From contig NZ_NJIF01000001.1 in the NCBI RefSeq assembly GCF_002209555.1, forward strand, positions 682,001-746,000: a DNA stretch of 64,000 nucleotides. Reading direction: 5' to 3'. The stretch is from Achromobacter insolitus. GTDB lineage: Bacteria; Pseudomonadota; Gammaproteobacteria; Burkholderiales; Burkholderiaceae_B. A program made the translations under genes and the position numbers. Below, in pieces: positions 1 through 64,000 of this stretch; positions within the stretch are counted from its first letter, which is position 1; each line of letters opens with the position of its first letter. The notes under the pieces were generated by a model, which was given only the letters and a program-made list of their open reading frames with translations, was not told the DNA's origin and ran no database searches.

Positions 1-10
1 GCCTATTAGG

Positions 11-49
11 GATACTACCGGTATCTACTTGGGATACCAGTGGGGTACC
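11..49. promoter_or_regulatory. candidate operator cluster upstream of the GntR gene
   Basis: Perfect inverted repeat GGTATC-N7-GATACC (20-25 and 33-38), flanked by a further GATAC (11-15) and a GGTACC (44-49), lies about 75 bp upstream of the first GntR gene. FadR-type GntR proteins commonly bind short GT/AC-rich palindromes and autoregulate, so this is a plausible operator. The assignment is inference from position and symmetry only. Confidence 0.35.
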
Positions 50-121
50 TTCTCAACCATTGCGCGGGACGGCAACTGAGAGTCTCTGCCCCCCGCGCCT
101 TTTTCTTACGCTGCAACACAC

Positions 122-760
122 ATGAACGCTACGCAACGCACCTATCAGACCCTGCTGGACCAGATCGTTTCGCGCCGGATTCCGGCGGGGGAAGTGTTGG
201 AGGAACGCCGTCTGGCGGATGAGCTGGAGGTATCGCGCACGCCGTTGCGGGCAGCCATGAACCGGTTGCTGGGCGAAGGGATGCTGGAGCGGCTGTCCAA
301 TGGGTCCATCGTGGTGCGCTCGTTTGGCGTGACGGATCTGCTGGAACTGCTGCAGATCCGCAGCCTGTTGGAAAGCGAGGCGGCGGCGATGGCGACCGGG
401 CGGATTCCGGCGGAGCCGCTGGAAGGCCTGCGGGCGCGGCTGCAGGCCTTGCTGGATGCGAAGACCCCGGACGAGAAGTCGGATTGGGAGGTCGATAACG
501 CACTGCACGATCTGGTGGCGGCGTACTGCGGCAACCGGAATCTGGCGACGATGATCACTGCGGCGCGGCGGCAGGTGCGGATGTGCGACGTGGAGCGCTT
601 GCCGCAACGGCAGGTACAGGCGCGGGAAGAACATCTGGCGATCGTGGAAGCGCTGCTGTCTGGCGAATCCTCCCGGGCGCGACAAGCGATGGCGGCGCAT
701 CTGGAGAACGTGCGGCGCAGCTATGTGAATTCGCTGGGATATCTGAACCATGGCGCGTGA
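122..760 (+). CDS. GntR-family (FCD/FadR-type) transcriptional regulator
   Basis: A 212-residue DNA-binding regulator. The N-terminal winged helix-turn-helix covers about residues 10-68, with the typical stretch LADELEVSRTPLRAAMNRLL. The C-terminal FCD effector domain carries the expected metal-ligand pattern D125, H129, H171 and H193. It is followed, with an 11-bp overlap, by a ureidoglycolate lyase gene, so it most likely controls ureide/purine catabolism and itself. No clear Shine-Dalgarno precedes the chosen ATG. The effector is unknown; ureidoglycolate, allantoate or a related ureide would fit the neighbours. Family assignment is secure, the ligand is inference. Confidence 0.9.
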   Translation: MNATQRTYQTLLDQIVSRRIPAGEVLEERRLADELEVSRTPLRAAMNRLLGEGMLERLSNGSIVVRSFGVTDLLELLQIRSLLESEAAAMATGRIPAEPLEGLRARLQALLDAKTPDEKSDWEVDNALHDLVAAYCGNRNLATMITAARRQVRMCDVERLPQRQVQAREEHLAIVEALLSGESSRARQAMAAHLENVRRSYVNSLGYLNHGA

Positions 761-1259
761 CATGAATGATTGTCCGCGCGTGATCCGCCCTCGGCCACTC
801 ACGCCCGAGGCCTTCGCGCCGTACGGCGAGGTGATTGCACACCAGGGCGCGGAACGCCGCCACTATCTGACCGAACCCATGCGGCATGGACCCGAAGTGG
901 TTCGGCAGGCGGGCTGGGTCAGCCGGGTGCAGGCCGCGCCTGCGGGGCCGATCGAGATCCGGCTGATGGAACGCCACCGCCATGCGGCGCAGAGCTTCGT
1001 GCCGCTGACAGCGTCGCCCTATCTGGTCGTGGTGGCGCCAACCGGTGCCGACGGCCTGCCCGACATGGCGCGGCTGGAGGCCTTTCTGGCAACCGGCAGC
1101 CAGGGCGTGTGCTACCGCGTCGGCGCCTGGCATCACGGCCTGACCGTGCTGCAGGGGCCGGCGGAATTCCTGGTTTTGATGGGCCAGACCGGTCGCGGCG
1201 ATGACGATGAGTTCTGGCAGGCGCCGGCTCCGCACGCCGTGGTCTCGCTTTCCGATTGA
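750..1259 (+). CDS. allA: ureidoglycolate lyase (AllA family)
   Basis: Releases urea from (S)-ureidoglycolate to give glyoxylate, the last step of the allantoin branch of purine degradation; cytoplasmic. The 169-residue protein has the family size and signatures: RLMERHRHAAQSFVPL (residues 71-86) and CYRVGAWHHGL (121-131), the cupin-like core. The start at 750 overlaps the regulator gene by 11 bp; the ATG at 762, right after the regulator stop, is an alternative and would remove four residues. Neighbouring PuuE-like allantoinase supports the role. Family members of unknown specificity exist, so the substrate is inferred from family and context. Confidence 0.85.
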   Translation: MARDMNDCPRVIRPRPLTPEAFAPYGEVIAHQGAERRHYLTEPMRHGPEVVRQAGWVSRVQAAPAGPIEIRLMERHRHAAQSFVPLTASPYLVVVAPTGADGLPDMARLEAFLATGSQGVCYRVGAWHHGLTVLQGPAEFLVLMGQTGRGDDDEFWQAPAPHAVVSLSD

Positions 1260-1283
1260 TTTCTCACCGATGACCAGCCTGCT

Positions 1284-2210
1284 ATGACTACCGATCATCC
1301 GCATTTGCGCCGCGACTTCGTCGGCTATGGCGCCACCCCGCCCGATCCCAAGTGGCCGGGCGGCGCGCGCCTGGCGCTGAACCTGTGCATCAACTACGAG
1401 GAAGGCGGCGAGCCTTCGGTGCCGGACGGCGACGCTGAATCCGAGACCGGCCTGACCGAAGGCGGCGCGGGCGGCTTCACGGGACGCGACCTGGCGGCCG
1501 AATCGATGTTCGAGTATGGCAGCCGGATCGGCTTCTGGCGCGTGCACCGGCTGCTAAGGGAACGCGGCATGACGGCCACCATTCTGGGATGTGGCCTGGC
1601 GCTGGAACGCAATCCGGCCGTCTGTGAAGCGATCAAGTCGGCCGGCTATGACGTATGCGCGCATGGCTGGCGCTGGGAACGCCATCAGAACCTGACATTG
1701 GAAGAGGAACGCGAACGCATCCGCCGCACCGTGGAATCAATCACCCGCACGGTGGGCTCGCGCCCGTTGGGTTGGTACTGCCGCTACGGTCCCAGTCTGA
1801 ACACCCGCGCCCTGCTGGCCGAGGAAGGCGGTTTCCTCTACGACTCCGATACCTACAACGACGAGCTGCCCTATTGGACCGAGGTAGGCGGCAAACCCCA
1901 CCTGCTGGTGCCTTACGGACTGGCCAACAACGACGCCAAATTCATACGCGGCGGCATGGCCACGGGACAGGACCTGTTCGAGTACCTGCGCGACGCCTTC
2001 GACATGCTGTACGAAGAGGGCGCCACCGCGCCCAAGATGATGTCCGTGGGCCTGCATCTGCGACTGGTCGGCCAGCCGGGCCGCGCGGCGGGCCTGGCGC
2101 GCTTCCTGGACCATGTGTCCGCTCACGACGACGTCTGGGTGTGCCGGCGCGCCGACATCGCGCGCCACTGGCATGCGAACCACCCTGCCGCCCAAGGCGC
2201 CGCGCGCTGA
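1284..2210 (+). CDS. puuE: PuuE-type allantoinase / polysaccharide-deacetylase-fold hydrolase
   Basis: Probably opens the hydantoin ring of allantoin to allantoate by the PuuE route, which uses a polysaccharide-deacetylase (NodB) fold rather than the amidohydrolase fold. The 308-residue protein starts with the typical RRDFVGYG and contains NYEEGGE near residue 33, the YEYGSRIGFWR-like block near 75, CAHGWRWERHQ near 130 and an SDTYNDELPYWTE segment near 190, all close to known PuuE proteins. The loop GWYCRYGPSLNTR differs from the GWYTGR form of classical PuuE, so a related ureide or imide is possible. Adjacent allA supports allantoin catabolism. Confidence 0.75.
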   Translation: MTTDHPHLRRDFVGYGATPPDPKWPGGARLALNLCINYEEGGEPSVPDGDAESETGLTEGGAGGFTGRDLAAESMFEYGSRIGFWRVHRLLRERGMTATILGCGLALERNPAVCEAIKSAGYDVCAHGWRWERHQNLTLEEERERIRRTVESITRTVGSRPLGWYCRYGPSLNTRALLAEEGGFLYDSDTYNDELPYWTEVGGKPHLLVPYGLANNDAKFIRGGMATGQDLFEYLRDAFDMLYEEGATAPKMMSVGLHLRLVGQPGRAAGLARFLDHVSAHDDVWVCRRADIARHWHANHPAAQGAAR

Positions 2211-2253
2211 TTTGTTTTCTGCATCGCCCACGTTTTCTCATCAGGAGAGCAGC

Positions 2254-3252
2254 ATGTCGAAGTACCAGAAAATCAATCGCCGCGGCCTGCTGGCCACGGC
2301 CATGGCCGGGTTGCTCGCGCTGGGCCTGAGCCCGGCGGCCGCGCTGGCCGAGGCCTACCCCAGCAAGCCCATCCGCATCGTCGTGCCCTTCCCGCCCGGA
2401 GGGGCGGCCGATACGCTGGCGCGCGCGTTGTCGCAACAGTTGAACGATACGTTGGGCAAGCAGGTCATCGTGGAAAATCGCGCCGGCGCGGGCGGCACCA
2501 TTGGCACCAACGCCGTGGCCCGGGCAGAGCCGGACGGCTATACGCTGCTGCTGGGCAACGTATCCACGCTGGCGATCGCGCCCAGCCTGTATCCGAACCT
2601 GAACTACGATCCGGTGAAGGATTTCACCCCCATCACGCTGGTGGGCAAGAGCCCGCTGGTGTTCGCCATCAATCCCGGCCTGCCCGCGAAGAACCTGCCG
2701 GACCTGATCGCCCTGGCGAACAAGGAACCCGGCAAGCTGACCTTCGGATCTTCGGGCGCCGGCAGCATCACTCACCTGACGGGCGAAGTGCTGAACCTGG
2801 CCACGGGCGGCAAGCTGGTGCACGTGCCTTACAAGGGCAGCGCGCCGGTGCTGCTGGCCGTGGCCTCGGGCGAATTGAGCATGGGCGTGACCCAGGTGGT
2901 GGAAATGCTGCCGCAGTACAAGGGCGGCCGGGTCGGCGCCGCGGCGGTGACGGGCGCCGAAAAGTCGCCCGCCCTGCCCGACGTATCGACCGCGGCCTCG
3001 CAAGGCGTGAAGGGACTGGAGGCCACCACCTGGTACAGCCTGATGGCGCCTGCGGGCGTGCCTGCGGAAGTGGTCCAGCGCCTGCACCCGGCGCTGGAGA
3101 AAGTGCTGACCAATCCCGATCTGCGCAAGCGCTTTGCCGATGAAGGCCTGATTCTGGCTCCATCCACCCAGGGCGAGCTGGGCGCATTCCTGGGCAATGA
3201 AGTCCGGGACTGGGCCACGGTGATCAAGCAGGCGGGTGTAAAACTCGACTGA
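2254..3252 (+). CDS. Bug-family (TctC-like) periplasmic solute-binding protein
   Basis: A 332-residue periplasmic receptor of the tripartite tricarboxylate transporter/Bug family. It has a signal peptide with an RR pair (residues 9-10) and likely cleavage after AALA near residue 32, then the hallmark IRIVVPFPPGG of the ligand site and the LTFGSSGAGSITHL block. The start is chosen at an ATG preceded by AGGAGAGC; an upstream in-frame ATG would put the signal peptide in the middle. It closes the allA-puuE operon, suggesting capture of a ureide or a carboxylate. No membrane subunits (TctA/TctB) are encoded nearby, as is usual for Bug proteins. Confidence 0.9.
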   Translation: MSKYQKINRRGLLATAMAGLLALGLSPAAALAEAYPSKPIRIVVPFPPGGAADTLARALSQQLNDTLGKQVIVENRAGAGGTIGTNAVARAEPDGYTLLLGNVSTLAIAPSLYPNLNYDPVKDFTPITLVGKSPLVFAINPGLPAKNLPDLIALANKEPGKLTFGSSGAGSITHLTGEVLNLATGGKLVHVPYKGSAPVLLAVASGELSMGVTQVVEMLPQYKGGRVGAAAVTGAEKSPALPDVSTAASQGVKGLEATTWYSLMAPAGVPAEVVQRLHPALEKVLTNPDLRKRFADEGLILAPSTQGELGAFLGNEVRDWATVIKQAGVKLD

Positions 3253-3253
3253 A

Positions 3254-3285
3254 GGCAGGTAGCGGGCCGCGCTGGCGGCCCTGCC
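3254..3285. terminator. hairpin between convergent genes
   Basis: GGCAG pairs with CTGCC and GGCCGC with GCGGCC around a GCTG loop, with a small bulge on the left arm. It sits between the stops of two convergent genes and could terminate both ways, but there is no T tract on either side, so intrinsic termination is uncertain. Confidence 0.4.
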
Positions 3286-3294
3286 TGAGCGGGA

Positions 3295-4854
3295 TTACTT
3301 GCCGTCCCGGACCTTGGTCTCCCAGGCGCGCGGCTTGCCTTCCCAAACCGAGAATCCATCCACGCGCTTGCTGGACGCCCAGGCGTCGGCGCCGTTGTAC
3401 AGCATCAGCATGGGCGTCTGCTCCAGCATCAGGGCGTGCAGCTGATCGAACAGTGCCTGCCGCCTGGCCGGATCGGATTCCAGGAAACTCTCATCGATCA
3501 ACTTCTGCGCCGCGGGGTCATCCCACACCTTGCGGGGCTGCTTGGCTTTGTCGCCCGAGAACTGCTCAAAGCTCAGCGACGGGTCCAGGCGCGACGAGAA
3601 CGAAAACGAGCTGATCTGGTATTTGCCCGTGTTGTAGCGGTCCAGCTGCGTGGCCCACTCCAGGACCTCGATCCTGGCGTTGATGCCCACGGACTGCATC
3701 ATGGCTTGCGCGATCACCGCCACCTGATAGCTGGGCACATGGGCACGCTTGTTGGCGTAAATGACGACGGGCTCGCCCTTGTAGCCGGCCTCCTTCAGCA
3801 ATTGCTGCGCCCGGGCTGGATCGTACTTGTAGCCGCGCTTTTCGGCGTCCTTGTAATAGGCGGAACCCGCGTAAACGGCGGAGTTGTTCAGTTGGCCCAG
3901 GCCTTCGGAGGCCGCGGCCACGACCTGCGGAATGTCCAGCGACGCGGCGATGGCCTGGCGGACCTTCACGTTCTTCAGCACCGGATCCTCGGTCTGGAAC
4001 AACAGCACGTGCTTGACGGCGTCATGCGGGCTGAACACGGTGAGGTTCTTGGCATTCCTGAGTTCGCCGACGTCGGTATTGGTGATCTGGGCGGCGTCGA
4101 TGGCGCCCGACAACAGGCCCGCCTTGGAGGTGGACGGATCCGGCACCACCAGGAACTTGACCTCTTCCACCAGCGGGCGCTTGGAACCGACGTAGCCATC
4201 CGGCTTGTCGCCAGCGGGCGAAACGTAGTCCTTGAAAGCCGACAGCAGCGTGTATTCGCCCCGCTTCCAGTCCTTGAACATGTACGGACCGGTGCCCACC
4301 GGCTTGATCCAGGAACCATCCGCCGCAACCGAATCCTTGGAGATGATGGCTGTCATGCCGCAGTCGGTGCGGGCCAGCGAATCCAGGAACACGGCGGACT
4401 TGCGGTCCACCTTCATCACCACCGTCTGCGCATCGGGCGCGGACACGTCCGTCACCTTCAGGCCGTTACGGCCATCGAAGTCGCTGCGGCAACGCCAATC
4501 CGTCTTCGGATCCATGTAGCGTTGCCAGTTCCAGATCACGTCGGCCGAGGTCAGCGCGGCGCCGTTGTGGAACTTGACGCCTTCACGCAGCTTGAAGGTA
4601 TAGGTCAGACCGTCTTCCGACAGGTCCACCGATTTGGCCAGCAAAGGGCCCACCGTGCCGTTTTCGCGGTAGCCGACCAGGCCTTCGACAATGTTGAGCA
4701 CCACGCCGTCGGTGGTGTTGTCGCGGTTGACGCCGGGGTTGGTCGAGCGAATGTCGGCCGGCTGGGCGATGGTAAGCAGCGCGGCCTGGGCCGAGCCGGC
4801 GGCGGCCAGCGCCAGGCTGAGCGCAAGCGCTCTGGGTACGAAAACGTGGTGCAT
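3295..4854 (-). CDS. ABC transporter substrate-binding protein, family 5 (peptide/nickel type)
   Basis: A 519-residue periplasmic receptor for an oligopeptide-type ABC importer. A signal peptide ends about residue 24 (SAQA). The SBP_bac_5 signature LTYTFKLREGVKFHNG follows at about residue 85-105. The start ATG has GGGGAG upstream. The cognate permeases and fused ATPase are at 5.7-9.2 kb on the same strand, separated by the GntR gene and an intrinsic terminator, so this gene is its own transcription unit. Its promoter carries the TTGGCGCCAA element also found ahead of the hydrolase-permease operon. The ligand is unknown; peptides, glutathione-like compounds or opines are possible for this family. 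Confidence 0.9.
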   Translation of the reverse strand: MHHVFVPRALALSLALAAAGSAQAALLTIAQPADIRSTNPGVNRDNTTDGVVLNIVEGLVGYRENGTVGPLLAKSVDLSEDGLTYTFKLREGVKFHNGAALTSADVIWNWQRYMDPKTDWRCRSDFDGRNGLKVTDVSAPDAQTVVMKVDRKSAVFLDSLARTDCGMTAIISKDSVAADGSWIKPVGTGPYMFKDWKRGEYTLLSAFKDYVSPAGDKPDGYVGSKRPLVEEVKFLVVPDPSTSKAGLLSGAIDAAQITNTDVGELRNAKNLTVFSPHDAVKHVLLFQTEDPVLKNVKVRQAIAASLDIPQVVAAASEGLGQLNNSAVYAGSAYYKDAEKRGYKYDPARAQQLLKEAGYKGEPVVIYANKRAHVPSYQVAVIAQAMMQSVGINARIEVLEWATQLDRYNTGKYQISSFSFSSRLDPSLSFEQFSGDKAKQPRKVWDDPAAQKLIDESFLESDPARRQALFDQLHALMLEQTPMLMLYNGADAWASSKRVDGFSVWEGKPRAWETKVRDGK

Positions 4855-4894
4855 GCAAAGACTCCCCGGCGTGCGGCGCGAAATTCACGCATAT

Positions 4895-4910
4895 ATTGGC
4901 GCCAAAATTA
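4895..4910. promoter_or_regulatory. TTGGCGCC palindrome, candidate GntR operator (site 1)
   Basis: ATTGGCGCCAAAATTA contains the 10-bp perfect palindrome TTGGCGCCAA and lies about 40 bp upstream of the binding-protein start. The same core, in the context ATTGGCGCCAATTTTA, occurs upstream of the operon at the other end of the cluster. A shared regulator, most simply the GntR protein encoded between them, is inferred. Confidence 0.6.
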
Positions 4911-4975
4911 GCTGCTCATTATGGGCGGAATGCGCCACGCCGCTATCGGGGGTATCCCTGAAAGGCGCCGGAATG

Positions 4976-5001
4976 AAAAACGGCGGCCCGGAGGGCCGCC
5001 G
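4976..5001 (-). terminator. rho-independent terminator after the GntR gene
   Basis: On the minus strand CGGCGGCCC and GGGCCGCCG form a perfect 9-bp stem with a 3-nt loop, followed directly by TTTTT. It lies just downstream of the GntR stop and separates this operon from the binding-protein gene. Confidence 0.85.
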
Positions 5002-5029
5002 CAAGCAGATGCGCCAGATGCCGGACGCG

Positions 5030-5650
5030 TCAGGAAATGTCCTGGCCTACGTGTTGCGCGATGATTTTCTGCAGGCGTTTGACGTCGCGCGCTTCCAGGG
5101 CGTCCACCATGTCGAAGTGCTCGCGCGCGGAAATCTCGATGCGCGAGCGCGTGACCCATTCCTTGGCGGGGGCCGCGGGACCGCGGGCGCGGGTTTCGTG
5201 GATCAGCGCCACCAGTTCGCGGTTGCGGCACAGATCGTACATGCCGGCATGGAAGGCCAGGTTGACCTCGTACTGTTCCAGCAGCGTGCCATCCTGCAGC
5301 AGCTTGGCGAAACGTTCGGCCAGGGCGCGCAATGCCCGAACCTTGGCCGGCGTCACATTGGGCATCAGGTCCGCCGCGGCGCCAGTTTCCAGCAGAATGC
5401 GGATATCGCGGATCTGCAGGTGCTGATCCGGATCCATCGCATAGACGTGATAGCCCCGGTTGGGGATGTGCGCGATCAGCCGCTTGGCGGCCAATTGGTC
5501 TAGCGCCCGCCGGACGTCCAGACGCTTGGCGTCGTAGCGTTCCTGCAGGTCGATCTGTTTCAGCCAGGCGCCGGGACCGAATACGCCCGCTTGAATATCA
5601 TGGGCAATGCGATCAACCAGGCCGGGCTGTGCCGTTGCCGCTTTCGGCAT
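5030..5650 (-). CDS. GntR-family (FCD) transcriptional regulator of the adjacent peptide-type ABC system
   Basis: A 206-residue regulator with an N-terminal GntR winged helix (about residues 10-70; GYHVYAMDP marks its wing end) and an FCD domain containing the metal-ligand histidines H134, H178 and H200. The recognition helix is somewhat divergent (LQERYDAKRLDVRRAL). GGAG precedes the ATG. It is encoded downstream of the ABC ATPase and followed by a strong terminator. Two TTGGCGCCAA palindromes, ahead of the binding-protein gene and ahead of the hydrolase-permease operon, are its probable targets, which would place the whole transporter under one switch. The ligand is unknown. Confidence 0.88.
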   Translation of the reverse strand: MPKAATAQPGLVDRIAHDIQAGVFGPGAWLKQIDLQERYDAKRLDVRRALDQLAAKRLIAHIPNRGYHVYAMDPDQHLQIRDIRILLETGAAADLMPNVTPAKVRALRALAERFAKLLQDGTLLEQYEVNLAFHAGMYDLCRNRELVALIHETRARGPAAPAKEWVTRSRIEISAREHFDMVDALEARDVKRLQKIIAQHVGQDIS

Positions 5651-5700
5651 GGACCACTCCCGTCTATCAAATCCGAAGCGCGTATTTTATGCGTAAGTAT

Positions 5701-5728
5701 CCAGGGGGATGGCGCTGGCACCCCCTGG
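5701..5728. other. hairpin between the ATPase and GntR genes
   Basis: CCAGGGGG and CCCCCTGG form an 8-bp stem around a 12-nt loop just downstream of the ATPase stop. No T run follows on the minus strand, so it may be an mRNA-stabilising or attenuating element rather than a full terminator. The GntR gene would then be partly co-transcribed. Confidence 0.4.
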
Positions 5729-5741
5729 GAAACCCGCCCCC

Positions 5742-7397
5742 TCAGGCGCTGGCCCGCAGCGGCTCCTGCTGGTCCAGCCTCCAACGCAGCCGCACGCCGC
5801 CGGTGTCGGTGGATTCCAGCGCTGGAATCGCCGACAGCAGGCTGCGCGTGTATTCCTCCCGCGGCTGGTCGAACACGGCGTCGCGCGAACCTTGCTCAAC
5901 AATGCCGCCGTCGCGCATTACCACCACGCGGTCCGCCACCTGTTCCACCACGCCCAGGTCATGGCTGATGAACAGGCAGGAAAAACCGTGGCGTTCCTGC
6001 AGGTCGGCAAACAGGTCCAGCACCTGTGCGCGCACGGTCACATCCAGGGCGGACACCGGTTCGTCCGCAATGACAAAGGCCGGACGCCGCACGATGGCGC
6101 GGGCGATCGCGACGCGCTGCCGCTGACCACCGGACATTTCGTGGGGATAGCGTTTCGCGTATTCGGATCCCAGCCCGACTTCGGCCAGCACCTCGTCCAC
6201 GCGGCGGCGCTTTTCCGCCGCAGGCATATCTTCCAGCATGCGCAGGCCCTCGCCCACCAGCTGGCCGATCGTCATGCGCGGGTCCAGCGAGGAATACGGG
6301 TCCTGGAACACCATCTGGCAATTCAAGCGGTAGTCCCGCCAGGAGGCGGAGCGCCGGTCCACCTGCTGGCCACGGAACAGGATCTGGCCCGACGTGGGCG
6401 CCAACAGCCCCGCGATGGCGCGGCCCAGCGTGGTCTTGCCCGAGCCCGAGCCGCCCACCACCGCCACCACTTCGCGCGGTTTGACGTGCAGGTCGATGCC
6501 ATTGAGCGCGCGCTTGGCGCCGGTGCGCGAGAACAAGCGCTGGTGTCCGGCGTAGTCCACCACCAGGTTCTTGACCTCGACGATGGGCGCCTCCTTGCCC
6601 AGTTGGCGCGCCGGCAGCCGGCGCGGCATGGCATCCAGCAGCTTGCGCGTGTAGGGATGCTGAGGCCGTTCCAGGATGGCCGCCGTGGCGCCGGTTTCCA
6701 GCACCTTGCCGTGCTGCATCACGACCATGCGCTCGGTGTAGCGCGCCACCATCGGCAGGTCGTGGCTGATCATCAGCACGGCCGTATGGTGTTCGCGGGT
6801 CAGGTCCACCATCAGTTCGAGCACGTCGCGTTGCACCACCGCGTCCAGCGCGGTGGTGGGTTCGTCGGCGATCAGCAGCGTGGGCTCCAGCAGCATCACG
6901 GACGCCAGCATCATGCGCTGGCGCATGCCACCGGAGAACTCGTGGGGCCAGGCTTCCATCGCCCCTTTGGGGTCCCGGATGCCGACCCGGCGCAGCATTT
7001 CCAGGATGCGTTCACGGCGCGCGGAGGCGGACAGGTCCTTGCGGTGCAGCCTCAGGCCCTCCTCCAGTTGCCGCCCGATGGGCATGGACGGATTGAGCGA
7101 GGTCATCGGCTCCTGGAACACCATGCCGATGCGCGCGCCGCGCAGCTTGCGCAGCGCCGCGGGCGCCGCCCGCGTCACATCCACGCCTTCGAACGTGATG
7201 GAGCCGCCCGCAACCACCAGCGGCGCGGGCGTCAGGCCCATGATGGCGCGCGCGGCCTGCGTCTTGCCGCTGCCCGATTCGCCGACGATGCCGACCATTT
7301 CGCCTGGCGCTACCTCGAAGGACACTCCGCTCACGATTTCGCGGCCGCCGGGGCCCACGGTCAGCGACAGATTGGATACCGATACCAAAGCGCTCAT
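5742..7397 (-). CDS. fused double ATP-binding subunit of peptide-type ABC importer (DppD-DppF type)
   Basis: A 551-residue cytoplasmic protein with two complete ABC ATPase modules in tandem, equivalent to DppD plus DppF in one chain. The first half has Walker A GESGSGKT, signature FSGGMRQRMM and Walker B LLIADEPTTALD. The second has GGSGSGKTT, MSGGQRQRVAIAR and FVIADEPVSALD. The start overlaps the upstream permease stop as TAATG, indicating translational coupling. It energises the two permeases encoded immediately upstream for import of the ligand held by the family 5 binding protein. Confidence 0.95.
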   Translation of the reverse strand: MSALVSVSNLSLTVGPGGREIVSGVSFEVAPGEMVGIVGESGSGKTQAARAIMGLTPAPLVVAGGSITFEGVDVTRAAPAALRKLRGARIGMVFQEPMTSLNPSMPIGRQLEEGLRLHRKDLSASARRERILEMLRRVGIRDPKGAMEAWPHEFSGGMRQRMMLASVMLLEPTLLIADEPTTALDAVVQRDVLELMVDLTREHHTAVLMISHDLPMVARYTERMVVMQHGKVLETGATAAILERPQHPYTRKLLDAMPRRLPARQLGKEAPIVEVKNLVVDYAGHQRLFSRTGAKRALNGIDLHVKPREVVAVVGGSGSGKTTLGRAIAGLLAPTSGQILFRGQQVDRRSASWRDYRLNCQMVFQDPYSSLDPRMTIGQLVGEGLRMLEDMPAAEKRRRVDEVLAEVGLGSEYAKRYPHEMSGGQRQRVAIARAIVRRPAFVIADEPVSALDVTVRAQVLDLFADLQERHGFSCLFISHDLGVVEQVADRVVVMRDGGIVEQGSRDAVFDQPREEYTRSLLSAIPALESTDTGGVRLRWRLDQQEPLRASA

Positions 7398-8215
7398 TAC
7401 ACGCCCCTCATGCGGGGATCGAGACGGTCACGCACCGCGTCGCCCAGGAGATTGATTCCCAGCAGCGCGAGCGCGATGGCCAGGCCGGGAAGTATGGATA
7501 GATAGGAGGCCTGCGCCATGAACGGCCGCGCGGCGGCCAGCATATTGCCCCACGTCGGCGCGGGAGGCGGCACGCCCAGGCCCAGGAAGGACAGCGCGCT
7601 TTCCGCCAGGATCACCCAACCGAACATGGACGTCGCCAGTACCGTCAGCGGCGCCACGCAATTGGGCAGCACATGGCGGAACATGGTGTAGAGCTCGGAA
7701 TTACCCAGCACGCGCGAGGATTCGATGAATTCTTTCTCGCGCAGAGACAACACCGTGCCGCGCACGATACGCGTCACCGACGGCGTATAGGCCAGGCCCA
7801 GCGCCAGGATGATGCCGTACTTGTTGGCGCCCACGACGGCCAGCAGGCCCAGCGCCAGCAGCAGTCCCGGGAAGGCCAGTAGCGCATTGTTGAAGGCCAT
7901 GATGACGCGGTCGGTCCAGCCCCGCACAAAGCCCGTCAGGGTACCGATGACCGTGCCCGCGATGATGGCAAAGCTCACCGTCAGGAGACTGATCCAGACG
8001 CTGCTGGACGCGCCGGCAAGCAGACGCGACAGTTCGTCGCGGCCGAATTCGTCCGTGCCCAGCAGGAACTCTCCGCCGGGCGGCCTGAGCCGTGCCACGA
8101 AATTGATCTTCAGCGGATCATGGGGGGTCCAGAAGGCGCCCATGACGGCCGCCACTATCATCAGCGCCACGATAGCGCCGCCCAGTAGCGCGTTGGCTGC
8201 GATTCGCTTTTTCAT
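7397..8215 (-). CDS. ABC transporter permease, DppC type
   Basis: A 272-residue inner-membrane permease. It has an N-terminal membrane segment and the binding-protein-dependent transport domain with the EAA-like region (SSRVLGNSELYTMFRHVLPN) around residues 165-190, which contacts the ATPase. The start chosen at 8215 overlaps the upstream permease stop as ATGA; an in-frame ATG 36 bp upstream exists but would extend further into the previous gene. It pairs with the DppB-type permease. Confidence 0.93.
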   Translation of the reverse strand: MKKRIAANALLGGAIVALMIVAAVMGAFWTPHDPLKINFVARLRPPGGEFLLGTDEFGRDELSRLLAGASSSVWISLLTVSFAIIAGTVIGTLTGFVRGWTDRVIMAFNNALLAFPGLLLALGLLAVVGANKYGIILALGLAYTPSVTRIVRGTVLSLREKEFIESSRVLGNSELYTMFRHVLPNCVAPLTVLATSMFGWVILAESALSFLGLGVPPPAPTWGNMLAAARPFMAQASYLSILPGLAIALALLGINLLGDAVRDRLDPRMRGV

Positions 8216-9156
8216 TCGGCGGTCACTCTCGGGTCGAAAATGGGATAGCAAAGGTCGATGAACAGGTTCACGATCACGTAGACCACGCCCACGAACAGGA
8301 GACAGCCCTGGATCACCGGGTAATCGCGGGCGAAGATGGAGTCCACCAGCAGGCGTCCCAGCCCGGGGATGGTGAACACGGTCTCCACCACGGCGATGCC
8401 GCCCAGCAGGTTGCCCAGCACCAGGCCGATCAGCGTCCAGGTGGGGCCGAACGCATTACGGAAGGCATGGCGCATCAGCACCGCGGATTCCGACAGTCCT
8501 TTGGCGCGCGCGTGGGTGATGTAGTCCAGCCGCAGCACTTCCAGCGTGCTGGCTCGCGCCATGCGCATCAATACGCCGATTTCGTGCAGGAACAGCGTCA
8601 GGATGGGCATGGCCAGGTACAGCAGGCCGGCCTTCCAGTCCTCGCCAATGGACACATAGCCCACCACCGGCAGCCATTGCAGCTTGAGGCCGAAGAAGAT
8701 CAGCAGCAGCAGGCCCAGCCAGAAGGTCGGGATCGACACCAGCAGCGTGGCGGTGCCCACCAGGAACAGGTCCGGCGCCTTGTTCTGCTTCCAGGCGGCG
8801 ATCATGCCGGCCGGCACCGCCACCAGCGCGGCGAAGAACACGGCCACCAGCACAACGCGGCCGCTGATCAGGAAACGGTCCCACACCAGCGGCAGTACCG
8901 GTTGCCCGGTATTGATGGACGACCCGAGGTCTCCGTGCAGCATGTTGCCGAACCAAATGCCGAACTGGGTGAGCCAGGTCTGGTCCAGCCCCAGCCGCGC
9001 CCGCAGGTCGGCCAGCGCGGCCGGCGTGGCCAGGTCGCCCAGCAGCAATTGGGCGGGATCGCCCGGGATGAGCCGGATCATCACGAAGACCGCCACCGCC
9101 ACGATCAGCAGGGTCGGTATGGCCATGACGATACGGGATAGCGCGAAACGCAGCAT
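8212..9156 (-). CDS. ABC transporter permease, DppB type
   Basis: A 314-residue inner-membrane permease with six predicted membrane segments. It begins with the usual DppB-type signal-anchor (LRFALSRIVMAIPTLLIV) and the periplasmic loop containing RLIPGDPAQ; the cytoplasmic EAA loop is near DYITHARAKGLSESAVLMRH. A good Shine-Dalgarno (GGAGAGG) precedes the ATG. The hydrolase gene lies 58 bp upstream on the same strand, so the two are probably co-transcribed from the promoter with the second TTGGCGCC palindrome. Confidence 0.94.
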   Translation of the reverse strand: MLRFALSRIVMAIPTLLIVAVAVFVMIRLIPGDPAQLLLGDLATPAALADLRARLGLDQTWLTQFGIWFGNMLHGDLGSSINTGQPVLPLVWDRFLISGRVVLVAVFFAALVAVPAGMIAAWKQNKAPDLFLVGTATLLVSIPTFWLGLLLLIFFGLKLQWLPVVGYVSIGEDWKAGLLYLAMPILTLFLHEIGVLMRMARASTLEVLRLDYITHARAKGLSESAVLMRHAFRNAFGPTWTLIGLVLGNLLGGIAVVETVFTIPGLGRLLVDSIFARDYPVIQGCLLFVGVVYVIVNLFIDLCYPIFDPRVTAE

Positions 9157-9214
9157 GGCCCTCTCCTATTCCTCGGCGCGGACTCGCGGAAGCCCGCGTC
9201 CGCTGCCGGTGGTC

Positions 9215-10084
9215 TCAATTGCGTTCATGTCGCAGCTTGCGCAAGGCAGCAGCCAGGAAGTCCTGCACCTGGCCCACGCATTTCAAGCCGTCGTGCGGCA
9301 CGTTTTCCACCACGTCCAGCACCGCGGAAACGCCGGCGGCCTCGAACGAGCGCCGCAGCGACTCCAGGCGCTCCGGGCGGGTCTTGCCGGCGGCGTTCGC
9401 GCCGGGCATGAAGAACTTGCCGCCTTCGCGGTGGGTGATTTCCCAGGTCTCCAGGTCGGCCTTGCCCACGATCATGTGCACGGCCACCTGCTTGAGCGCT
9501 TCGATATCGACGCGCTTGCCAAAACGCGCCTCCGCGTCGCGCACGCCCACCCACCAATCCTGGTTGGGATCCAGCAGCGTCACCGAGCCCGGCGCTCCGA
9601 TCGACACGGCCCACAGGCTTTCGGGGTGCAGGTAGGCGTAACGGTTGACGAATTGGCCGCCGCCCGAATAGCCGAACAGGCCGAATTTCTTGAACTCGCG
9701 GCCGAACTTCTCGCCGACCTCCGCCACCATGTCCAGCAGGATCTGGTCGTAACGGATGTCGCCTTCCCGCAGTTGCTTGAAGCCGTCGCGGTTGCCATCG
9801 CCCAGCGGGCTCACCGGGAACAGGGGGCACAGCACGATGCAGTCGTTCCAGCGGGCGAACTCCGCAAACGCGTCGCGGTATTCCACGAAGGCGCGGCCCG
9901 TGCCGTGCATGATCACCACCAGTTCCATCGGATGCCTGGCGGAATCGATATGCGGCGGCACGTAGGTGCAATAGGAAAAGCGTGGATCGGAGCGCGCGGC
10001 AAAGACGGTGCTATGTCCCAGGTCGTACATGGCCCGCGCGCGGGCGGCGTCGGGCTGGATGGCAAGTGCTGCGTTGGACTGCAT
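9215..10084 (-). CDS. alpha/beta-hydrolase, first gene of the peptide-type ABC operon
   Basis: A 289-residue serine hydrolase of the alpha/beta fold, probably cytoplasmic because no signal peptide is visible. The nucleophile elbow is GYSGGG with S140, and a plausible triad is completed by D210 (VGKADLE) and H264 (NVPHDG); VVIMHGTG near residue 60 looks like the oxyanion loop. It resembles depolymerase/esterase-like hydrolases, but the substrate cannot be read. The ATG at 10084 is chosen because of GAGGAAACC upstream and because longer starts would translate through the operator. As first gene ahead of the permeases it likely processes the imported compound. Confidence 0.85.
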   Translation of the reverse strand: MQSNAALAIQPDAARARAMYDLGHSTVFAARSDPRFSYCTYVPPHIDSARHPMELVVIMHGTGRAFVEYRDAFAEFARWNDCIVLCPLFPVSPLGDGNRDGFKQLREGDIRYDQILLDMVAEVGEKFGREFKKFGLFGYSGGGQFVNRYAYLHPESLWAVSIGAPGSVTLLDPNQDWWVGVRDAEARFGKRVDIEALKQVAVHMIVGKADLETWEITHREGGKFFMPGANAAGKTRPERLESLRRSFEAAGVSAVLDVVENVPHDGLKCVGQVQDFLAAALRKLRHERN

Positions 10085-10154
10085 GGTTTCCTCGTTTCCA
10101 TGGCCGCGCGGGCGGACGCATGGTGTGTACCGGTGGTCGAAATAATGATCACAT

Positions 10155-10170
10155 AAATTGGCGCCAATTT
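10155..10170. promoter_or_regulatory. 16-bp TTGGCGCC palindrome, candidate GntR operator (site 2)
   Basis: AAATTGGCGCCAATTT is a perfect 16-bp palindrome about 70 bp upstream of the hydrolase start. Its core and the TTA downstream of it match the element ahead of the family 5 binding-protein gene, the other transcription unit of the same transport system. Confidence 0.65.
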
Positions 10171-10233
10171 TAGGCGCACGCATTCCGGCACAACAAGGCA
10201 GGGGATTCCCTAGGAAACGCGCGGAAACGGGCG

Positions 10234-10254
10234 GCGCCGCGCGCAGCGCGGCGC
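10234..10254. terminator. GC-rich hairpin downstream of the DUF808 gene
   Basis: GCGCCGCGC and GCGCGGCGC form a perfect 9-bp stem with a 3-nt loop, 33 bp past the DUF808 stop on the minus strand. Only a short TTT follows, so its terminator strength is uncertain. Confidence 0.4.
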
Positions 10255-10286
10255 GGGCGCGCATCAGCCGAGGCCGTGCGCCTGCC

Positions 10287-11204
10287 TCAGCCTTTCTTGA
10301 ACAGGCGCTTGACGAGGCTGACCGCCCCCAGCACTACCGCTCCGGCCACGATGCCGAACAAGGCGTTGAGCAAGGTGGCGGTCAGCGCCTGCACCACCCC
10401 GCCCCCGCCCACTGCGGCGGCGGCCTGGTCGACGGCGGCCTGCACCGGCGGGATGCCGTGGGTCAGGATGGCACCGCCCACCATGAACATGGCGGCGGTG
10501 CCGACCACGGAAAGCGTCTTCATCAGATAAGGCGCCGCGCCGACGATACGCCGGCCCAGCCAGGCCACCCCCTGCGAGGACTTGCGGCTCATATAAAGAC
10601 CCAGGTCGTCCAGCTTGACGATGCCGGCCACCAGCCCATACACCCCGATCGTCATCGCGATGGCGATAACGGACAGCACCAGCACCTGGCGAGTGAAATC
10701 CGCGTCCGCCACCGCTCCCAGGCTGATGACGATGATTTCCGCCGAGAGGATGAAATCCGTGCGCACCGCGCCCTTGATCTTGTCGCGTTCGAACGCCACC
10801 ATGTCCACCGAGGCATCCTGCAGGGCTTCGGCGCGCGCGGCATGGTTGCCTTCGTCCGAATCGCCATGCGGCAGGAACTTGTGCGCCAGCTTTTCCACGC
10901 CTTCGTAGCAGAGAAAAGCCCCGCCCACCATCAGCAAGGGCGTGATCGCCCAGGGCGCGAATGCGCTGACGAGCAGCGCTGCGGGCACCAGGATCAGCTT
11001 ATTGATGAAAGAGCCCTTGGCCACTGCCCATACGACCGGCAGTTCCCGGTTGACCGGCACTCCCGTGACCTGCTGGGCATTGAGAGCCAGGTCGTCGCCC
11101 AGCACCCCAGCCGTTTTCTTTGCCGCCACCTTGGTCATGACGGACACGTCGTCCAGTATGGTCGCGATATCGTCGAACAGTGCGAAGAAGCTGCTTCCGG
11201 CCAT
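10287..11204 (-). CDS. DUF808 (YedI-like) inner-membrane protein
   Basis: A 305-residue multi-spanning membrane protein of unknown biochemical function. It begins with the family hallmark MAGSSFFALFDDIATILDD, then KKTAGVLGDDLALNA and several hydrophobic helices (for example LILVPAALLVSAFAPWAITP near residue 80-100). The start is chosen at that conserved N-terminus rather than 36 codons upstream, where the sequence is polar and not family-like. It stands alone between the hydrolase operon and the DUF1272 gene. No function is inferred from context. Confidence 0.9.
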   Translation of the reverse strand: MAGSSFFALFDDIATILDDVSVMTKVAAKKTAGVLGDDLALNAQQVTGVPVNRELPVVWAVAKGSFINKLILVPAALLVSAFAPWAITPLLMVGGAFLCYEGVEKLAHKFLPHGDSDEGNHAARAEALQDASVDMVAFERDKIKGAVRTDFILSAEIIVISLGAVADADFTRQVLVLSVIAIAMTIGVYGLVAGIVKLDDLGLYMSRKSSQGVAWLGRRIVGAAPYLMKTLSVVGTAAMFMVGGAILTHGIPPVQAAVDQAAAAVGGGGVVQALTATLLNALFGIVAGAVVLGAVSLVKRLFKKG

Positions 11205-11375
11205 CAAGAATCCCCTAAGCCTCATAAGGTTTCCCGAGTGTACAGGCCGCCGCCATCCGGAAAATGGCGCCTGCCTGGCCGTTTTCACTTCTTTTCTGTC
11301 CGTAACCTCCATGGCGCCGTCCAGCCGTCCGGCCTACCCTGTCGCCTGGACTCGTCTCTCGCCCCAGGAGGCCAC

Positions 11376-11684
11376 ATGCTTGCCTTGCGACCCAGTTGCG
11401 AACACTGTGATGCGGCGCTGCCGCCGGACTCCACCGCAGCCCGGATATGCAGTTTTGAATGCACCTTCTGCGCCGCTTGCGCCGAGGAACTGCTGGGCAA
11501 TGTCTGCCCCAACTGCGGCGGCGGCTTCGCGCCGCGCCCGGTCCGCCCGGCCAGCGACCGCAAGGGCGGGAATTTCCTGGGCAACTATCCCGCCAGCGCC
11601 GAGCGCAAGCACCGCCCGGTCGACTTCGCCGCGCACGAGGCGCTGCGGCGCAGCCTGGACGGCGTTGCGCCAGAACGCCGCTAG
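11376..11684 (+). CDS. DUF1272 cysteine-rich (zinc-ribbon-like) protein
   Basis: A 102-residue small protein with an excellent AGGAGG ribosome-binding site. Eight cysteines (C8, C11, C25, C29, C32, C35, C44, C47) form the CxxC-rich DUF1272 pattern, most likely binding two zinc ions. The C-terminal tail after residue 55 is polar and probably disordered. Function is unknown. It converges on the ytfE gene, their stop codons overlapping by two to three bases, so head-to-head transcription interference is possible. Confidence 0.85.
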   Translation: MLALRPSCEHCDAALPPDSTAARICSFECTFCAACAEELLGNVCPNCGGGFAPRPVRPASDRKGGNFLGNYPASAERKHRPVDFAAHEALRRSLDGVAPERR

Positions 11685-12361
11685 CTGCGCGCGCGCGCCG
11701 CCGGACTGGCGGCGTTCTCGAACAGGATGTTGTTTTCCAGGTGGATGTGCGCCATCAGGTCCTCCTTGAAGGTACGCAGGCCCAGGTACAACGCGCGCCA
11801 GGTGTTGCAGGCGGCGCGCGGCAGCGTTATGCCATGGGTCAACGCCAGCAGCCGTTCCAGCGCCACGCCGTGATCGTCATGTTCGGCGCGCATGACCATG
11901 ATGGGCATGCTGGCCATGGCCCCATGGCCGCGGGCCAGCATCGGGAACAGCACCTGTTCCTCCTTCTGCATATGGCTTTCCAGCTCCTGCTGCATCACGC
12001 GCAAGTGATCGGCCAGGCCTGTCGGGCAGTCCGGGCTGTCGGCATGCACCTGTTCCACCTTCAACGCCAGACGGATCAGTTCCGGTAGCTGCTGGCGATG
12101 CACCTCGTGATAGCGCGCCAGGATGTGGTCGACCAGTTCGGCGGCGGAGACCTGGCTCCAATCCGTTTCGTGGGACGGCGCGCGCGCCAGTTCAATCAGG
12201 CGGGCCTCGATCTGCCCCGCGTCCAGCGAACGCTGGGCCGCCGCCTCTGCCAGGCTCTTCTTGCCGCCACAGCAGAAATCCAGCTGGTACTCATGAAACA
12301 CCTGGGTAGCGCCAGGGATGCTGCGGGCCAATTGCCCCAGGGATTGCTCGACCATGCTCAT
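11681..12361 (-). CDS. ytfE: di-iron protein of the RIC/YtfE (NorA) family, NO-stress response
   Basis: Protects against nitrosative stress, by repairing damaged iron-sulfur clusters (YtfE/ScdA) or by binding NO in the cytoplasm (NorA of Ralstonia). The 226-residue protein has the ScdA_N domain with the CC pair (C30-C31, DFCCGG) and a hemerythrin-like four-helix bundle. Di-iron ligands H85, H130, E134, H161, H205 and E209 are all present, one position later than I recall them in E. coli YtfE. GGAGAGACG precedes the ATG. Control is unusually clear: a GG-N10-GC sigma54 promoter, an IHF site and three NorR boxes lie between it and divergent norR. No NO reductase gene is adjacent. Confidence 0.95.
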   Translation of the reverse strand: MSMVEQSLGQLARSIPGATQVFHEYQLDFCCGGKKSLAEAAAQRSLDAGQIEARLIELARAPSHETDWSQVSAAELVDHILARYHEVHRQQLPELIRLALKVEQVHADSPDCPTGLADHLRVMQQELESHMQKEEQVLFPMLARGHGAMASMPIMVMRAEHDDHGVALERLLALTHGITLPRAACNTWRALYLGLRTFKEDLMAHIHLENNILFENAASPAARARS

Positions 12362-12399
12362 CGCGTCTCTCCATAGTTCGTGACGGGTACTGGAACAAA

Positions 12400-12415
12400 C
12401 GCGAAAACCGTGCCA
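12400..12415 (-). promoter_or_regulatory. sigma54 (-24/-12) promoter of ytfE
   Basis: On the minus strand TGGCACGGTTTTCGC has the -24 GG (12414-12413) and the -12 GC (12402-12401) separated by exactly 10 nt, with a perfect TGGCAC -24 element. It sits about 40 bp upstream of the ytfE start codon, giving a start site near 12389. The divergent gene encodes a sigma54 activator, which fits. Confidence 0.75.
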
Positions 12416-12431
12416 GGAAAAACTTGCTATT

Positions 12432-12444
12432 TATCAATAGATTG
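12432..12444. promoter_or_regulatory. IHF-binding site between NorR boxes and the sigma54 promoter
   Basis: TATCAATAGATTG matches the IHF consensus WATCAANNNNTTR at every defined position. It lies exactly where DNA bending is needed, between the NorR boxes and the -24/-12 promoter. The overlapping TTGCTATTTATCAA (12424-12437) also resembles an FNR/DNR box with one mismatch. Confidence 0.6.
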
Positions 12445-12453
12445 CAAATTAAA

Positions 12454-12511
12454 GGGTGAATATCACCCTGAAAAATGACGGTTCAATGCACCCCGAACGG
12501 TAAAATTCACC
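12454..12511. promoter_or_regulatory. three NorR boxes (GGT-N7-ACC)
   Basis: Three perfect matches: GGT-GAATATC-ACC (12455-12467), GGT-TCAATGC-ACC (12480-12492) and GGT-AAAATTC-ACC (12499-12511). This is the box proposed for Ralstonia NorR and fits GT-N7-AC of E. coli. They lie about 66-122 bp upstream of the predicted ytfE start site, ideal for an enhancer, and the last ends 2 bp before the norR start codon, implying autorepression. Confidence 0.8.
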
Positions 12512-12513
12512 CC

Positions 12514-14043
12514 ATGCAAAACCTCTTGCTGGCCGATCTGGTTGCCGACCTTCCCCCCGCAGTCCGCCTGCAGCGGCTGGTGTCCAGCTTGCGCACGCAC
12601 TTCCGCTGCGGCGCGGTGGCGCTGCTGCAATTGGAAGAGGATCATCTGCGACCCATCGCGGTGGACGGACTCACCCAGGATGCGCTGGGCCGCCGCTTCG
12701 CCGTGCAACAGCACCCACGGTTGGCCGCCATCCTCGCGCGGCGCGGGGTCACGTGCTTTCACCATGACAGCACCCTGCCCGATCCCTACGACGGTCTGAT
12801 CAACGGAATGGCGGGCGAACCGCTGCCGGTGCATGACTGCATGGGCACCAGCCTGCATATCGAAGGCCGGCCATGGGGCGTGCTGACCCTGGATGCGCTG
12901 GAGGTCGGCACCTTTGACGCCGAGGCCCAGTCCGACCTGCGCGATTACATCGTGCTGCTGGAAGCCGCCTTGCGCACCACCCGCCTGGAGGCGGAAATCC
13001 GCGCGCTGCGCGTGGCGCGCGGCCCGGAACCCGCCGACAGCGCCGTCGCCGACAACAACGAGATCCTGGGGCAAAGCGAGGCCATCGGCCGTCTGCTGCA
13101 CGAGATCCAGGTGGTGGCGGATTCGGAACTGCCCATCCTGCTGCTGGGCGAAACCGGCGTGGGCAAGGAACTGTTCGCGCATCGCGTGCACCGCCTTTCG
13201 CGCCGCCGCGACAAGCCGCTGGTGCATGTGAACTGCGCCGCGCTGCCCGAATCGCTGGCCGAAAGCGAATTGTTCGGCCACGCCAAGGGCGCCTTCTCGG
13301 GCGCGGTCGCCGACCGCCCGGGCCGCTTCGAGGCCGCCAACGGGGGCACGCTGTTCCTGGACGAAGTGGGTGAACTGCCGCTGCTGGTGCAGGCCAAGCT
13401 CCTGCGCACTTTGCAGAACGGTGAAATCCAGCGCCTGGGCGATGACCGTCCGCGCCGTGTGGACGTGCGCATCCTGGCCGCCACCAACCGCAGCCTGCGC
13501 GACCTTGTTCGCGCCGGCGATTTCCGCGCCGACCTCTACCATCGCCTGTCGGTCTACCCCATCCCCATCCCCCCGCTGCGCGACCGCGGCAATGATGTGC
13601 TGCTGCTGGCCGGCCGCTATCTGGAGCTGAACCGCGCGCGCCTCGGCCTGCGCAGCCTGAGACTGTCGCCGGAGGCCGAGGACATGTTGCGCCGCTACCG
13701 ATGGCCCGGCAATGTGCGCGAACTGGAGCACGTCATCAGCCGCGCCGCCATCAAGGCCGTCAGCCATGGCGCCAGCCGCAACGAGATCGTGACACTGGGC
13801 GCGAAACTGCTGGACCTGTCCGACGGCGACATGCCCCTGCTCTCGCCGCACGACGATGCCGACACGCCCGCGCCCCTGGGCCAGGACCAGACGCTGCGCG
13901 TAGCGGTGGACACATGCCAGCGCCAGGCCATCCGCCGCGCGCTGGACGCACATCAAGGCAACTGGGCCCACGCCGCGCGAGCGCTGGGCGTGGACCCCAG
14001 CAACCTGCACAAGCTGGCGCGGCGCATCGGGCTCAAGGGCTGA
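12514..14043 (+). CDS. norR: NorR, NO-responsive sigma54-dependent transcriptional activator
   Basis: Activates sigma54 promoters of NO-detoxification genes when its N-terminal GAF domain binds NO at a mononuclear iron. The 509-residue protein shows the GAF domain (about 1-165) with the conserved LPVHDCMG segment (H107, C109), then an AAA+ domain with Walker A GETGVGKE (202-209) and the sigma54-contacting loop GAFSGA (249-254, serine where threonine is commoner), and a C-terminal Fis-type helix-turn-helix. The ATG at 12514 is preferred because it matches the usual NorR N-terminus; an upstream ATG would place two NorR boxes inside the gene. The target here is clearly divergent ytfE. Confidence 0.95.
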   Translation: MQNLLLADLVADLPPAVRLQRLVSSLRTHFRCGAVALLQLEEDHLRPIAVDGLTQDALGRRFAVQQHPRLAAILARRGVTCFHHDSTLPDPYDGLINGMAGEPLPVHDCMGTSLHIEGRPWGVLTLDALEVGTFDAEAQSDLRDYIVLLEAALRTTRLEAEIRALRVARGPEPADSAVADNNEILGQSEAIGRLLHEIQVVADSELPILLLGETGVGKELFAHRVHRLSRRRDKPLVHVNCAALPESLAESELFGHAKGAFSGAVADRPGRFEAANGGTLFLDEVGELPLLVQAKLLRTLQNGEIQRLGDDRPRRVDVRILAATNRSLRDLVRAGDFRADLYHRLSVYPIPIPPLRDRGNDVLLLAGRYLELNRARLGLRSLRLSPEAEDMLRRYRWPGNVRELEHVISRAAIKAVSHGASRNEIVTLGAKLLDLSDGDMPLLSPHDDADTPAPLGQDQTLRVAVDTCQRQAIRRALDAHQGNWAHAARALGVDPSNLHKLARRIGLKG

Positions 14044-14049
14044 GGCGGC

Positions 14050-15018
14050 CTATTCGATCTTGATGCCCGTGTCCCGGATCAGCTTGCCCCAGCGCTGCGA
14101 TTCGGCCTGCACGCGCTGCTGGAATTGCTCCGGCGAGCTGGACACGATATTGAAGCCGCCCTGCTCCATGCTGTCCCTCACCTGCGGCGTCGCCAAGGTG
14201 TCGCTCAAGGCCTGCTGCACGCGCTTGCGCACCTCGGCGGGCAGGCCGGCCGGCGCCAGCATGCCCACCCAGGAATAGGCCTCGAAGCCGGGTACCAGCG
14301 TGGCGATGGGCGGCACGTCGGGCAGCGCCGGTGCGGGCTGCGCCGTGCCGATGGCCAGCGCGTTCAGGCGCCCGCCCTGCACGAAGCCGACGATGGTCGG
14401 CAGGCTGGCGATCACCACGTCCACCTCGCCGCCCAGGACCGCGTTGAACATCGGGCCGCCGCCGCGATAAGGCACGTGCGTCAGCTTGATGTCCGTGCGC
14501 GCCGCCAGGGCCGCCAGGTTGAGATGATTCGATCCGCCCACGCCCGAGGAGCCGTAATTCAGCTGGCCTGGATGCGCGCGCGCGTAGTCCAGGAACTGCT
14601 GCAAGGTGGTGATGCCGGTCTTCTTGGCCGTCAGCAGCACCGCAGGCATGGTGCCGATCAGGCTGATGTAGTCGAAGGACTTGATGGTGTCGTATGACAG
14701 GTTCTTGTAGAGCGAACCGTTGACCGCGTGCGAGTCGAACGCCAGCATCAGCGTGTAGCCGTCGGCTGGCGCGCGCGCGAGCTCGGCGGTGCCTATGGTG
14801 CCGGAAGCGCCGCCCTTGTTGTCCACCACCACGGTCTGGCCTAGCTTCTGCGACAGAACGGGCGCGATATTGCGCGCCACGTAGTCCACCGAACCGCCGG
14901 GCGGAAACGGCACGATCAACCGCACCGGCCTGTCCGGATACCCCTGTCCCCATGCCGCGCCGGCGGCGGCGCAAAGCGCCGCCGCAGCGATGGCGGAACG
15001 CCATCGTTGCTTCATCAT
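14050..15018 (-). CDS. Bug-family (TctC-like) periplasmic solute-binding protein
   Basis: A 322-residue periplasmic receptor. Two adjacent start ATGs follow AAAGGAGACTGGGC; the signal peptide runs to about residue 24 (GAAWG). The family signature VRLIVPFPPGGSVDYVAR is at about 33-50 and LNYGSSGVGGSNHLN near 153. It is the last gene of the CoA-transferase, acyl-CoA dehydrogenase, acryloyl-CoA reductase series, 44 bp after acuI, so its ligand is probably the carboxylic acid activated by that pathway. It converges closely on norR. Confidence 0.9.
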   Translation of the reverse strand: MMKQRWRSAIAAAALCAAAGAAWGQGYPDRPVRLIVPFPPGGSVDYVARNIAPVLSQKLGQTVVVDNKGGASGTIGTAELARAPADGYTLMLAFDSHAVNGSLYKNLSYDTIKSFDYISLIGTMPAVLLTAKKTGITTLQQFLDYARAHPGQLNYGSSGVGGSNHLNLAALAARTDIKLTHVPYRGGGPMFNAVLGGEVDVVIASLPTIVGFVQGGRLNALAIGTAQPAPALPDVPPIATLVPGFEAYSWVGMLAPAGLPAEVRKRVQQALSDTLATPQVRDSMEQGGFNIVSSSPEQFQQRVQAESQRWGKLIRDTGIKIE

Positions 15019-15042
15019 GCCCAGTCTCCTTTGGTGGTGTGC

Positions 15043-15062
15043 GGGCCGCTATGCTGCGGCCC
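15043..15062. other. hairpin between acuI and the Bug gene
   Basis: GGGCCGC and GCGGCCC form a 7-bp stem with a 6-nt loop directly after the acuI stop. No T tract follows, so it is more likely an mRNA processing or stability element within the operon than a terminator. Confidence 0.3.
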
Positions 15063-16052
<990 letters not shown>

Positions 16053-17273
16053 GCTTTCCTCCCTGTGGATGGCGGCCCCCGCCGCGATGGTTCGCGGCCC
16101 CCCGGCAAAGCGCTGGGCCAGTCCGGCCGCGATGCGCTCATTCATCATTTCAGTGGTGCCATCGGCGAAGCACAGCGCCTTGGCCGCGAGCAGCCGCCGC
16201 GCCATGCCTTGGGCCGGCAACAGGCCGCTGGCGCCCAGGACCTGCACGCAGGCGGAAATGGCGTCCAGGCACTCCTCACCCGCGTACTTCTTGGCCATGG
16301 CCGCGGCCGGTACAGCTTCGTCCGAACCGGCATCGATCAGGCCCGCGGCGCGGTCCGTGAGCATGCGCAGGATCTGCAGCCGCATCGACACGTCGGCCAG
16401 CGACCAGCGCAAGCCTTGCTGCTCCATGATGGGACGGCCGAAAGCTTGCCGCGTCGAAGCGTGGCGCACCGCCTGCCGCAGCGCGCTGTCGAGCAGGCCC
16501 GCGGCCATCGCGGCGATGTGCGTGCGTGCCTTGTTCACACCGGCCAGGGCCATCTGGAAGCCCTGGCCTGGCGGGTACAGCACGTCGCTATCCTCGGCCG
16601 GGTAGCCGTTCAGGCGAATGCCGGCGATGCCGGCCGCGCCCAGCCCTTCCAGCGGCGCGCCTGTCACGCGCTCGCATTGCGGCGCGCGCAGGTCGACGAT
16701 GAAGCAGGCGATGCCGGCCGGCCCCCGCGCCGCATCGGTCTGCGCGAACACCAGCGCCAGTTCCCCGCCCGCGGCGTTGGCCACCCAGGCTTTCTCGCCA
16801 TCCAGGATGAAGCCCCCGCCATCGCGGGGCCGCGCCAGGGTGGAGATGGAAGCGAAATCGCTGCCCGCGCGCGGCTCCGACATGGCGGTGCCACCGACGA
16901 GATCGCCGGCCAGCAATCCGGGCAGGTAACGCTCGCGGGCGGCGGCGCTACCGTGTTCCGCGATGCGCAAGGCCACGTTGTGCTGATTGATGAAGGCGAA
17001 GGCAAACGCGAAATCCGTGGCGGCCAGCGTCTCCGCCGCCCGGGCCCGCATGTAGTACGGCAAGCCCAATCCCCCGCAATCCGCCGGGATTTCTATACCC
17101 GCATAGCCCAGCCTGCAGGCCTCGCGGATCTGGGCGCCGGCCCAGGCCTGGTCGCCGCAGCCCGCCGCCGCCAGTGGCACCACCGCCTCTTGCGCAAAGG
17201 CCGCCAGTCCTAGCAGCAGCCCGCGCTCGCCCTCGCTCAAGCCCAGGTCGCGATCGTCCGCCGCCGCGCTCAT
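16053..17273 (-). CDS. acyl-CoA dehydrogenase, in uninterrupted frame with acuI
   Basis: FAD enzyme introducing a 2,3-double bond into an acyl-CoA. The domain spans about 390 residues: N-terminal helical part, [10 protein letters not shown] (130-139) of the beta domain, and [18 protein letters not shown] starting the C-terminal helices. The start overlaps the CoA-transferase stop as ATGA. No stop codon occurs before the acuI ATG, so the frame yields a 736-residue dehydrogenase-reductase fusion if not terminated; the 407 codons given here are the dehydrogenase part. A single-base change in the C6 run at 16098-16103 would create a stop just inside acuI. At the usual YEGT catalytic position it has ADGT (D371 for Glu). 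Confidence 0.8.
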
Positions 17274-18478
17274 TGCATGGCTCCCGCCGCCGCGCCGGTG
17301 CGGATGACGCCCGCCGCCTCCAGGGCGGCCAGGCTGGCGCCGTCGTAGCCGGCCATGGCGCGCAACAGCGCCGCCGTGTCCTGCCCCAGCGCGGGCGGGT
17401 AGTCCAGACGCGGCTGCCCGACGAACTTGAAGGGATTGCCCAGCATGCGCACGGTCTCGCCATCCCGTGGCCTGGCCACCTCTTCCACCATGCCGCGCGA
17501 CGCCGCCAGCGGATGGGCCAGCGCTTCGTCCACGCCCAGCACCAGCGCGGCGGGCACGCGCCGCGCCTCGAAGATGTCCAGCCATTGCTGCGCGCTGCGC
17601 GCGCCGATGGCACCCGACAAAGCCTCGGTCAGCGCGTCCACGTTGGCCACGCGCGCCGCGGGCGTGGCATAGCGCGGGTCGGCGGCGAGTTCGGGGAGCC
17701 CGATGGCGCCACACAAGGCCTGCCAAAATGCCTCGCCCGTGGGCGCCAGCGCGATCCACCGTCCGTCCGAGGTGCGATAGATGTCGCTGGGCGCGATCAT
17801 TCCGTGGCGCGCGCCCGCCGCGCGCGGCACGTGCCCGCCTTGCAGATAGCCCTGGGCCTGCCACGTCAGCATCGCCATCTGCGCGTCGAACAGCGACACC
17901 TGCACAGCCTCGCCCGCGCCGCTGGCCTGCGCCTGTGCCAAGCCGGCCGCCACGCCCAGCGCGAGGTACAGCCCGCCCGCCAGGTCCGCCACCTGATAAC
18001 CCACGCGCACCGGCTTGCCGCCCGCCTCCCCCGTGATGCTCATCAGCCCGGACATGGCCTGCAGCATCAGGTCAAATGCGGGCGCGCCCGCATAGGGCCC
18101 GCGGTCGTCCAGACCGATCAACTGGCCGACCACGATGCGCGGATTGATCGCGGCCAGGGTCGCGTGGTCCAGCCCCAGCCGAGCCGGAACGTCCGAGGCG
18201 AAACCGTAGATCACCGCGTCCGCCTCGCGCACCAGATCCTGGAACGCCTGCCGGCCCAGCGGATGCTTCAGGTCCAGCGCCACGCTGCGCTTGCCCCGGT
18301 TTACCGACAGGAAGAACGGCGAATCCTGCGTTTCGGTGACCGGAGGCACCGAGCGCGCGTAGTCGCCGCTGACGGGCTCCACCTTGATGACCTCGGCGCC
18401 CAATTGCGCCAGCAACTGGCCGGCGAATGGTCCGCCCAGCACCCACGTCAGATCCAGTATGACCTTGCCCTGCAGCAT
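17270..18478 (-). CDS. class III (CaiB/BaiF) CoA-transferase
   Basis: Moves CoA from a donor such as succinyl-CoA to a carboxylic acid, the activating step of this operon. The 402-residue protein starts with the family-typical [20 protein letters not shown] after a strong GGGAGGGGG ribosome-binding site. D136 in [14 protein letters not shown] is the expected catalytic aspartate that forms the acyl-anhydride intermediate. It is the first gene, divergent from a LysR regulator, with an LTTR-type operator 16 bp upstream of its start. The acid is not known; a short-chain or branched dicarboxylic acid would suit the downstream dehydrogenase and reductase. Confidence 0.9.
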
Positions 18479-18493
18479 GCCCCCTCCCTTACG

Positions 18494-18508
18494 GTGAGTT
18501 AAATTCAC
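18494..18508. promoter_or_regulatory. LysR-type operator, CoA-transferase side
   Basis: GTGA-GTTAAAT-TCAC is an interrupted palindrome containing T-N11-A, 16 bp upstream of the CoA-transferase start. It is nearly identical to the element in front of the divergent LysR gene (GTGAGTTAAATTCACA against GTGAGGTAATTTCACA). Confidence 0.7.
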
Positions 18509-18618
18509 AGCGTTCCCGGGGCGCGACATCCATTGCCGCGTTTTTCCGGCCTGCAACCATGCGGCGTATTCCAGCACGGGAGCGGGTGCCGGGGCCAGGC
18601 ATCATTTCTCGCGACTGT

Positions 18619-18635
18619 TGTGAGGTAATTTCACA
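18619..18635. promoter_or_regulatory. LysR-type operator abutting the lysR start codon
   Basis: TGTGA-GGTAATT-TCACA has perfect 5-bp arms and the T-N11-A pattern, ending at the base before the ATG. The GAGG that would serve as ribosome-binding site lies inside it, so binding here should block expression of the regulator itself. Confidence 0.7.
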
Positions 18636-19547
18636 ATGAAACCCAGACTGCCGCCCTTGACCTCCATCCGCGCCTTTGAATCCGCGGGCCGTCAGCTGAG
18701 CTTCACGCAAGCCGCCGACGAGCTCTCCGTCACGCATGGCGCAATAAGCCATCAGATCAAGGCGCTGGAAGATTGGCTGGGCGTGAAGCTGTTTCGCCGC
18801 CTGGGGAAGAAGATCGAGCTGACCGACCAGGGGCGTCTCTATCTGGACACCATCAGCCCCGCACTGAACGCGATCGCATCGGCCTCCCGAAGCCTGCGCA
18901 CACGCGAAGTGCTGCGCGTGAACGCGCTGCCCACATTCACCATGCGCTGGCTGTTTCCTCGGCTGGCGCGGTTTCGTGAGCATTACCCCGAAGTGGAGGT
19001 GGAAATCTCCACCGGGCTGGAGCCCTACAGCCGCCTGCCCTCGAACCTGGACGTGGTGATCCGGCGCGAGGCCGAACCCGTGCCCGGCCTCTACAAGCGC
19101 CGCGTGCTGAACGAGAGTTTCTTTCCTGTGTGCGCGCCCGGCCTGCTGCAGCGACTGCCGCTGGAACGCATCACCGACCTGTCTCGCCACACCTTCCTGC
19201 ATTGCCGTGCGCGGCGCAGCGCGTGGAACGACTGGCTGGCCAGCGTGCAGCACAGCCGCGTCGTGCCGGCCGAATCGCTGGAGCTGGAACACCTGTATTT
19301 CGCATTGCAGGCCGCGCTTGACGGGCTGGGCATGACCATCGGCTATTCGTCGCTGGTGGCCAGCGACATCGAGGACGGAAGGCTGCTGGCGCCGTTCGGC
19401 CCGCTGACCGTGCAGTCGCCCGGCTACTTCCTCATCATCCGCGAGGACCGCCGCCACGATCCGATGCTGAAGACCTTCTGCGACTGGCTGATGGTCGAAG
19501 GCGAGCGCTTCAACAAGCACATGGAAACGTTGGTGCCCGGAGGCTGA
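18636..19547 (+). CDS. LysR-family regulator (GcvA-like) of the CoA-transferase operon
   Basis: A 303-residue transcription factor. The N-terminal winged helix (LTSIRAFESAGRQLSFTQAADELSV, read in parts at residues 8-32; SHQIKALEDWLG at 38-49) is typical of the GcvA branch, followed by a type 2 periplasmic-binding-like effector domain from about residue 92 to the end. It is divergent from the CoA-transferase/dehydrogenase/reductase operon, and two almost identical GTGA-N7-TCAC sites occupy the intergenic region. The inducer is probably the operon substrate or its CoA ester; this is inference. Confidence 0.93.
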   Translation: MKPRLPPLTSIRAFESAGRQLSFTQAADELSVTHGAISHQIKALEDWLGVKLFRRLGKKIELTDQGRLYLDTISPALNAIASASRSLRTREVLRVNALPTFTMRWLFPRLARFREHYPEVEVEISTGLEPYSRLPSNLDVVIRREAEPVPGLYKRRVLNESFFPVCAPGLLQRLPLERITDLSRHTFLHCRARRSAWNDWLASVQHSRVVPAESLELEHLYFALQAALDGLGMTIGYSSLVASDIEDGRLLAPFGPLTVQSPGYFLIIREDRRHDPMLKTFCDWLMVEGERFNKHMETLVPGG

Positions 19548-19554
19548 AGTCCGC

Positions 19555-19583
19555 CGCCCTGCCCGCCGCCGCGGCGCAGGGCG
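19555..19583. terminator. hairpin between convergent lysR and amidohydrolase genes
   Basis: CGCCCTGC and GCAGGGCG form an 8-bp stem with a 13-nt GC-rich loop between the two convergent stop codons. No T tract is present, so it is only a candidate bidirectional terminator. Confidence 0.35.
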
Positions 19584-19595
19584 TTGCGGCAGCCC

Positions 19596-20843
19596 TCAAA
19601 CCGCGAGTTCGTCGAACTGTACTTTGCCGCCCTGCATCACCAGCGGAATATGCTCGCCCTGGCCCAGCAGGCAAGACAGGTCGCGCAGAGGGTTGCCGTC
19701 CACCACCAGCATGTCGGCGAACGCGCCCGGCGCGATGCGGCCCAGCTTGTCCTGCATGCCCAGCACCTCGGCTCCCACCAGCGTGGCGCTGGCGATCACG
19801 GCCTGCGGTCCCAGCACCTCGGCGCGCAGGCGGAACTCGTCGCTCTGCAGTCGGTGCGACGGCCCCAGCAGGTCCGTGCCGAAGCCCATGGAGACGCCCG
19901 CGTCGCGGTAGATTTCCAACGAGCGCAGGCCGGCGTTGCGCACCTGCGCGATCTTGGCCACGCTGTCCGCGGGCAGGCCGAGATCCGCGCCTTCCGTGGC
20001 CAGCGCCTCGTAGGTCACGAGCGTAGGCACCACGTAGGCCCCGCTATCCGCCATCAGCCGCGCGGCCTCGGCGTCGACCAGATTGCCGTGCTCGATGGTG
20101 CGCACGCCGCAGCGCACGGCCCGCGCAATCGCGTCCGCGGTGTAGGCGTGGGCCAGCACGTAGGTTTGACGCGCGCGTGCCTCGGCCACGATGGCGCGGA
20201 TCTCGTCTTCCGAATAGCCCCAGGCGCCCACCGGATCGGTCGGGGAAGCCACGCCGCCCGATGCCATGATCTTGATCTGGTCCGCGCCCATCTGCAGCTC
20301 CTGGCGCACCGCGCGGCGCACCTCGTCCACGCCGTCGGCCACGCGCGCCAGCGCTCCGACCCGCACGCAACAGGGGCAAGGTGAATCGCCCGGCATGAAG
20401 TCGGTGCGTGCGCGCCCGTCGCCATGGCCGCCCGTCTGGCTCAAGGCCCGGCCGGACACGAACAGGCGCGGCCCCTGCACCAGGCCCTGCTCCACTGCCT
20501 GTTTGAAGGCATGGCCCGCGCCGCCGGCGTCGCGCACCGTGGTGAAGCCGCGCCGCAGCATGTCGCGCAGTATGGGCGCGGAGCGGAACGTCACCAGCAC
20601 ATTGGGCATCGCCATTTGTTGCGGCAGATTGAGCTGCACCGCGATTACGTGCACGTGCAGGTCGATCAGGCCGGGCATCAGCGTCTTGCCCTTCAGGTCG
20701 ATGACGCGCGCCCGCGCCGCGGACAAGGGCCGGTCCGAGACTTCCTTGACCAGGCCGTCCTCGACCAGCACGTCGTGGCCTTCCAGCAGCTCGGACCGGG
20801 CCGGATCCAGCAGCGCGGCGTTCTTGAACAATATGCTTTCCAT
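19596..20843 (-). CDS. metal-dependent amidohydrolase (imidazolonepropionase/prolidase-like)
   Basis: A 415-residue cytoplasmic hydrolase of the amidohydrolase superfamily. The metal site is visible: H63 and H65 in DLHVHV, the lysine in DQIKIMASGG, histidines in LAHAYT and TIEHGNL, and the catalytic aspartate in GFGTDLLG. The C-terminal ADMLVVDGNPL is typical of the small beta domain. The start chosen follows TAGGGAGCATC; a longer frame lacks family similarity. It is the third gene of an operon with an MFS transporter and a GAF protein, so it likely hydrolyses the compound the transporter brings in. The exact amide or lactam is unknown. Confidence 0.88.
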   Translation of the reverse strand: MESILFKNAALLDPARSELLEGHDVLVEDGLVKEVSDRPLSAARARVIDLKGKTLMPGLIDLHVHVIAVQLNLPQQMAMPNVLVTFRSAPILRDMLRRGFTTVRDAGGAGHAFKQAVEQGLVQGPRLFVSGRALSQTGGHGDGRARTDFMPGDSPCPCCVRVGALARVADGVDEVRRAVRQELQMGADQIKIMASGGVASPTDPVGAWGYSEDEIRAIVAEARARQTYVLAHAYTADAIARAVRCGVRTIEHGNLVDAEAARLMADSGAYVVPTLVTYEALATEGADLGLPADSVAKIAQVRNAGLRSLEIYRDAGVSMGFGTDLLGPSHRLQSDEFRLRAEVLGPQAVIASATLVGAEVLGMQDKLGRIAPGAFADMLVVDGNPLRDLSCLLGQGEHIPLVMQGGKVQFDELAV

Positions 20844-20907
20844 GATGCTCCCTAGGTTCGGATGATGAATGCGTGTAGAAGTCCTGGCCGGCGTTGCGGC
20901 GGCCGCG

Positions 20908-21402
20908 TCAGGCGCAGCACAGCGCCGGCAGCACCAGCTGGGCATAGGGGCGGCACGCGGCCGCGTCTTCCGCCCCGTACCAATGCGCGGCGTGCAGCAG
21001 GTTCAGCGAGCCCACGGTGCGGCCGCGCCAGCGTATCGGCATGTTCAGCACGCTCTGGCAATCCAGCGATGCGATCAGCGCATGGTCGGAAAAGACCGCC
21101 TGCAGATCGGCGGGCGTGCGGCCGATATAGGGCTCGCCCCGATCCAGCACCGTTTCGGTCCAAAGCCCCGGAGCCAGCATCTTGCTGCCGCCGGCGGGAT
21201 AGGCCTCGGGCAAATTCGAGTACAGCCGTGTCGCCACGCCGGTGCGCGGATCGTAGGAAAGGATGGTGAACAGGCGGTGGCCGATGGAGGCGGCCAGGGC
21301 CTGGTCCACCGCCGCGTACACCGCCTGCGGCTGGGCGACCTCGGCATGCGCGCGCGCCAGGGCGTCCAGTGTCGGAATCAAGCCCGCGCGGGTGCCGCTC
21401 AT
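20908..21402 (-). CDS. small GAF-domain protein
   Basis: A 164-residue protein that is essentially one GAF domain, with HRLFTILSYDPRTGVATRLYS at the first strands and SVLNMPIRWRGRTVGSLNLL near residue 125-144. GAF domains bind small molecules; no output domain is attached. Its ATG overlaps the MFS stop as ATGA, and the amidohydrolase follows 64 bp later, so it belongs to that operon. It could sense the transported compound or have become enzymatic, as in free methionine-R-sulfoxide reductase, but the cysteines of that enzyme cannot be matched here with confidence. Confidence 0.8.
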   Translation of the reverse strand: MSGTRAGLIPTLDALARAHAEVAQPQAVYAAVDQALAASIGHRLFTILSYDPRTGVATRLYSNLPEAYPAGGSKMLAPGLWTETVLDRGEPYIGRTPADLQAVFSDHALIASLDCQSVLNMPIRWRGRTVGSLNLLHAAHWYGAEDAAACRPYAQLVLPALCCA

Positions 21403-22757
21403 TTCACGCCTCCGGCCGCGATTTCCTCCAACGAGCGTCCGCGCGTGGGCACGCCCATCAACACCACCACCAGCGCGCCCAGCAGCAGGGTCACCGTGGT
21501 GGTTCCAAACACGCCCAGGAAGCCGAAGTTCGGGTACAGATACCCCACCAGGATGGGCGAGACGATGGCTCCTACCCGACCGATGGCGGACGCCAGCCCC
21601 GCGCCGGTGGTCCGCACCGCCGTGGGAAACACTTCCGCGGTGTAGGCGTACACGCCCGCATAGGTGCCGTTCATAAAGAACGACATGAGCACGCCGGCCA
21701 GCATGATCTGCCCGTCGCTGTGCGACAGCGCCAGGCCCAGCGCGCTGGCGCCACCCAGCAGCATGTAGCTGGCGATGGTGGCCTGTCGGCCGATCTTCTC
21801 GTTGAGCCAGGCGGCGCTGAAATAGCCCGGCACCTGCGCGCAATACATGGCCAGCGAATACGAAAAGCTCTTGGTGATGCTCATCCCGCTCTCGACCAGC
21901 AGGCCGGGAATCCAGACGAAGAACGAGTAGTAGCTGAACGTGATGGACAGCCACATGATCCAGGTCATGAAGGTGATGCGGGCCTGCCGGCCGGTGACCA
22001 GCAGCGCGAAGTTCTCGCGCAGGCTGCCGCCGCCGCGCGCGGGCTCGGCCGGCTCGGGCCGTGGCTCGGCCAGCGCGTGGCCGCGCCGCGTGAAGTCGGC
22101 CTCGATGCGGTCCAGGATGACGCCTGCCTCCTGTTCGCGGCCCCGGCTTTCCAGCCAGCGCGGCGACTCGGGCAGCGCCCGCCGCCACCACAGCAGCATC
22201 ACGACGGGCAACGCCGTGATCACCAGCACAATGCGCCAGCCGCTGGCGTGCGCCGGCACGATGAAATAGCCCAGCAACGCGGCCGCCACGAAGCCGAACG
22301 AGAAGAAGCCCGCCAGCGCCCCGGTGAAGCTGCCGCGAAAGCGCCGCGCCACGAATTCCGCAAGATAAGGCGCGATGATCGCGCTCTCGGCGCCCGTGCC
22401 CATGCCCGCGACCACCCGCGCCACAAAGAACGGCGGCCAGCTGTCCACCCAGGCGCTCACCAGCGACGCCACGCAATACAGCGCCAGCGCCCACATCATC
22501 ACCGCGCGCCGGCCGATCAGGTCGCCCAGCGTGCCTGCCAGCAGCGCGCCGAAGAAGAAGCCGATGAAAGTGCTGCTGCCCAGCAGGCCGATCTGCACGC
22601 TGCTCAAGCCCCACTCCGTGCGCAGCACCGGCAGGATGAACGCCAGCACGGCGGCGTCCATGGCGTCGAACATATAACCCAGGCCGCCCATCAGCAGCAG
22701 GTGTTTATGAAAACGTGCGAAAGGCAGGCGCTCAATCCGCGCCGAGATCATGGACAT
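21399..22757 (-). CDS. major facilitator superfamily transporter (metabolite:H+ symporter type)
   Basis: A 452-residue inner-membrane transporter with 12 predicted helices. The loop 2-3 motif GTLGDLIGRR, the sugar/acid-type ALPESPRWL after helix 6 and ARITFMTWIM at the start of the second half support the family. The start at 22757 follows AGGGGAATCGC and is preferred over one 24 codons upstream that adds a charged, non-family leader. First gene of the operon with a GAF protein and an amidohydrolase, divergent from a LysR regulator. The substrate is unknown; aromatic or other organic acids are usual for this subgroup. Confidence 0.9.
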   Translation of the reverse strand: MSMISARIERLPFARFHKHLLLMGGLGYMFDAMDAAVLAFILPVLRTEWGLSSVQIGLLGSSTFIGFFFGALLAGTLGDLIGRRAVMMWALALYCVASLVSAWVDSWPPFFVARVVAGMGTGAESAIIAPYLAEFVARRFRGSFTGALAGFFSFGFVAAALLGYFIVPAHASGWRIVLVITALPVVMLLWWRRALPESPRWLESRGREQEAGVILDRIEADFTRRGHALAEPRPEPAEPARGGGSLRENFALLVTGRQARITFMTWIMWLSITFSYYSFFVWIPGLLVESGMSITKSFSYSLAMYCAQVPGYFSAAWLNEKIGRQATIASYMLLGGASALGLALSHSDGQIMLAGVLMSFFMNGTYAGVYAYTAEVFPTAVRTTGAGLASAIGRVGAIVSPILVGYLYPNFGFLGVFGTTTVTLLLGALVVVLMGVPTRGRSLEEIAAGGVK

Positions 22758-22846
22758 GCGATTCCCCTGTAGCCGACGGTTCGGACCGTACTTGATGAGA
22801 AAGCGCATGATAGGCACGCGTGATTTCATGAATCCAATTTATAGTA

Positions 22847-22863
22847 ATGATGCCCTCTATCAT
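22847..22863. promoter_or_regulatory. LysR-type operator between the MFS operon and lysR
   Basis: ATGAT-GCCCTCT-ATCAT has perfect 5-bp arms and includes a T-N11-A motif. It is 18 bp upstream of the lysR start and about 90 bp upstream of the MFS start, the expected place for a shared LysR site. Confidence 0.55.
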
Positions 22864-22881
22864 TGATGTGAATATCCTTCC

Positions 22882-23820
22882 ATGACCTTCCGCACCCTGG
22901 ACCTGAACCTGCTCAAGGTCTTCGAAGCCCTGATGACCGAGGGCAGTGTCACGCGCGCAGCCAATGCGCTGTTCATGACCCAGCCCGCCGTCAGCAATGC
23001 GCTGGCCCGTCTGCGCGAAAGCCTGGGCGACCCGCTGTTCGTGCGCGCCGGCAACGGTGTCATGCCGACCCAGCGCGCGGCCGTGCTGTGGAACGAGCTG
23101 GCCGAGGCGCTGGACCGCATGCGCAGCGCGCTCGACCCTGACGCCTTCGACCCGGCGCGCGCCAAGGTCGAGTTCAGTCTGTCCATGTCGGATTACACGG
23201 CGGGCATCGTCATGCCCCCGCTATGCGGCCTGCTGGCGCGCGCGGCGCCCCAGGCGCGCGTGCGCACCCTGCCCAACAATGTGGTGGATATTCCCGATCA
23301 GCTGGAAGACAACCGCGCCGACTGCGTGCTCAGCGCCTACATCAACGAAGCCCAGTACCCGGGCCACATCCGCTCGCGTTCGCTGTGGCTGGTGGAGTAC
23401 GCCTGCTTCATGCGCCGCGACCATCCGCTGGCCTCCATGAAACGCCTGAGCACGCGGGCCTTTCTATCGGCCCGCCACGTGGACGTGAGCCTGGGCGGGC
23501 AGACGCCGCCCTCGTATGACGTGTACCTGTCGGCGCGCGGCCTGTCGCGCGACGTGGCGGCCCTGGTCAACCACTACAACGTGGCCTACGAAATGCTGCG
23601 CCATACCGACATGATCGCGGTGTTGCCGCGCCATCTTGGCGCGCTGACACCGCATGCGCCCTATCTGCGCGCCATGGCGCTGCCCATGCTCGCGCCGCCC
23701 CGCACCATCACACTGTTCTGGCACCAGCGCAACGACACGGTGCCGGCGCAGCGCTGGCTGCGCCAGACCCTGGTGGACTTGTTCGCCAGCGGCGAGAACA
23801 CGGCGACGCCGGTCCCCTGA
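22882..23820 (+). CDS. LysR-family regulator of the MFS-amidohydrolase operon
   Basis: A 312-residue transcription factor. The winged helix (LNLLKVFEALMTEGSVTRAA at residues 8-27, QPAVSNALARLRESLGDPLF at 34-53) is of the NodD/NahR-like type, which often responds to aromatic compounds. The effector domain follows from about residue 90. It is divergent from the MFS gene with an interrupted palindrome between them, so control of that operon is the natural inference. It converges on the E2 gene with only 14 bp between stops. Confidence 0.92.
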   Translation: MTFRTLDLNLLKVFEALMTEGSVTRAANALFMTQPAVSNALARLRESLGDPLFVRAGNGVMPTQRAAVLWNELAEALDRMRSALDPDAFDPARAKVEFSLSMSDYTAGIVMPPLCGLLARAAPQARVRTLPNNVVDIPDQLEDNRADCVLSAYINEAQYPGHIRSRSLWLVEYACFMRRDHPLASMKRLSTRAFLSARHVDVSLGGQTPPSYDVYLSARGLSRDVAALVNHYNVAYEMLRHTDMIAVLPRHLGALTPHAPYLRAMALPMLAPPRTITLFWHQRNDTVPAQRWLRQTLVDLFASGENTATPVP

Positions 23821-23834
23821 ACGCTGGCGGCCGC

Positions 23835-25181
23835 TCAGCGCGCCGCTGCCAGCGCGTCCAGCACAATATCCGCCACCAGCTTCGCCGCTTCCCATTGCGG
23901 CATGTGGCCCGCGTCCGGTAGCAGGTGCAGCGCGGTGCGGGGCGGTGCGTTCAGGGCGTGGCGCCACGGGATGACAGCGTCGCGCCGCCCATGGATCAGC
24001 GTGCAGCGGCACGCGAGATGGTTCAGGTCCTCGACAATGCTCAGCTGCTGCACACCGTCCCAGCTCGCTTCCCTGCACAACTCGATCAGGGGTTCGCGCC
24101 GCGCCTGGGTGCTTTGCCGCAAGGCATCGATGAAATTACCCGACGGCGTCATGCCCGAAACAGTGAGCTTTTGCAGTTCACGCTGCGCCGCCTCGTTGGT
24201 ACCGGCATACGCCATGCCCGTAAGAAAGCTCTGGTTTATCTCCGTGCCCAATCCGACCGGCGCGATGAGGATCAGGCTGTCCACCGCCATGCCGGGCCGG
24301 GACGCGGCACGTGCTGCCACGGCAGCGCCGAATGAATGGCCGATCAGGGTCACGGGTCCGCCGCACAGGAACGCGACGGTATCGACCACAGCGTCGACGA
24401 CCTGTTCGAAGCGTGTCGCCTGCGAGCGCGTCGCGCCATGGCAAGGCAGATCCATCGCCAGCACACGCAGCCCCGCACGGCTGAGCGCATGCGCCAGGCT
24501 GGCCCAGGCGTCGCGGTCGCCGAACATGCCGTGTATGAGCACGGCGGTCTGGCTGTCCGGGCTGCTTGCCTCCCAGACCGTGAACCGGACGTCGCCATGG
24601 GGGGTTGTCGCCCAGCCCTCGCGCTTGTCGCCCTGCGCTCCCCGCAACTGCATGCGATCCTGCCCGCTTGTGCCCGCCTGACCGAGGTCGGCCACGGTCA
24701 CGCGGCCATTGGGGCCCGACCCCTCCACCCCATCCAGCGCAATACCGTGCTCGGCCGCGACGCGCCGGGCGGCGGGGGTGGAGAACTTGCGCACGCCCGA
24801 CGGTAAAGCATGCGCCGGCTGGGCCGGCCGGACCGGCTGCGCCGCCGCGGGCGCGGGGGTCGGCGAGGCCGGCGGCACCTGCGTGCCACTGGGATGGGGC
24901 GATGCGGACTGCGGCTGCGACTTGAGCGGCGCCTCCCCCTCCATCTGGATTCTCGCGATTACCGTGTCCGCGTTGACTATGCCGTCCACGGCGACCAGGT
25001 GTTCCACCATGATCCCGTCATCATGCGCCGGCACCTCGATGATGGACTTGTCCGTTTCAATCTCGACCAGCACATCGCCCGTCTTGAAGGCCTGGCCCGG
25101 CGCCACGATCCAGGCGACCAGGCGGGCGGCGTCCAGGGCTTCGCCCGTCGGCGGGACGACCATATCCAGCGTTCTCGTCAT
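23835..25181 (-). CDS. AcoC-type E2 subunit (lipoyl domain plus alpha/beta-hydrolase-fold acyltransferase)
   Basis: Acyltransferase component of an acetoin/2-oxoacid dehydrogenase complex. Domains in order: lipoyl domain 1-80 with lipoyl-lysine K45 in ETDKS; Pro/Ala linker 85-128; E3/E1-binding domain about 130-168 (STPAARRVAAEHGI); then an alpha/beta-hydrolase domain 195-448 with triad candidates S283 (GHSFG), D401 and H426. This architecture is that of AcoC of acetoin dehydrogenase, not of pyruvate dehydrogenase E2. Last gene of the 12-kb sulfonate-type operon, 18 bp after the VOC gene. No E3 (dihydrolipoamide dehydrogenase) gene is present, so a housekeeping E3 must serve. Confidence 0.9.
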   Translation of the reverse strand: MTRTLDMVVPPTGEALDAARLVAWIVAPGQAFKTGDVLVEIETDKSIIEVPAHDDGIMVEHLVAVDGIVNADTVIARIQMEGEAPLKSQPQSASPHPSGTQVPPASPTPAPAAAQPVRPAQPAHALPSGVRKFSTPAARRVAAEHGIALDGVEGSGPNGRVTVADLGQAGTSGQDRMQLRGAQGDKREGWATTPHGDVRFTVWEASSPDSQTAVLIHGMFGDRDAWASLAHALSRAGLRVLAMDLPCHGATRSQATRFEQVVDAVVDTVAFLCGGPVTLIGHSFGAAVAARAASRPGMAVDSLILIAPVGLGTEINQSFLTGMAYAGTNEAAQRELQKLTVSGMTPSGNFIDALRQSTQARREPLIELCREASWDGVQQLSIVEDLNHLACRCTLIHGRRDAVIPWRHALNAPPRTALHLLPDAGHMPQWEAAKLVADIVLDALAAAR

Positions 25182-25199
25182 GCTCTTTCCTTCAAAAGG

Positions 25200-25652
25200 T
25201 CAGGCCGCCGGGCTCATGAACTGGATGAACTCCGTGATGGCCCCTTCGGGCTCCATCAGATAGAAGACCTTGGTGCGTCCCTGCCGCATGACCCGCGGCG
25301 ACGAAACGCTTTCATAGCCTGCCTGCGTCGCCTGCTCATATACGGCGTCCACGTCCTCCACTTCGAAGGCCATATGGCTGTAGCCGAAGTCACATTGGCG
25401 GCGCGGCTGCTTGTCGCCGTCCGGCGTGTAGTACTTGAACAGCTCGACCCGGTGCCCGCCATGGCGCAGCATGGCCCAGCGTATGGTGGCGCCCGGCAGG
25501 CCGACCACTTCGCCCAGCGCCGGTTCGGAGCGATGGTCCATTTCGCCCTCCAGCTCGAAGCCCAGAAAGCCGGTGTAGAAGTTCCGCGCGCGCTCGAAAT
25601 CGTTGACGCATACGGCGGTGTGGTGGGTAGCGAGCAGTTTGTCTTTCAGCAT
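25200..25652 (-). CDS. VOC (glyoxalase/dioxygenase fold) family protein
   Basis: A 150-residue metalloprotein of the vicinal-oxygen-chelate superfamily, two beta-alpha-beta-beta-beta modules. Likely metal ligands are the histidine in ATHHTAVCV, the glutamate in HRVELFKYY, the histidine in GYSHMAFEV and the glutamate in AITEFIQF. The family includes glyoxalase I, epimerases and dioxygenases; the reaction cannot be told from sequence. It is encoded between E1 and E2 of a thiamine/lipoate complex, with GGGAGAGACC ahead of the ATG. In that position an isomerase or detoxifier for a reactive aldehyde or ketose intermediate is plausible, but this is inference. Confidence 0.85.
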   Translation of the reverse strand: MLKDKLLATHHTAVCVNDFERARNFYTGFLGFELEGEMDHRSEPALGEVVGLPGATIRWAMLRHGGHRVELFKYYTPDGDKQPRRQCDFGYSHMAFEVEDVDAVYEQATQAGYESVSSPRVMRQGRTKVFYLMEPEGAITEFIQFMSPAA

Positions 25653-25680
25653 TGGTCTCTCCCAGGCTGGGGCGCCTGCA

Positions 25681-27909
25681 TCAGCGGGATCCGCCGCGGC
25701 GGCTGTCCATGGTTTTCAGGGCCGTTTCCACGGCTTGAGCGTCCGCCAGCGCCGCGCGCTCCAACACCTTGGACACCACCGGCGAGGAGTTGGCGCCCGT
25801 AACATGCACGATCTCGTGGTCCAGCCAGTCGAACAACCGGGACTGGGCCTCGCTCGCCACTCGCGAGCCGATCGAGGTGCCACGCGTGGTCTGCTCGACG
25901 ATCATCAGCGCCTGCGTGCGCTTGACGCCAGCCCCGATGGTTTCCCAATCGATGCCCAGCGGATCCAGCGTGCGCAGGTCTATCACCTGGGCGTCTACGC
26001 CCGTCCGCTCCGCCGCCTGGCAGCAGACCTCGACCATGACGCCGTAGGTCAGGATGGTGCAGCGCGCGCCCTCGCGCGCCACTCGGGCGCGGCCGATGGG
26101 CACGATGTAGTCCCAGGCCTCGGCCGGCACCTTGTCCACTTTCTTGAACAGATCGTTGTATTCCACCATCAGCACCGGATCGTCGCAGCGCAGCGCCGCA
26201 TTGAGCAGCCCGATGTAGTCATAAGGCCGCGACGGCGCCAGGATGCGCCATCCGGGGTACTGGGCGAACAGGCCGCTGGCGTCCATGGAATGCTGCGACC
26301 CATAGCCGGTGCCTGCGGTGACCCGGCTGCGCACCAGCACTGGCACCGCGAACTTGCCACCGAACATGTGGCGCACCTTGGCAATCTGATTGAACAGCTG
26401 ATCCGCCGCCACCAGCGCGAAGTCCGGATACATGATCTCCACCACCGGGCGCATGCCATTGAGCGCCGCGCCCAACGCCAGACCGGTAAAACCGTTCTCG
26501 CAGATGGGCGTGCCGATGAGGCGCTGCGGGAAATGATCGCCGATGTCCTTGGTGGCACCGGCCGTTCCGCCCTTCAGGCGATGCACGTCCTCGCCCAGGA
26601 TGAAGATACCGTCATCGCGCTGCATGTTCAGCAACATGGCGCGCGAAATCACGTCCTGGAACTTGGCGTCCACCAGGGCTGCGGGCGCCTGCTCCTCCAG
26701 CTCCACGGCGCGCTGGCCGGCAAGCTCGCGCAGATCGCCACGAATGCCGCTATCCACGCCGGCCGGGTCTGGCCACAGCTCGGGCCGGATGCGCTGCGCG
26801 GCCTCGTCGCCGTAGTTTTCCAGCAGCCGTTCCAGCGCGCCGTCTATCAGTTCGTCGGCGCGGCGCTCCAGGCGGCTGATGCCGGCGTCGTCGATCAGGC
26901 CCAGCGATTTCAGCTGCGCCGGAAAGGCCAGGATGGGGTCGCGCGCCCCCCAGGCCTCTTCCTCTTCCTTGTCGCGGTAGCGGAAGGCGCTGCCCTTCAG
27001 GGCGCCCGACTGGTGCAGATAACGGTACGTCTGCGCCTCCAGCAGCACCGGCCCGCCCTCGCGGCGGATGATGGCGCGGGCCTCCTGCATGGCCAGCCGC
27101 GCGGCCACGACGTCCATGCCGTCGAACTCGATGGCCGGCACGCCCAGGGACAGGCCGCGCGCCGACAGACGGGTCTCGCGGGTCTGCTCCGAAACGTGGG
27201 TCGAGACCGCGTACAGATTGTTTTCCACGAAGAAAATGGTGGGCGTGCTATAGAGCGCCGCCAGGTTCATGGCCTCGTACGCGGCGCCGCTCTGCATGGC
27301 GCCGTCGCCGAAGAAGGCCACGGACACGTGGTCGCGCCCCCGTAGCTTGTCGGCGAAGGCGTAGCCCACCGCATGCGAGGGATTGCCGCCCACAATGGCG
27401 TTGGAGCCATAGATGCCCGCCTCGGGATAGCGCAAGTGCATGGACCCGCCGCGGCCGCCGCAATAGCCTGGCGTGAGGCCCAGGATTTCGGCATAGGTCC
27501 GGTAGACCACATCGCGGTGCGAGTCCAGGGTTTGCGATTCCAACGGCGAATAATCCGCCGGCGTGGCGTGGTTCAGCGCCTTGGCAAGGAATTGGTGGTG
27601 CATGCGGTGGGTGCCGTTGATCTTGTCAGCCGACTCCAGTACCGACATGGCGCCCACGGCCGCGCCGTCCTGGCCGATGCTGGAGTGCGCCGGACCATGC
27701 AGAATGCCGGCAACACTCAACTTCAGCAGCTTCTCCTCGAAGCGGCGGATCACGATCAACTGCTCCAGCATGCGGACCATTGCACGCGGCTCGATGGCCC
27801 CCGCATCGGCGGCGCTGGGGGTAAGCCTCCACCACGGCGTTTCGGTATGCAGGGCGGCCAGCCGCGAGGTCTTCGCGGCAGGCGCCGCGCCTTCATTGAT
27901 ATGCTTCAT
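25681..27909 (-). CDS. fused E1 alpha-beta subunit of a 2-oxoacid/acetoin dehydrogenase complex (TPP)
   Basis: Thiamine-diphosphate dehydrogenase that transfers an acyl group to the E2 lipoyl arm. Residues 1 to about 395 are the alpha part, with the TPP motif from GDG (201-203) to NN (230-231) and the phosphorylation-loop-like GRGGSMHL (152-159). Residues about 405-742 are the beta part (DGIFILGEDVHRLKGGTAGA, ENGFTGLALGAALNGMRPVV). In most complexes these are two genes, so the fusion is notable. It follows the ABC ATPase by 11 bp and precedes VOC and E2. Acetoin dehydrogenase is the nearest picture, but the sulfonate-type neighbours argue for another ketone or 2-oxoacid. Confidence 0.9.
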   Translation of the reverse strand: MKHINEGAAPAAKTSRLAALHTETPWWRLTPSAADAGAIEPRAMVRMLEQLIVIRRFEEKLLKLSVAGILHGPAHSSIGQDGAAVGAMSVLESADKINGTHRMHHQFLAKALNHATPADYSPLESQTLDSHRDVVYRTYAEILGLTPGYCGGRGGSMHLRYPEAGIYGSNAIVGGNPSHAVGYAFADKLRGRDHVSVAFFGDGAMQSGAAYEAMNLAALYSTPTIFFVENNLYAVSTHVSEQTRETRLSARGLSLGVPAIEFDGMDVVAARLAMQEARAIIRREGGPVLLEAQTYRYLHQSGALKGSAFRYRDKEEEEAWGARDPILAFPAQLKSLGLIDDAGISRLERRADELIDGALERLLENYGDEAAQRIRPELWPDPAGVDSGIRGDLRELAGQRAVELEEQAPAALVDAKFQDVISRAMLLNMQRDDGIFILGEDVHRLKGGTAGATKDIGDHFPQRLIGTPICENGFTGLALGAALNGMRPVVEIMYPDFALVAADQLFNQIAKVRHMFGGKFAVPVLVRSRVTAGTGYGSQHSMDASGLFAQYPGWRILAPSRPYDYIGLLNAALRCDDPVLMVEYNDLFKKVDKVPAEAWDYIVPIGRARVAREGARCTILTYGVMVEVCCQAAERTGVDAQVIDLRTLDPLGIDWETIGAGVKRTQALMIVEQTTRGTSIGSRVASEAQSRLFDWLDHEIVHVTGANSSPVVSKVLERAALADAQAVETALKTMDSRRGGSR

Positions 27910-27920
27910 CGGGCTTCCCT

Positions 27921-28739
27921 TCAATGAGCCGCGGCCAAGGCGGCGTCCAGCGGTTCGGTCTCCTGCGCGCGCAGCAGCTTCCAGATGTGTGTGCGCAGAT
28001 GCACGAACGCCTCCATGTCCATCACGTCTTCGATCCGCTCCATGCTGTCCCAGTCCTCGCGCTTGCGCACGTCGGCCACGTTGATGATTTCCTTGATCTG
28101 GCCCGGCCGCCCGGTCAGCACCACCACGCGGTCCGACAGGTACACGGCTTCCTCCACGCTGTGGGTGATGAACAGCACGGTGCGCGGATTGAGCCGGGAC
28201 AGTTTGACCAGTTCTTCCTGCATGACCACGCGGGTCTGGGCATCCAATGCGCCGAACGGCTCGTCCATCAGCAGCACATCGGGATCCAGCGCGTAGCTGC
28301 GCGCGATGGCGACGCGCTGCTGCATGCCGCCGGACAACTGGTGCGGATACGCCTGCTCGTAGCCAGACAGGCCCATGAGCTCGATATAGCGCGCCACGGT
28401 CCGTGCCCGCGCCTCGCGCGAAGCGCCCTTGCACTTCAGGCCGAAGCCGATGTTTTCGGTCACGGTCTTCCACGGAAACAGCGCGAACTGCTGGAACACG
28501 ACGGCGCGGTCGGGACCGGGCTCCTCCACTTCCTTGCCCCCCACGCGCACGCTGCCTGCCGACGGGAATTCCAGGCCCGCCGCCATGCGCATCAGCGTTG
28601 TCTTGCCGCAGCCGGAGGGCCCGACGATGGAAACGAACTCCCTTTCGCCCACCTCGAAACTGACGTCATCCAGCGCGAGAAAGCGCTCCCCGCCCCGGCT
28701 GAACGTGCGCTGCACCCGCTCGAAAGTAATCTGACTCAT
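27921..28739 (-). CDS. ABC transporter ATP-binding protein, nitrate/sulfonate/taurine type (SsuB/TauB)
   Basis: A 272-residue cytoplasmic ATPase with Walker A GPSGCGKTT (40-48), signature LSGGMQQRVAIARS and Walker B DVLLMDEPFGALD, followed by the FITHSVEEAVYLSDRV H-loop region typical of SsuB/TauB. It is the only ATPase gene for two binding proteins and four permeases in this locus, so it probably drives both permease pairs. It lies 36 bp after one binding-protein gene and 11 bp before E1, inside the operon. Confidence 0.95.
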   Translation of the reverse strand: MSQITFERVQRTFSRGGERFLALDDVSFEVGEREFVSIVGPSGCGKTTLMRMAAGLEFPSAGSVRVGGKEVEEPGPDRAVVFQQFALFPWKTVTENIGFGLKCKGASREARARTVARYIELMGLSGYEQAYPHQLSGGMQQRVAIARSYALDPDVLLMDEPFGALDAQTRVVMQEELVKLSRLNPRTVLFITHSVEEAVYLSDRVVVLTGRPGQIKEIINVADVRKREDWDSMERIEDVMDMEAFVHLRTHIWKLLRAQETEPLDAALAAAH

Positions 28740-28775
28740 GCTTGCGTTCCTTTGTTGAGAACCGCGGCCGCTGGC

Positions 28776-29858
28776 CTACTTTGCGACATCGGCGACGAAG
28801 GCCCTGAGTTTGGGATCGTCCTGGATCATCTGCAGATACTTGCCCGTGACCATGGTCTTGGGATCGGGGATCTTCTTGACCACGCCCACGGACACCATGA
28901 ATTCGCCCACGCTGTTCCACCACCCCACGATCTCGGAAGTGCCGCCGGGACCTGGGGCGAACAGCCTGGTCTGCTCGGCCAGATCGAACGCGGGCCGGTC
29001 GCGCAGCTCCTGCTCCAGGTACTTGTCGGGGAATTTCACGCCCACGCTGCCGAAGAACGCCTTCAGATATGCCTTGGCCTCCTCGGGATGCGCCCGCTGC
29101 CAGGCCACCGCGCGCAGATAGACCGCCAGGAAGCGAGCCACCTTGTCCGGATGCTGCCTGGCGAATCCCGGCGTGGTGAAGAGGTAGCTGTGGATGGGCA
29201 TCTTCAGCTCGGCGCCGGTGCAGATCACCTTTGCGCCGATGGCTTCCTCCAGGATGTAGGTATTGGGCGCCCACACGGACGAGATGTCGTACTTGCCGCT
29301 CATCACCGCGGCGTTGATGTCCGGCGGAGACAGATTCACGAAGCGGTAGTCATCGGGTTTGAGCCCGAACTTCTTCGACAGGCATTCGGCGGCTCCCCAA
29401 TGGCCCGTGGAATTGCTGGTGACGGGTATGGTCTTGCCTTTAAGCAGCGCCGGGTTCTTGAGATATTCGTCCGCCCGGTCCTTGGTCGCCATCAGCGTGA
29501 TGATGGCGGCCTCTCCATCAGCAATGCCGATGGTCTGCAAGCCGTACTTCGACGCCCCGAGCAGCGAGGGAATATTGCCCGCCCCGCCTACGTCCCAGGA
29601 CCCCGAGGCGCCCGCCGCAATCTCCACGGCCCCGGAGGCGAAGGTCGAGATCTCGGGCTTCAGGCCCACTTCTTGCCACCAGCCCTTCTCGCTGGCGATG
29701 TACCACTCCAGCGCCCACCGCTGCGGCTGCTGCCCGATGCGGATGGTGAACAGTTCCGCGCCCGCGGGCGCGGCCTGGGCCGCCGCCTGTCCGGGTCCCC
29801 CCAGCCAGCACCCGATCACGAGCGCTGCCAAGGCCTTGAGGCCTTTGTATGGTTTCAT
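28776..29858 (-). CDS. ABC transporter substrate-binding protein, SsuA/TauA (NMT1) type, copy 1
   Basis: A 360-residue periplasmic receptor for an organosulfonate-like ligand. The signal peptide ends near residue 28 (GPGQAAAQA); the mature part shows WYIASEKGWWQEVGLKPE and SWDVGGAGNIPSLLG, the family ligand cleft. The ATG at 29858 follows GGAGAGAGACAG. It is clearly paralogous to the second binding protein at the start of the operon, sharing these two blocks almost word for word. Family members bind taurine, alkanesulfonates, nitrate, bicarbonate or aromatics; the neighbouring HpsN- and YihU-like enzymes favour a sulfonate. Confidence 0.9.
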   Translation of the reverse strand: MKPYKGLKALAALVIGCWLGGPGQAAAQAAPAGAELFTIRIGQQPQRWALEWYIASEKGWWQEVGLKPEISTFASGAVEIAAGASGSWDVGGAGNIPSLLGASKYGLQTIGIADGEAAIITLMATKDRADEYLKNPALLKGKTIPVTSNSTGHWGAAECLSKKFGLKPDDYRFVNLSPPDINAAVMSGKYDISSVWAPNTYILEEAIGAKVICTGAELKMPIHSYLFTTPGFARQHPDKVARFLAVYLRAVAWQRAHPEEAKAYLKAFFGSVGVKFPDKYLEQELRDRPAFDLAEQTRLFAPGPGGTSEIVGWWNSVGEFMVSVGVVKKIPDPKTMVTGKYLQMIQDDPKLRAFVADVAK

Positions 29859-29927
29859 CTGTCTCTCTCCAATATGGAATGCCGCTACTCGCACTGCCTG
29901 CCTGTATCCCCTCCTTCTCCGTTCCGA

Positions 29928-30746
29928 TCAGCGCGACCAATCGCGCTGCACGCGCCGTTGCAAGGCCCGCATGGCGAAATCAATGCCCGCGCCTATCAAG
30001 CCGATGGTGATCATTCCGCTGATTACGATGGCGGGCTCAAGATTGCTGCCGCCCTGCACGATCATGTAGCCCAAGCCGGTGGAACCCACGATCAGCTCGG
30101 CACCGATCAGCGATTGCCAGCCGAACCCCGCTCCGACTCGGATGCCGGCAACGATGTGCGCCAGCGAGGCCGGCAGCAGGATTTCGGTCAGCGTCGCCCA
30201 GCGTCCGGCCCCCAGCATCTGGCCTGCCTCGATCAAGGCGCGGTCGATCTGCTTGGCGCCGCGGTAGGCGTTCAATACGCAGGGCGCGAAGGCTCCGGCG
30301 AAAATCACCAGCGTGGGCGACAGGAACCCGGTGCCGAACCAGAAGATCGCGAAGGGCACCCACGCGATGGGAGGAATGAAGCGAAACGCCTCGAACACCG
30401 GCGCCACCGCCCAGTCCAGCGCCTTAAAGCGTCCCATGAACAAGCCCAGCGGCACGCCCAGGAGGACGGCGATGGAGAAACTGATCAGGAATTTCTCCAG
30501 GCTGGCCAGCAGGTGCATCTGCAGTACCGAACCCGCATAGGGTTCGCGCGTGTGCTCGACCATGCTGCGCAACACGGTCAGCGGTCCCGGCAGGAAGGCC
30601 GGCGACACCAGGCCCAGGCCGGAGAGCAGCGCCCAGCCGCCGAACAGAGTAGCGATGCCCAGCGCCGGCATCAGCCAACGTTCCGCCGTGCGGCGGGACA
30701 CCAGGCAGCGCCCGCGGGCCAAGCCAGCGCTGTTCAGGCTTTCCAT
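29928..30746 (-). CDS. ABC transporter permease, SsuC/TauC type, pair 1 member b
   Basis: A 272-residue inner-membrane permease. The cytoplasmic EAA region is ALIEAGQMLGAGRWATLTEI; the central FRFIPPIAWVPFAIFWFGTG block is the SsuC-type signature. The start at 30746 overlaps the preceding permease gene by 13 bp, indicating coupling. It resembles the permease at 38.8 kb more than its own partner, so the two permease pairs arose by duplication of a pair. Together with the adjacent permease it forms a heterodimeric channel. Confidence 0.92.
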   Translation of the reverse strand: MESLNSAGLARGRCLVSRRTAERWLMPALGIATLFGGWALLSGLGLVSPAFLPGPLTVLRSMVEHTREPYAGSVLQMHLLASLEKFLISFSIAVLLGVPLGLFMGRFKALDWAVAPVFEAFRFIPPIAWVPFAIFWFGTGFLSPTLVIFAGAFAPCVLNAYRGAKQIDRALIEAGQMLGAGRWATLTEILLPASLAHIVAGIRVGAGFGWQSLIGAELIVGSTGLGYMIVQGGSNLEPAIVISGMITIGLIGAGIDFAMRALQRRVQRDWSR

Positions 30747-31624
30747 GGCATCACCCTGCGTTCGACTTGCGCGAGCAGCGCGGACATCAACATGCCCATA
30801 CCCGCCACGGCGGCCATGGCCACCACGATCATTCCCGAGTTCAGGTCCCGGGTGGCGATGATCAGCACGTGGCCCAGGCCGACAAAGGAGCCGACCAGTT
30901 CGGCCGCCACCAGCACCATCCAGCAGGCCTGCAGCGACGTCCGCAGACCGGTGAAGATAGCGGGCAGCGCGCCCGGGACGATGACGTCCAGCAACATCAG
31001 GCGGCCAGCCGCCCCATTCACCCGCGCCGCCTGGATCAACGTATCGTCGATATTGCGCACGCCGGTGTAGGTGTTGATCACAGTGGGCGCGAAGGCCGCC
31101 AGCCAGATGACGAAGACCTTCGCGCTGGTGCCCAGCCCGAACCACAGTATCGTCAGCGGGATCCAGGCAATGGGCGCAATCGGGCGGATGATCTGGAACA
31201 CCGGATTGACGTAGGCTTCGACCAGCCGGCTTTGCCCCATCAGGATGCCCAACGGCACGCCAGTCAAGGCCGCCGCCGCGAAGCCGTACAGCACCAGCAT
31301 GCTGCTGGCCGCGACGTGTTGCAGCAATGTGCCGTCGGCATAGCCTTCACCGGCAATCTCCCGCAAGGCGTCCCAGGCATCGACGGGCGACGGCAACTGC
31401 ACCGCGCTCAGCAGCTCCAGCGGTCCTGTAGCCAGATACCAGGCCAAGAGCAGCGCCGCGACCGATGCGCCGCTGACCAGCCAGCGCAGGGACAGGCGCC
31501 GGCGTGCCGGCGTCGGTGGGTGGGCGGGGGGCCTGGCAATGGTCATGACGGCGCTCCGGTCGAGCAGGCCCAGGACGGCCTGGGCGCCGGCGATGGCGCG
31601 GGGTGAAAGTGAATGGCGCGCCAT
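30734..31624 (-). CDS. ABC transporter permease, SsuC/TauC type, pair 1 member a
   Basis: A 296-residue inner-membrane permease with the block IRPIAPIAWIPLTILWFGLG and the EAA loop TLIQAARVNGAAGRLMLLDV. The chosen ATG comes one base after the dehydrogenase stop (TGACATG) with GAGGG upstream. A second ATG at 31546, preceded by CGGAG, would remove 26 polar residues and is equally credible. It is paralogous to the first permease of the plus-strand pair at 38.0 kb. Confidence 0.9.
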   Translation of the reverse strand: MARHSLSPRAIAGAQAVLGLLDRSAVMTIARPPAHPPTPARRRLSLRWLVSGASVAALLLAWYLATGPLELLSAVQLPSPVDAWDALREIAGEGYADGTLLQHVAASSMLVLYGFAAAALTGVPLGILMGQSRLVEAYVNPVFQIIRPIAPIAWIPLTILWFGLGTSAKVFVIWLAAFAPTVINTYTGVRNIDDTLIQAARVNGAAGRLMLLDVIVPGALPAIFTGLRTSLQACWMVLVAAELVGSFVGLGHVLIIATRDLNSGMIVVAMAAVAGMGMLMSALLAQVERRVMPWKA

Positions 31625-31625
31625 G

Positions 31626-32615
31626 TCAATGCGCCCTCAGCACGATCTTGGCCGATGCCGCGCGTCCGCCGTCCAGGTCGGAGAAGGCCTGCGCGCCCGC
31701 ACCCAGCTCACGCTGCTCGATCCAGGACAGATCGCCGAAAACGCCTCGATGCAGAGCGTCCACGGTCGCTCGCAGATCCGCGCTGGTGTAGGTGTAGGCG
31801 CCGATCAGGGTGATCTCGTCCAGAGTCAGCCGGCGCATGTCGATCTCGCTGGCCCAATCCTGCAGGCCGATGTGCAGCATCACGCCGCCCGGCTGCACCG
31901 CGGCCAGCGCGGCCGGCCTTGTAAGCTTGCCACCCACCGCGTCCACCACTAGTTCGTACGCCCCCGCCTCGGGCGTCGTGTCGCGTGGATCGAAGGCCAT
32001 GCAGCCAACATGCCGTTCTGCCGAGGCGCGCCGCAACGGATTGGTTTCGGCCAGGCTGACGCGGCAGCCCTGGCTGCGCAGCAACAGCGCCGTCAAAAGA
32101 CCGATGGCGCCGCCACCCACGACCAGCGCGCGGGCTTCGGCCAAGGGTCGGAACAGCGCCCGCTGCGCCAGCGCCACGCCATGCAAGGCCGTGGCTGCGG
32201 GCTCGGTCAGCGCCGCCGCGGCGGCTGGCATGTCCTGCGGCACGGGGATCAGGCAACGCTCGGGGATGGCCATGAACTCGGCGAATGCGCCGGGACGGGT
32301 CATGCCCACCATGCCCCGGTTGCGGCACAGGTTGTTGCGGCCCTGCACGCAAAAATCACATTGGCCGCAATGGATCAGCGGATTACCGGTGACCCGCTGG
32401 CCCGCGCGGCTGCCGCCCACCAGCGTGCCAACGAACTCATGGCCCAGGATCAGCGGCGGATTACGGCGCGGATCATGCCCGTGATAGGCGTGCATGTCCG
32501 AGCCGCAGATGCCCACGGCCTCGATACGCAAGAGCGCGTCGCCGTCTCCCGGCACTGGATCCGGTTCCTCGCGGAACATCATCTGGCTGGGCGCGGTGTA
32601 GACAAGGGCTTTCAT
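31626..32615 (-). CDS. zinc-dependent alcohol dehydrogenase (MDR), candidate HpsO/HpsP-type sulfonate polyol 2-dehydrogenase
   Basis: NAD(P)-dependent oxidation of a secondary alcohol in a polyol-like substrate. The 329-residue protein has catalytic zinc ligands C37 (GICGSD) and H59-E60 (LGHE), structural zinc cysteines C83, C86, C89 and C97, and a Rossmann motif VVGGGAIGL near residue 167. It resembles threonine/sorbitol dehydrogenases. In the described HpsNOP pathway two 2-dehydrogenases interconvert the enantiomers of 2,3-dihydroxypropane-1-sulfonate; this gene and the SDR beside it would fill those roles next to the HpsN-like gene. The role is inferred from context. Confidence 0.8.
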   Translation of the reverse strand: MKALVYTAPSQMMFREEPDPVPGDGDALLRIEAVGICGSDMHAYHGHDPRRNPPLILGHEFVGTLVGGSRAGQRVTGNPLIHCGQCDFCVQGRNNLCRNRGMVGMTRPGAFAEFMAIPERCLIPVPQDMPAAAAALTEPAATALHGVALAQRALFRPLAEARALVVGGGAIGLLTALLLRSQGCRVSLAETNPLRRASAERHVGCMAFDPRDTTPEAGAYELVVDAVGGKLTRPAALAAVQPGGVMLHIGLQDWASEIDMRRLTLDEITLIGAYTYTSADLRATVDALHRGVFGDLSWIEQRELGAGAQAFSDLDGGRAASAKIVLRAH

Positions 32616-32639
32616 GGCGGAACTCCACGGAGATGCCGA

Positions 32640-33413
32640 TCAGCGGGCCGAAAAGCCGCCATCTACGAACAAGGTCTGCCCGGTGATGTAGGCCGACGCC
32701 TCGCTTGCCAGGAAGACGGCTGCGCCGTGCAGATCATCCAGCCGGCCGTTGCGACCCATCATGGTGCTGGCCGCAAGGGCCTGAACCCGGGCCGGATCGC
32801 TCATCACCGAGGCGGTCAGCGGCGTCTCGAAAAAGCCTGGCGCTATCGCGTTGCAGGTGACGCCATGGCGCGACCAGTACTCGGCAATGGCGCGGGTCAG
32901 CTGCATCAGGCCACCCTTGGAGGCGCCATAGGGCGCGCTGTCCGGAAAGGCGCGCACGCATTGCAGCGAGGTGATATTGATGATGCGGCCCCAGCCCCGC
33001 TCTCGCATGGCAGGGGCCAGCGCGCGAGTCAGCAGGAACGGCGCGGTCAGGTTGATCGCCAGGGACCGGTCCCAGTCCTCGTCGGCGGTGTCCTCGAAAG
33101 GCTTGCGCACATTGATGCCCGAAGCGTTGACCAGGATGTCGGGCGCGCCGAACGGTTCGGCCGCGCGGGCCGCAAGGGCGCGCAGCGCCTCGCGGTCGCT
33201 CAGGTCGCAGGTCAAGGCACGCGCCCGCAAGCCCGCCGCCTCGAACTCGCCAGCGGCGCAAGCGAGCTCCTGCGCGCGCCGCGCCACCAGCACCACGCTG
33301 GCGCCCGCCCGAGCCAGCGCCAGGCCGATGGTCTTGCCTATGCCGGAGCTGCCGCCGCTCACCAGCGCAACGCGGCCGTCCAGGTCGAACAGGCGGGACA
33401 TGTCGTTCTGCAT
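32640..33413 (-). CDS. short-chain dehydrogenase/reductase, candidate HpsO/HpsP-type enzyme
   Basis: A 257-residue NAD(P)-dependent SDR. The coenzyme motif is GGSSGIG (20-26), the structural asparagine is in LVNASG (N96), and the catalytic residues are S149, Y162 and K166 (PYGASKGG). It starts 7 bp after the HpsN-like gene and is followed by a zinc alcohol dehydrogenase, the same three-enzyme set as in known DHPS catabolism. It may be one of the two 2-dehydrogenases that racemise DHPS, or a sulfolactate dehydrogenase making sulfopyruvate; the sequence does not decide. Confidence 0.82.
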   Translation of the reverse strand: MQNDMSRLFDLDGRVALVSGGSSGIGKTIGLALARAGASVVLVARRAQELACAAGEFEAAGLRARALTCDLSDREALRALAARAAEPFGAPDILVNASGINVRKPFEDTADEDWDRSLAINLTAPFLLTRALAPAMRERGWGRIINITSLQCVRAFPDSAPYGASKGGLMQLTRAIAEYWSRHGVTCNAIAPGFFETPLTASVMSDPARVQALAASTMMGRNGRLDDLHGAAVFLASEASAYITGQTLFVDGGFSAR

Positions 33414-33420
33414 GATGGCT

Positions 33421-34764
<1,344 letters not shown>

Positions 34765-35817
34765 TCAGTTGGCCTTGTTGGCAAAGGTCTTGAGCGCCGG
34801 GGTCTGGTCGACCCGCTTCATGTAGTCGTCCGTGATGTAGGTCTTGGGATCCGGCACCTCGGTGAGCGTGCCCACGCTCTTCAGGTAGCCAGATAATGCC
34901 TCGTACGCGTTGTCCAGCGTGGACTTGCCGCCTGTCCGCGACATCAGCTTGAGCTGCTCGTCCAACGTGAAGATCGGCCGTTCCAGCTCCTGCCCGAGAT
35001 AACCGTCATTGAGCTTGATGCCATTGGCCTGGAACAGTTTGCGCAGGTAGCCCATGGCTTCCGCCTTGTTGTTCTTCTCGAAGCTGACGGCCCGCAGGTA
35101 CACCGCCAGGAACTTGGCGACGGCGTCTGGATTCTGTTGGGCGAACTCACCTCGCGCCACCAGCGCCCCCGGGATCATCACGCCGGCGTCCTTGCCGCTG
35201 CACACAACCTCCGCGCCGCTTTGCTCGTTCAGCGTGTAGAAGTTCGGCGCCCAGGTGCCGGCCAGCATGCCATTGCCTCCGATGAAGGCGGACACCAGTT
35301 GCGCCGGGGCCAGCGTCACCACGCTGACGTCGCTGCGTTGCATGCCCCACTTCTGCAGGCAGGCCATGGTCGCGTATTCCCCGGTGGAGTTCGGGCTGAG
35401 CAGGATCTGCTTGCCCTTCACTTCCTTGGCCGCGTTGCTGCGCACGGCAGCGGCGTTCTCCTTGCGCGCCATCACGCCGTTGGCGGTCGATTCGTCATTG
35501 GTGACGCCCAGCGTCACGATGCCGTAGCGCTGCGCGCCCAGCACCGCCGGCGGCGAGCCCGTGCCGCCCACATCCCAGGACTTGGACGCGGCGCCCGCGA
35601 TCTGCTGCGCGCCCGCGGGATACACCACGAATTCAGGTTTCAGGCCCGCTTCGGCCCACCAGTTCTTTTCCGTAGCGATGTAGATCGGCAGCGCCCAATA
35701 GGCGATCTGGTAGCTGACTTTGATGGGGGTCGGCGCCTGCGCCGACACGGACGGGCTCAACAACAAGGCGCCCAGCGGCGCCAGGCACAAACCCAGGATG
35801 CGGGGGATTCTCGACAT
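34765..35817 (-). CDS. ABC transporter substrate-binding protein, SsuA/TauA (NMT1) type, copy 2
   Basis: A 350-residue periplasmic receptor and first gene of the long minus-strand operon. The signal peptide ends near residue 27 (SVSAQA). The cleft blocks IYIATEKNWWAEAGLKPEF and SWDVGGTGSPPAVLG parallel those of copy 1. GGAGACTAAGC precedes the ATG. Its promoter region contains a LacI-type half-conserved operator and it is divergent from the LacI gene. Two receptors on one transporter suggests two related ligands or two affinities. Confidence 0.92.
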   Translation of the reverse strand: MSRIPRILGLCLAPLGALLLSPSVSAQAPTPIKVSYQIAYWALPIYIATEKNWWAEAGLKPEFVVYPAGAQQIAGAASKSWDVGGTGSPPAVLGAQRYGIVTLGVTNDESTANGVMARKENAAAVRSNAAKEVKGKQILLSPNSTGEYATMACLQKWGMQRSDVSVVTLAPAQLVSAFIGGNGMLAGTWAPNFYTLNEQSGAEVVCSGKDAGVMIPGALVARGEFAQQNPDAVAKFLAVYLRAVSFEKNNKAEAMGYLRKLFQANGIKLNDGYLGQELERPIFTLDEQLKLMSRTGGKSTLDNAYEALSGYLKSVGTLTEVPDPKTYITDDYMKRVDQTPALKTFANKAN

Positions 35818-35912
35818 GCTTAGTCTCCGTCAGTGGATTCCGGTCTGCATGCGCGAGCTGCCGCGGCATTCCCCGGATAGCAGGCCCGGATCTGCGTTCG
35901 GGCTCGATTTTT

Positions 35913-35926
35913 TGAAAGCGCATACA
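35913..35926. promoter_or_regulatory. LacI-type operator, operon side
   Basis: TGAAAGCGCATACA shares the first nine bases of the perfect palindrome found before the LacI gene, with a degenerate right half. It is about 100 bp upstream of the first operon gene; the two operator centres are 109 bp apart, suitable for looping. Confidence 0.55.
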
Positions 35927-36021
35927 AAGAATAAGCGCGCAAGAATCGCATTCAACCCCGAGAAAACCCTAGAAATAGACCATAGCGTTTCAATAACTGT
36001 ATATTCACACCATCAAATTTC

Positions 36022-36035
36022 TGAAAGCGCTTTCA
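36022..36035. promoter_or_regulatory. LacI-type operator TGAAAGCGCTTTCA
   Basis: A perfect 14-bp palindrome with the central CG typical of LacI/GalR operators, ending 3 bp before the regulator start codon. Binding here should repress the LacI gene and probably the plus-strand operon. Confidence 0.8.
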
Positions 36036-36038
36036 AAC

Positions 36039-37091
36039 ATGAAGCGAAAGTCTGCGCCCCTACCCGGGGACACCCTGAAGTCGATCGCCGCCGCCGGCGG
36101 CATCTCGTCGGCCACCTTGTCGCGGGTGCTGAACCATCCCGAAAAAGTGCGGCCGGACCTGCGCGCCCGCGCCATGGCACTACTTGCCGAAGCGGGCTAT
36201 GTTCCGCACGGCGCAGCCCGTTCGCTGGCCTCGCGCAAGACCCGCACCATGGGCGCCATCATCCCCACGGTGGATAGCGCCCTGTTCGCCAAGCTGGTCG
36301 ATGGCATGCAGCAGGCAATCCATGAACACGGCTACCAGCTGCTGCTGGCCAGCACCAACTACAGCCCTGCGCGCGAGGCCGGAGAAGTGCGCGCCCTGAT
36401 CGAGCGCGGCGTCGACGCGATGATGCTGGTGGGACGCAGCCGCGACCCCGAACTCTACGAGTTGCTGCATTCCAAAGGCATTCCCTTCGTCACTACCTGC
36501 CACTACGACGACGCCGATCCCTGGCCGATGGTGGGCTGGGACAACGCCGCGGCGGCGCAGCGCATCGCCGACTATCTGCTGGACATCGGCCACCGCCGCC
36601 TCGGCGTGATCGCCGGCATCTCCAAAGACAATGACCGCGCGGCCGACCGCGTGGCCGGTTTCACGCGCGCGCTCAAGCGGCGCGGCATCGACCTGCCGCC
36701 GCAGTACGTCATTGAAAAGCCCTACACCGTGCCCGAAGCTCGCCGCGCCATGGCCACGCTGCTGCGTTTGCCCGAACCGCCTACGGCGGTCATGTGCGGC
36801 AACGACATCCTGGCCTATGGCGCATTGCAGGAGTGCCTGTGGCAGAACCTGCGCGTGCCCGAACAGATTTCGATCACGGGATTCGACAACATCGAAATGG
36901 CCGCCCACTGCCGGCCAGGCATTACGACCCTGAACGTGCCGGCCTTTGAACTGGGACAGCGAGCCGCCAACATCCTGCTGGCCGCCGACGCCGACACGCC
37001 GCCCGAAAACGTCTGCATTGAACTGGAACTGATCGTCCGCGATACCACCGCCCCGCCACGCAGCAGCACCAGCGCGCGGCTAGGCAGCTGA
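36039..37091 (+). CDS. LacI-family regulator of the sulfonate-type locus
   Basis: A 350-residue repressor. The helix-turn-helix and hinge (LKSIAAAGGISSATLSRVLN at 11-30, then GYVPHGAARSLASRKT) precede a periplasmic-binding-like sensor domain from about residue 70 (MGAIIPTVDSALFAKLVDGM). It lies between the two divergent operons of the locus and has LacI-type palindromes on both sides, so it is the likely local repressor of all of them. The inducer is probably the imported substrate or an early product such as sulfolactaldehyde; inference only. The next gene starts 19 bp downstream. Confidence 0.93.
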   Translation: MKRKSAPLPGDTLKSIAAAGGISSATLSRVLNHPEKVRPDLRARAMALLAEAGYVPHGAARSLASRKTRTMGAIIPTVDSALFAKLVDGMQQAIHEHGYQLLLASTNYSPAREAGEVRALIERGVDAMMLVGRSRDPELYELLHSKGIPFVTTCHYDDADPWPMVGWDNAAAAQRIADYLLDIGHRRLGVIAGISKDNDRAADRVAGFTRALKRRGIDLPPQYVIEKPYTVPEARRAMATLLRLPEPPTAVMCGNDILAYGALQECLWQNLRVPEQISITGFDNIEMAAHCRPGITTLNVPAFELGQRAANILLAADADTPPENVCIELELIVRDTTAPPRSSTSARLGS

Positions 37092-37110
37092 CCACACCGG
37101 AGCAATCCCC

Positions 37111-38034
37111 ATGGAACACACCGAATCACCCCGCATCGCATTCCTGGGCCTGGGCGTCATGGGGAGCGCGATGCTGCGCAACCTGGCCGCGCAGGGGTAT
37201 GCCGTATCAGGCTACGACGTCGTGCCGGCCGCGATGGAGCGCTTGGCGGACACCGGGTTCCGTCGGGCCGCTACACCGCTCGACGCCGCGCGCGGCTGCG
37301 ACGTGGCGATCACCATGCTGCCCACGTCCTCGCACGTGCGCGACGCCCTGTTCGGCGCCGACGGCGCGGCCGCGGGCTTGAACCCGGGCGCGCTGGTCAT
37401 CGAGATGAGCACCGGTGACGCCGTGGAGACCGACCGCATCGCCGCCGACCTCGCGGCCCTGGGCCTGCGCTGCCTCGACGCCCCGGTCGGACGCACGCCG
37501 CGCGAGGCGGCGCAGGGCAAGGCGCTGATCATGGCGGGCGGCGCGCAGGCCGACTTCGACCAGGCCGCGCCCATCTTCGCCGCCATGGCCGATGAGATCG
37601 TGCACGTGGGGCCTTTCGGCTCAGGCATACGGCTCAAGCTCGTCAACAACTACATGTCCATGGTTGGCATGGTGCTGACGGGCGAGGCGCTGATGTTCGC
37701 CGCCAAGCTGGGCCTGGACCGCGCCACCGTCGTCAAGGTGCTATCCAACACCACCGCGGGGCGCGGACAACTCCTGACGAATTTTCCGGGCAAGGTGCTG
37801 GCGGGCGACATCAGTCCCGACTTTCCCATGCGCATGGGCTACAAGGACATCAACCTGGCCATGAACCTGGCCGCCTCGGTGGGTGCGCCCCTGGGGCTCG
37901 GCGGCTATGCCCGCGAAATGTTCGCGCTGGCCAAGTCCTGGGGACGCCAGGAACAGGACTGCACCGCCATGCTGCTATTGCTGGAAGATGTGGCGAACCT
38001 GCACCGCCAAGCCGCGAGGTCCGGCCATGAGTGA
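37111..38034 (+). CDS. YihU-like 3-sulfolactaldehyde reductase / DHPS 3-dehydrogenase (beta-hydroxyacid dehydrogenase family)
   Basis: NAD(H)-dependent interconversion of sulfolactaldehyde and 2,3-dihydroxypropane-1-sulfonate is predicted. The 307-residue protein has the Rossmann motif GLGVMG (13-18) and, instead of the family-standard PVSGG, the segment DAPVGRTP with R128. K176, N179 and S183 in KLVNNYMSM complete the set. As I recall them, the sulfonate-binding residues of E. coli YihU are R123, K171, N174 and S178, a constant offset of five. GYKDINLAMN and GRQEQDCTAML also parallel YihU. It follows the LacI gene and overlaps the next permease gene by 8 bp. The link to a C3 sulfonate is therefore sequence-based, though untested. 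Confidence 0.85.
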   Translation: MEHTESPRIAFLGLGVMGSAMLRNLAAQGYAVSGYDVVPAAMERLADTGFRRAATPLDAARGCDVAITMLPTSSHVRDALFGADGAAAGLNPGALVIEMSTGDAVETDRIAADLAALGLRCLDAPVGRTPREAAQGKALIMAGGAQADFDQAAPIFAAMADEIVHVGPFGSGIRLKLVNNYMSMVGMVLTGEALMFAAKLGLDRATVVKVLSNTTAGRGQLLTNFPGKVLAGDISPDFPMRMGYKDINLAMNLAASVGAPLGLGGYAREMFALAKSWGRQEQDCTAMLLLLEDVANLHRQAARSGHE

Positions 38035-38836
38035 GCACATCGCAACCCTGCCCGCCCGGCGGCCGCGCGTATCGCGCCGCCGCGTCACCGTCGGCGTGGC
38101 CGCGGTCGCCGCCGCCTTCGCCGCCTGGTGGATCGTGTCGGCGCTGGGCCTGGTCAATGGCGCGCGCTTCCCCACCCCGCTCACTACGTGGCAGGCGGCC
38201 GTGCAGCTGTCGCGGGACTCCGGCTACGCCGGCGGCACGCTGTTCCAGCACATCGGGCACAGCCTGCGCCTGGTGTTCCTGGGTTTTCTGGTGGCTATCT
38301 GCACCGGCGTGCCGCTGGGCTTATTGATGGGATTCAGCAAGCGCATCGACGCCCTGGTCGGACCGGTGTTCTCGCTGCTGCGCCCGATCCCGCCACTGGC
38401 CTGGATTCCTCTGGCGATCCTGTGGCTGGGCCTGGGCGACCCGGCGAAAATCTTTCTCATCTGGGTGTCCTCGTTCACGCCCGCCGTCATCAACACCTAC
38501 GCGGGGGTGCGCAATATCGACCCCACGCTGATCGAAGCCGCGCGCGTGCATGGCGCGGGCAGTCCGCTTCGCATGCTGCGCGAGGTGCTGGTGCCCGGCG
38601 CCATGCCCATGATCTTCACCGGCCTGCGCCTGTCGCTGCAGACGGCCTGGATGACCCTGGTGGCAGCGGAACTCATCGGCGCCTTTATCGGGCTGGGCAA
38701 GGTGCTGGACACCGCGGCGCTGGACATCCGGCCCGGCATGATCCTCTACGCCATGGTCTGGGTGGGCCTGCTGGGAGCGGTGATGACGCGCGGATTGGAA
38801 TGGATCGAAAAGAGGGCTTTGCCATGGCTACGCTGA
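38027..38836 (+). CDS. ABC transporter permease, SsuC/TauC type, pair 2 member a
   Basis: A 269-residue inner-membrane permease with LRPIPPLAWIPLAILWLGLG and the EAA loop TLIEAARVHGAGSPLRMLRE. The ATG overlaps the reductase stop by 8 bp. Closest relative in the window is the first permease of pair 1. No ATPase or binding-protein gene accompanies this pair on the plus strand, so it must share the ATPase and probably a binding protein of the divergent operon. Confidence 0.92.
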   Translation: MSEHIATLPARRPRVSRRRVTVGVAAVAAAFAAWWIVSALGLVNGARFPTPLTTWQAAVQLSRDSGYAGGTLFQHIGHSLRLVFLGFLVAICTGVPLGLLMGFSKRIDALVGPVFSLLRPIPPLAWIPLAILWLGLGDPAKIFLIWVSSFTPAVINTYAGVRNIDPTLIEAARVHGAGSPLRMLREVLVPGAMPMIFTGLRLSLQTAWMTLVAAELIGAFIGLGKVLDTAALDIRPGMILYAMVWVGLLGAVMTRGLEWIEKRALPWLR

Positions 38837-39618
38837 CACGCGCCTCGGGCGATACGCCCGCCTTCACCTTCGGCCTGTCGTGCCTGGGACTGGCCGGTTT
38901 CTTCCTGGCCTGGCATCTGTTGAGCGTGGGCGGTATCTTCCCGCCCAACTACCTGCCCGGTCCGCTGACGGTGCTGCAAACCATCGCGCAGTACAGCAGC
39001 GAGCCGTACTCCGGCGCCACGCTCTGGACGCATCTGGGGGCCAGCCTCTACCGCTTCGCCTGCGGCTTCCTGCTAGCTGCGGCGGTGGGCATACCGCTGG
39101 GGCTGCTGATGGGCTGGTACCGCTGGCTGGATGACGTGGTCAGCCCCTTCTTCGACGCACTGCGCTTCGTGGCGCCCATCGCGTGGGTGCCGTTTGCCGG
39201 CCTGTGGTTTGGCACGGGCATCGGCGGCCCGACGCTGATCATCTTCGCAGGCGCCTTTCCGCCCTGCCTCATCAGCGCCTACCGCGGCGCCAAGTTCGTC
39301 GACACGCGCCTGCTGGAAGCCTCGCGTACCTTGGGCGCGAGCGGGCCGCGCATCGTGGCGGAAGTGCTGCTGCCAGCCTCGCTGCCGTCCATCCTGGCGG
39401 GCCTGCGCGTCAGCGCCGGCATCGGCTGGCAATCGCTGGTAGGCGCAGAATTGATCGTGGTAGGCAACGGCATCGGCTACATGATGGTGCAGGGCCAGCT
39501 CAACATCGCCACCAACATCGTCATGGCGGGCATGATTGCCATCGGCATCGTCGGCATCTGCATCGACGTCGCCCTGCGCGTGTTCGAACAGCGCCTGAAG
39601 GCGCGTTGGGGACGCTGA
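38824..39618 (+). CDS. ABC transporter permease, SsuC/TauC type, pair 2 member b
   Basis: A 264-residue inner-membrane permease with LRFVAPIAWVPFAGLWFGTG and the EAA loop LLEASRTLGASGPRIVAEVL. Its ATG lies 13 bp inside the preceding permease gene, the same overlap as in pair 1, which supports duplication of a gene pair. It is the last gene of the LacI operon and converges on a GntR gene. Confidence 0.92.
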   Translation: MATLTRASGDTPAFTFGLSCLGLAGFFLAWHLLSVGGIFPPNYLPGPLTVLQTIAQYSSEPYSGATLWTHLGASLYRFACGFLLAAAVGIPLGLLMGWYRWLDDVVSPFFDALRFVAPIAWVPFAGLWFGTGIGGPTLIIFAGAFPPCLISAYRGAKFVDTRLLEASRTLGASGPRIVAEVLLPASLPSILAGLRVSAGIGWQSLVGAELIVVGNGIGYMMVQGQLNIATNIVMAGMIAIGIVGICIDVALRVFEQRLKARWGR

Positions 39619-39621
39619 ATA

Positions 39622-39641
39622 GCCGCGCCGGGACGCGCGGC
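39622..39641. terminator. hairpin between convergent permease and gntR genes
   Basis: GCCGCGC and GCGCGGC form a 7-bp stem with a 6-nt loop in the 46-bp gap between convergent stop codons. No T tract follows on either strand; a weak or Rho-assisted terminator at most. Confidence 0.4.
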
Positions 39642-39664
39642 GCGACCCGCCCGGCGCAACCCGC

Positions 39665-40360
39665 CTAGCGCGTGTCCGCCTGCCGCAGCTTGTAGTCCAG
39701 GATGGGCTGTCCGCCTGAGAGAATATCCGTCTGCATGGCGATCCGGGCGGCTTGCGGGTCCTTGTTGCGGATCGCCGCCATGAGCGGGTAATGGCCGTCG
39801 ATCATGTCGCGTCCGCCTTCCGCGTAGATCTGCGCGATCAGCGGCCCCATCTTGAGCCACAGGCGTTGCAGGATTTCGAGCATGGTCGGCATCCGTGCGA
39901 TCTTGCAGTACTCGAAATGGAAGCGCTGGTTTAGCCCGACCGCCGTACGGATGTCTTGCGCCTTGAGCGCGTCCTCGTTGGCCTGCACCATGGCTTCCAG
40001 CCGCGCGATGTCCTCTGGCGTGGCGTTCTGCGCCGCCCTGGCCGCCGCCATGCCCTCCAGTTCCAGGCGGATGTCGCGGATCTCCAGGTACTCGGCCGTG
40101 CTGACCTCGTAGACCCGGATGTCACGCGCGCTGCGCATGACCAGCGCGCCGTCCTGCACCAGGCGCAGGATCGCGTCGCGCACAGGCGTCACGCTGACGC
40201 CCATGCTCTCTGCAAGTTCCCGGATGCGCAGCCGATCGCCCGGGCGCAGCCTTCCCTCCATCAGCGCCTGAGCCAGCCGCTCATATACGAGCGCGCCCAG
40301 GTTTCCATGCTCCAGCTGGGAAAAGGCGGCGGCGGTCTGCGTTTCGGAGTTCTGCGTCAT
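39665..40360 (-). CDS. GntR-family (FCD) regulator of the kinase/phospho-lyase operon
   Basis: A 231-residue regulator with a GntR winged helix at about 20-85 (IRELAESMGVSVTPVRDAIL) and an FCD domain with H148 and H190; the third usual histidine is not obvious (AMQTDI at that place), so metal binding may differ. The start at 40360 is chosen because the protein then begins like its family; an ATG at 40432 is possible, and neither has a good ribosome-binding site. It is divergent from the kinase operon, and the palindrome ATGATGCATCAT stands on both sides of the intergenic region. Confidence 0.88.
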   Translation of the reverse strand: MTQNSETQTAAAFSQLEHGNLGALVYERLAQALMEGRLRPGDRLRIRELAESMGVSVTPVRDAILRLVQDGALVMRSARDIRVYEVSTAEYLEIRDIRLELEGMAAARAAQNATPEDIARLEAMVQANEDALKAQDIRTAVGLNQRFHFEYCKIARMPTMLEILQRLWLKMGPLIAQIYAEGGRDMIDGHYPLMAAIRNKDPQAARIAMQTDILSGGQPILDYKLRQADTR

Positions 40361-40674
40361 TGTTGTTGGAGGTTGGGCGCGTGGCAGGGATGAAGACGAT
40401 ACGACAAAGGCTCGGAGGCCGCCTAAGGGCATCGCCGTGTTTTCAGGAGATTTTCAATATGATGCATCATAAAGAATGAAAAACCCTTCGAGGAGCCTAG
40501 TTAAGACGAAATCGAAGTTGGATCGGCAACGTCGAATCGTTCACAAAGCAATATCAACGCTCAACAAGCAAATATTAAGTTATTGATTTATTTAAATAAT
40601 AAAAAAATATCCGACGTAGCCACTACTGGCTTGGCTCGGGTAATCACTGATTCGGTCGGCTTGGCACTTGATGC
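40361..40674. other. divergent regulatory region between gntR and the kinase operon
   Basis: No gene is visible in these 314 bases. The region is strikingly AT-rich around 40550-40612 (TTATTTAAATAATAAAAAAA), unlike the rest of the window, and is bracketed by two copies of the same 12-bp palindrome. It probably holds both promoters, but I cannot assign -35/-10 elements with confidence. Confidence 0.6.
40460..40471. promoter_or_regulatory. palindromic operator ATGATGCATCAT (copy 1)
   Basis: Perfect 12-bp palindrome about 100 bp upstream of the gntR start, identical to the copy at the kinase start. Probable GntR site controlling its own gene. Confidence 0.65.
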
Positions 40675-40686
40675 ATGATGCATCAT
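40675..40686. promoter_or_regulatory. palindromic operator ATGATGCATCAT (copy 2)
   Basis: Perfect 12-bp palindrome identical to copy 1. Its first six bases are the two candidate start codons of the kinase gene, so an operator here would overlap the translation start. Confidence 0.65.
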
Positions 40687-41793
40687 CTTGAACTACTGAT
40701 TCCGCCCAACACCGTGCCGGCCCACCCCCCGCGTATCGTCGAATCCACCGCTCTCACCGAAGCCCTGCTGACCACCTCGCCGCCCGCCGCGACCGTAGAG
40801 GACGCAGCCGCAGTGGCTCGGACCTGGTATGGCGCGACGGCCGGTTGCCAGCCGCTGGCGGGCGAGCGCGATCGCAACTTTCGTGTGACCCGGGCCCATG
40901 GCTCGTCGCTGACGCTGAAATTCATCAATACAGCCGAAACCGTGGCCGAAACGGAAATGCAGATCGCCGTGCTGCGCCATTTGGCAGGCCGCTGCGCCGT
41001 GCCGGTGCCGACTCACCACGCGCCACAGGGTCTGGACGGCGCCGATTGGCTCATGCACCAACCGCCCGGCGCGCAAGCCCCGGCGGTGCGGGTGCGCGCC
41101 TACAGCTTTCTGGAAGGAGAACCGGGCTCGACCTTGCGCGCAGAGCGAGCCGCCTGGGTCGCCCTGGGCCGCGCCGCTGGCGAGCTCGATGCGGCGCTGG
41201 CGGATTTCGCGCACCCGGCGGCGGGGCGCCGTTTCCTATGGAACGTATGCGAAGCGGCCTCTATGCGCCCGCTGCTCGAAGTGGTCGAAGACACGCGGCA
41301 TCGTGACTCGCTGGCCGACTTTCTGGATCTGTATGCCCGCCATACCGTGCCCGCACTGCAAGGGCTGCCGCAACAGATCATCCATAACGACCTATCGGCC
41401 AGCAATCTGCTGACCGACGCCGGCGGCGTGGCGGTGGCTGGCGTGCTCGACTTCGGCGACATGGTCCACGCCCCGCGCATCGCCGAGATCGCCATCGCCG
41501 CCTCCTACCAGATGACCCAGTCCGACGCTCCCATGCAGGTGCTGGATTGCATGCTCACGGGCTATGCCTCCGTGCTGGCGTTGAGCCAGGAAGAACGCAT
41601 GTTGACGCTGGACCTGGTGCTGGCCCGGCTGGCCCAACGCATGGTCATCACAGCCTGGCGCGCGCGGCAGTTCCCTGGCAACCGCGATTACATCCTGCGC
41701 AGCCATGCCGCCGCGACCCGGCTCTTCGACGCCCTGATAGACCCCTGGAAATACGGGCGGGATCGGCGCGCCCCTGCTTTTGCATCTCATTGA
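40675..41793 (+). CDS. APH-fold small-molecule kinase (hydroxylysine kinase-like)
   Basis: ATP- or GTP-dependent phosphorylation of a hydroxyl on a small amine is predicted. The 372-residue protein has the aminoglycoside-phosphotransferase/choline-kinase fold: catalytic D239 and N244 in IIHNDLSASNLL, and the metal-binding D259 in VLDFGDM. The next gene encodes a phospho-lyase of the AGXT2L type, the same pairing as human hydroxylysine kinase with phosphohydroxylysine phospho-lyase. An antibiotic kinase is unlikely here. The start is uncertain: the ATGATG lies inside a palindromic operator without a ribosome-binding site; a GTG at 40711 is an alternative. Confidence 0.82.
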   Translation: MMHHLELLIPPNTVPAHPPRIVESTALTEALLTTSPPAATVEDAAAVARTWYGATAGCQPLAGERDRNFRVTRAHGSSLTLKFINTAETVAETEMQIAVLRHLAGRCAVPVPTHHAPQGLDGADWLMHQPPGAQAPAVRVRAYSFLEGEPGSTLRAERAAWVALGRAAGELDAALADFAHPAAGRRFLWNVCEAASMRPLLEVVEDTRHRDSLADFLDLYARHTVPALQGLPQQIIHNDLSASNLLTDAGGVAVAGVLDFGDMVHAPRIAEIAIAASYQMTQSDAPMQVLDCMLTGYASVLALSQEERMLTLDLVLARLAQRMVITAWRARQFPGNRDYILRSHAAATRLFDALIDPWKYGRDRRAPAFASH

Positions 41794-41809
41794 ACCCACG
41801 GATATCACC

Positions 41810-43105
41810 ATGCCACAGGATTTCCCCGCCTCTTCCTCGTCGTCCAGCGAACTGCTGGCGCGCCGCCGCCGCGTCCTTGGCGCGGCCTACCGGCTGTTCT
41901 ACGACGAGCCCGTGCATCCGGTGCGAGGCGAGGACGTTTGGCTGGAAGACGCGCAAGGCAAGCGCTATCTGGACGCCTACAACAACGTGCCCGTGGTCGG
42001 CCATGCGCACCCCGCGGTGGTCGAGGCGCTGGCCCGCCAGGCCGCAATGCTGAACACGCACACCCGCTACCTGCACGAAGGCGTGGTGGAGTATGCCGAA
42101 CGGTTGCTGGCCCTGTTTCCAGCCGCCCTGGACAATGTCATGTTCACGTGCACGGGTAGCGAAGCCAATGACCTGGCGCTGCGTATCGCGATCGAAGCCA
42201 CGGGCCGCACCGGCTTCATCGTCACCCGCAACGCCTATCACGGCGTGACGCGATCGCTCGCGGACATGTCGCCCTCGCTGCGCCCCGTGGCCACCCACGT
42301 CCGCACGGTGCCGCCGCCCGATAGCTACCGCGGCGACCCTGCGCAAGCCGCCTCGCGTTTCGCCGAGGCGGTGAAGGCCGCCGCCGACGAACTCGCCCAG
42401 GCGGGCACGCCCGCGGCAGCCCTGATGGTCGACACCGTCTTCGCAAGCGACGGCATCCATACCGAATCGAACCAGGCGTTGGCACGAGCTGCGGCGGCCA
42501 TCCGGCAGCGAGGCGGCCTGTTCATCGCCGACGAAGTCCAGGGCGGCCTGGCCCGCGCTGGCCAATCTTGGTGGGCCTTCCAGCGCGACGACGTCCTGCC
42601 GGACATGGTGTCGCTGGGCAAACCGATGGGCAACGGCCATCCGATAGGCGCACTCGTGCTCCGCTCGGACCTAGTGGACGAATTCGGCCGCAAATGCCGC
42701 TACTTCAATACCTTCGGCGGCAACACAGTATCGGCCGCGGTGGGAGTCGCGGTGCTAAACGTCCTGCAAGACATAGACGCGCCAAACCGCGTAGCCGAGG
42801 TCGGCGCGTACCTGGGCGGCGGCCTGCGCCGCTTGGCCGAATCCCATCCTTGCATCGGCGACGTTCGCGGCCGCGGCTTGTATTGGGGCGTGGAGCTGGT
42901 GGACGCACGCTGTCCCACCCAACCCGCGCCCGCCGTAGCGGCGGCCGTGGTCAATGGCCTGCGGCATGCCGGCGTACTGATCGGCGCCAGCGGCCCTCTG
43001 GCCAACGTGCTGAAGATTCGCCCCCCGCTCACTTTCCAGAAGGCCCACGCGGACCTGCTGTTGCAAGCCCTGGAACAGCAATGCGCCGCGGCCGCGCTGC
43101 CTTGA
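41810..43105 (+). CDS. class III PLP enzyme, AGXT2L-like phospho-lyase
   Basis: Probably removes phosphate and ammonia from a phosphorylated amino alcohol, leaving an aldehyde. The 431-residue protein is a class III aminotransferase-fold enzyme with PLP lysine K271 in SLGKPMGNGHPIG and D241 in ADEVQ. The N-terminal part (YLDAYNNVPVVGHAHPAVV, LNTHTRYLHEGVVEYAERL) is characteristic of AGXT2L1/AGXT2L2, the ethanolamine-phosphate and 5-phosphohydroxylysine phospho-lyases, rather than ordinary transaminases. It lies 16 bp after the kinase gene, strongly supporting a phosphorylate-then-eliminate route. A true aminotransferase cannot be excluded. Confidence 0.85.
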   Translation: MPQDFPASSSSSSELLARRRRVLGAAYRLFYDEPVHPVRGEDVWLEDAQGKRYLDAYNNVPVVGHAHPAVVEALARQAAMLNTHTRYLHEGVVEYAERLLALFPAALDNVMFTCTGSEANDLALRIAIEATGRTGFIVTRNAYHGVTRSLADMSPSLRPVATHVRTVPPPDSYRGDPAQAASRFAEAVKAAADELAQAGTPAAALMVDTVFASDGIHTESNQALARAAAAIRQRGGLFIADEVQGGLARAGQSWWAFQRDDVLPDMVSLGKPMGNGHPIGALVLRSDLVDEFGRKCRYFNTFGGNTVSAAVGVAVLNVLQDIDAPNRVAEVGAYLGGGLRRLAESHPCIGDVRGRGLYWGVELVDARCPTQPAPAVAAAVVNGLRHAGVLIGASGPLANVLKIRPPLTFQKAHADLLLQALEQQCAAAALP

Positions 43106-43157
43106 GGCAACCGGGCCGCCCTCTCGCAGTCTCCACGCTACAGATAGGAAAAAGAAA

Positions 43158-44753
43158 ATGAAGCAGCTTCCACCCAAGATGAAATCGGTACTCGGACAAC
43201 TCGCCCTGGGTGCCTCGCTCCTGGCCTCGGCAGCATCGGGCGCCCTCGCGCAAACGCGCGGCGGCACCTTGAACGTCATCCTGAATCCCGAGCCGCCCAC
43301 GCTGATATATGGCCTGAATCAGCAAACGCCCACGCAAATCGCCGCGGGCAAGATATACGAAGGCCTGCTGACCTACGATTTCGACCTCACGGCCAAACCG
43401 TCCCTGGCGAAATCGTGGGAGATCTCGCCTGACGGGCTGGTCTACACCTTCCACCTTCAGCAAGGCGTGACCTGGCACGACGGCAAGCCCTTCACCTCGG
43501 AAGACGTGCGCTTCTCGCTACAGGACTACCTGCCGCAGACGCATCCGCGCGCCCGCGGCAACCTGTCCCACGTGGCCGGCATCGAAACACCCGACGCCCA
43601 CACGGTGAAAATCACCCTGAAGCAGCCCTACGCGCCCTTCCTCAACGCCTTCGAAGTCTCAAGCGCCCCCATCATGCCTGCCCATCTCTACAAGGGCACG
43701 GACTTCCGCAACAACCCAGCCAACCAGACGCCGATTGGCACGGGCCCGTTCAAGTTCAAGGAATGGAAGCGCGGCCAGTATGTGCAACTGGTGCGCAACG
43801 ACGCCTACTGGCAGGCTGGCCTGCCCTACCTCGACAATGTCTATTTCCAGGTCATTCCCGATTCGGCCTCACGGCTGCTGGCACTGGAAAATGGATCGGT
43901 GCAGGTCGCCAGTTTTGGCGACATCGACTTCGCGTTCCTGCCACAGATCAAAGCCAATCCGGCCTTGGAAGTCACCACCAAGGGTTATGAATTCGCCGGC
44001 CCGCTGTCCTGGATCGAGCTGAATCACCGCGTCAAGCCGCTGGACGACAAGCGCTTCCGCCAGGCGATTCAGTACGCAATCGACCGGGACTTCATCGCCA
44101 AGCGCATTTTCTTCGGCGCCGCGCGGCCCGCCACCGGCCCGATCTCGTCGGTGACGAGCTTCTACGACGCCAACATTCCCCAATACAAGTACGACCCGAA
44201 GAAGGCCATCGCCCTGCTCGACGAAATGGGCCTCAAGCCCGACGCCAATGGCAAGCGCGTGTCTCTGCGGCTACTGGGCCTGCCGTACGGCGACACCTGG
44301 AACAAGGTGTCCGAGTATGTGAAAAACTCCCTGGCCAAGGTGGGCATCGATGTGGTGCTGGAAAGCACGGACGCCGGCAATTGGGCGCGGCGCTACGCCA
44401 ACTGGGACTTCGACATGACGGTCACCTACCTGTACCAGTACTCGGACCCTGCCCTGGGCGTGGACCGCAGCTATCGGTCGGACAATATCCGCCAGGGTGT
44501 ATACGGCACCAACATTTCCGGCTACACCAACCCCGCTCTGGACCAGCTGTTTACCAACGCATCGCTGGAAACCGACAAGCAGAAGCGCCAACTGCTCTAC
44601 ACGCAGGCGGCAACCACCTTGGCGCAGGATGCGCCCTCTGCGTGGCTGGTGGAGCTGTCATTCCCGACCATCACCAACAAGTCGGTCAAGAACGTGACGA
44701 CTTCGGCCATCGGCGTCGCCGAGACCTTCGCCACGACCTACATCCAGAAGTGA
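43158..44753 (+). CDS. ABC transporter substrate-binding protein, family 5 (peptide type)
   Basis: A 531-residue periplasmic receptor. The signal peptide ends near residue 32 (SGALAQ). The SBP_bac_5 region LVYTFHLQQGVTWHDG is near residue 95-110, with FKEWKRGQYVQLVRNDAYW near 203-221. AGGAAAAAGAAA precedes the ATG. It is the first of four genes for a complete peptide-type importer within the kinase/phospho-lyase operon, so the ligand is probably the N-acylated or peptide-bound amino alcohol degraded by this operon. Confidence 0.93.
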   Translation: MKQLPPKMKSVLGQLALGASLLASAASGALAQTRGGTLNVILNPEPPTLIYGLNQQTPTQIAAGKIYEGLLTYDFDLTAKPSLAKSWEISPDGLVYTFHLQQGVTWHDGKPFTSEDVRFSLQDYLPQTHPRARGNLSHVAGIETPDAHTVKITLKQPYAPFLNAFEVSSAPIMPAHLYKGTDFRNNPANQTPIGTGPFKFKEWKRGQYVQLVRNDAYWQAGLPYLDNVYFQVIPDSASRLLALENGSVQVASFGDIDFAFLPQIKANPALEVTTKGYEFAGPLSWIELNHRVKPLDDKRFRQAIQYAIDRDFIAKRIFFGAARPATGPISSVTSFYDANIPQYKYDPKKAIALLDEMGLKPDANGKRVSLRLLGLPYGDTWNKVSEYVKNSLAKVGIDVVLESTDAGNWARRYANWDFDMTVTYLYQYSDPALGVDRSYRSDNIRQGVYGTNISGYTNPALDQLFTNASLETDKQKRQLLYTQAATTLAQDAPSAWLVELSFPTITNKSVKNVTTSAIGVAETFATTYIQK

Positions 44754-44766
44754 GGAGGGACCGGCC

Positions 44767-45744
44767 ATGAAGTCCCTGCTGGCGATCGCTTCCGTCCTGA
44801 TCAAGTCCATCACGGTGCTGCTGGCCGTGGCGGTCATCAACTTCATGCTGGTGCGGATGGCGCCGGGCGATCCGGTCAGCGTTCTCGCCGGCGAGGCAGG
44901 CGCATCCGACCAGCAGTACATCGACCAGCTGCGCAAGGAGTTCAACCTGGATAAGCCGCTACCGGTTCAGCTGGCTGGCTACCTGGGTTCCATGGCGACC
45001 CTGAACCTGGGTTTCAGCTACCGCCAGCAGCAGCCGGTCTGGGACCTGATCGCGGACCGCCTGCCGGCCACCCTCGTGCTGGCCATCCCGGCGTTCCTGC
45101 TGTCGTTGTTAGGCGGCGTCCTGCTTGGTGTGCTGGCAAGCAAGTACCGCGGCACCTGGAAGGATTCCGCCATCACGGCGGGATCACTGGCCTTCTACGC
45201 CACGCCCATCTTCTGGGTGGGGCTGATGCTGGTGCTGCTTTTCTCGGTACAGCTGGGCTGGTTCCCGCCGTTCGGGCTGGAGGCCATGGGCTCGGGCAAG
45301 ACCGGCCTGGCACGCGCGCTGGACATTGCCCATCACGCGGTTCTGCCCGTGCTGACCCTGGCCGCGTTCAACCTCGCTCTGTATGCCCGGATGACGCGGG
45401 CGTCGATGAATGAAGTGCAGACCGCCGACTTCGTCAAGACGGCCTGGGCCAAGGGCCTGTCGCCTTCGCGCGTGGTCTGGGTGCATCAGCTGCGCAACGC
45501 CGTGCTGCCGGTCATCACCCTGGCCGGCATCCAGGCGGGACAACTCATTGGCGGCTCGGTGCTGGTGGAGACGGTGTTCGCCTGGCCCGGCATCGGCCGC
45601 CTGGCCTTCGACGCGCTGATGCAGCGCGACTACCAGGTGCTGCTGGGCGTTTTCTTCTGCACATCGCTGATGGTGGTGGCCTTCAACCTCCTCACCGACC
45701 TGATGTACCTCCTGATCGATCCCCGTATGCGGAGTGCTGCATGA
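44767..45744 (+). CDS. ABC transporter permease, DppB type
   Basis: A 325-residue inner-membrane permease with N-terminal anchor, NFMLVRMAPGDPVSVLAGEA near residue 27-46 and the EAA loop DFVKTAWAKGLSPSRVVWVH near 220-239. GAGGAGGGACC precedes the ATG, 13 bp after the binding-protein stop. It forms the channel with the following DppC-type subunit, whose gene overlaps by 4 bp. Confidence 0.95.
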   Translation: MKSLLAIASVLIKSITVLLAVAVINFMLVRMAPGDPVSVLAGEAGASDQQYIDQLRKEFNLDKPLPVQLAGYLGSMATLNLGFSYRQQQPVWDLIADRLPATLVLAIPAFLLSLLGGVLLGVLASKYRGTWKDSAITAGSLAFYATPIFWVGLMLVLLFSVQLGWFPPFGLEAMGSGKTGLARALDIAHHAVLPVLTLAAFNLALYARMTRASMNEVQTADFVKTAWAKGLSPSRVVWVHQLRNAVLPVITLAGIQAGQLIGGSVLVETVFAWPGIGRLAFDALMQRDYQVLLGVFFCTSLMVVAFNLLTDLMYLLIDPRMRSAA

Positions 45745-46580
45745 AAGGCCTGTCCAAACGCTTTGCCAAGAACATCGGCGCCGTCGCGGGCCTGCTGGTG
45801 CTGTGCCTGATCGTGCTGATGGCGCTGAGCGCCAACGGCATTTATCCAGAGAACCCCTGGGACCCCTCGGTCGCGCCCTTTCTCAAGCCTCTGCAGGAAT
45901 CCGGCGTGTGGCTGGGCTCGGATTCGCTGGGACGCGACATCGCATCCGGCATCGTGCATGGCGCGCGCGCCTCGCTGCTGGTGGGCTGCGTCGCCACTGC
46001 GGTGGCATTAGTGATCGGCCTGGCGGTGGGCATACCCGCCGGTTTCCTGGGAGGCCGCAGCGATGAAGTCCTGATGCGACTGACGGAAATCTTCCAGACC
46101 ATTCCCAGCTTCTTCTTCGCCATCGTGCTGGTGGCCATTTTCCAGCCCTCGTTCGCCTCTGTGATCGCAGCGGTGGGGCTGGTGAGCTGGCCCCCGGTAG
46201 CGCGGCTGGTGCGCGCGGAATTCATGCGCGTCAAGTCCAGCGAATTCGTCGAGGCTGCGCGGGTGCAAGGCTTGTCCAGTTTGCGCATCGTCATTGCCGA
46301 AATTCTCCCCAACTGCCTGTCTCCGCTGATCGTGATGGCCTCGCTCATGGTTGCCAATGCCATCCTTCTGGAAAGCGCCATCAGTTTTCTGGGCCTGGGC
46401 GATCCCAACCTGATGAGCTGGGGCTACATGGTGGGCGCGTCGCGCTCGCTGCTGCGCCTGGCTTGGTGGATGTGCCTGTTCCCGGGGCTGGCTATTTTCC
46501 TAACCGTACTGGCCATCAACCTGGTGGGCGAAGGCCTGAACGACGCGCTCAACCCCCGTCTGCACCGCAAGGGACAATAA
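45741..46580 (+). CDS. ABC transporter permease, DppC type
   Basis: A 279-residue inner-membrane permease with the DppC-typical N-terminal helix and periplasmic loop ending WLGSDSLGRDIASG near residue 57-70, and the EAA loop EFVEAARVQGLSSLRIVIAE. The ATGA overlap with the preceding gene signals translational coupling. The ATPase gene starts 2 bp after its stop. Confidence 0.95.
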   Translation: MKGLSKRFAKNIGAVAGLLVLCLIVLMALSANGIYPENPWDPSVAPFLKPLQESGVWLGSDSLGRDIASGIVHGARASLLVGCVATAVALVIGLAVGIPAGFLGGRSDEVLMRLTEIFQTIPSFFFAIVLVAIFQPSFASVIAAVGLVSWPPVARLVRAEFMRVKSSEFVEAARVQGLSSLRIVIAEILPNCLSPLIVMASLMVANAILLESAISFLGLGDPNLMSWGYMVGASRSLLRLAWWMCLFPGLAIFLTVLAINLVGEGLNDALNPRLHRKGQ

Positions 46581-46582
46581 CC

Positions 46583-48181
46583 GTGAACGGCTTGCTCCAG
46601 ATCGAAGACCTGTCCATCAAACTTCCCGCCGGCGCCGACCGCCCATATGCGGTCGAAGGCGTCAGCCTGGACATTGCGCCGGGAGAAATCGTCTGCGTGG
46701 TGGGTGAATCGGGCTCCGGCAAATCTACCTTGGCCCATGCCATCCTGAGCCTGCTGCCGCGCGGCGTGAACATCAGCGGCGGCGCCATAAAGCTGGACGG
46801 CCAGGCGCTGACCGGTCTGCCGCTGAATGCGCTGCGCAAGATCCGCGGCAAGCGCATAGCCATGGTGTTCCAGGAACCCCTCAGTGCTTTGAACCCCCTT
46901 ATGCGCTGCGGCGACCAGATCGTGGAAATGCTGCGCGAGCATGACGCGTCAGACGCGACTCTCAACGCCGAGCGCCTGGCCGAGCTGCTGGTATCGGTAG
47001 GACTCGCCGATCATCGCCGCATAGCGGACTCCTATCCGTTCCAGCTATCCGGTGGCCAGCGCCAGCGTGTGATGATTGCCATGGCGCTGGCGCTGGAACC
47101 CGAGATCCTCATCGCCGACGAGCCGACCACGGCGCTGGACGTGACCACCCAGGCGCAGATCCTGGAAGTGTTGCTGGACATCCAGAAGCGCAAGAACCTG
47201 GGCGTGCTGTTCATTACCCATGACTTCGGCGTAGTCTCCGAAATCGCGGATCGCATTGTCGTCATGAAGGACGGCCGCGTGGTCGAGATCGGCGCCGCGC
47301 CTCAAGTGCTCAGCCATCCGCAGGCCGATTACACCCGCCGCCTGCTCGCGGCCGTGCCGTCCTCCGTGCCCCCTGCCGCTGCACCGATCGCCGCCCCAGC
47401 GCTGCTCTCTGTGAACGGACTGCGCAAGACCTATGTGCGCAAGGGCGGACTATTCAAGCCCGCGCGCCAGTTCCCTGCGGTGCGCGACGCCAGCTTCGAG
47501 ATTGCTCGCGGCGAGACCGTGGGATTGGTAGGCGAATCCGGCTCGGGAAAATCGACCATCGGCCGCATCGTCGCCGGCCTGATCGCGGCAGACGGCGGCT
47601 CGGTGCGCCTGAAGGGCGCGGACCTGACGGCGCCCGGCGCTTTCAACGACGTTGCCGTGCGCCGCTCGGTGCAAATGGTGTTCCAGGACCCCTACGGTTC
47701 GCTCAACCCGCGCCACCGCGTCTCCACCATCCTGACGAGCGGCCTGGTCGCGCAGGGCGTGCCTCGCCACCAGGCGCTGCGGCGCGCCCGCGAACTGATG
47801 GAACTGGTGCGGCTGGACGTTACGGCGCTGGACCGCTATCCGCATGAGTTCTCCGGCGGCCAGCGCCAACGGCTGGGCCTGGCCCGCGCCATCGCAGCCC
47901 AGCCCGAACTGATTATCGCCGACGAACCGGTGTCAGCATTGGACGTGTCGGTGCAGGACCAGGTGCTGACTCTGTTGAAAGAATTGAAGGAAAAACTGCA
48001 TCTGTCGATGCTTTTCATTACCCATGACCTGCGCGTGGCTGCCCAGCTCTGCGACCGCATCGTGGTACTGCAACAGGGCGCCATCGTCGAGCAAGGCACC
48101 GCCGCGCAGGTGTTGCAAGCGCCGGCGCATCCCTACACCCGGCAGCTTATCGACGCCGTGCCGGGCCGCCAGTGGAAATAG
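46583..48181 (+). CDS. fused double ATP-binding subunit of peptide-type ABC importer
   Basis: A 532-residue cytoplasmic protein with two ABC modules. Module 1: GESGSGKST, LSGGQRQRVMIAMA, ILIADEPTTALD. Module 2: GESGSGKST, FSGGQRQRLGLAR, LIIADEPVSALD. The start is a GTG two bases after the permease stop, with AAGGGA upstream; an earlier in-frame ATG would lie deep inside the permease gene. It completes the importer of the kinase/phospho-lyase operon and has the same DppD-DppF fused plan as the ATPase at 5.7 kb. Confidence 0.94.
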   Translation: MNGLLQIEDLSIKLPAGADRPYAVEGVSLDIAPGEIVCVVGESGSGKSTLAHAILSLLPRGVNISGGAIKLDGQALTGLPLNALRKIRGKRIAMVFQEPLSALNPLMRCGDQIVEMLREHDASDATLNAERLAELLVSVGLADHRRIADSYPFQLSGGQRQRVMIAMALALEPEILIADEPTTALDVTTQAQILEVLLDIQKRKNLGVLFITHDFGVVSEIADRIVVMKDGRVVEIGAAPQVLSHPQADYTRRLLAAVPSSVPPAAAPIAAPALLSVNGLRKTYVRKGGLFKPARQFPAVRDASFEIARGETVGLVGESGSGKSTIGRIVAGLIAADGGSVRLKGADLTAPGAFNDVAVRRSVQMVFQDPYGSLNPRHRVSTILTSGLVAQGVPRHQALRRARELMELVRLDVTALDRYPHEFSGGQRQRLGLARAIAAQPELIIADEPVSALDVSVQDQVLTLLKELKEKLHLSMLFITHDLRVAAQLCDRIVVLQQGAIVEQGTAAQVLQAPAHPYTRQLIDAVPGRQWK

Positions 48182-48239
48182 GCGGGGTACCCATGGCTGC
48201 CCACTATTCATTAATCCCTCCGGCTACCCAGGAGCTCCA

Positions 48240-49280
48240 ATGATGAAGGCCCTGCTTTCCCCCCTGCATGACGCCGATTGGACCGGCAACGCGCTGGTCC
48301 GCGGCATCCTCAAACCGCATCACGATGCGCGCGGTCGCGGTCGCGAGATCGAGGCAGCGCTGCGCGACGTCGGCCTGGATTGCCAGACCGTCGGGCCGCT
48401 CGCCCAGGGCGTGCCCGAGCTGACGCAGATTCACACGCCGGACTACCTTACCTATCTGCAGAGCGCTTGGACCGAATGGCGCAAAGCGCCCGACGCCTCG
48501 TTCGAGGTGCGCCCCAACATCTGGCCCAACCGCCACTACCCCGACATGCGTGCGTCCACGCCCGTGGCCATGGCGGGCCGCTATCTGGCCGACGGTGCCA
48601 CGCCCATCGTCGAGGACACCTGGCGCAACGTCTACGCCAGCGCCGAGACCGCGGTCGCCGCCGCGCAGGCGCTACTGGACGGCTCGTCCAGCGTATACGC
48701 GCTGGTGCGGCCCAGCGGCCACCATGCCATGACCGACATGGGGATGGGCGGATGCCTGCTCGCCAATACTGCACTGGCCGCGCAAAGGCTGGTCGGTCAA
48801 TGGGGCCGGGTGGCTATCCTGGACATCGACGTCCATCACGGCAACGGCACGCAGCAGATCTTCTATAGCCGGGACGACGTGCTGACCATCTCGATCCACG
48901 GTGACCCCGGCAGTCTCTACCCCTTCAGCAGCGGCTACGGCGAGGAAACGGGCGCGGACGCGGGCATCGGCTACAACCTGAACCTTCCGCTGGCGGCGGG
49001 CACCGAAATCTCTGGCTATCTGAAGGCCTTCGAGCCGGCGCTGGAACGCATCGAGCAATTCAACCCCCGCGCGCTGGTGGTGGCCGCCGGCTATGACACC
49101 TTCCGCGGCGACGCTTTCGGCAATCTCAGCCTGGACACGCCGGACTACGCCCTGCTGGGCAGGCGGATTGCGCAGCTGGGTTTGCCCACGCTGTTCGTGC
49201 AGGAAGGCGGCTACGCCATTGACGCCCTGCGCGCCAACACACGCTCAATGCTGGAAGGCTACCTGGGCCATGCCCGCTAG
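48240..49280 (+). CDS. HDAC-superfamily deacetylase (acetylpolyamine amidohydrolase-like)
   Basis: Zinc-dependent removal of an acetyl (or other short acyl) group from an amine. The 346-residue protein has the full HDAC active site: H161-H162 in RPSGHHA, zinc ligands D197 and H199 (DIDVHHGNG) and D286 (AAGYDTFRGD), plus the tyrosine in QEGGYA. The AGGAGC ribosome-binding site precedes two consecutive ATG codons. Bacterial relatives act on acetylpolyamines and related compounds. In this operon it probably deacylates the imported substrate before phosphorylation by the kinase. The acyl group and amine are not readable from sequence. Confidence 0.9.
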   Translation: MMKALLSPLHDADWTGNALVRGILKPHHDARGRGREIEAALRDVGLDCQTVGPLAQGVPELTQIHTPDYLTYLQSAWTEWRKAPDASFEVRPNIWPNRHYPDMRASTPVAMAGRYLADGATPIVEDTWRNVYASAETAVAAAQALLDGSSSVYALVRPSGHHAMTDMGMGGCLLANTALAAQRLVGQWGRVAILDIDVHHGNGTQQIFYSRDDVLTISIHGDPGSLYPFSSGYGEETGADAGIGYNLNLPLAAGTEISGYLKAFEPALERIEQFNPRALVVAAGYDTFRGDAFGNLSLDTPDYALLGRRIAQLGLPTLFVQEGGYAIDALRANTRSMLEGYLGHAR

Positions 49281-49310
49281 CTCCACCCATTTCTCGGAAC
49301 CAGGAACGCG

Positions 49311-50021
49311 ATGCAACCCACTATCACTCCCCGCGTCGCGCTGATCAGCGGCGCCAGCCGCGGCATAGGCCTGGCCATTGCGCGGGAAATGCTGGCCAAC
49401 GGCTGGCACATCAGCGCCGGCACCCGCAGCGCTACCGAGGTTTTTGACGGCTTTCCGGCCGATCAGGTGCACCGCGCCCGCTTCGACGCGGAGGATGCCG
49501 CCAGCGAGGACGCCTGGATCGAATCCGCGATGGCGCGCTATGGTCGCATCGACGCGGTGATTCACAACGCCGGCATTCTCAGCAAGAGTTCGGTCGTCGA
49601 GGCCACGGACGACGAGTTCGACCGGCTATTCGCCATCAACGTCAAATCTCCGATGCGTCTGACACGCAAGGCCTGGCCGCACCTCATTGCGTCGGGCGCT
49701 GGCAAGGTGCTGGTCATGGCCTCGCTAGCCGGCAAACGGGTTCGGGCACCGGAAGGGACGCTCTACGCGATGAGCAAATTTGCCGTGCTCGCCCTGGCCC
49801 ACGGCATCCGCCATTGCGGCGACCCCCACCAGATACGCTGCACGGCTCTCTGCCCAGGGTTCGTGGCCACCGACATGGCGGACGGGGTGCCCGCCGAAAT
49901 CAAAACCCGCCTGACCCAGCCGGAAGATATCGCCCGCATGGCGCGGCTGGTGCTGGAACTCCCGCCCAGCGCCAGCGTCGCTGAAATACCCATCAGCTGG
50001 CAGGTGGAGTCGGAGTACTAG
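49311..50021 (+). CDS. short-chain dehydrogenase/reductase, last gene of the kinase/phospho-lyase operon
   Basis: A 236-residue NAD(P)-dependent oxidoreductase with coenzyme motif GASRGIG (14-20), structural HNAG (85-88) and catalytic S138, Y152 and K156 (LYAMSK). It follows the deacetylase by 30 bp. If the kinase and phospho-lyase yield an aldehyde, this enzyme could reduce or oxidise it, or it could prepare the substrate by oxidising or epimerising a hydroxyl. Which of these cannot be told. Confidence 0.85.
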   Translation: MQPTITPRVALISGASRGIGLAIAREMLANGWHISAGTRSATEVFDGFPADQVHRARFDAEDAASEDAWIESAMARYGRIDAVIHNAGILSKSSVVEATDDEFDRLFAINVKSPMRLTRKAWPHLIASGAGKVLVMASLAGKRVRAPEGTLYAMSKFAVLALAHGIRHCGDPHQIRCTALCPGFVATDMADGVPAEIKTRLTQPEDIARMARLVLELPPSASVAEIPISWQVESEY

Positions 50022-50041
50022 GGCGTGTTGGCAAGCCCTAG
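50018..50041. terminator. hairpin containing both convergent stop codons
   Basis: CTAGGGC and GCCCTAG form a perfect 7-bp stem with a 10-nt loop. The SDR stop TAG lies in the left arm and the LysR stop TAG (minus strand) in the right arm. Symmetric, so it can act on both strands, but no T tract follows. Confidence 0.45.
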
Positions 50042-50931
50042 CCGGCAGCCTCCAGCACCACCGCGCGGAACTCCTGCATCAGCGGCGACCAGGTGGCGCC
50101 ATGGCGCGTGACCAGCGCCATGCTGCGCCGCAAGGGCCGGCCGAGCGCCACCGGCAGTTCCACGATGTCGCCGCCCAGCGCGCTCTGCGGCATTAGCGCC
50201 AACAGATCCGACGCCGCCAGCAACGCCAGCGCACCGCCGGAAAAATGCTGCACTTCCAGCGCCGCCGCTGGTTGCGCCAGGCCCGCTTCCGCATAACGCG
50301 CTTCCAGCGCATGACGTGCCACCGAGCCCGGCATGGGCAGGATCCAGCGCTGTCCGTCCAGATCGCGCAGCGCCAGCTTGCGCCGCGAGGCCAGGTGGTG
50401 CTTGCGGCTGGCGGCCACGCACAGGCCGTCCTCGCGGATCGCTTCCTGGTGCAGCGTGCCCGGCACGTCGGCGTAGATCGGCGTCACCGCCAGGTCCAGC
50501 TTGCCTCCCGCGACCTGATCATTGAGATCGTCCGATTGCCCCTGCGTCAGTTGCACCCGCAGCGCAGGCCGGCGCGGCAGAAGGCGGCGCAGCGCCGGCA
50601 TCACCACGCTATCCACCGTCGCGCCGGTGGCGCCGATCCGCAGCAGCCCCGCCTCGCCCAGGCGCAGCTCCATCGCGTTGCGCACTGCGTCGCGGTACTC
50701 CGCCCATAGGCGTTGCGCGTGCTCGCGGAACGCCAGGCCCGCGGACGTCAGGCGCAGTCCGCGGCCGCCGCGATCCAGCAACGCCAGTCCGGTGTCAGCT
50801 TCCAGCCGTTGCAGCGATTTCGACAGCGCAGGCTGGCTCACGCCGCAGGCGGCAGCGGCGCGGTCCAGATTGCCGTGTTCGACCACGGCCAGAAAATACT
50901 CGATGTCACGCAGCGACAGATTCATGAACAT
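50038..50931 (-). CDS. LysR-family regulator of the sulfatase-Bug operon
   Basis: A 297-residue transcription factor. Winged helix: LRDIEYFLAVVEHGNLDRAA at 7-26 and QPALSKSLQRLEADTGLALL at 33-52; the effector domain runs from about residue 92. It is divergent from the arylsulfatase gene, with 93 bp between start codons, and so probably regulates sulfatase and Bug protein genes. I could not define a single convincing T-N11-A palindrome in that gap. Confidence 0.92.
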   Translation of the reverse strand: MFMNLSLRDIEYFLAVVEHGNLDRAAAACGVSQPALSKSLQRLEADTGLALLDRGGRGLRLTSAGLAFREHAQRLWAEYRDAVRNAMELRLGEAGLLRIGATGATVDSVVMPALRRLLPRRPALRVQLTQGQSDDLNDQVAGGKLDLAVTPIYADVPGTLHQEAIREDGLCVAASRKHHLASRRKLALRDLDGQRWILPMPGSVARHALEARYAEAGLAQPAAALEVQHFSGGALALLAASDLLALMPQSALGGDIVELPVALGRPLRRSMALVTRHGATWSPLMQEFRAVVLEAAG

Positions 50932-51024
50932 TGGTTATGCATAGACTCATCTTCAGGAATATTAAGCCCGAACCAGGCTCCTAGAATCCCTGGATAAACC
51001 CGAAGAGCGACAGGAGTGCAGCGC

Positions 51025-52356
51025 GTGGACAAAAAGCCCAATATCGTATTGATCGTGGCCGACAACCTGGGATGGGGCGAACTGGGCTGCTATGGCGGCG
51101 GCGCCCTGCGCGGCGCGCCCACCCCAAACATCGACCGGCTGGCATCCGAAGGACTGCTGCTGCAGAACTTCAACGTCGAAAGCGACTGCGTGCCCACGCG
51201 CTCCGCGCTGATGAGCGGCCGCCATCCCATCCGCACCGGATGCCTGCAATCCGTGCCGCCGGGCCTGCCGCAAGGGCTGGCGCGCGACGAGATCACCCTG
51301 GCTCAACAATTGTCGGGCCAGGGCTACGCCACGGCGCACTACGGCAAATGGCACCTGGGCGACATCCCCGGCCGCTACCCTTCCGATCGCGGCTTCGACG
51401 AGTGGTATGGCATTCCACGCACCACGGACGAAAGCCAGTTCACCTCGTCCATCGGTTTCGATCCCGCGGTCGCCGATATCCCTCACATCATGCAGGGCCA
51501 GGCCGGTTCGCCTTCGGAAAACGTCAAGGTCTACGACCTGGAGACGCGCCGCGGCATCGACGCCGAACTGGTCGAGCGTTCCATTGGCTTCATGCGCAAG
51601 CACGCCGCAGCCAGCCAGCCGTTCTTTCTGTATCTGCCGCTGGTGCACTTGCACTTTCCCACCCTGCCGCATCCGGACTTCGCCGGACGCACCGGCGCGG
51701 GCGACTTCGCCGACTCCATGGTGGAAATGGACCACCGAGTCGGACAGATCGTGCAGGCAGTGGACGACCTGAAGCTGCGCGACGATACCGTGTTCATTTT
51801 CTGCAGCGACAATGGCCCGGAATTCCGCAAGCCCTACCGTGGCACCGCCGGCCCCTGGAGCGGCACCTATCACACGGCCATGGAAGGCAGCCTGCGCGTG
51901 CCCTTCATGATCCGCTGGCCTGGGAAGGTCAAGCCCGGCCAGGTTTCCAACGAGATCGTGCACGTCACCGATCTCTACACCACGCTGTCGCGCATAGGCG
52001 GCGCGTCCATACCGCAGGATCGCCCCATCGACGGCATCGACCAGACCGACTTCTTTACGGGCGCCAGCCAGGCGTCGCCACGCGAGGGTTTCCTGTTCTA
52101 CATCAAGAATGACCTGCGCGCGGTCAAGTGGCGCGATTGGAAGCTGCACTTTTATTGGGAGCCCGAGGTCAACGAAGGCAAGGGAAAGCTGGAGTCTCCC
52201 TATCTGTTCAACCTGAAGCAGGATCCCAAGGAAGAAAGCGACATCCTCATCTTCAACACCTGGGTCCTCGGACCCATCCTGAAAATGGTGCAGTCCTTCA
52301 ACCAGTCCTGCGCCGCGCATCCGAACACGCCGCCCGGCAAGCCGGATCCGACCTGA
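51025..52356 (+). CDS. type I (formylglycine) sulfatase, arylsulfatase-like
   Basis: Hydrolyses a sulfate ester after conversion of C55 to formylglycine; the site CVPTRSALMSGR (C55 to R66) fits C-x-P-x-R. Metal-binding residues include D13-N14 near the start (VADNLGWGELG) and CSDNGPE near residue 258. The 443-residue protein lacks a signal peptide, so it should act in the cytoplasm on an imported ester. GTG at 51025 is chosen because AGGAG lies 8 bp upstream; a GTG at 51016 overlaps that ribosome-binding site. A Bug receptor gene follows 41 bp downstream. Confidence 0.9.
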   Translation: MDKKPNIVLIVADNLGWGELGCYGGGALRGAPTPNIDRLASEGLLLQNFNVESDCVPTRSALMSGRHPIRTGCLQSVPPGLPQGLARDEITLAQQLSGQGYATAHYGKWHLGDIPGRYPSDRGFDEWYGIPRTTDESQFTSSIGFDPAVADIPHIMQGQAGSPSENVKVYDLETRRGIDAELVERSIGFMRKHAAASQPFFLYLPLVHLHFPTLPHPDFAGRTGAGDFADSMVEMDHRVGQIVQAVDDLKLRDDTVFIFCSDNGPEFRKPYRGTAGPWSGTYHTAMEGSLRVPFMIRWPGKVKPGQVSNEIVHVTDLYTTLSRIGGASIPQDRPIDGIDQTDFFTGASQASPREGFLFYIKNDLRAVKWRDWKLHFYWEPEVNEGKGKLESPYLFNLKQDPKEESDILIFNTWVLGPILKMVQSFNQSCAAHPNTPPGKPDPT

Positions 52357-52397
52357 GACTTGAGGCAGACCGGGCCAAAAACATAAAAGGGGAAAAC

Positions 52398-53363
52398 ATG
52401 AAATTCGCTATCCGCTGCTGTGCGCTGCTGTTGGGCGCCGCGCTGACCGCCACCGCCAGCGCGGCGGACAACAAGCTGGACTGGCCCGGCAAGCAGATCA
52501 CCTGGGTGGTCGGCTTCGTGCCCGGTGGCACCGCCGACGTGCTGACCCGCATCGCGGCGCAGGACCTGGCGCGGCGCAGCGGCCTGAATGTGATTGTCGA
52601 AAACCGCCCCGGCGCGGCCGGCGCCATCGCCTTGCAACTGGTGGCGCGCAGCAAGGCCAGCGACGGCTATCTTCTGACCGTGCCCGGTCCGCTCATTTAT
52701 CCCACGCCCCAGCCCGAGATCGGCCGCGAGCTGGCGCCCGTCATCCTGATGGCGCAGGGCCCCATGGTCATCGTCGGTCCCGCCAAGGACGCCAAGGCGT
52801 CGTTGCAGGAGGTGCTGGCAGACGCCCGCCAGCGGCCCGAGGCCTGGAGCTATGGCAGCTCCGGCAACGGCACCTCGCAGAACCTGGCCGGAGAACTGCT
52901 CAACCAGTACGCCGGGACCCGCATCGTGCACGTGCCCTACAAGGGCGGCGGCCAGGCAGTCTCGGACGTGGCCGGCGGCCAGATCCCCCTGGCCATTCTC
53001 GGTTCCGCGCCGGTCATGCCGCAGATCAAGGCCGGCACGCTGAAAGCCTATGCCGTCACCACGCCCTACCGCCTGGACAGTCTGCCGGGCGTGCCCACGG
53101 TGGAAGAGTCCGGCTTCAAGGGCTACGCCGCCACCCAGTGGTTCTCGGTTGCGGCGAGCAAGGAAATCCCGGCGGCGCAGCTGGATCAGGTCAACGCCGC
53201 GTTGCGCGCCGCCGTGGCCACGCCGGAGTTCAAGGCTGCCCTGGAAAACGCCGGCATGGTCGCTGGCGGCGGCTCGCGGGATGAATTGCAGTCGTTCATC
53301 CAGGCCGACAGCGCCAAGTGGCAGAAACTGATCGACAGCGGGGCGGTGAAGCTGGCGAATTGA
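52398..53363 (+). CDS. Bug-family (TctC-like) periplasmic solute-binding protein
   Basis: A 321-residue periplasmic receptor. Signal peptide to about residue 22 (TASA), then ITWVVGFVPGGTADVLTR, the family ligand site, and WSYGSSGNGTSQNLAGEL. AAAAGGGGAAAAC precedes the ATG. Co-transcribed with the sulfatase, it may bind the sulfated compound or its carboxylate product. No membrane components are encoded near. It converges on a PhaB-like gene. Confidence 0.9.
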   Translation: MKFAIRCCALLLGAALTATASAADNKLDWPGKQITWVVGFVPGGTADVLTRIAAQDLARRSGLNVIVENRPGAAGAIALQLVARSKASDGYLLTVPGPLIYPTPQPEIGRELAPVILMAQGPMVIVGPAKDAKASLQEVLADARQRPEAWSYGSSGNGTSQNLAGELLNQYAGTRIVHVPYKGGGQAVSDVAGGQIPLAILGSAPVMPQIKAGTLKAYAVTTPYRLDSLPGVPTVEESGFKGYAATQWFSVAASKEIPAAQLDQVNAALRAAVATPEFKAALENAGMVAGGGSRDELQSFIQADSAKWQKLIDSGAVKLAN

Positions 53364-53373
53364 GGCCCCGCCC

Positions 53374-54114
53374 TCAGCTCATGTACACGCCGCCATTGAT
53401 CGCATAGTTCGCCCCCGTCACGAAGGCCGCCTCATCCGACGCCAGCCAGGCGCACAGGCCAGCCAGGTCCTTGGCCGTGCCCAACCGGCCTACCGGCACG
53501 CTTTCGACGATGCGGTCCAGCAGCGCCGGCGGAAACGCCTTCACGGTGTCATCGGCAATGAACCCCGGCGACGCCAGGTTGACGGTTACGCCGCGCGCCG
53601 CGACCTCCTGCGCCAACGAACGCGTGAAGCCGATCACCGCGCCCTTGGCGGTGGCGTAGTTGATCTGGCCGATCTGGCCCTTCTCCGCCGCCACCGAACC
53701 GATATTGATGATGCGGCCCCAGCCTCGGTCCGCCATGCTGTCGACGACCTGCTTGGTCGTGTTGAACAGCGTATCCAGATTGCTGCGCAGCACCGCCGAC
53801 CAGTCGGCATGGCTCATCTGCCGGAACCGCATATCCAGCATGGTGCCGGCATTGTTCACCAGCACGTCGATCTCGCCGACTTCGCGCCGCACCTTGGCAA
53901 ACGCGGCCTCGGTCGACGCCCAGTCCGTGGCATCGCCCTCGGACGCGATGAAGTCATAGCCCAGGGACTTCTGTTCCTTCAACCAGTGATCCTTGCGCGC
54001 GGAGCGCGGACCGCAGCCTGCCACCACGCGATGTCCCGCGTGGTGCAGGGCCTGGCAGATCGCGGTGCCCGTGTGGCCCATTCCGCTGGTGACGTAAGCA
54101 ATGCGCAAAGCCAT
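53374..54114 (-). CDS. acetoacetyl-CoA reductase-like SDR (PhaB/PhbB type)
   Basis: NADPH-dependent reduction of acetoacetyl-CoA to (R)-3-hydroxybutyryl-CoA is the family activity. The 246-residue protein has coenzyme motif TSGMGHTG (9-16), NNAG (87-90), and catalytic S140, Y153 and K157. The stretch VAGCGPRSARKDHWLKEQK is the PhaB-type substitute for the usual arginine-rich cofactor loop, and NYATAKGAVIGFTRSLAQE is also typical. It is followed by a CitMHS transporter gene upstream on the same strand rather than by phaC/phaA, so a role in another beta-ketoacyl reduction is possible. Confidence 0.82.
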   Translation of the reverse strand: MALRIAYVTSGMGHTGTAICQALHHAGHRVVAGCGPRSARKDHWLKEQKSLGYDFIASEGDATDWASTEAAFAKVRREVGEIDVLVNNAGTMLDMRFRQMSHADWSAVLRSNLDTLFNTTKQVVDSMADRGWGRIINIGSVAAEKGQIGQINYATAKGAVIGFTRSLAQEVAARGVTVNLASPGFIADDTVKAFPPALLDRIVESVPVGRLGTAKDLAGLCAWLASDEAAFVTGANYAINGGVYMS

Positions 54115-54153
54115 GAACTTCCCCTTTTGAAATAGACGGTCAGGCGCCGCCGA

Positions 54154-55494
54154 TCAGGCCACCTGGCCAACCAGCGGGAACAGGCCGAAGGCCAGCGCGG
54201 CCGCCAGCATCACCAGGCAGACCATCGTGGCCCACTTCAGCGAATAACGCTGGTGGTCGCCAAAATCCACCCCGGCCAGGCCGACCAGCAGATAGGTCGA
54301 CGGCACCAGCGGGCTCAGCAGATGCACCGGCTGGCCGACCAAGGAGGCGCGCGCCATCTCGACCGGCGAAATGCCGTAGCCCTGCGCCGCCTCGCTCAGG
54401 ATGGGCAGGACGCCGAAGTAGAAGGCGTCGTTGGACATGAAGAAAGTGAAAGGCAGGCTGACCAGCGCGGTGATGCCAGCCAGATAGGGGCCCATGGCGT
54501 CCGGGATCACGGCCAGCAGGCTGCGCGACATGGCCTCGACCATGCCGGTGCCCGACAGGATGCCCGTGAAGATCCCGGCCGCGAAAATCAACGACACCAC
54601 CGACAGCACATTGCCCGCGTGCTGCGCGACGCGGCGGCGTTGCTCCGCCAGGTCGGGGTAATTGATGACCAGCGCGATCGCGAAGGCGATCATGAACAGC
54701 ACGGGCAGCGGCAGCACGCCCATCACCAGGCTCACCATCAGGGCCAGTGTCAGGCCGGCGTTTACCCACAACAGCTTCGGGCGGCGCAGATCCTGGTCGA
54801 CCTCGATCTCGGGCAGGTTCTTGGGGCCGTCCTCGTCATAGCCCGCATGCACCGAGGCGCCGTCGGGCAAAGAAAGCACGCCCAGCCGGCGACGCTCGCG
54901 CAGGCCCAGGCAGAATGCCAGCACCAGAATGGCCACGATAGCCACGCCCATCACCGGGACCAGCGGCACGAAGATGTCACCCGCATCCACGTGCAAGGCG
55001 CTGGCGGCGCGCGCGGTCGGGCCGCCCCAGGGCGTCAGGTTCATGACGCCGCTGGCCAGCATCGCCAGACAGGTCATGGACAGCGCATTCATCTTCAGGC
55101 GGCGGTACAGCGGCAGCATCGACGCCACCACGATCATGTAGGTGGTCGAACCGTCGCCGTCCAGCGAAATCACCAGCGCCAGCACGGTGGTTCCCACCAC
55201 GATCTTCAGCGGATCGCCTTTCACCGCGCGCAGGATGCGGCCAACGATGGGATCGAACAGGCCCGCGTCGATCATGACGCCGAAGTACAGGATGGCGAAC
55301 ATCAACATCACGCCCGTGGGCGCAATCTTGCGGATGCCATCCAGCATCATCTTGTCGATGCCCGACCCGAACCCGCCCAGCAAGGCAAAAATAATGGGGA
55401 CAAGGATGAGCGCCACCAGCGGCGACAGGCGCTTGGTCATGATCAGCGTCATAAACGTGATCACCATGCCGAAGCCAAGCAGGGTCAGAAGCAT
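54154..55494 (-). CDS. CitMHS-family citrate (metal-citrate:H+) transporter
   Basis: A 446-residue inner-membrane transporter with about 12 helices. The family segments SLDGDGSTTYMIVVASMLPL (near residue 109-128) and FFMSNDAFYFGVLPILSEAA (near 352) are present, the second corresponding to the substrate region in the second half. It is divergent from a TctD/TctE-like two-component system with 166 bp between start codons, the usual arrangement for induction by external citrate or a similar tricarboxylate. The PhaB-like gene lies 39 bp downstream and may be co-transcribed. Confidence 0.92.
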   Translation of the reverse strand: MLLTLLGFGMVITFMTLIMTKRLSPLVALILVPIIFALLGGFGSGIDKMMLDGIRKIAPTGVMLMFAILYFGVMIDAGLFDPIVGRILRAVKGDPLKIVVGTTVLALVISLDGDGSTTYMIVVASMLPLYRRLKMNALSMTCLAMLASGVMNLTPWGGPTARAASALHVDAGDIFVPLVPVMGVAIVAILVLAFCLGLRERRRLGVLSLPDGASVHAGYDEDGPKNLPEIEVDQDLRRPKLLWVNAGLTLALMVSLVMGVLPLPVLFMIAFAIALVINYPDLAEQRRRVAQHAGNVLSVVSLIFAAGIFTGILSGTGMVEAMSRSLLAVIPDAMGPYLAGITALVSLPFTFFMSNDAFYFGVLPILSEAAQGYGISPVEMARASLVGQPVHLLSPLVPSTYLLVGLAGVDFGDHQRYSLKWATMVCLVMLAAALAFGLFPLVGQVA

Positions 55495-55660
55495 GAAGGT
55501 TATCTCCGGCTAGTCGTTGTTATGCGTGAACCGCGCCTCCGGCGGGGGAAGAGCGCGACCGCAAGACTAGAAATAAAAGCTGTCGACAACCTGTCGTTTT
55601 TGGACGCGAGCGCAGCGAGTGCAGCGTGGGGGCCCTCCCCCTCATGCGACAATCGCCCCC

Positions 55661-56368
55661 ATGCGCATACTGGTGATCGAAGACGACGCGGACCTTGCCG
55701 ACGCACTCGTGCGCCGGCTGCGCCGTCTCGGCCATGCGGTCGACTGCCAGAACGACGGCCTGAGCGCCGACGGCGTCCTGCAGTACGAAGTCTTCGATCT
55801 CGTCATCCTGGACATCGGCCTGCCGCGCATGTCGGGCTTCGACGTCCTGCACCGGCTGCGCGACCGCGGCAGCAAGACCCCCGTGCTGGCCCTGACCGCC
55901 CGCATCGACATCGAAGATCGCGTCCACGCTCTGGATACCGGGGCCGACGACTACCTGGCCAAGCCCTTCGATTTCCGCGAATTGGAAGCCCGTTGCCGGG
56001 CCCTGCTGCGGCGACCCAGCGCCCAGGCCGCCGGCACCATGCGCTTTGGCGAACTGGTCATCGACAGCGCCGCGCGCCAGGTCACGCTGGCTGGCCAGCG
56101 CATCGAACTGCCCAAGCGCGAATACAGCCTGCTGGAGATCCTGCTGGCCGGCATGAACCGCGCCGTCAGCAAAACCGAAATCGCCAACAAGCTGTTCGCC
56201 TTCGACGACGATGCCGCGCCCAATGCCATCGAGGTCTATATCGCCCGGCTGCGCCGCAAGCTCGAAGGCTCGCCGCTGCGCATCGAAACGCAGCGCGGCA
56301 CCGGCTATCTCCTGACCTCCACCGATGACCACGACAGCGCCACCGCGCCCGGCATCCGCCGGGACTGA
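55661..56368 (+). CDS. tctD: response regulator, OmpR family (TctD-like)
   Basis: A 235-residue DNA-binding response regulator. Receiver domain 1-118 with acidic pocket D8-D9, phospho-acceptor D51 and K101; winged helix DNA-binding domain about 135-225 (IELPKREYSLLEILLAGMN, AIEVYIARLRRKLEG). The start is set at MRILVIEDD; an upstream in-frame ATG adds a 14-residue leader foreign to the family. The sensor gene overlaps its 3' end by 44 bp. Its probable target is the divergent CitMHS gene. Confidence 0.92.
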   Translation: MRILVIEDDADLADALVRRLRRLGHAVDCQNDGLSADGVLQYEVFDLVILDIGLPRMSGFDVLHRLRDRGSKTPVLALTARIDIEDRVHALDTGADDYLAKPFDFRELEARCRALLRRPSAQAAGTMRFGELVIDSAARQVTLAGQRIELPKREYSLLEILLAGMNRAVSKTEIANKLFAFDDDAAPNAIEVYIARLRRKLEGSPLRIETQRGTGYLLTSTDDHDSATAPGIRRD

Positions 56369-57797
56369 TCCCGCCCACCCCGCCGCCGCGCAGGGTCGCA
56401 TCTCGATCAAGCGCCGCTTGCTGGCCATGCTGCTGGCGCTCTTCATCGCCGCCCTCGCCACGCTCTATCTGCTGGTACGCGGTTACGCCCAGCAGACTGC
56501 CGACACCACCTACGATCAGCTGCTGCGTTCTTCGGCGCTGTCCATCGCCGACAGCCTGCAACTGGTGCAGGGGGAATGGCGCATGGATATGCCCTACGCC
56601 TCGCTGGCGCTGCTGGAGCAGGCCCCGCGCGATCGCGTGTTCTACCGCGTCGGCGATGCCGGCGGCGCGCTGATTTCCGGGTACGCCGATCTGCCCGCGC
56701 CGCCCGGACGCGGCAACGACGGCGCCGCCTATTCCCCGCGCCTGTACGACGCCAGCTACCAGGGCGCGCCGGTACGCATCGCCTGGATGGAACGCAAGAT
56801 TGCCGGTCCCCGCAACGCCGAGACCGCGCTGATCCAGGTCGCCCAGACCCGCGAAGCCCGCAACGCGCTGGCAGAAAGCATTCTGTGGCGAGGCACCCTG
56901 GCGCTGATCGGCTTCACCGCCGCTGCGCTGGCGTTGGCCTACTGGGGCTTGCTGCGCTCTCTGGCGCCCATCCGTCGCATCGAACGCGAGCTGGCCGCCC
57001 GCAGCGCCTCCGACCTGCACCCCATCGCCGCTCCGGTACCCGAGGAACTCGACACCCTCGTGCACTCGCTGGACGGCTTCATGGCGCGCCTGTCGGATAA
57101 CCTGGACACCCTGCGCCTCTTCATTGCCGAGGCCGCGCACCAGTTGCGCACGCCGCTGGCCGCGCTGCACGCGCAGATGGAAATCGCGCTGGACGAGGAA
57201 GATCCCGCCGAACAGCGCCGCAGCCTGATGGCCGTATTGCGCAATGCCGAAAAACTCTCGCGCCTGGTCAACCAGTTATTAAGCGACGCCAGCGTCATCC
57301 ACCGCAGCAACGTGCGCCATTTCCAACCCGTGGACCTGGCCGAACTACTGCGCCAGGCGGTGTACGACACGGTCCCGCAGGCGGATCCGCAGCCCGACGT
57401 GCGCCTGCACCTGCCCTCCCATGCGCCCGGCGGCAATCCGCCCACCGTGCTGGGCGACAGCCTGATGCTGCGCGAAGCCTTCAAGAACCTCATCGACAAT
57501 GCGCTGCGCCACGGGGCTACGGATGACGGCCATATCGACGTACGGCTGGAACGACAGGACCGGGAATGGCGCATCTCCGTTTCGGACCAGGGGCCCGGCA
57601 TTCCCCCGGCGCTGGCCAACGCGGCCTTCGAGCGCTTCGTGCGCGGCCCCAATCCGCGCTCGCCTGGCGCCGGCCTGGGCCTGTCCATCATCAAGCGCGT
57701 CGTCGACATCCATCAAGGCCGCCTTGCCCTGAGCAACCGCGTCAACGGCGGCCTGGAGGCCGCGATCACGCTGCCCGCCGATCCTCATGAAGATTGA
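56325..57797 (+). CDS. tctE: sensor histidine kinase (TctE-like)
   Basis: A 490-residue membrane sensor. Membrane segments at about 32-52 and 190-210 frame a periplasmic TctE-type sensor domain (YDQLLRSSALSIADSLQLVQ at its start). HAMP region 210-265, then the phospho-accepting H272 in EAAHQLRTPLAAL and an ATPase domain with NLIDNALRHG, DQGPGIPP and GAGLGLSI. It overlaps the regulator gene by 44 bp and the downstream binding-protein gene by 11 bp, so all three are co-translated. It likely senses citrate or a similar acid directly or through that binding protein. Confidence 0.93.
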   Translation: MTTTAPPRPASAGTDPAHPAAAQGRISIKRRLLAMLLALFIAALATLYLLVRGYAQQTADTTYDQLLRSSALSIADSLQLVQGEWRMDMPYASLALLEQAPRDRVFYRVGDAGGALISGYADLPAPPGRGNDGAAYSPRLYDASYQGAPVRIAWMERKIAGPRNAETALIQVAQTREARNALAESILWRGTLALIGFTAAALALAYWGLLRSLAPIRRIERELAARSASDLHPIAAPVPEELDTLVHSLDGFMARLSDNLDTLRLFIAEAAHQLRTPLAALHAQMEIALDEEDPAEQRRSLMAVLRNAEKLSRLVNQLLSDASVIHRSNVRHFQPVDLAELLRQAVYDTVPQADPQPDVRLHLPSHAPGGNPPTVLGDSLMLREAFKNLIDNALRHGATDDGHIDVRLERQDREWRISVSDQGPGIPPALANAAFERFVRGPNPRSPGAGLGLSIIKRVVDIHQGRLALSNRVNGGLEAAITLPADPHED

Positions 57798-58875
57798 TTT
57801 CCTGAAATCCCTGCGCCTATTGACGACCTTGGCAGCCCTGCTGACGGCCCTGGCCGGCCATGCCGCGGAAACCAGCGCCGAAGGCCTGACGCTGGGTCCC
57901 GCCGGCAGCAAGAACGTGCTGATCGTCCATGCCTCCAACAGCGTGCAGGTGTTCCGCGGCGTGCTGGAAGATTTCAGCAGCCTCAACCCCGGCCTGCGCC
58001 TGGAATACACCGAACTGTCCACGCAGGAGCTGTATGCCGGCACCCTCTCGCGCGCCGCGCAGGGTCCGGCGTCCAAGACCGGCCCCGACATCATCATCAG
58101 CAGCGCCATGGACCTGCAGACCAAGCTGGTCAACGACGGCTACGCGCAACCCCATCTCTCGCCCGAAACCCGCGCGCTGCCCGCCTGGGCCAACTGGCGC
58201 GACGAGGTCTTCAGCATCGGCACCGATCCGATCGTGATGGTCTACAACACCGGCAAGCTTGCGCCCGAACGGGCGCCGCGCACGCGGCGTGAACTGCTTT
58301 CCCTGCTCCAGGCACCCGACCAGCCGCTGGCTGACGCCATCTCCACCTACGACGTCGAGGGCAGCGGCATCGGCTACCTGGCTGCGACGCAGGACACGCG
58401 CCTGGACAGCATGGCCGGCGCGCTGCTGGCCGAAATGGGTCGCAACCGCGTGGCGGTCCATGCTTCCACGGAAGACGCGCTGGACAAGCTCGAACGCGGC
58501 GAGATCACACTGGCCTACAACCTGCTGGAATCCTATACACGGCACCGTATCGACCAAGGCGCGCCGCTGGCCATCGTGTATCCGCAGGATTACACGCTGA
58601 TGCTGTCGCGCTCGGCCATCATCCCCAGGCAGGCCCCGCGCGCGGACCTGGGCGCGATGTTCCTGGACTACCTGCTGTCGGCCCGTGGCCAGGAGATGGT
58701 GGCGCGCCAGTCCGGCATGCGGCCGGTCAGCGCCTCGGCCAACCCGCAGGCCGGCGTGCGCCCCGTGGGACTGGGCGTGGGCCTGCTGGTGTATCTGGAT
58801 CCGCTCAAGCAGCGGCATTTCCTGGATTTGTGGCGCGCGGCGATCCATCCTCGCGGCGGCAGCGTCCAACGCTGA
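57787..58875 (+). CDS. periplasmic binding protein, third component of the TctDE-like system
   Basis: A 362-residue extracytoplasmic binding protein of the iron/polyamine-type (SBP_bac_1/11-like) fold. The signal peptide ends near residue 27 (LAGHA). VFRGVLEDFSSLNPGLRLEY and DIIISSAMDLQTKLVNDGY are recognisable. No transporter genes accompany it; it overlaps the histidine kinase gene by 11 bp and is followed by a strong terminator. The simplest reading is a sensory receptor feeding the kinase, as suggested for similar three-gene sets in other proteobacteria. The ligand is unknown. Confidence 0.85.
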   Translation: MKIDFLKSLRLLTTLAALLTALAGHAAETSAEGLTLGPAGSKNVLIVHASNSVQVFRGVLEDFSSLNPGLRLEYTELSTQELYAGTLSRAAQGPASKTGPDIIISSAMDLQTKLVNDGYAQPHLSPETRALPAWANWRDEVFSIGTDPIVMVYNTGKLAPERAPRTRRELLSLLQAPDQPLADAISTYDVEGSGIGYLAATQDTRLDSMAGALLAEMGRNRVAVHASTEDALDKLERGEITLAYNLLESYTRHRIDQGAPLAIVYPQDYTLMLSRSAIIPRQAPRADLGAMFLDYLLSARGQEMVARQSGMRPVSASANPQAGVRPVGLGVGLLVYLDPLKQRHFLDLWRAAIHPRGGSVQR

Positions 58876-58936
58876 CCGTATTGCGACGGGGGCTGGTAAG
58901 CATGGCCCGGTATATCCGCACCATTTTCCGCAGGTC

Positions 58937-58969
58937 GGCCGCCTGACACCGGCAGGCGGCCATTTTTTT
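58937..58969 (+). terminator. rho-independent terminator of the two-component operon
   Basis: GGCCGCCTG and CAGGCGGCC form a perfect 9-bp stem with a 7-nt loop, followed by A and seven T. It closes the regulator-kinase-binding protein operon. Confidence 0.95.
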
Positions 58970-59160
58970 GGTCTGACCCAGGATTTTGCGAGGATAATTT
59001 CTTTTCAGGGCGGTGGCTGCCGGCCCTCTGTGCCGCCCAGCCGCCTCGCGCCGGCAGACCATGGCCGCGCAGCGCTCCCCCCTATCTGGCAGGAGCCACC
59101 TCTACAACGATCTGTGATGCGTGACAGCGTTTGCGTCTGAACCAGAGTTGGAGGCACGAA
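58970..59160. other. intergenic region ahead of the LuxR-type gene
   Basis: No gene is visible. After the terminator there is a short AT-rich patch (58981-59007) that may hold the promoter of the LuxR-type gene, and GGAGG at 59150-59154 is its ribosome-binding site. Confidence 0.5.
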
Positions 59161-60246
59161 ATGGCTGAACACCAGATTGCCGTCCGGCGCGCGATCGAGG
59201 CCCTGGACCACCTGACGGATCCCGAGCCGCCCTGGCATGACATCCTCCTGACCGCGCGCGATATGGTGGGCGCCGACAGCGGCACGCTGATCGTCTTCGA
59301 CGCCCGCCACAAACTGCTCAACCTCTCTTCCGTGAGCTTCCCCGAAGAGGGCACCCTGGACTATCAAAACCACTACTACAGCTGCGACATCGTCGAACAG
59401 GACTCGCGGCTGCTTCCCGCGGGCACGTGGCTGGACACCGCGACGATGTGCGACCACGGGCGCTTGCAGCGTTCCGAGTTCTACACGGACTTCATGCTCA
59501 AGCACCATATGGCGCAAGTCCTTTGCCTGGTGATCGAATCCAGCGCCATGTTGCGCGCCGCTATCGCCTTTCAACGCGCGAAGGTGGACAGCAAGGCCAG
59601 CGACCGCCTGCGATCCGGCGACTTCGCCGAGTACTTCCGCCTGCTCCAACGCCAACTGGCGCAGAGGGAGAAGGCACGCGCGATCGGATGGGCCACCATC
59701 GAAAGCGCCCTCTCGGATGTCGACGAGGCCGTCCTGCTGGTCAGCCACGACGCAACGGTCGAAAAAATGTCCGCGCTCGCCATGCGTTACCTGGACCACG
59801 GACACGGCTGGCACGTGCGCGGGGGCAAGCTGCGCCATCCAGACGCCAAGATCCAGGCGCTGTTCGACGCCTATTGCCTGGCGGTCTCGCGCGACGGCAA
59901 GGCGCGGTCGCTGGCGGCGGCAGCCGGATGGGGCGAATTGACGTGGGTAGACATCGGCGCGGCGCCGCAGGCGCTGAGCCTGATCGGCAACCGCATGCTG
60001 CTGGTGCGCATGCGGCGCAAGAGCGCCTTCGCGCAGCCGGATGTGGACCGGCTGGAATCCGTCTTCGCCATCACCCATGCGGAAGCCGCGGTGCTGGCCG
60101 GGCTTGCCATGGGCCACAGCGTGGAGGAAGTCGCCACATTGCGCCACGCCTCCGTGCTGACGGTGCGAAAACAGGTTGCATCCCTGCTCAGCAAGATGGA
60201 ATGCAACCGGCAATCCGAGCTGGTTCGGCTGGCCTCTCTGCTGTAG
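59161..60246 (+). CDS. LuxR-family helix-turn-helix regulator with unknown sensor part
   Basis: A 361-residue protein with a C-terminal LuxR-type helix-turn-helix at about 298-361 (ITHAEAAVLAGLAMGHSVEE, VLTVRKQVASLLSKM). The N-terminal 190 residues look GAF/PAS-like (DMVGADSGTLIVFDARHKLL near 33-52) but I cannot name the domain. The ATG with GGAGGCACGAA upstream is preferred to a TTG 30 bp earlier. It is a lone gene between a terminator and a DUF4148 gene, so its targets are unknown; an inverted repeat just downstream may be one. Confidence 0.85.
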   Translation: MAEHQIAVRRAIEALDHLTDPEPPWHDILLTARDMVGADSGTLIVFDARHKLLNLSSVSFPEEGTLDYQNHYYSCDIVEQDSRLLPAGTWLDTATMCDHGRLQRSEFYTDFMLKHHMAQVLCLVIESSAMLRAAIAFQRAKVDSKASDRLRSGDFAEYFRLLQRQLAQREKARAIGWATIESALSDVDEAVLLVSHDATVEKMSALAMRYLDHGHGWHVRGGKLRHPDAKIQALFDAYCLAVSRDGKARSLAAAAGWGELTWVDIGAAPQALSLIGNRMLLVRMRRKSAFAQPDVDRLESVFAITHAEAAVLAGLAMGHSVEEVATLRHASVLTVRKQVASLLSKMECNRQSELVRLASLL

Positions 60247-60273
60247 AGGCGCCCTGCCGACGCCTGCATGACG

Positions 60274-60289
60274 TACCCAATATTGAGTA
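60274..60289. repeat. inverted repeat in the LuxR-DUF4148 intergenic region
   Basis: TACCCAATATTGAGTA is symmetric at 14 of 16 positions around a perfect CAATATTG core. It lies 28 bp after the LuxR-type gene. No T tract, so it reads more like a protein-binding site than a terminator. The rest of the interval 60247-60543 holds no gene I can support. Confidence 0.4.
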
Positions 60290-60543
60290 TGTGGCGCCCA
60301 CCTGGGGCGTCCTACGATGAGCACGAAGGCATGAGGCCCGGACGCCCCATCCGGCCCGAGTCGTAAACCTGGTGGCGTTTCCCCGCGCCAGGCACGCGTG
60401 CGCTCGCGAGCCGGCCTGCCCAAGAAGAACACCAATGCGCCAATCCGGTTGCGCAGCTGTCCCTGCCTCGGGCTGCATAGCCGCACGCCCCCATGGACAC
60501 CGGTTTCCAATGCTGCGGTCACTCACGTCATCAGGAGCACTTC

Positions 60544-60864
60544 ATGAAAACTGCCCTAACCGTCCGCGCCATGATTCCCGTCGTTCTGGCGGCCTTCGCC
60601 CTGCTGTCCGGCCCCGCCGCCGCCCAAACGGCCGTCGCCCCCACCACCGCGGCGCCGCCCTCCGACGTCCAGCTCAGCCGTGACCAGGTAGAACGCGACC
60701 TGGCCGCCTGGAAGCAATCTGGCGTCGAAAGAAACTGGGATAGCGACAGCACCCCGGACATCAATAGCCCCGAGTACGTTGCAGCCTATCGGAAGTATGT
60801 GGACACGGTCCGGCCGGCCAACGCGCCGCAGATGCAGCAATCGCAGGGCCAGAGCAAGTGGTAA
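60544..60864 (+). CDS. DUF4148-domain secreted protein
   Basis: A 106-residue protein with a cleavable signal peptide (cleavage near residue 28, GPAAAQ) and a short mature part containing LSRDQVERDLAAWKQSGVE, the DUF4148 core found in many small Burkholderiales exported proteins. AGGAGCACTTC precedes the ATG; a start 17 codons upstream would hide the signal peptide. Function is unknown. It stands alone, converging on an AraC regulator gene. Confidence 0.8.
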   Translation: MKTALTVRAMIPVVLAAFALLSGPAAAQTAVAPTTAAPPSDVQLSRDQVERDLAAWKQSGVERNWDSDSTPDINSPEYVAAYRKYVDTVRPANAPQMQQSQGQSKW

Positions 60865-60870
60865 TGCCCG

Positions 60871-61836
60871 TTATCCTGCCCGCGAGGGCGCACCGCCGCG
60901 CTCGCTGCCCGGCGAGCGGCCATAGTGCGCGCGGTACGCCCGATTGAACGTGGAAACTTCCTCGAATCCCCAGCTGGCGGCAATGTCCGCAATGGATCGG
61001 CCCGGCTGGGTTTCGATGGCCTGGCGGCACTTTTCCAGGCGGCACTGCCGCACATGGGCGCTGAAGCTCAGTCCGTGCTCGGCCAGGATCTTGAACAGAT
61101 AGCTGCGGGAAATGCCGAGTTCTTCGCTAGCCGAAACCGGCGTCAGGCCACGGTCGGCCAGACGGCGCTGCACCAGCGCCAGTATGCGATCAAGGACCTC
61201 GTGCCGCACCCGCTCGGCGACCTGCGCGCCGGCATCCACGCCGTCGATCTGCGTGCGTGACAGCAGGTCGCTGCAATGCCTGACCATCAAGGCCTGGACC
61301 TGCTGCAGCTCGTTCGCCGGCAATTCGCTGACCAGGCGCATATAGCTGGCCAGCACACGCCCTGCCCCTGAACCGCCGTCCAGCACCGGCGTGGCCAGGC
61401 GCCCGCGGCGGCCCAGTTGCGGCCGAAGCAGGCCTTCGGGGATTTCTATGCAGAACATGCGGAAATCGGTGCGGAAATCGACTTCCCAGGGCGACGCGCA
61501 ATCCACTACGTAGACGTCGCCCGCCCGCGCGCGCATGGCGCTGCCGCCCTGCGACACCACCGCCTCTCCCGCGCACAGCAGATTGGCGAAAAAAGGAGAT
61601 TGCGTGCGGGCCGAAAGGCCGGCGGCGGACAGCCTGACCACATGGGACTGCGCCGTGATGGTGGAGCCGTGCAGGTCTGGCAGCAGCAGGCCGTCTATCT
61701 GGCCGCGGAAGCTGCGCGCGGCGTCGCGCTCGGGTTCGAGAGGCACGTACGCATCGCAGATCGCATCGCGCCAATACGCGAACTGATCCTGCGGCGCTAT
61801 GACATCGGTGGTGTGGTGGTAGGCCTGCGCGCTCAT
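60871..61836 (-). CDS. AraC-family transcriptional regulator (AraC_binding_2 sensor)
   Basis: A 321-residue regulator. The N-terminal sensor domain (FAYWRDAICDAYVPLEPERD near 18-37) is of the kind found in NphR/FeaR-like activators; the two helix-turn-helix motifs lie at about 215-310 (SASEELGISRSYLFKILAEH, and SIADIAASWGFEEVSTFNRA). The start at 61836 is chosen where family similarity begins. It is divergent from the phytanoyl-CoA dioxygenase-like gene, so that gene and the acyl-CoA ligase after it are probable targets. Confidence 0.9.
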   Translation of the reverse strand: MSAQAYHHTTDVIAPQDQFAYWRDAICDAYVPLEPERDAARSFRGQIDGLLLPDLHGSTITAQSHVVRLSAAGLSARTQSPFFANLLCAGEAVVSQGGSAMRARAGDVYVVDCASPWEVDFRTDFRMFCIEIPEGLLRPQLGRRGRLATPVLDGGSGAGRVLASYMRLVSELPANELQQVQALMVRHCSDLLSRTQIDGVDAGAQVAERVRHEVLDRILALVQRRLADRGLTPVSASEELGISRSYLFKILAEHGLSFSAHVRQCRLEKCRQAIETQPGRSIADIAASWGFEEVSTFNRAYRAHYGRSPGSERGGAPSRAG

Positions 61837-62002
61837 CTTGAGTACCGGATCATGCCGACGGGGCCGCCATCTTCTGTGGGGATGGACGCTTTGCGCCACT
61901 GCCGTGGACGCTACGCGCTGGCAGGGCGAAGACTACCGGCCGATTATACGCACAGACCTATATCGCCGGACGCTGATCCAGGCCCCCATCAGGAGACAAA
62001 AG

Positions 62003-62851
62003 ATGTCCACGCCCGAGCCGCTCGACGAGCGGATCGCCGCCTTTGAACGCGACGGATTCGTGGTGCTGCCCGGGATCATCCCGCCCGAGCAGGTCAGCCA
62101 GTTGCAGGAAGCCCTGATACGGATCGAAGCCGAACACAACCTCGGCTACGCCAAGACCTCGTTCGAGGGCCACAAGACGGTGCGCATCAATAACCTGCTG
62201 GTCTACGACCCTCGATTCTGGGACGTGCCGCTGCAGCCCGAGGTGCTGGCGCTGGCCGAACGCCTGCTGGACCGGGAACTGCTGCTGTCCTCGCTGTGTT
62301 CACTGACGCTGGCGCCTGGCCAAGGCGCCCAGCCCCTGCATGAAGACACTCAGCAGCTGGCGCTGCCCCGGCCCCGCCCGCCGCTGGCGGTCAACGCCAT
62401 CTGGGCCCTGAGCGACTTCACGGCCGACAACGGCGCCACCCACATCGTGCCTGGCAGCCACCGCTACGATGCGTCGCCGCCCTATGGCGCGCAGGACATA
62501 GAAACCGTGCAGGCCACCATGAAGGCCGGCAGCGTCATGCTGTTCGACAGCGCGCTGTGGCACAAAGGCGGCGCCAACAACAGCAACGCGCGCCGCTATG
62601 CGCTGTCGTGCTACTACTGCGCAGGCTGGATGCGCCAGCAGGAAAACCTGCAACTGGGCATTCCCGCCGACCTCGCGCGGCAGTTCCCGCGCCGTCTGCA
62701 GGAACTGTGCGGCTACAGCATCTACAAGGGGCAATACGGCCACATCGACAACGCCGACCCCATCACCCTGCTGGGCGGCGAGGGACGGCCCACGGTCTGG
62801 CAGGCCAGCGACGCCAAGACCGCCCGCAAGGCCGCAGAGCGCAAAGCATGA
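62003..62851 (+). CDS. phytanoyl-CoA dioxygenase-family (PhyH) Fe(II)/2-oxoglutarate oxygenase
   Basis: Hydroxylation or other oxidation with Fe(II), O2 and 2-oxoglutarate. The 282-residue protein has the facial triad H113, D115 (PLHEDTQ) and H187 (ALWHKGG), with R197 or R198 as the likely 2-oxoglutarate anchor. AGGAGACAAAAG precedes the ATG. Its stop overlaps the acyl-CoA ligase start as ATGA, so the two act together, perhaps alpha-hydroxylating a CoA-activated acid. PhyH proteins have many substrates; this one is not identified. Confidence 0.85.
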   Translation: MSTPEPLDERIAAFERDGFVVLPGIIPPEQVSQLQEALIRIEAEHNLGYAKTSFEGHKTVRINNLLVYDPRFWDVPLQPEVLALAERLLDRELLLSSLCSLTLAPGQGAQPLHEDTQQLALPRPRPPLAVNAIWALSDFTADNGATHIVPGSHRYDASPPYGAQDIETVQATMKAGSVMLFDSALWHKGGANNSNARRYALSCYYCAGWMRQQENLQLGIPADLARQFPRRLQELCGYSIYKGQYGHIDNADPITLLGGEGRPTVWQASDAKTARKAAERKA

Positions 62852-64000
62852 GCGCCCCTCTCTTGCCCGCCGTCCCCGACTCGGTGGTCCACCTACTGCG
62901 CGACGCCGCCCGCGAAACGCCCGATCTGCCAGCCTTGTCCTTCGAGGGCGCGCGCCTGAGCTATGCGCAATACGCCGGCCTGGCCGGGGCGTTGGCGCGC
63001 CGCCTGGGGGAACAGGTCCGGCCCGGCGACCGGGTCGCCTTGCTGATGCAGAACTCGCTGGACCTTGCCGTCGCCACGTTCGCGGTACATGCGCTGCGCG
63101 CGCAGGCGGTCCCGCTGAATCCCGGTTATCGCGAACGCGAGCTGGCCTATATGCTGGAAGACGCCGCGCCCCGCATGCTGCTGCATGACGACAGCGTGAA
63201 GCTGGACCTGGGCGCCCTGTGCCCCGGACTGGATGCCGGCGCCATTCTGTGCACAGGCAATGGCGCGGGCATGATCGCCATGCTGCCGCAAGCCTGCGCG
63301 CTGCCCGAGGACCTGCCGCGGCACGAGGACCTGGCCACGCTGCAATACACCGGCGGCACGACGGGGCTTCCCAAAGGCGTGAACATCCTGCACCGGCAAA
63401 TCGCCTACAACATCGCGCAACGCGAAGCCTGGCTGCCAACGCGACGCAACAGCGAAGTCGTGCTCTGCGTGATGCCGTTGTTCCATGTTTCGGCGGTCTC
63501 GATGTCGCTCTACCTGAGCCTGCACGCGCGGGGCGAACTGGTGTTGATGCGGCGCTTCGACGCCGCGCGCACCATCGAGGCCATTGCGACTCACGGCGTC
63601 ACCCTGCTGCCGGGCGCGCCCGCGATCTTCCACGATCTGCTGCTGAGTCCGGCCCTGAGCCTGGAACGCCTGGCCAGCCTGCGCGCCTGCTTCTCCGGCG
63701 CGGCGCCCCTGCCGCGCGAAACCCTGGCGCGCTTCGAACAACGCGCCGGATGCCCCATCTACGAAGGCTATGGCATGAGCGAGGCCGGCCCCTGCCTGGC
63801 GTTCAATCCCATGCATCTTCCCCGCAAACCCGGATCGGTCGGCCTGCCCGTGCCGGGCGGCGAACTGCAGGTGGTGGACCTGGACCACGGCGGCCGGGTC
63901 CTGCCGCCGGGCCAGCCGGGCGAAATCCGCGTGCGCGGCCCGCACGTGATGGCGGGCTACCGGCAGCCGGCGCCGGATGCCGCCCAGGCTTTGCGCGAGG
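62848..64000 (+). CDS. AMP-dependent acyl-CoA synthetase/ligase, 3' end beyond window
   Basis: Activates a carboxylic acid through an acyl-adenylate, usually to the CoA thioester. The 384 visible residues cover most of the large N-terminal domain: ATP-binding LQYTGGTTGLPKGV near residue 165-178, PLFHVSAVSM near 209, and YEGYGMSEAGPC near 304-315. The C-terminal domain with the catalytic lysine lies outside. ATGA overlap with the PhyH gene indicates one operon. The acid could be fatty, aromatic or branched; it cannot be told. Confidence 0.92.
   Translation, partial: MSAPLLPAVPDSVVHLLRDAARETPDLPALSFEGARLSYAQYAGLAGALARRLGEQVRPGDRVALLMQNSLDLAVATFAVHALRAQAVPLNPGYRERELAYMLEDAAPRMLLHDDSVKLDLGALCPGLDAGAILCTGNGAGMIAMLPQACALPEDLPRHEDLATLQYTGGTTGLPKGVNILHRQIAYNIAQREAWLPTRRNSEVVLCVMPLFHVSAVSMSLYLSLHARGELVLMRRFDAARTIEAIATHGVTLLPGAPAIFHDLLLSPALSLERLASLRACFSGAAPLPRETLARFEQRAGCPIYEGYGMSEAGPCLAFNPMHLPRKPGSVGLPVPGGELQVVDLDHGGRVLPPGQPGEIRVRGPHVMAGYRQPAPDAAQALRE

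Follow-up and report, generated by a model that had tools for sequence, protein, structure and literature searches.

In this study, we found that 15 genes in a 64,000-nucleotide stretch of DNA (hereafter, the window) very probably constitute a regulon for a C3 sulfonate, 2,3-dihydroxypropane-1-sulfonate (DHPS), and that this regulon carries a thiamine/lipoate E1-E2 complex. DHPS oxidation by HpsN, HpsO and HpsP, as well as SuyAB and Xsc, is already known; what is new here is that fused E1, VOC protein, YihU-like reductase and E2 form a conserved module. An earlier note on this DNA knew of no DHPS pathway with such a complex, and we likewise found no description of an E1-E2 complex conserved with a DHPS regulon in the literature searched. 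Judging from sequence comparisons, the module probably yields a C2 sulfonate that is handed to Xsc. We tentatively suggest that the substrate of the complex may be sulfolactaldehyde (SLA). It is equally tentative that SLA is split by oxidation, into sulfoacetaldehyde and a formyl unit, by a dedicated thiamine/lipoate complex acting with a VOC-type racemase or isomerase and a dehydrogenase of the YihU type.

The genes, assigned to families by HMM, are arranged in two operons that diverge at a LacI gene (positions 23835-39618). All 15 are open frames at the coordinates of the earlier note, which had described a minus-strand operon divergent from LacI, YihU-like and two permease genes, in the order that we recovered. 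Its range of 1-69 bp for the minus-strand gaps holds at the upper bound only, as the 11-gene operon has intergenic gaps of -13 to +69 bp.

Table 1. Features of the proposed DHPS regulon, in window coordinates.
Feature	Position	Strand	Remarks
AcoC-like E2	23835..25181	-	lipoyl, E3-binding and alpha/beta-hydrolase domains; GHSFG at residue 281
VOC protein	25200..25652	-	glyoxalase I / methylmalonyl-CoA epimerase type; metal set H-E-H-E
Fused E1 alpha/beta	25681..27909	-	thiamine-dependent dehydrogenase; clade-specific residues
ABC transporter ATPase	27921..28739	-	PF00005
Substrate-binding protein 2	28776..29858	-	SsuA/TauA-type; under SsuA subfamily cut-off
ABC permease 2	29928..30746	-	PF00528
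ABC permease 1	30734..31624	-	PF00528
HpsP, Zn alcohol dehydrogenase	31626..32615	-	59% to Cupriavidus HpsP; GHE with His59; TEP 137-139
HpsO, SDR	32640..33413	-	54% to Cupriavidus HpsO; S-x-Q...Y...K, published spacing
HpsN, predicted R-DHPS 3-dehydrogenase	33421..34734	-	73% to Cupriavidus HpsN; H127 and K354 kept
Substrate-binding protein 1	34765..35817	-	SsuA/TauA-type; under SsuA subfamily cut-off
Second LacI-type operator-like site	35913..35926	.	TGAAAGCGCATACA; upstream of minus-strand operon
LacI-type operator-like site	36022..36035	.	TGAAAGCGCTTTCA; perfect palindrome; sole exact copy in genome
LacI-family regulator	36039..37091	+	41% to regulator of Cupriavidus hps cluster
Putative YihU-like SLA/DHPS oxidoreductase	37111..38034	+	PVGRT motif
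ABC permease 3	38027..38836	+	PF00528
ABC permease 4	38800..39618	+	PF00528

The DHPS assignment is based on the identity and residues of HpsN, HpsO and HpsP, together with the PVGRT motif of the YihU-like protein. HpsN, at 73% identity to the Cupriavidus protein (CpHpsN), is a member of the histidinol-dehydrogenase family that keeps the residues described for CpHpsN (PMC11382572; CpHpsN numbering), i.e., the sulfonate-binding His126 and Lys353, the catalytic Glu318, His319 and Asp352, and Asp46, Ser226 and His359. These residues, and a separate HisD in the genome with Tyr at both sulfonate positions (126 and 353), rule out a mere histidinol dehydrogenase. The SDR is an HpsO orthologue (54% to CpHpsO) with the Ser145, Gln147, Tyr158 and Lys162 pattern, SLQCVRAFPDSAPYGASK, and the Zn alcohol dehydrogenase is an HpsP orthologue (59% to CpHpsP) that has His59 and Glu60 as well as a Glu close to position 139, in an alignment that left out DsHpsP; both thus keep the published residue sets (PMC11131964). 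Initially proposed as 2-dehydrogenases (PMC11382572), HpsO and HpsP oxidise at C3, giving SLA (PMC11131964).

All 31 YihU homologues compared (the window and 30 loci) contain PVGR[T/S], as does E. coli YihU, which is also the best PDB match of the window protein. The latter reached 282.1 of the 348 bits required by the YihU NCBIfam equivalog, and the E2 reached 269.9 of the 307 bits required by that for AcoC; since both fall short, we name them '-like'. E. coli YihU acts as an SLA reductase (PMC12890257), which weighs against its use in reverse here. The SDR and Zn alcohol dehydrogenase of the earlier note were refined to HpsO and HpsP; its C3-sulfonate regulon is backed by these residues, the operator and the conservation described below.

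Across the genome, the operator-like pattern has a single exact copy, and another 14 sites, among them the second window site, differ from it by 2 mismatches; a reversed control pattern returned 6. Within 3 mismatches, no operator-like site was detected in the stretches around suyAB or xsc, which weighs against control shared with the window, and a shared operator was rejected.

Genome searches agreed with the earlier note that desulfonation genes are missing from the window, in which we detected no xsc over cut-off, no close SuyB and no ComE match. Elsewhere in the source genome, which is Achromobacter-like, suyAB lies with slcC-like and comC-like genes on one contig (85% to CpSuyB, 78% to CpSuyA), and another contig carries a true xsc (936 bits against a cut-off of 676.4) with a pta-like gene alongside. 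ComE had no match in the source genome at E 1e-15, and ComDE was not assigned. The published DHPS scheme comprises three sulfo-lyase routes, all via sulfolactate (PMC11382572). With suyAB-slcC-comC and xsc-pta located outside the window, the genome has a complete set for the ordinary DHPS route even if the E1-E2 complex is disregarded.

The E2 has the lipoyl, E3-binding and alpha/beta-hydrolase architecture of acetoin dehydrogenase, and no CAT domain was matched in it by HMM search. The E1 did not reach the pyruvate dehydrogenase (PDH) equivalog cut-offs (alpha 234.3 against 393.85 bits; beta 250.9 against 454). In a midpoint-rooted tree with long branches, 53 fused E1s stand apart from the AcoAB sequences, so that placement with AcoAB or PDH was rejected, while a fused pdhA from Leisingera groups with the remaining sequences. 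A clade of 40 E1s, including that of the window, has its own signature residues (in-group without L089, L091, L096 and L097). A profile search related the VOC protein to glyoxalase I, with methylmalonyl-CoA epimerase as a weaker match; its H-E-H-E metal set is invariant in 10 aligned homologues, and its structure model has a mean pLDDT of 83.

Our comparative genomic analysis revealed that the module, i.e., fused E1, metal-type VOC, YihU-like reductase and usually AcoC-type E2, occurs with ABC or TRAP importers and with a varying gene order in Achromobacter and other Betaproteobacteria as well as in Roseovarius, Afifella, Nitratireductor and Azospirillum. Roseovarius nubinhibens ISM is among the carriers. 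Much the same set thus recurs in other orders and lineages, which rules out chance clustering. The co-occurrence of hpsN and fused E1 that the earlier note had asked for was found within 10 kb in 16 of the 49 loci of the E1 scan; three loci (L098, L100 and L101) contain LacI, YihU, HpsN, HpsO, HpsP, E1, VOC and E2 in another order, with an E1 61% identical to ours. Among module genomes, to which this count is confined, 34 of 38 have an HpsN-like gene, some matches being only 54-58% identical. Genome searches left out L078 (same genome as L077), L102, L103, L105-L112 (E1 35-47% identical) and L079; the clade-locus table left out L094 and L099, in which no E1 was called.

The E2 is AcoC-type in 24 of 37 clade loci, compared with CAT-type in 10/10 other fused-E1 loci. 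Several observations count against the mechanism proposed below. Twelve of the 37 loci (some cut by contig ends) have no E2 near E1, and none of the clade stretches yielded an E3, compared with 8/10 other fused-E1 loci. We noticed neither a formyl-CoA nor a formate gene in the conserved core, and no YihU lies near E1 at L089, L091, L096 or L097. Moreover, a Shinella plasmid E1 within the clade is accompanied by an AcoC-type E2 but not, in the annotated neighbourhood, by any sulfonate gene.

The link to Xsc comes from co-occurrence and from one gene neighbourhood. Module genomes carry xsc in 34 of 37 cases (33 over cut-off), compared with 49 of 200 genomes in the family to which the window belongs (48 over cut-off); three of these 200 hold a close E1. 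All 11 Achromobacter in this control carry xsc and only 2 hold the module, so xsc is uninformative inside the genus. In Nitratireductor indicus (L079), DctQ-DctM-E1-VOC-YihU-DctP-E2-Xsc-Pta are co-directional, with Xsc and Pta over their cut-offs; gaps of 276, 314 and 268 bp and a small minus-strand call count against a single transcript. The earlier proposal, in which a later C3 intermediate is the substrate of the complex and a C2 sulfonate its product, is thus supported in part.

SauT-like genes, of the sulfoacetyl-CoA reductase type, were scored among the 42 top-ranking candidates where genomes were larger and among the top 8 in the control. On this basis they occur in at least 22 of 38 module genomes and in 0/8 Achromobacter. 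Among xsc-bearing genomes, and again among candidates scored, at least 22/26 non-Achromobacter module genomes have one, compared with at least 16/36 controls. Their frequency outside Achromobacter fits a sulfoacetyl-CoA product and counts against direct release of sulfoacetaldehyde; the result within Achromobacter, among candidates scored, points the other way.

The explanation that we favor, whose chance as a whole is somewhat short of even, is that a LacI-type repressor would control DHPS uptake and breakdown by two branches side by side in one regulon. Sequence supports import by two SsuA-type binding proteins, four permeases and one ATPase, conversion of R-DHPS to sulfolactate by HpsN, and of sulfolactate to pyruvate and sulfite by SuyAB with SlcC/ComC encoded elsewhere; likewise, HpsO, HpsP and the YihU-like enzyme in reverse would convert DHPS to SLA. 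The VOC protein may racemise SLA or isomerise it to the ketone. The fused E1 and AcoC-like E2 would then cleave SLA in the manner of acetoin dehydrogenase: attack of thiamine on the aldehyde would break the C1-C2 bond and release sulfoacetaldehyde, and the one-carbon unit would leave via lipoate as formyl-CoA or formate. Xsc would desulfonate sulfoacetaldehyde to acetyl phosphate, which Pta would convert to acetyl-CoA.

Xsc expels sulfite from a thiamine enamine that adjoins CH2-SO3. Such an enamine would arise if the complex were a sulfopyruvate dehydrogenase, the first option given in the earlier note, with sulfolactate from HpsN passing through SlcC/ComC to sulfopyruvate, through E1-E2 to sulfoacetyl-CoA and through a SauT-type enzyme to sulfoacetaldehyde for Xsc. 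The relatives of E1 and E2 act on 2-oxo acids, HpsN-like and SauT-like genes are frequent in module genomes (the latter near xsc in several), and Azospirillum oleiclasticum combines HpsN, SauT-like and Xsc with a SuyB match of just 34% and no ComE match. Nevertheless, we consider this route unlikely and do not adopt it as the lead: SlcC/ComC/SuyAB-type genes for sulfolactate are already present in the source genome, Achromobacter yielded no SauT-like gene among candidates scored, the conserved core has no sulfolactate dehydrogenase, and five genomes with ComE over cut-off already have a ComDE-type decarboxylase. The enamine and the Achromobacter result also tell against acetoin dehydrogenase-like cleavage of hydroxyacetone sulfonate (the DHPS 2-ketone, from HpsO/HpsP or from SLA isomerised by VOC) to sulfoacetyl-CoA and formaldehyde, as does C3 oxidation by HpsO and HpsP (PMC11131964). 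The AcoC-type E2, the SauT enrichment among candidates scored and the 2-dehydrogenase role initially proposed (PMC11382572) speak for this route, which we judge improbable; from this second idea of the earlier note we keep acetoin-type cleavage and prefer SLA to the ketone.

The complex might also be a sulfo-lyase in its own right: the enamine, formed from either sulfopyruvate or hydroxyacetone sulfonate, would expel sulfite and the acetyl group would pass to CoA, replacing ComDE and Xsc with no need for E3. The clade stretches without E3, the clade-specific E1 residues and the lack of SauT-like genes in Achromobacter, among candidates scored, are consistent with this; however, the E2 has an E3-binding domain, and the frequent xsc, adjoining the module in L079, would be superfluous, which makes this reading quite improbable. 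It is likewise improbable, if a little less so, that the regulon serves DHPS while E1-VOC-E2 acts on a merely co-regulated non-sulfonated acyloin or 2-oxo acid. Related fused E1s do occur in clusters without sulfonate genes, and E2 and YihU-like fall under their equivalog cut-offs, but E1, VOC and YihU stay linked in both Alpha- and Betaproteobacteria, and almost all of the genomes concerned have an HpsN-like gene and xsc.

DHPS, a common sulfur compound that comes from plants and algae, is, like sulfoquinovose, an abundant organosulfur compound. If SLA cleavage is correct, breakdown of both would be joined to Xsc, bypassing sulfolactate and sulfopyruvate. A further module conserved in soil and marine bacteria would alter genome-based prediction of carbon and sulfite yields from DHPS, and chemistry would be given to an E1-E2 family without substrate assignment in the literature searched.

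Compared with known systems, the complex resembles acetoin dehydrogenase (AcoABC) in its E1 alpha and beta parts and in the E2 domains; it differs in its fused E1 apart from AcoAB in the tree, its E2 under the AcoC cut-off, and the added VOC and YihU-like genes, and no acoX-like or acetoin reductase gene was noticed. The source genome shares suyAB, slcC-like, comC-like and xsc-pta genes with the SuyAB and SlcD/ComDE-Xsc routes; unlike the latter, it has no ComE match and places a thiamine/lipoate complex within a DHPS operon. The hps-suyAB cluster of Cupriavidus pinatubonensis (compared through strain HN-2 plasmid p2) shares HpsN, HpsO and HpsP orthologues and a LacI-type regulator, whereas the window has ABC transporters in place of an MFS transporter, suyAB located away from it, and E1, E2, VOC and YihU-like genes added. 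The YihU-like protein shares the PVGRT motif and best PDB match with YihU of sulfoglycolysis, but is under the equivalog cut-off and encoded in a DHPS operon without sulfosugar genes. Finally, the sulfo-transketolase SqwGH likewise performs thiamine-dependent C-C cleavage towards C2 sulfonates (PMC12890257), while the window complex is of the E1-lipoate type rather than a transketolase, with a C3 substrate proposed.

The A. insolitus genome is 6.44 Mb in size, and the window lies on its contig C11 at 682001-746000. The genes named in the earlier note were all recovered when ORFs were listed and translated, genes were called by codon usage and HMMs were scanned. Gaps within the minus-strand operon range from -13 to +69 bp, and 221 bp separate the two divergent operons. 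Judged by this cluster, the closest named relatives all belong to Achromobacter (seven genomes, E1 identities of 89-95%). The LacI-type palindrome occurs as one exact copy genome-wide, that of the window; the seven named Achromobacter loci (L064-L069 and L071) all have it in perfect form, and a copy with one mismatch is found at L070. Three distant MAG loci (L098, L100 and L101) each carry two sites of this kind that fall one base short of a perfect palindrome. Because the palindrome is unique in the genome and kept at related loci, the single predicted LacI regulon that had been proposed is well supported as sequence anatomy, with the palindrome as its predicted operator.

Coordinates of predicted regulatory sites and of an antisense open frame in the window
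Feature	Position	Strand	Sequence	Remark
LacI-type perfect palindrome	36022-36035		TGAAAGCGCTTTCA	divergent intergenic region
Second operator-like site	35913-35926		TGAAAGCGCATACA	same intergenic region
Open frame, 1048 aa	27924-31070	+		antisense to transporter genes; probably spurious, arising from GC-rich coding DNA

The plus-strand reductase finds E. coli YihU as its best match among solved structures. It carries a PVGRT motif, presumably sulfonate-binding, where its relative 3pdu has PVSGT, and PVGR[T/S] is present in all YihU homologues, found in 30 loci and the window. For both binding proteins the SsuA family is the best match, with scores under its cut-off, and their nearest solved structures are taurine, sulfonate and nitrate binders with weak scores. 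HpsN matches best the sulfopropanediol 3-dehydrogenase 8v35 (724 bits) and is 73% identical to HpsN encoded on a Cupriavidus pinatubonensis plasmid. It retains the residues given in PMC11382572, where His126 and Lys353 are described as holding the sulfonate; their equivalents are His127 and Lys354, and both positions are Tyr in the histidinol dehydrogenase of this genome. Judged by the patterns in PMC11131964, the SDR retains the HpsO arrangement Ser-x-Gln...Tyr...Lys and the Zn-ADH, like HpsP, has His59-Glu60 with another Glu further on; identities are 54% to CpHpsO and 59% to CpHpsP.

HpsNOP regulons are already known, and 272 hpsNOP neighbourhoods were sorted by SuyAB, Xsc and CuyA (PMC11382572); in the main text of that paper the terms acetoin, lipo-, pyruvate dehydrogenase, Achromobacter, glyoxalase and YihU are all absent. 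In the open-licence literature searched on sulfonates with thiamine/lipoate complexes, including PMC12421959 and PMC12890257, nothing pointed to such a module, in agreement with the earlier note, which knew of no described DHPS pathway with such a complex. The locus is therefore a DHPS regulon to which a module of fused E1, VOC, YihU-like reductase and usually AcoC-type E2 has been added, and this module, lacking a counterpart in the accessible literature searched, is what is new here.

An alignment of four close E1s was scanned against a collection of 84,980 species and returned 49 loci. The E1-VOC-YihU(-E2) core recurs in Achromobacter, Burkholderiaceae PBA, Candidimonas, Nitratireductor, Afifella, Oceaniglobus, four Roseovarius including R. 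nubinhibens ISM, Azospirillum oleiclasticum, a Lautropia MAG and further MAGs. It is accompanied by ABC importers in Achromobacter, Candidimonas, PBA and Acidocella, by TRAP importers in Nitratireductor, Afifella, Roseovarius, Azospirillum, Lautropia and Gammaproteobacteria MAGs, and by LacI-like or IclR-like regulators. The suggested co-occurrence of hpsN with fused E1 was found in 16 of the 49 loci, at a distance of at most 10 kb. At L098, L100 and L101 (E1 identity 61%), the order LacI-YihU-permeases-ATPase-HpsN-HpsO-HpsP-E1-VOC-E2 on one strand differs from that of the window, and the second transporter set is absent. At the Azospirillum (L087) and Lautropia MAG (L104) loci, a split transketolase pair reminiscent of SqwGH adjoins the TRAP genes of the module.

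In the phylogenetic tree, 40 E1s group as a single starred clade. The window's E1 belongs to it, as does one from a Shinella plasmid, around which the annotation shows no sulfonate genes. Among 35 in-group E1s, with four clade members left out, M103, S169, N176, H179, Y183 and G473 are present in 35/35 and C470 in 33/35, and these seven residues, which we take to line the thiamine pocket by analogy with E1 structures, are found in no more than 1 of 13 other fused E1s. Neighbours were counted at the 37 clade loci where E1 was located by script: VOC lies within 8 kb in 33, AcoC-type E2 is present in 24 and CAT-type E2 in one (L079), with domains checked by Pfam at L079, L083 and L098. E3 is present at none of the 37 in the neighbour table, and tblastn over all 50 locus stretches detected it solely in the distant L102; the other fused-E1 loci examined have CAT-type E2 (10/10) and E3 (8/10). 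A broader fused-E1 family, 47-53% identical to the window's E1, is found on contigs C21 (L051) and C28 (L052) of the same genome and at L053-L063; these genes sit with SDRs, CAT-type E2 and often E3, in some cases with a different VOC, and several loci have branched-chain-type ABC transporters.

Elsewhere in the A. insolitus genome, a true xsc (936 bits; cut-off 676.4) lies on C22 with pta-like and IclR-like genes alongside, and suyA-suyB lie on C21 with slcC-like (61%) and comC-like (57%) genes. Searches for ComE gave no match at E 1e-15, and none was obtained for SauT-like proteins, acylating dehydrogenases that reduce sulfoacetyl-CoA, at E 1e-50 among the candidates scored. Judged from these genes, the standard route from DHPS through sulfolactate to pyruvate and sulfite needs no E1-E2 to be complete; the complex must therefore form an additional branch or serve another job.

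The module set comprised 38 of the 49 loci, with 37 genomes searched for xsc (38 when the A. insolitus genome is included), and the control 200 genomes of the window's family, three of which (G000, G003 and G027) carry a close E1. We detected xsc in 34/37 module genomes (33 over cut-off; it was not found in the L088, L095 and L104 MAGs) versus 49/200 controls (48 over cut-off), and in 27/30 versus 38/189 when Achromobacter is excluded; Fisher p is <1e-11 for every comparison, over-cut-off counts too, in a test that ignores kinship and the differing taxonomic make-up of the sets. HpsN-like proteins (E <=1e-100), counted in module genomes alone, are present in 34/38, close SuyB (at least 66%) in 23/38 with a fragment in one more, and ComE over cut-off in 5/38, each a Roseovarius or an Oceaniglobus; a further 14 genomes have a weaker ComE match. 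Among the candidates scored, SauT-like proteins (at least 48%) occur in 22/38 genomes, in 0/8 Achromobacter, and in 17/200 controls, every one xsc-bearing; among non-Achromobacter genomes with xsc over cut-off they occur in 22/26 with the module versus 16/36 without it (p 0.0016). Physical linkage was also observed: the Nitratireductor locus L079 reads E1-VOC-YihU-DctP-E2-Xsc-Pta with all genes pointing the same way (scores of 988.8 bits for Xsc and 357.9 for Pta, each over cut-off), suyA-suyB-slcC-comC adjoins the module at L100, comDE lies within 10 kb at L084, and one contig of genome G233 holds hpsN, suyB, a SauT-like gene and xsc over about 29 kb, a contig equal in length to the one that carries the E1 locus L099. 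Other gene sets lie near xsc: a SauT-like gene with one or two CoA-ligase-like subunits, likely a sulfoacetate cassette (L146, L155 and L156); a recurring pair of 315-329 and 547-579 aa that by eye looks like a MoxR-type ATPase and a VWA-type partner (L147, L148, L149, L151, L152, L159 and L162); and a 941-978 aa protein resembling molybdopterin oxidoreductases, accompanied by ferredoxin-like and membrane subunits, by eye perhaps a SoeABC-type sulfite dehydrogenase (L157, L160 and L162).

The substrate of Xsc is sulfoacetaldehyde, from which it eliminates sulfite via a thiamine enamine next to the sulfonate carbon. We infer that E1-E2 supplies this substrate by acetoin-type cleavage of sulfolactaldehyde (SLA). 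The thiamine of E1 would take up the aldehyde carbon, and the CH2-SO3 part would depart as sulfoacetaldehyde to feed Xsc; since the aldehyde carbon and not the sulfonate part goes to thiamine, no enamine would form beside the sulfonate. The VOC may act as a proton-transfer racemase or isomerase of SLA, a role suited by its H-E-H-E set, presumably metal ligands, which is invariant in 10/10 aligned homologues and shared with glyoxalase I and methylmalonyl-CoA epimerase, its relatives by profile search.

Alternatively, E1-E2 could yield sulfoacetyl-CoA from sulfopyruvate or hydroxyacetone sulfonate, and the SauT enrichment in module genomes outside Achromobacter speaks for this product. However, it would be hard to obtain, because the resulting enamine would be the one from which Xsc expels sulfite, and the reductase it needs is absent from the L079 stretch, with none among the Achromobacter candidates scored; the L079 set would cover DHPS to acetyl-CoA only if E1-E2 yields sulfoacetaldehyde directly. 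It is also conceivable that E1 itself desulfonates either compound. Weighing against SLA cleavage, and keeping these alternatives plausible, are the same SauT enrichment beyond Achromobacter, the absence of formate genes, and the presence of hpsN in Azospirillum without close SuyB or ComE. In E2 architecture the E1-E2 complex of the window is like acetoin dehydrogenase, although it falls outside that equivalog.
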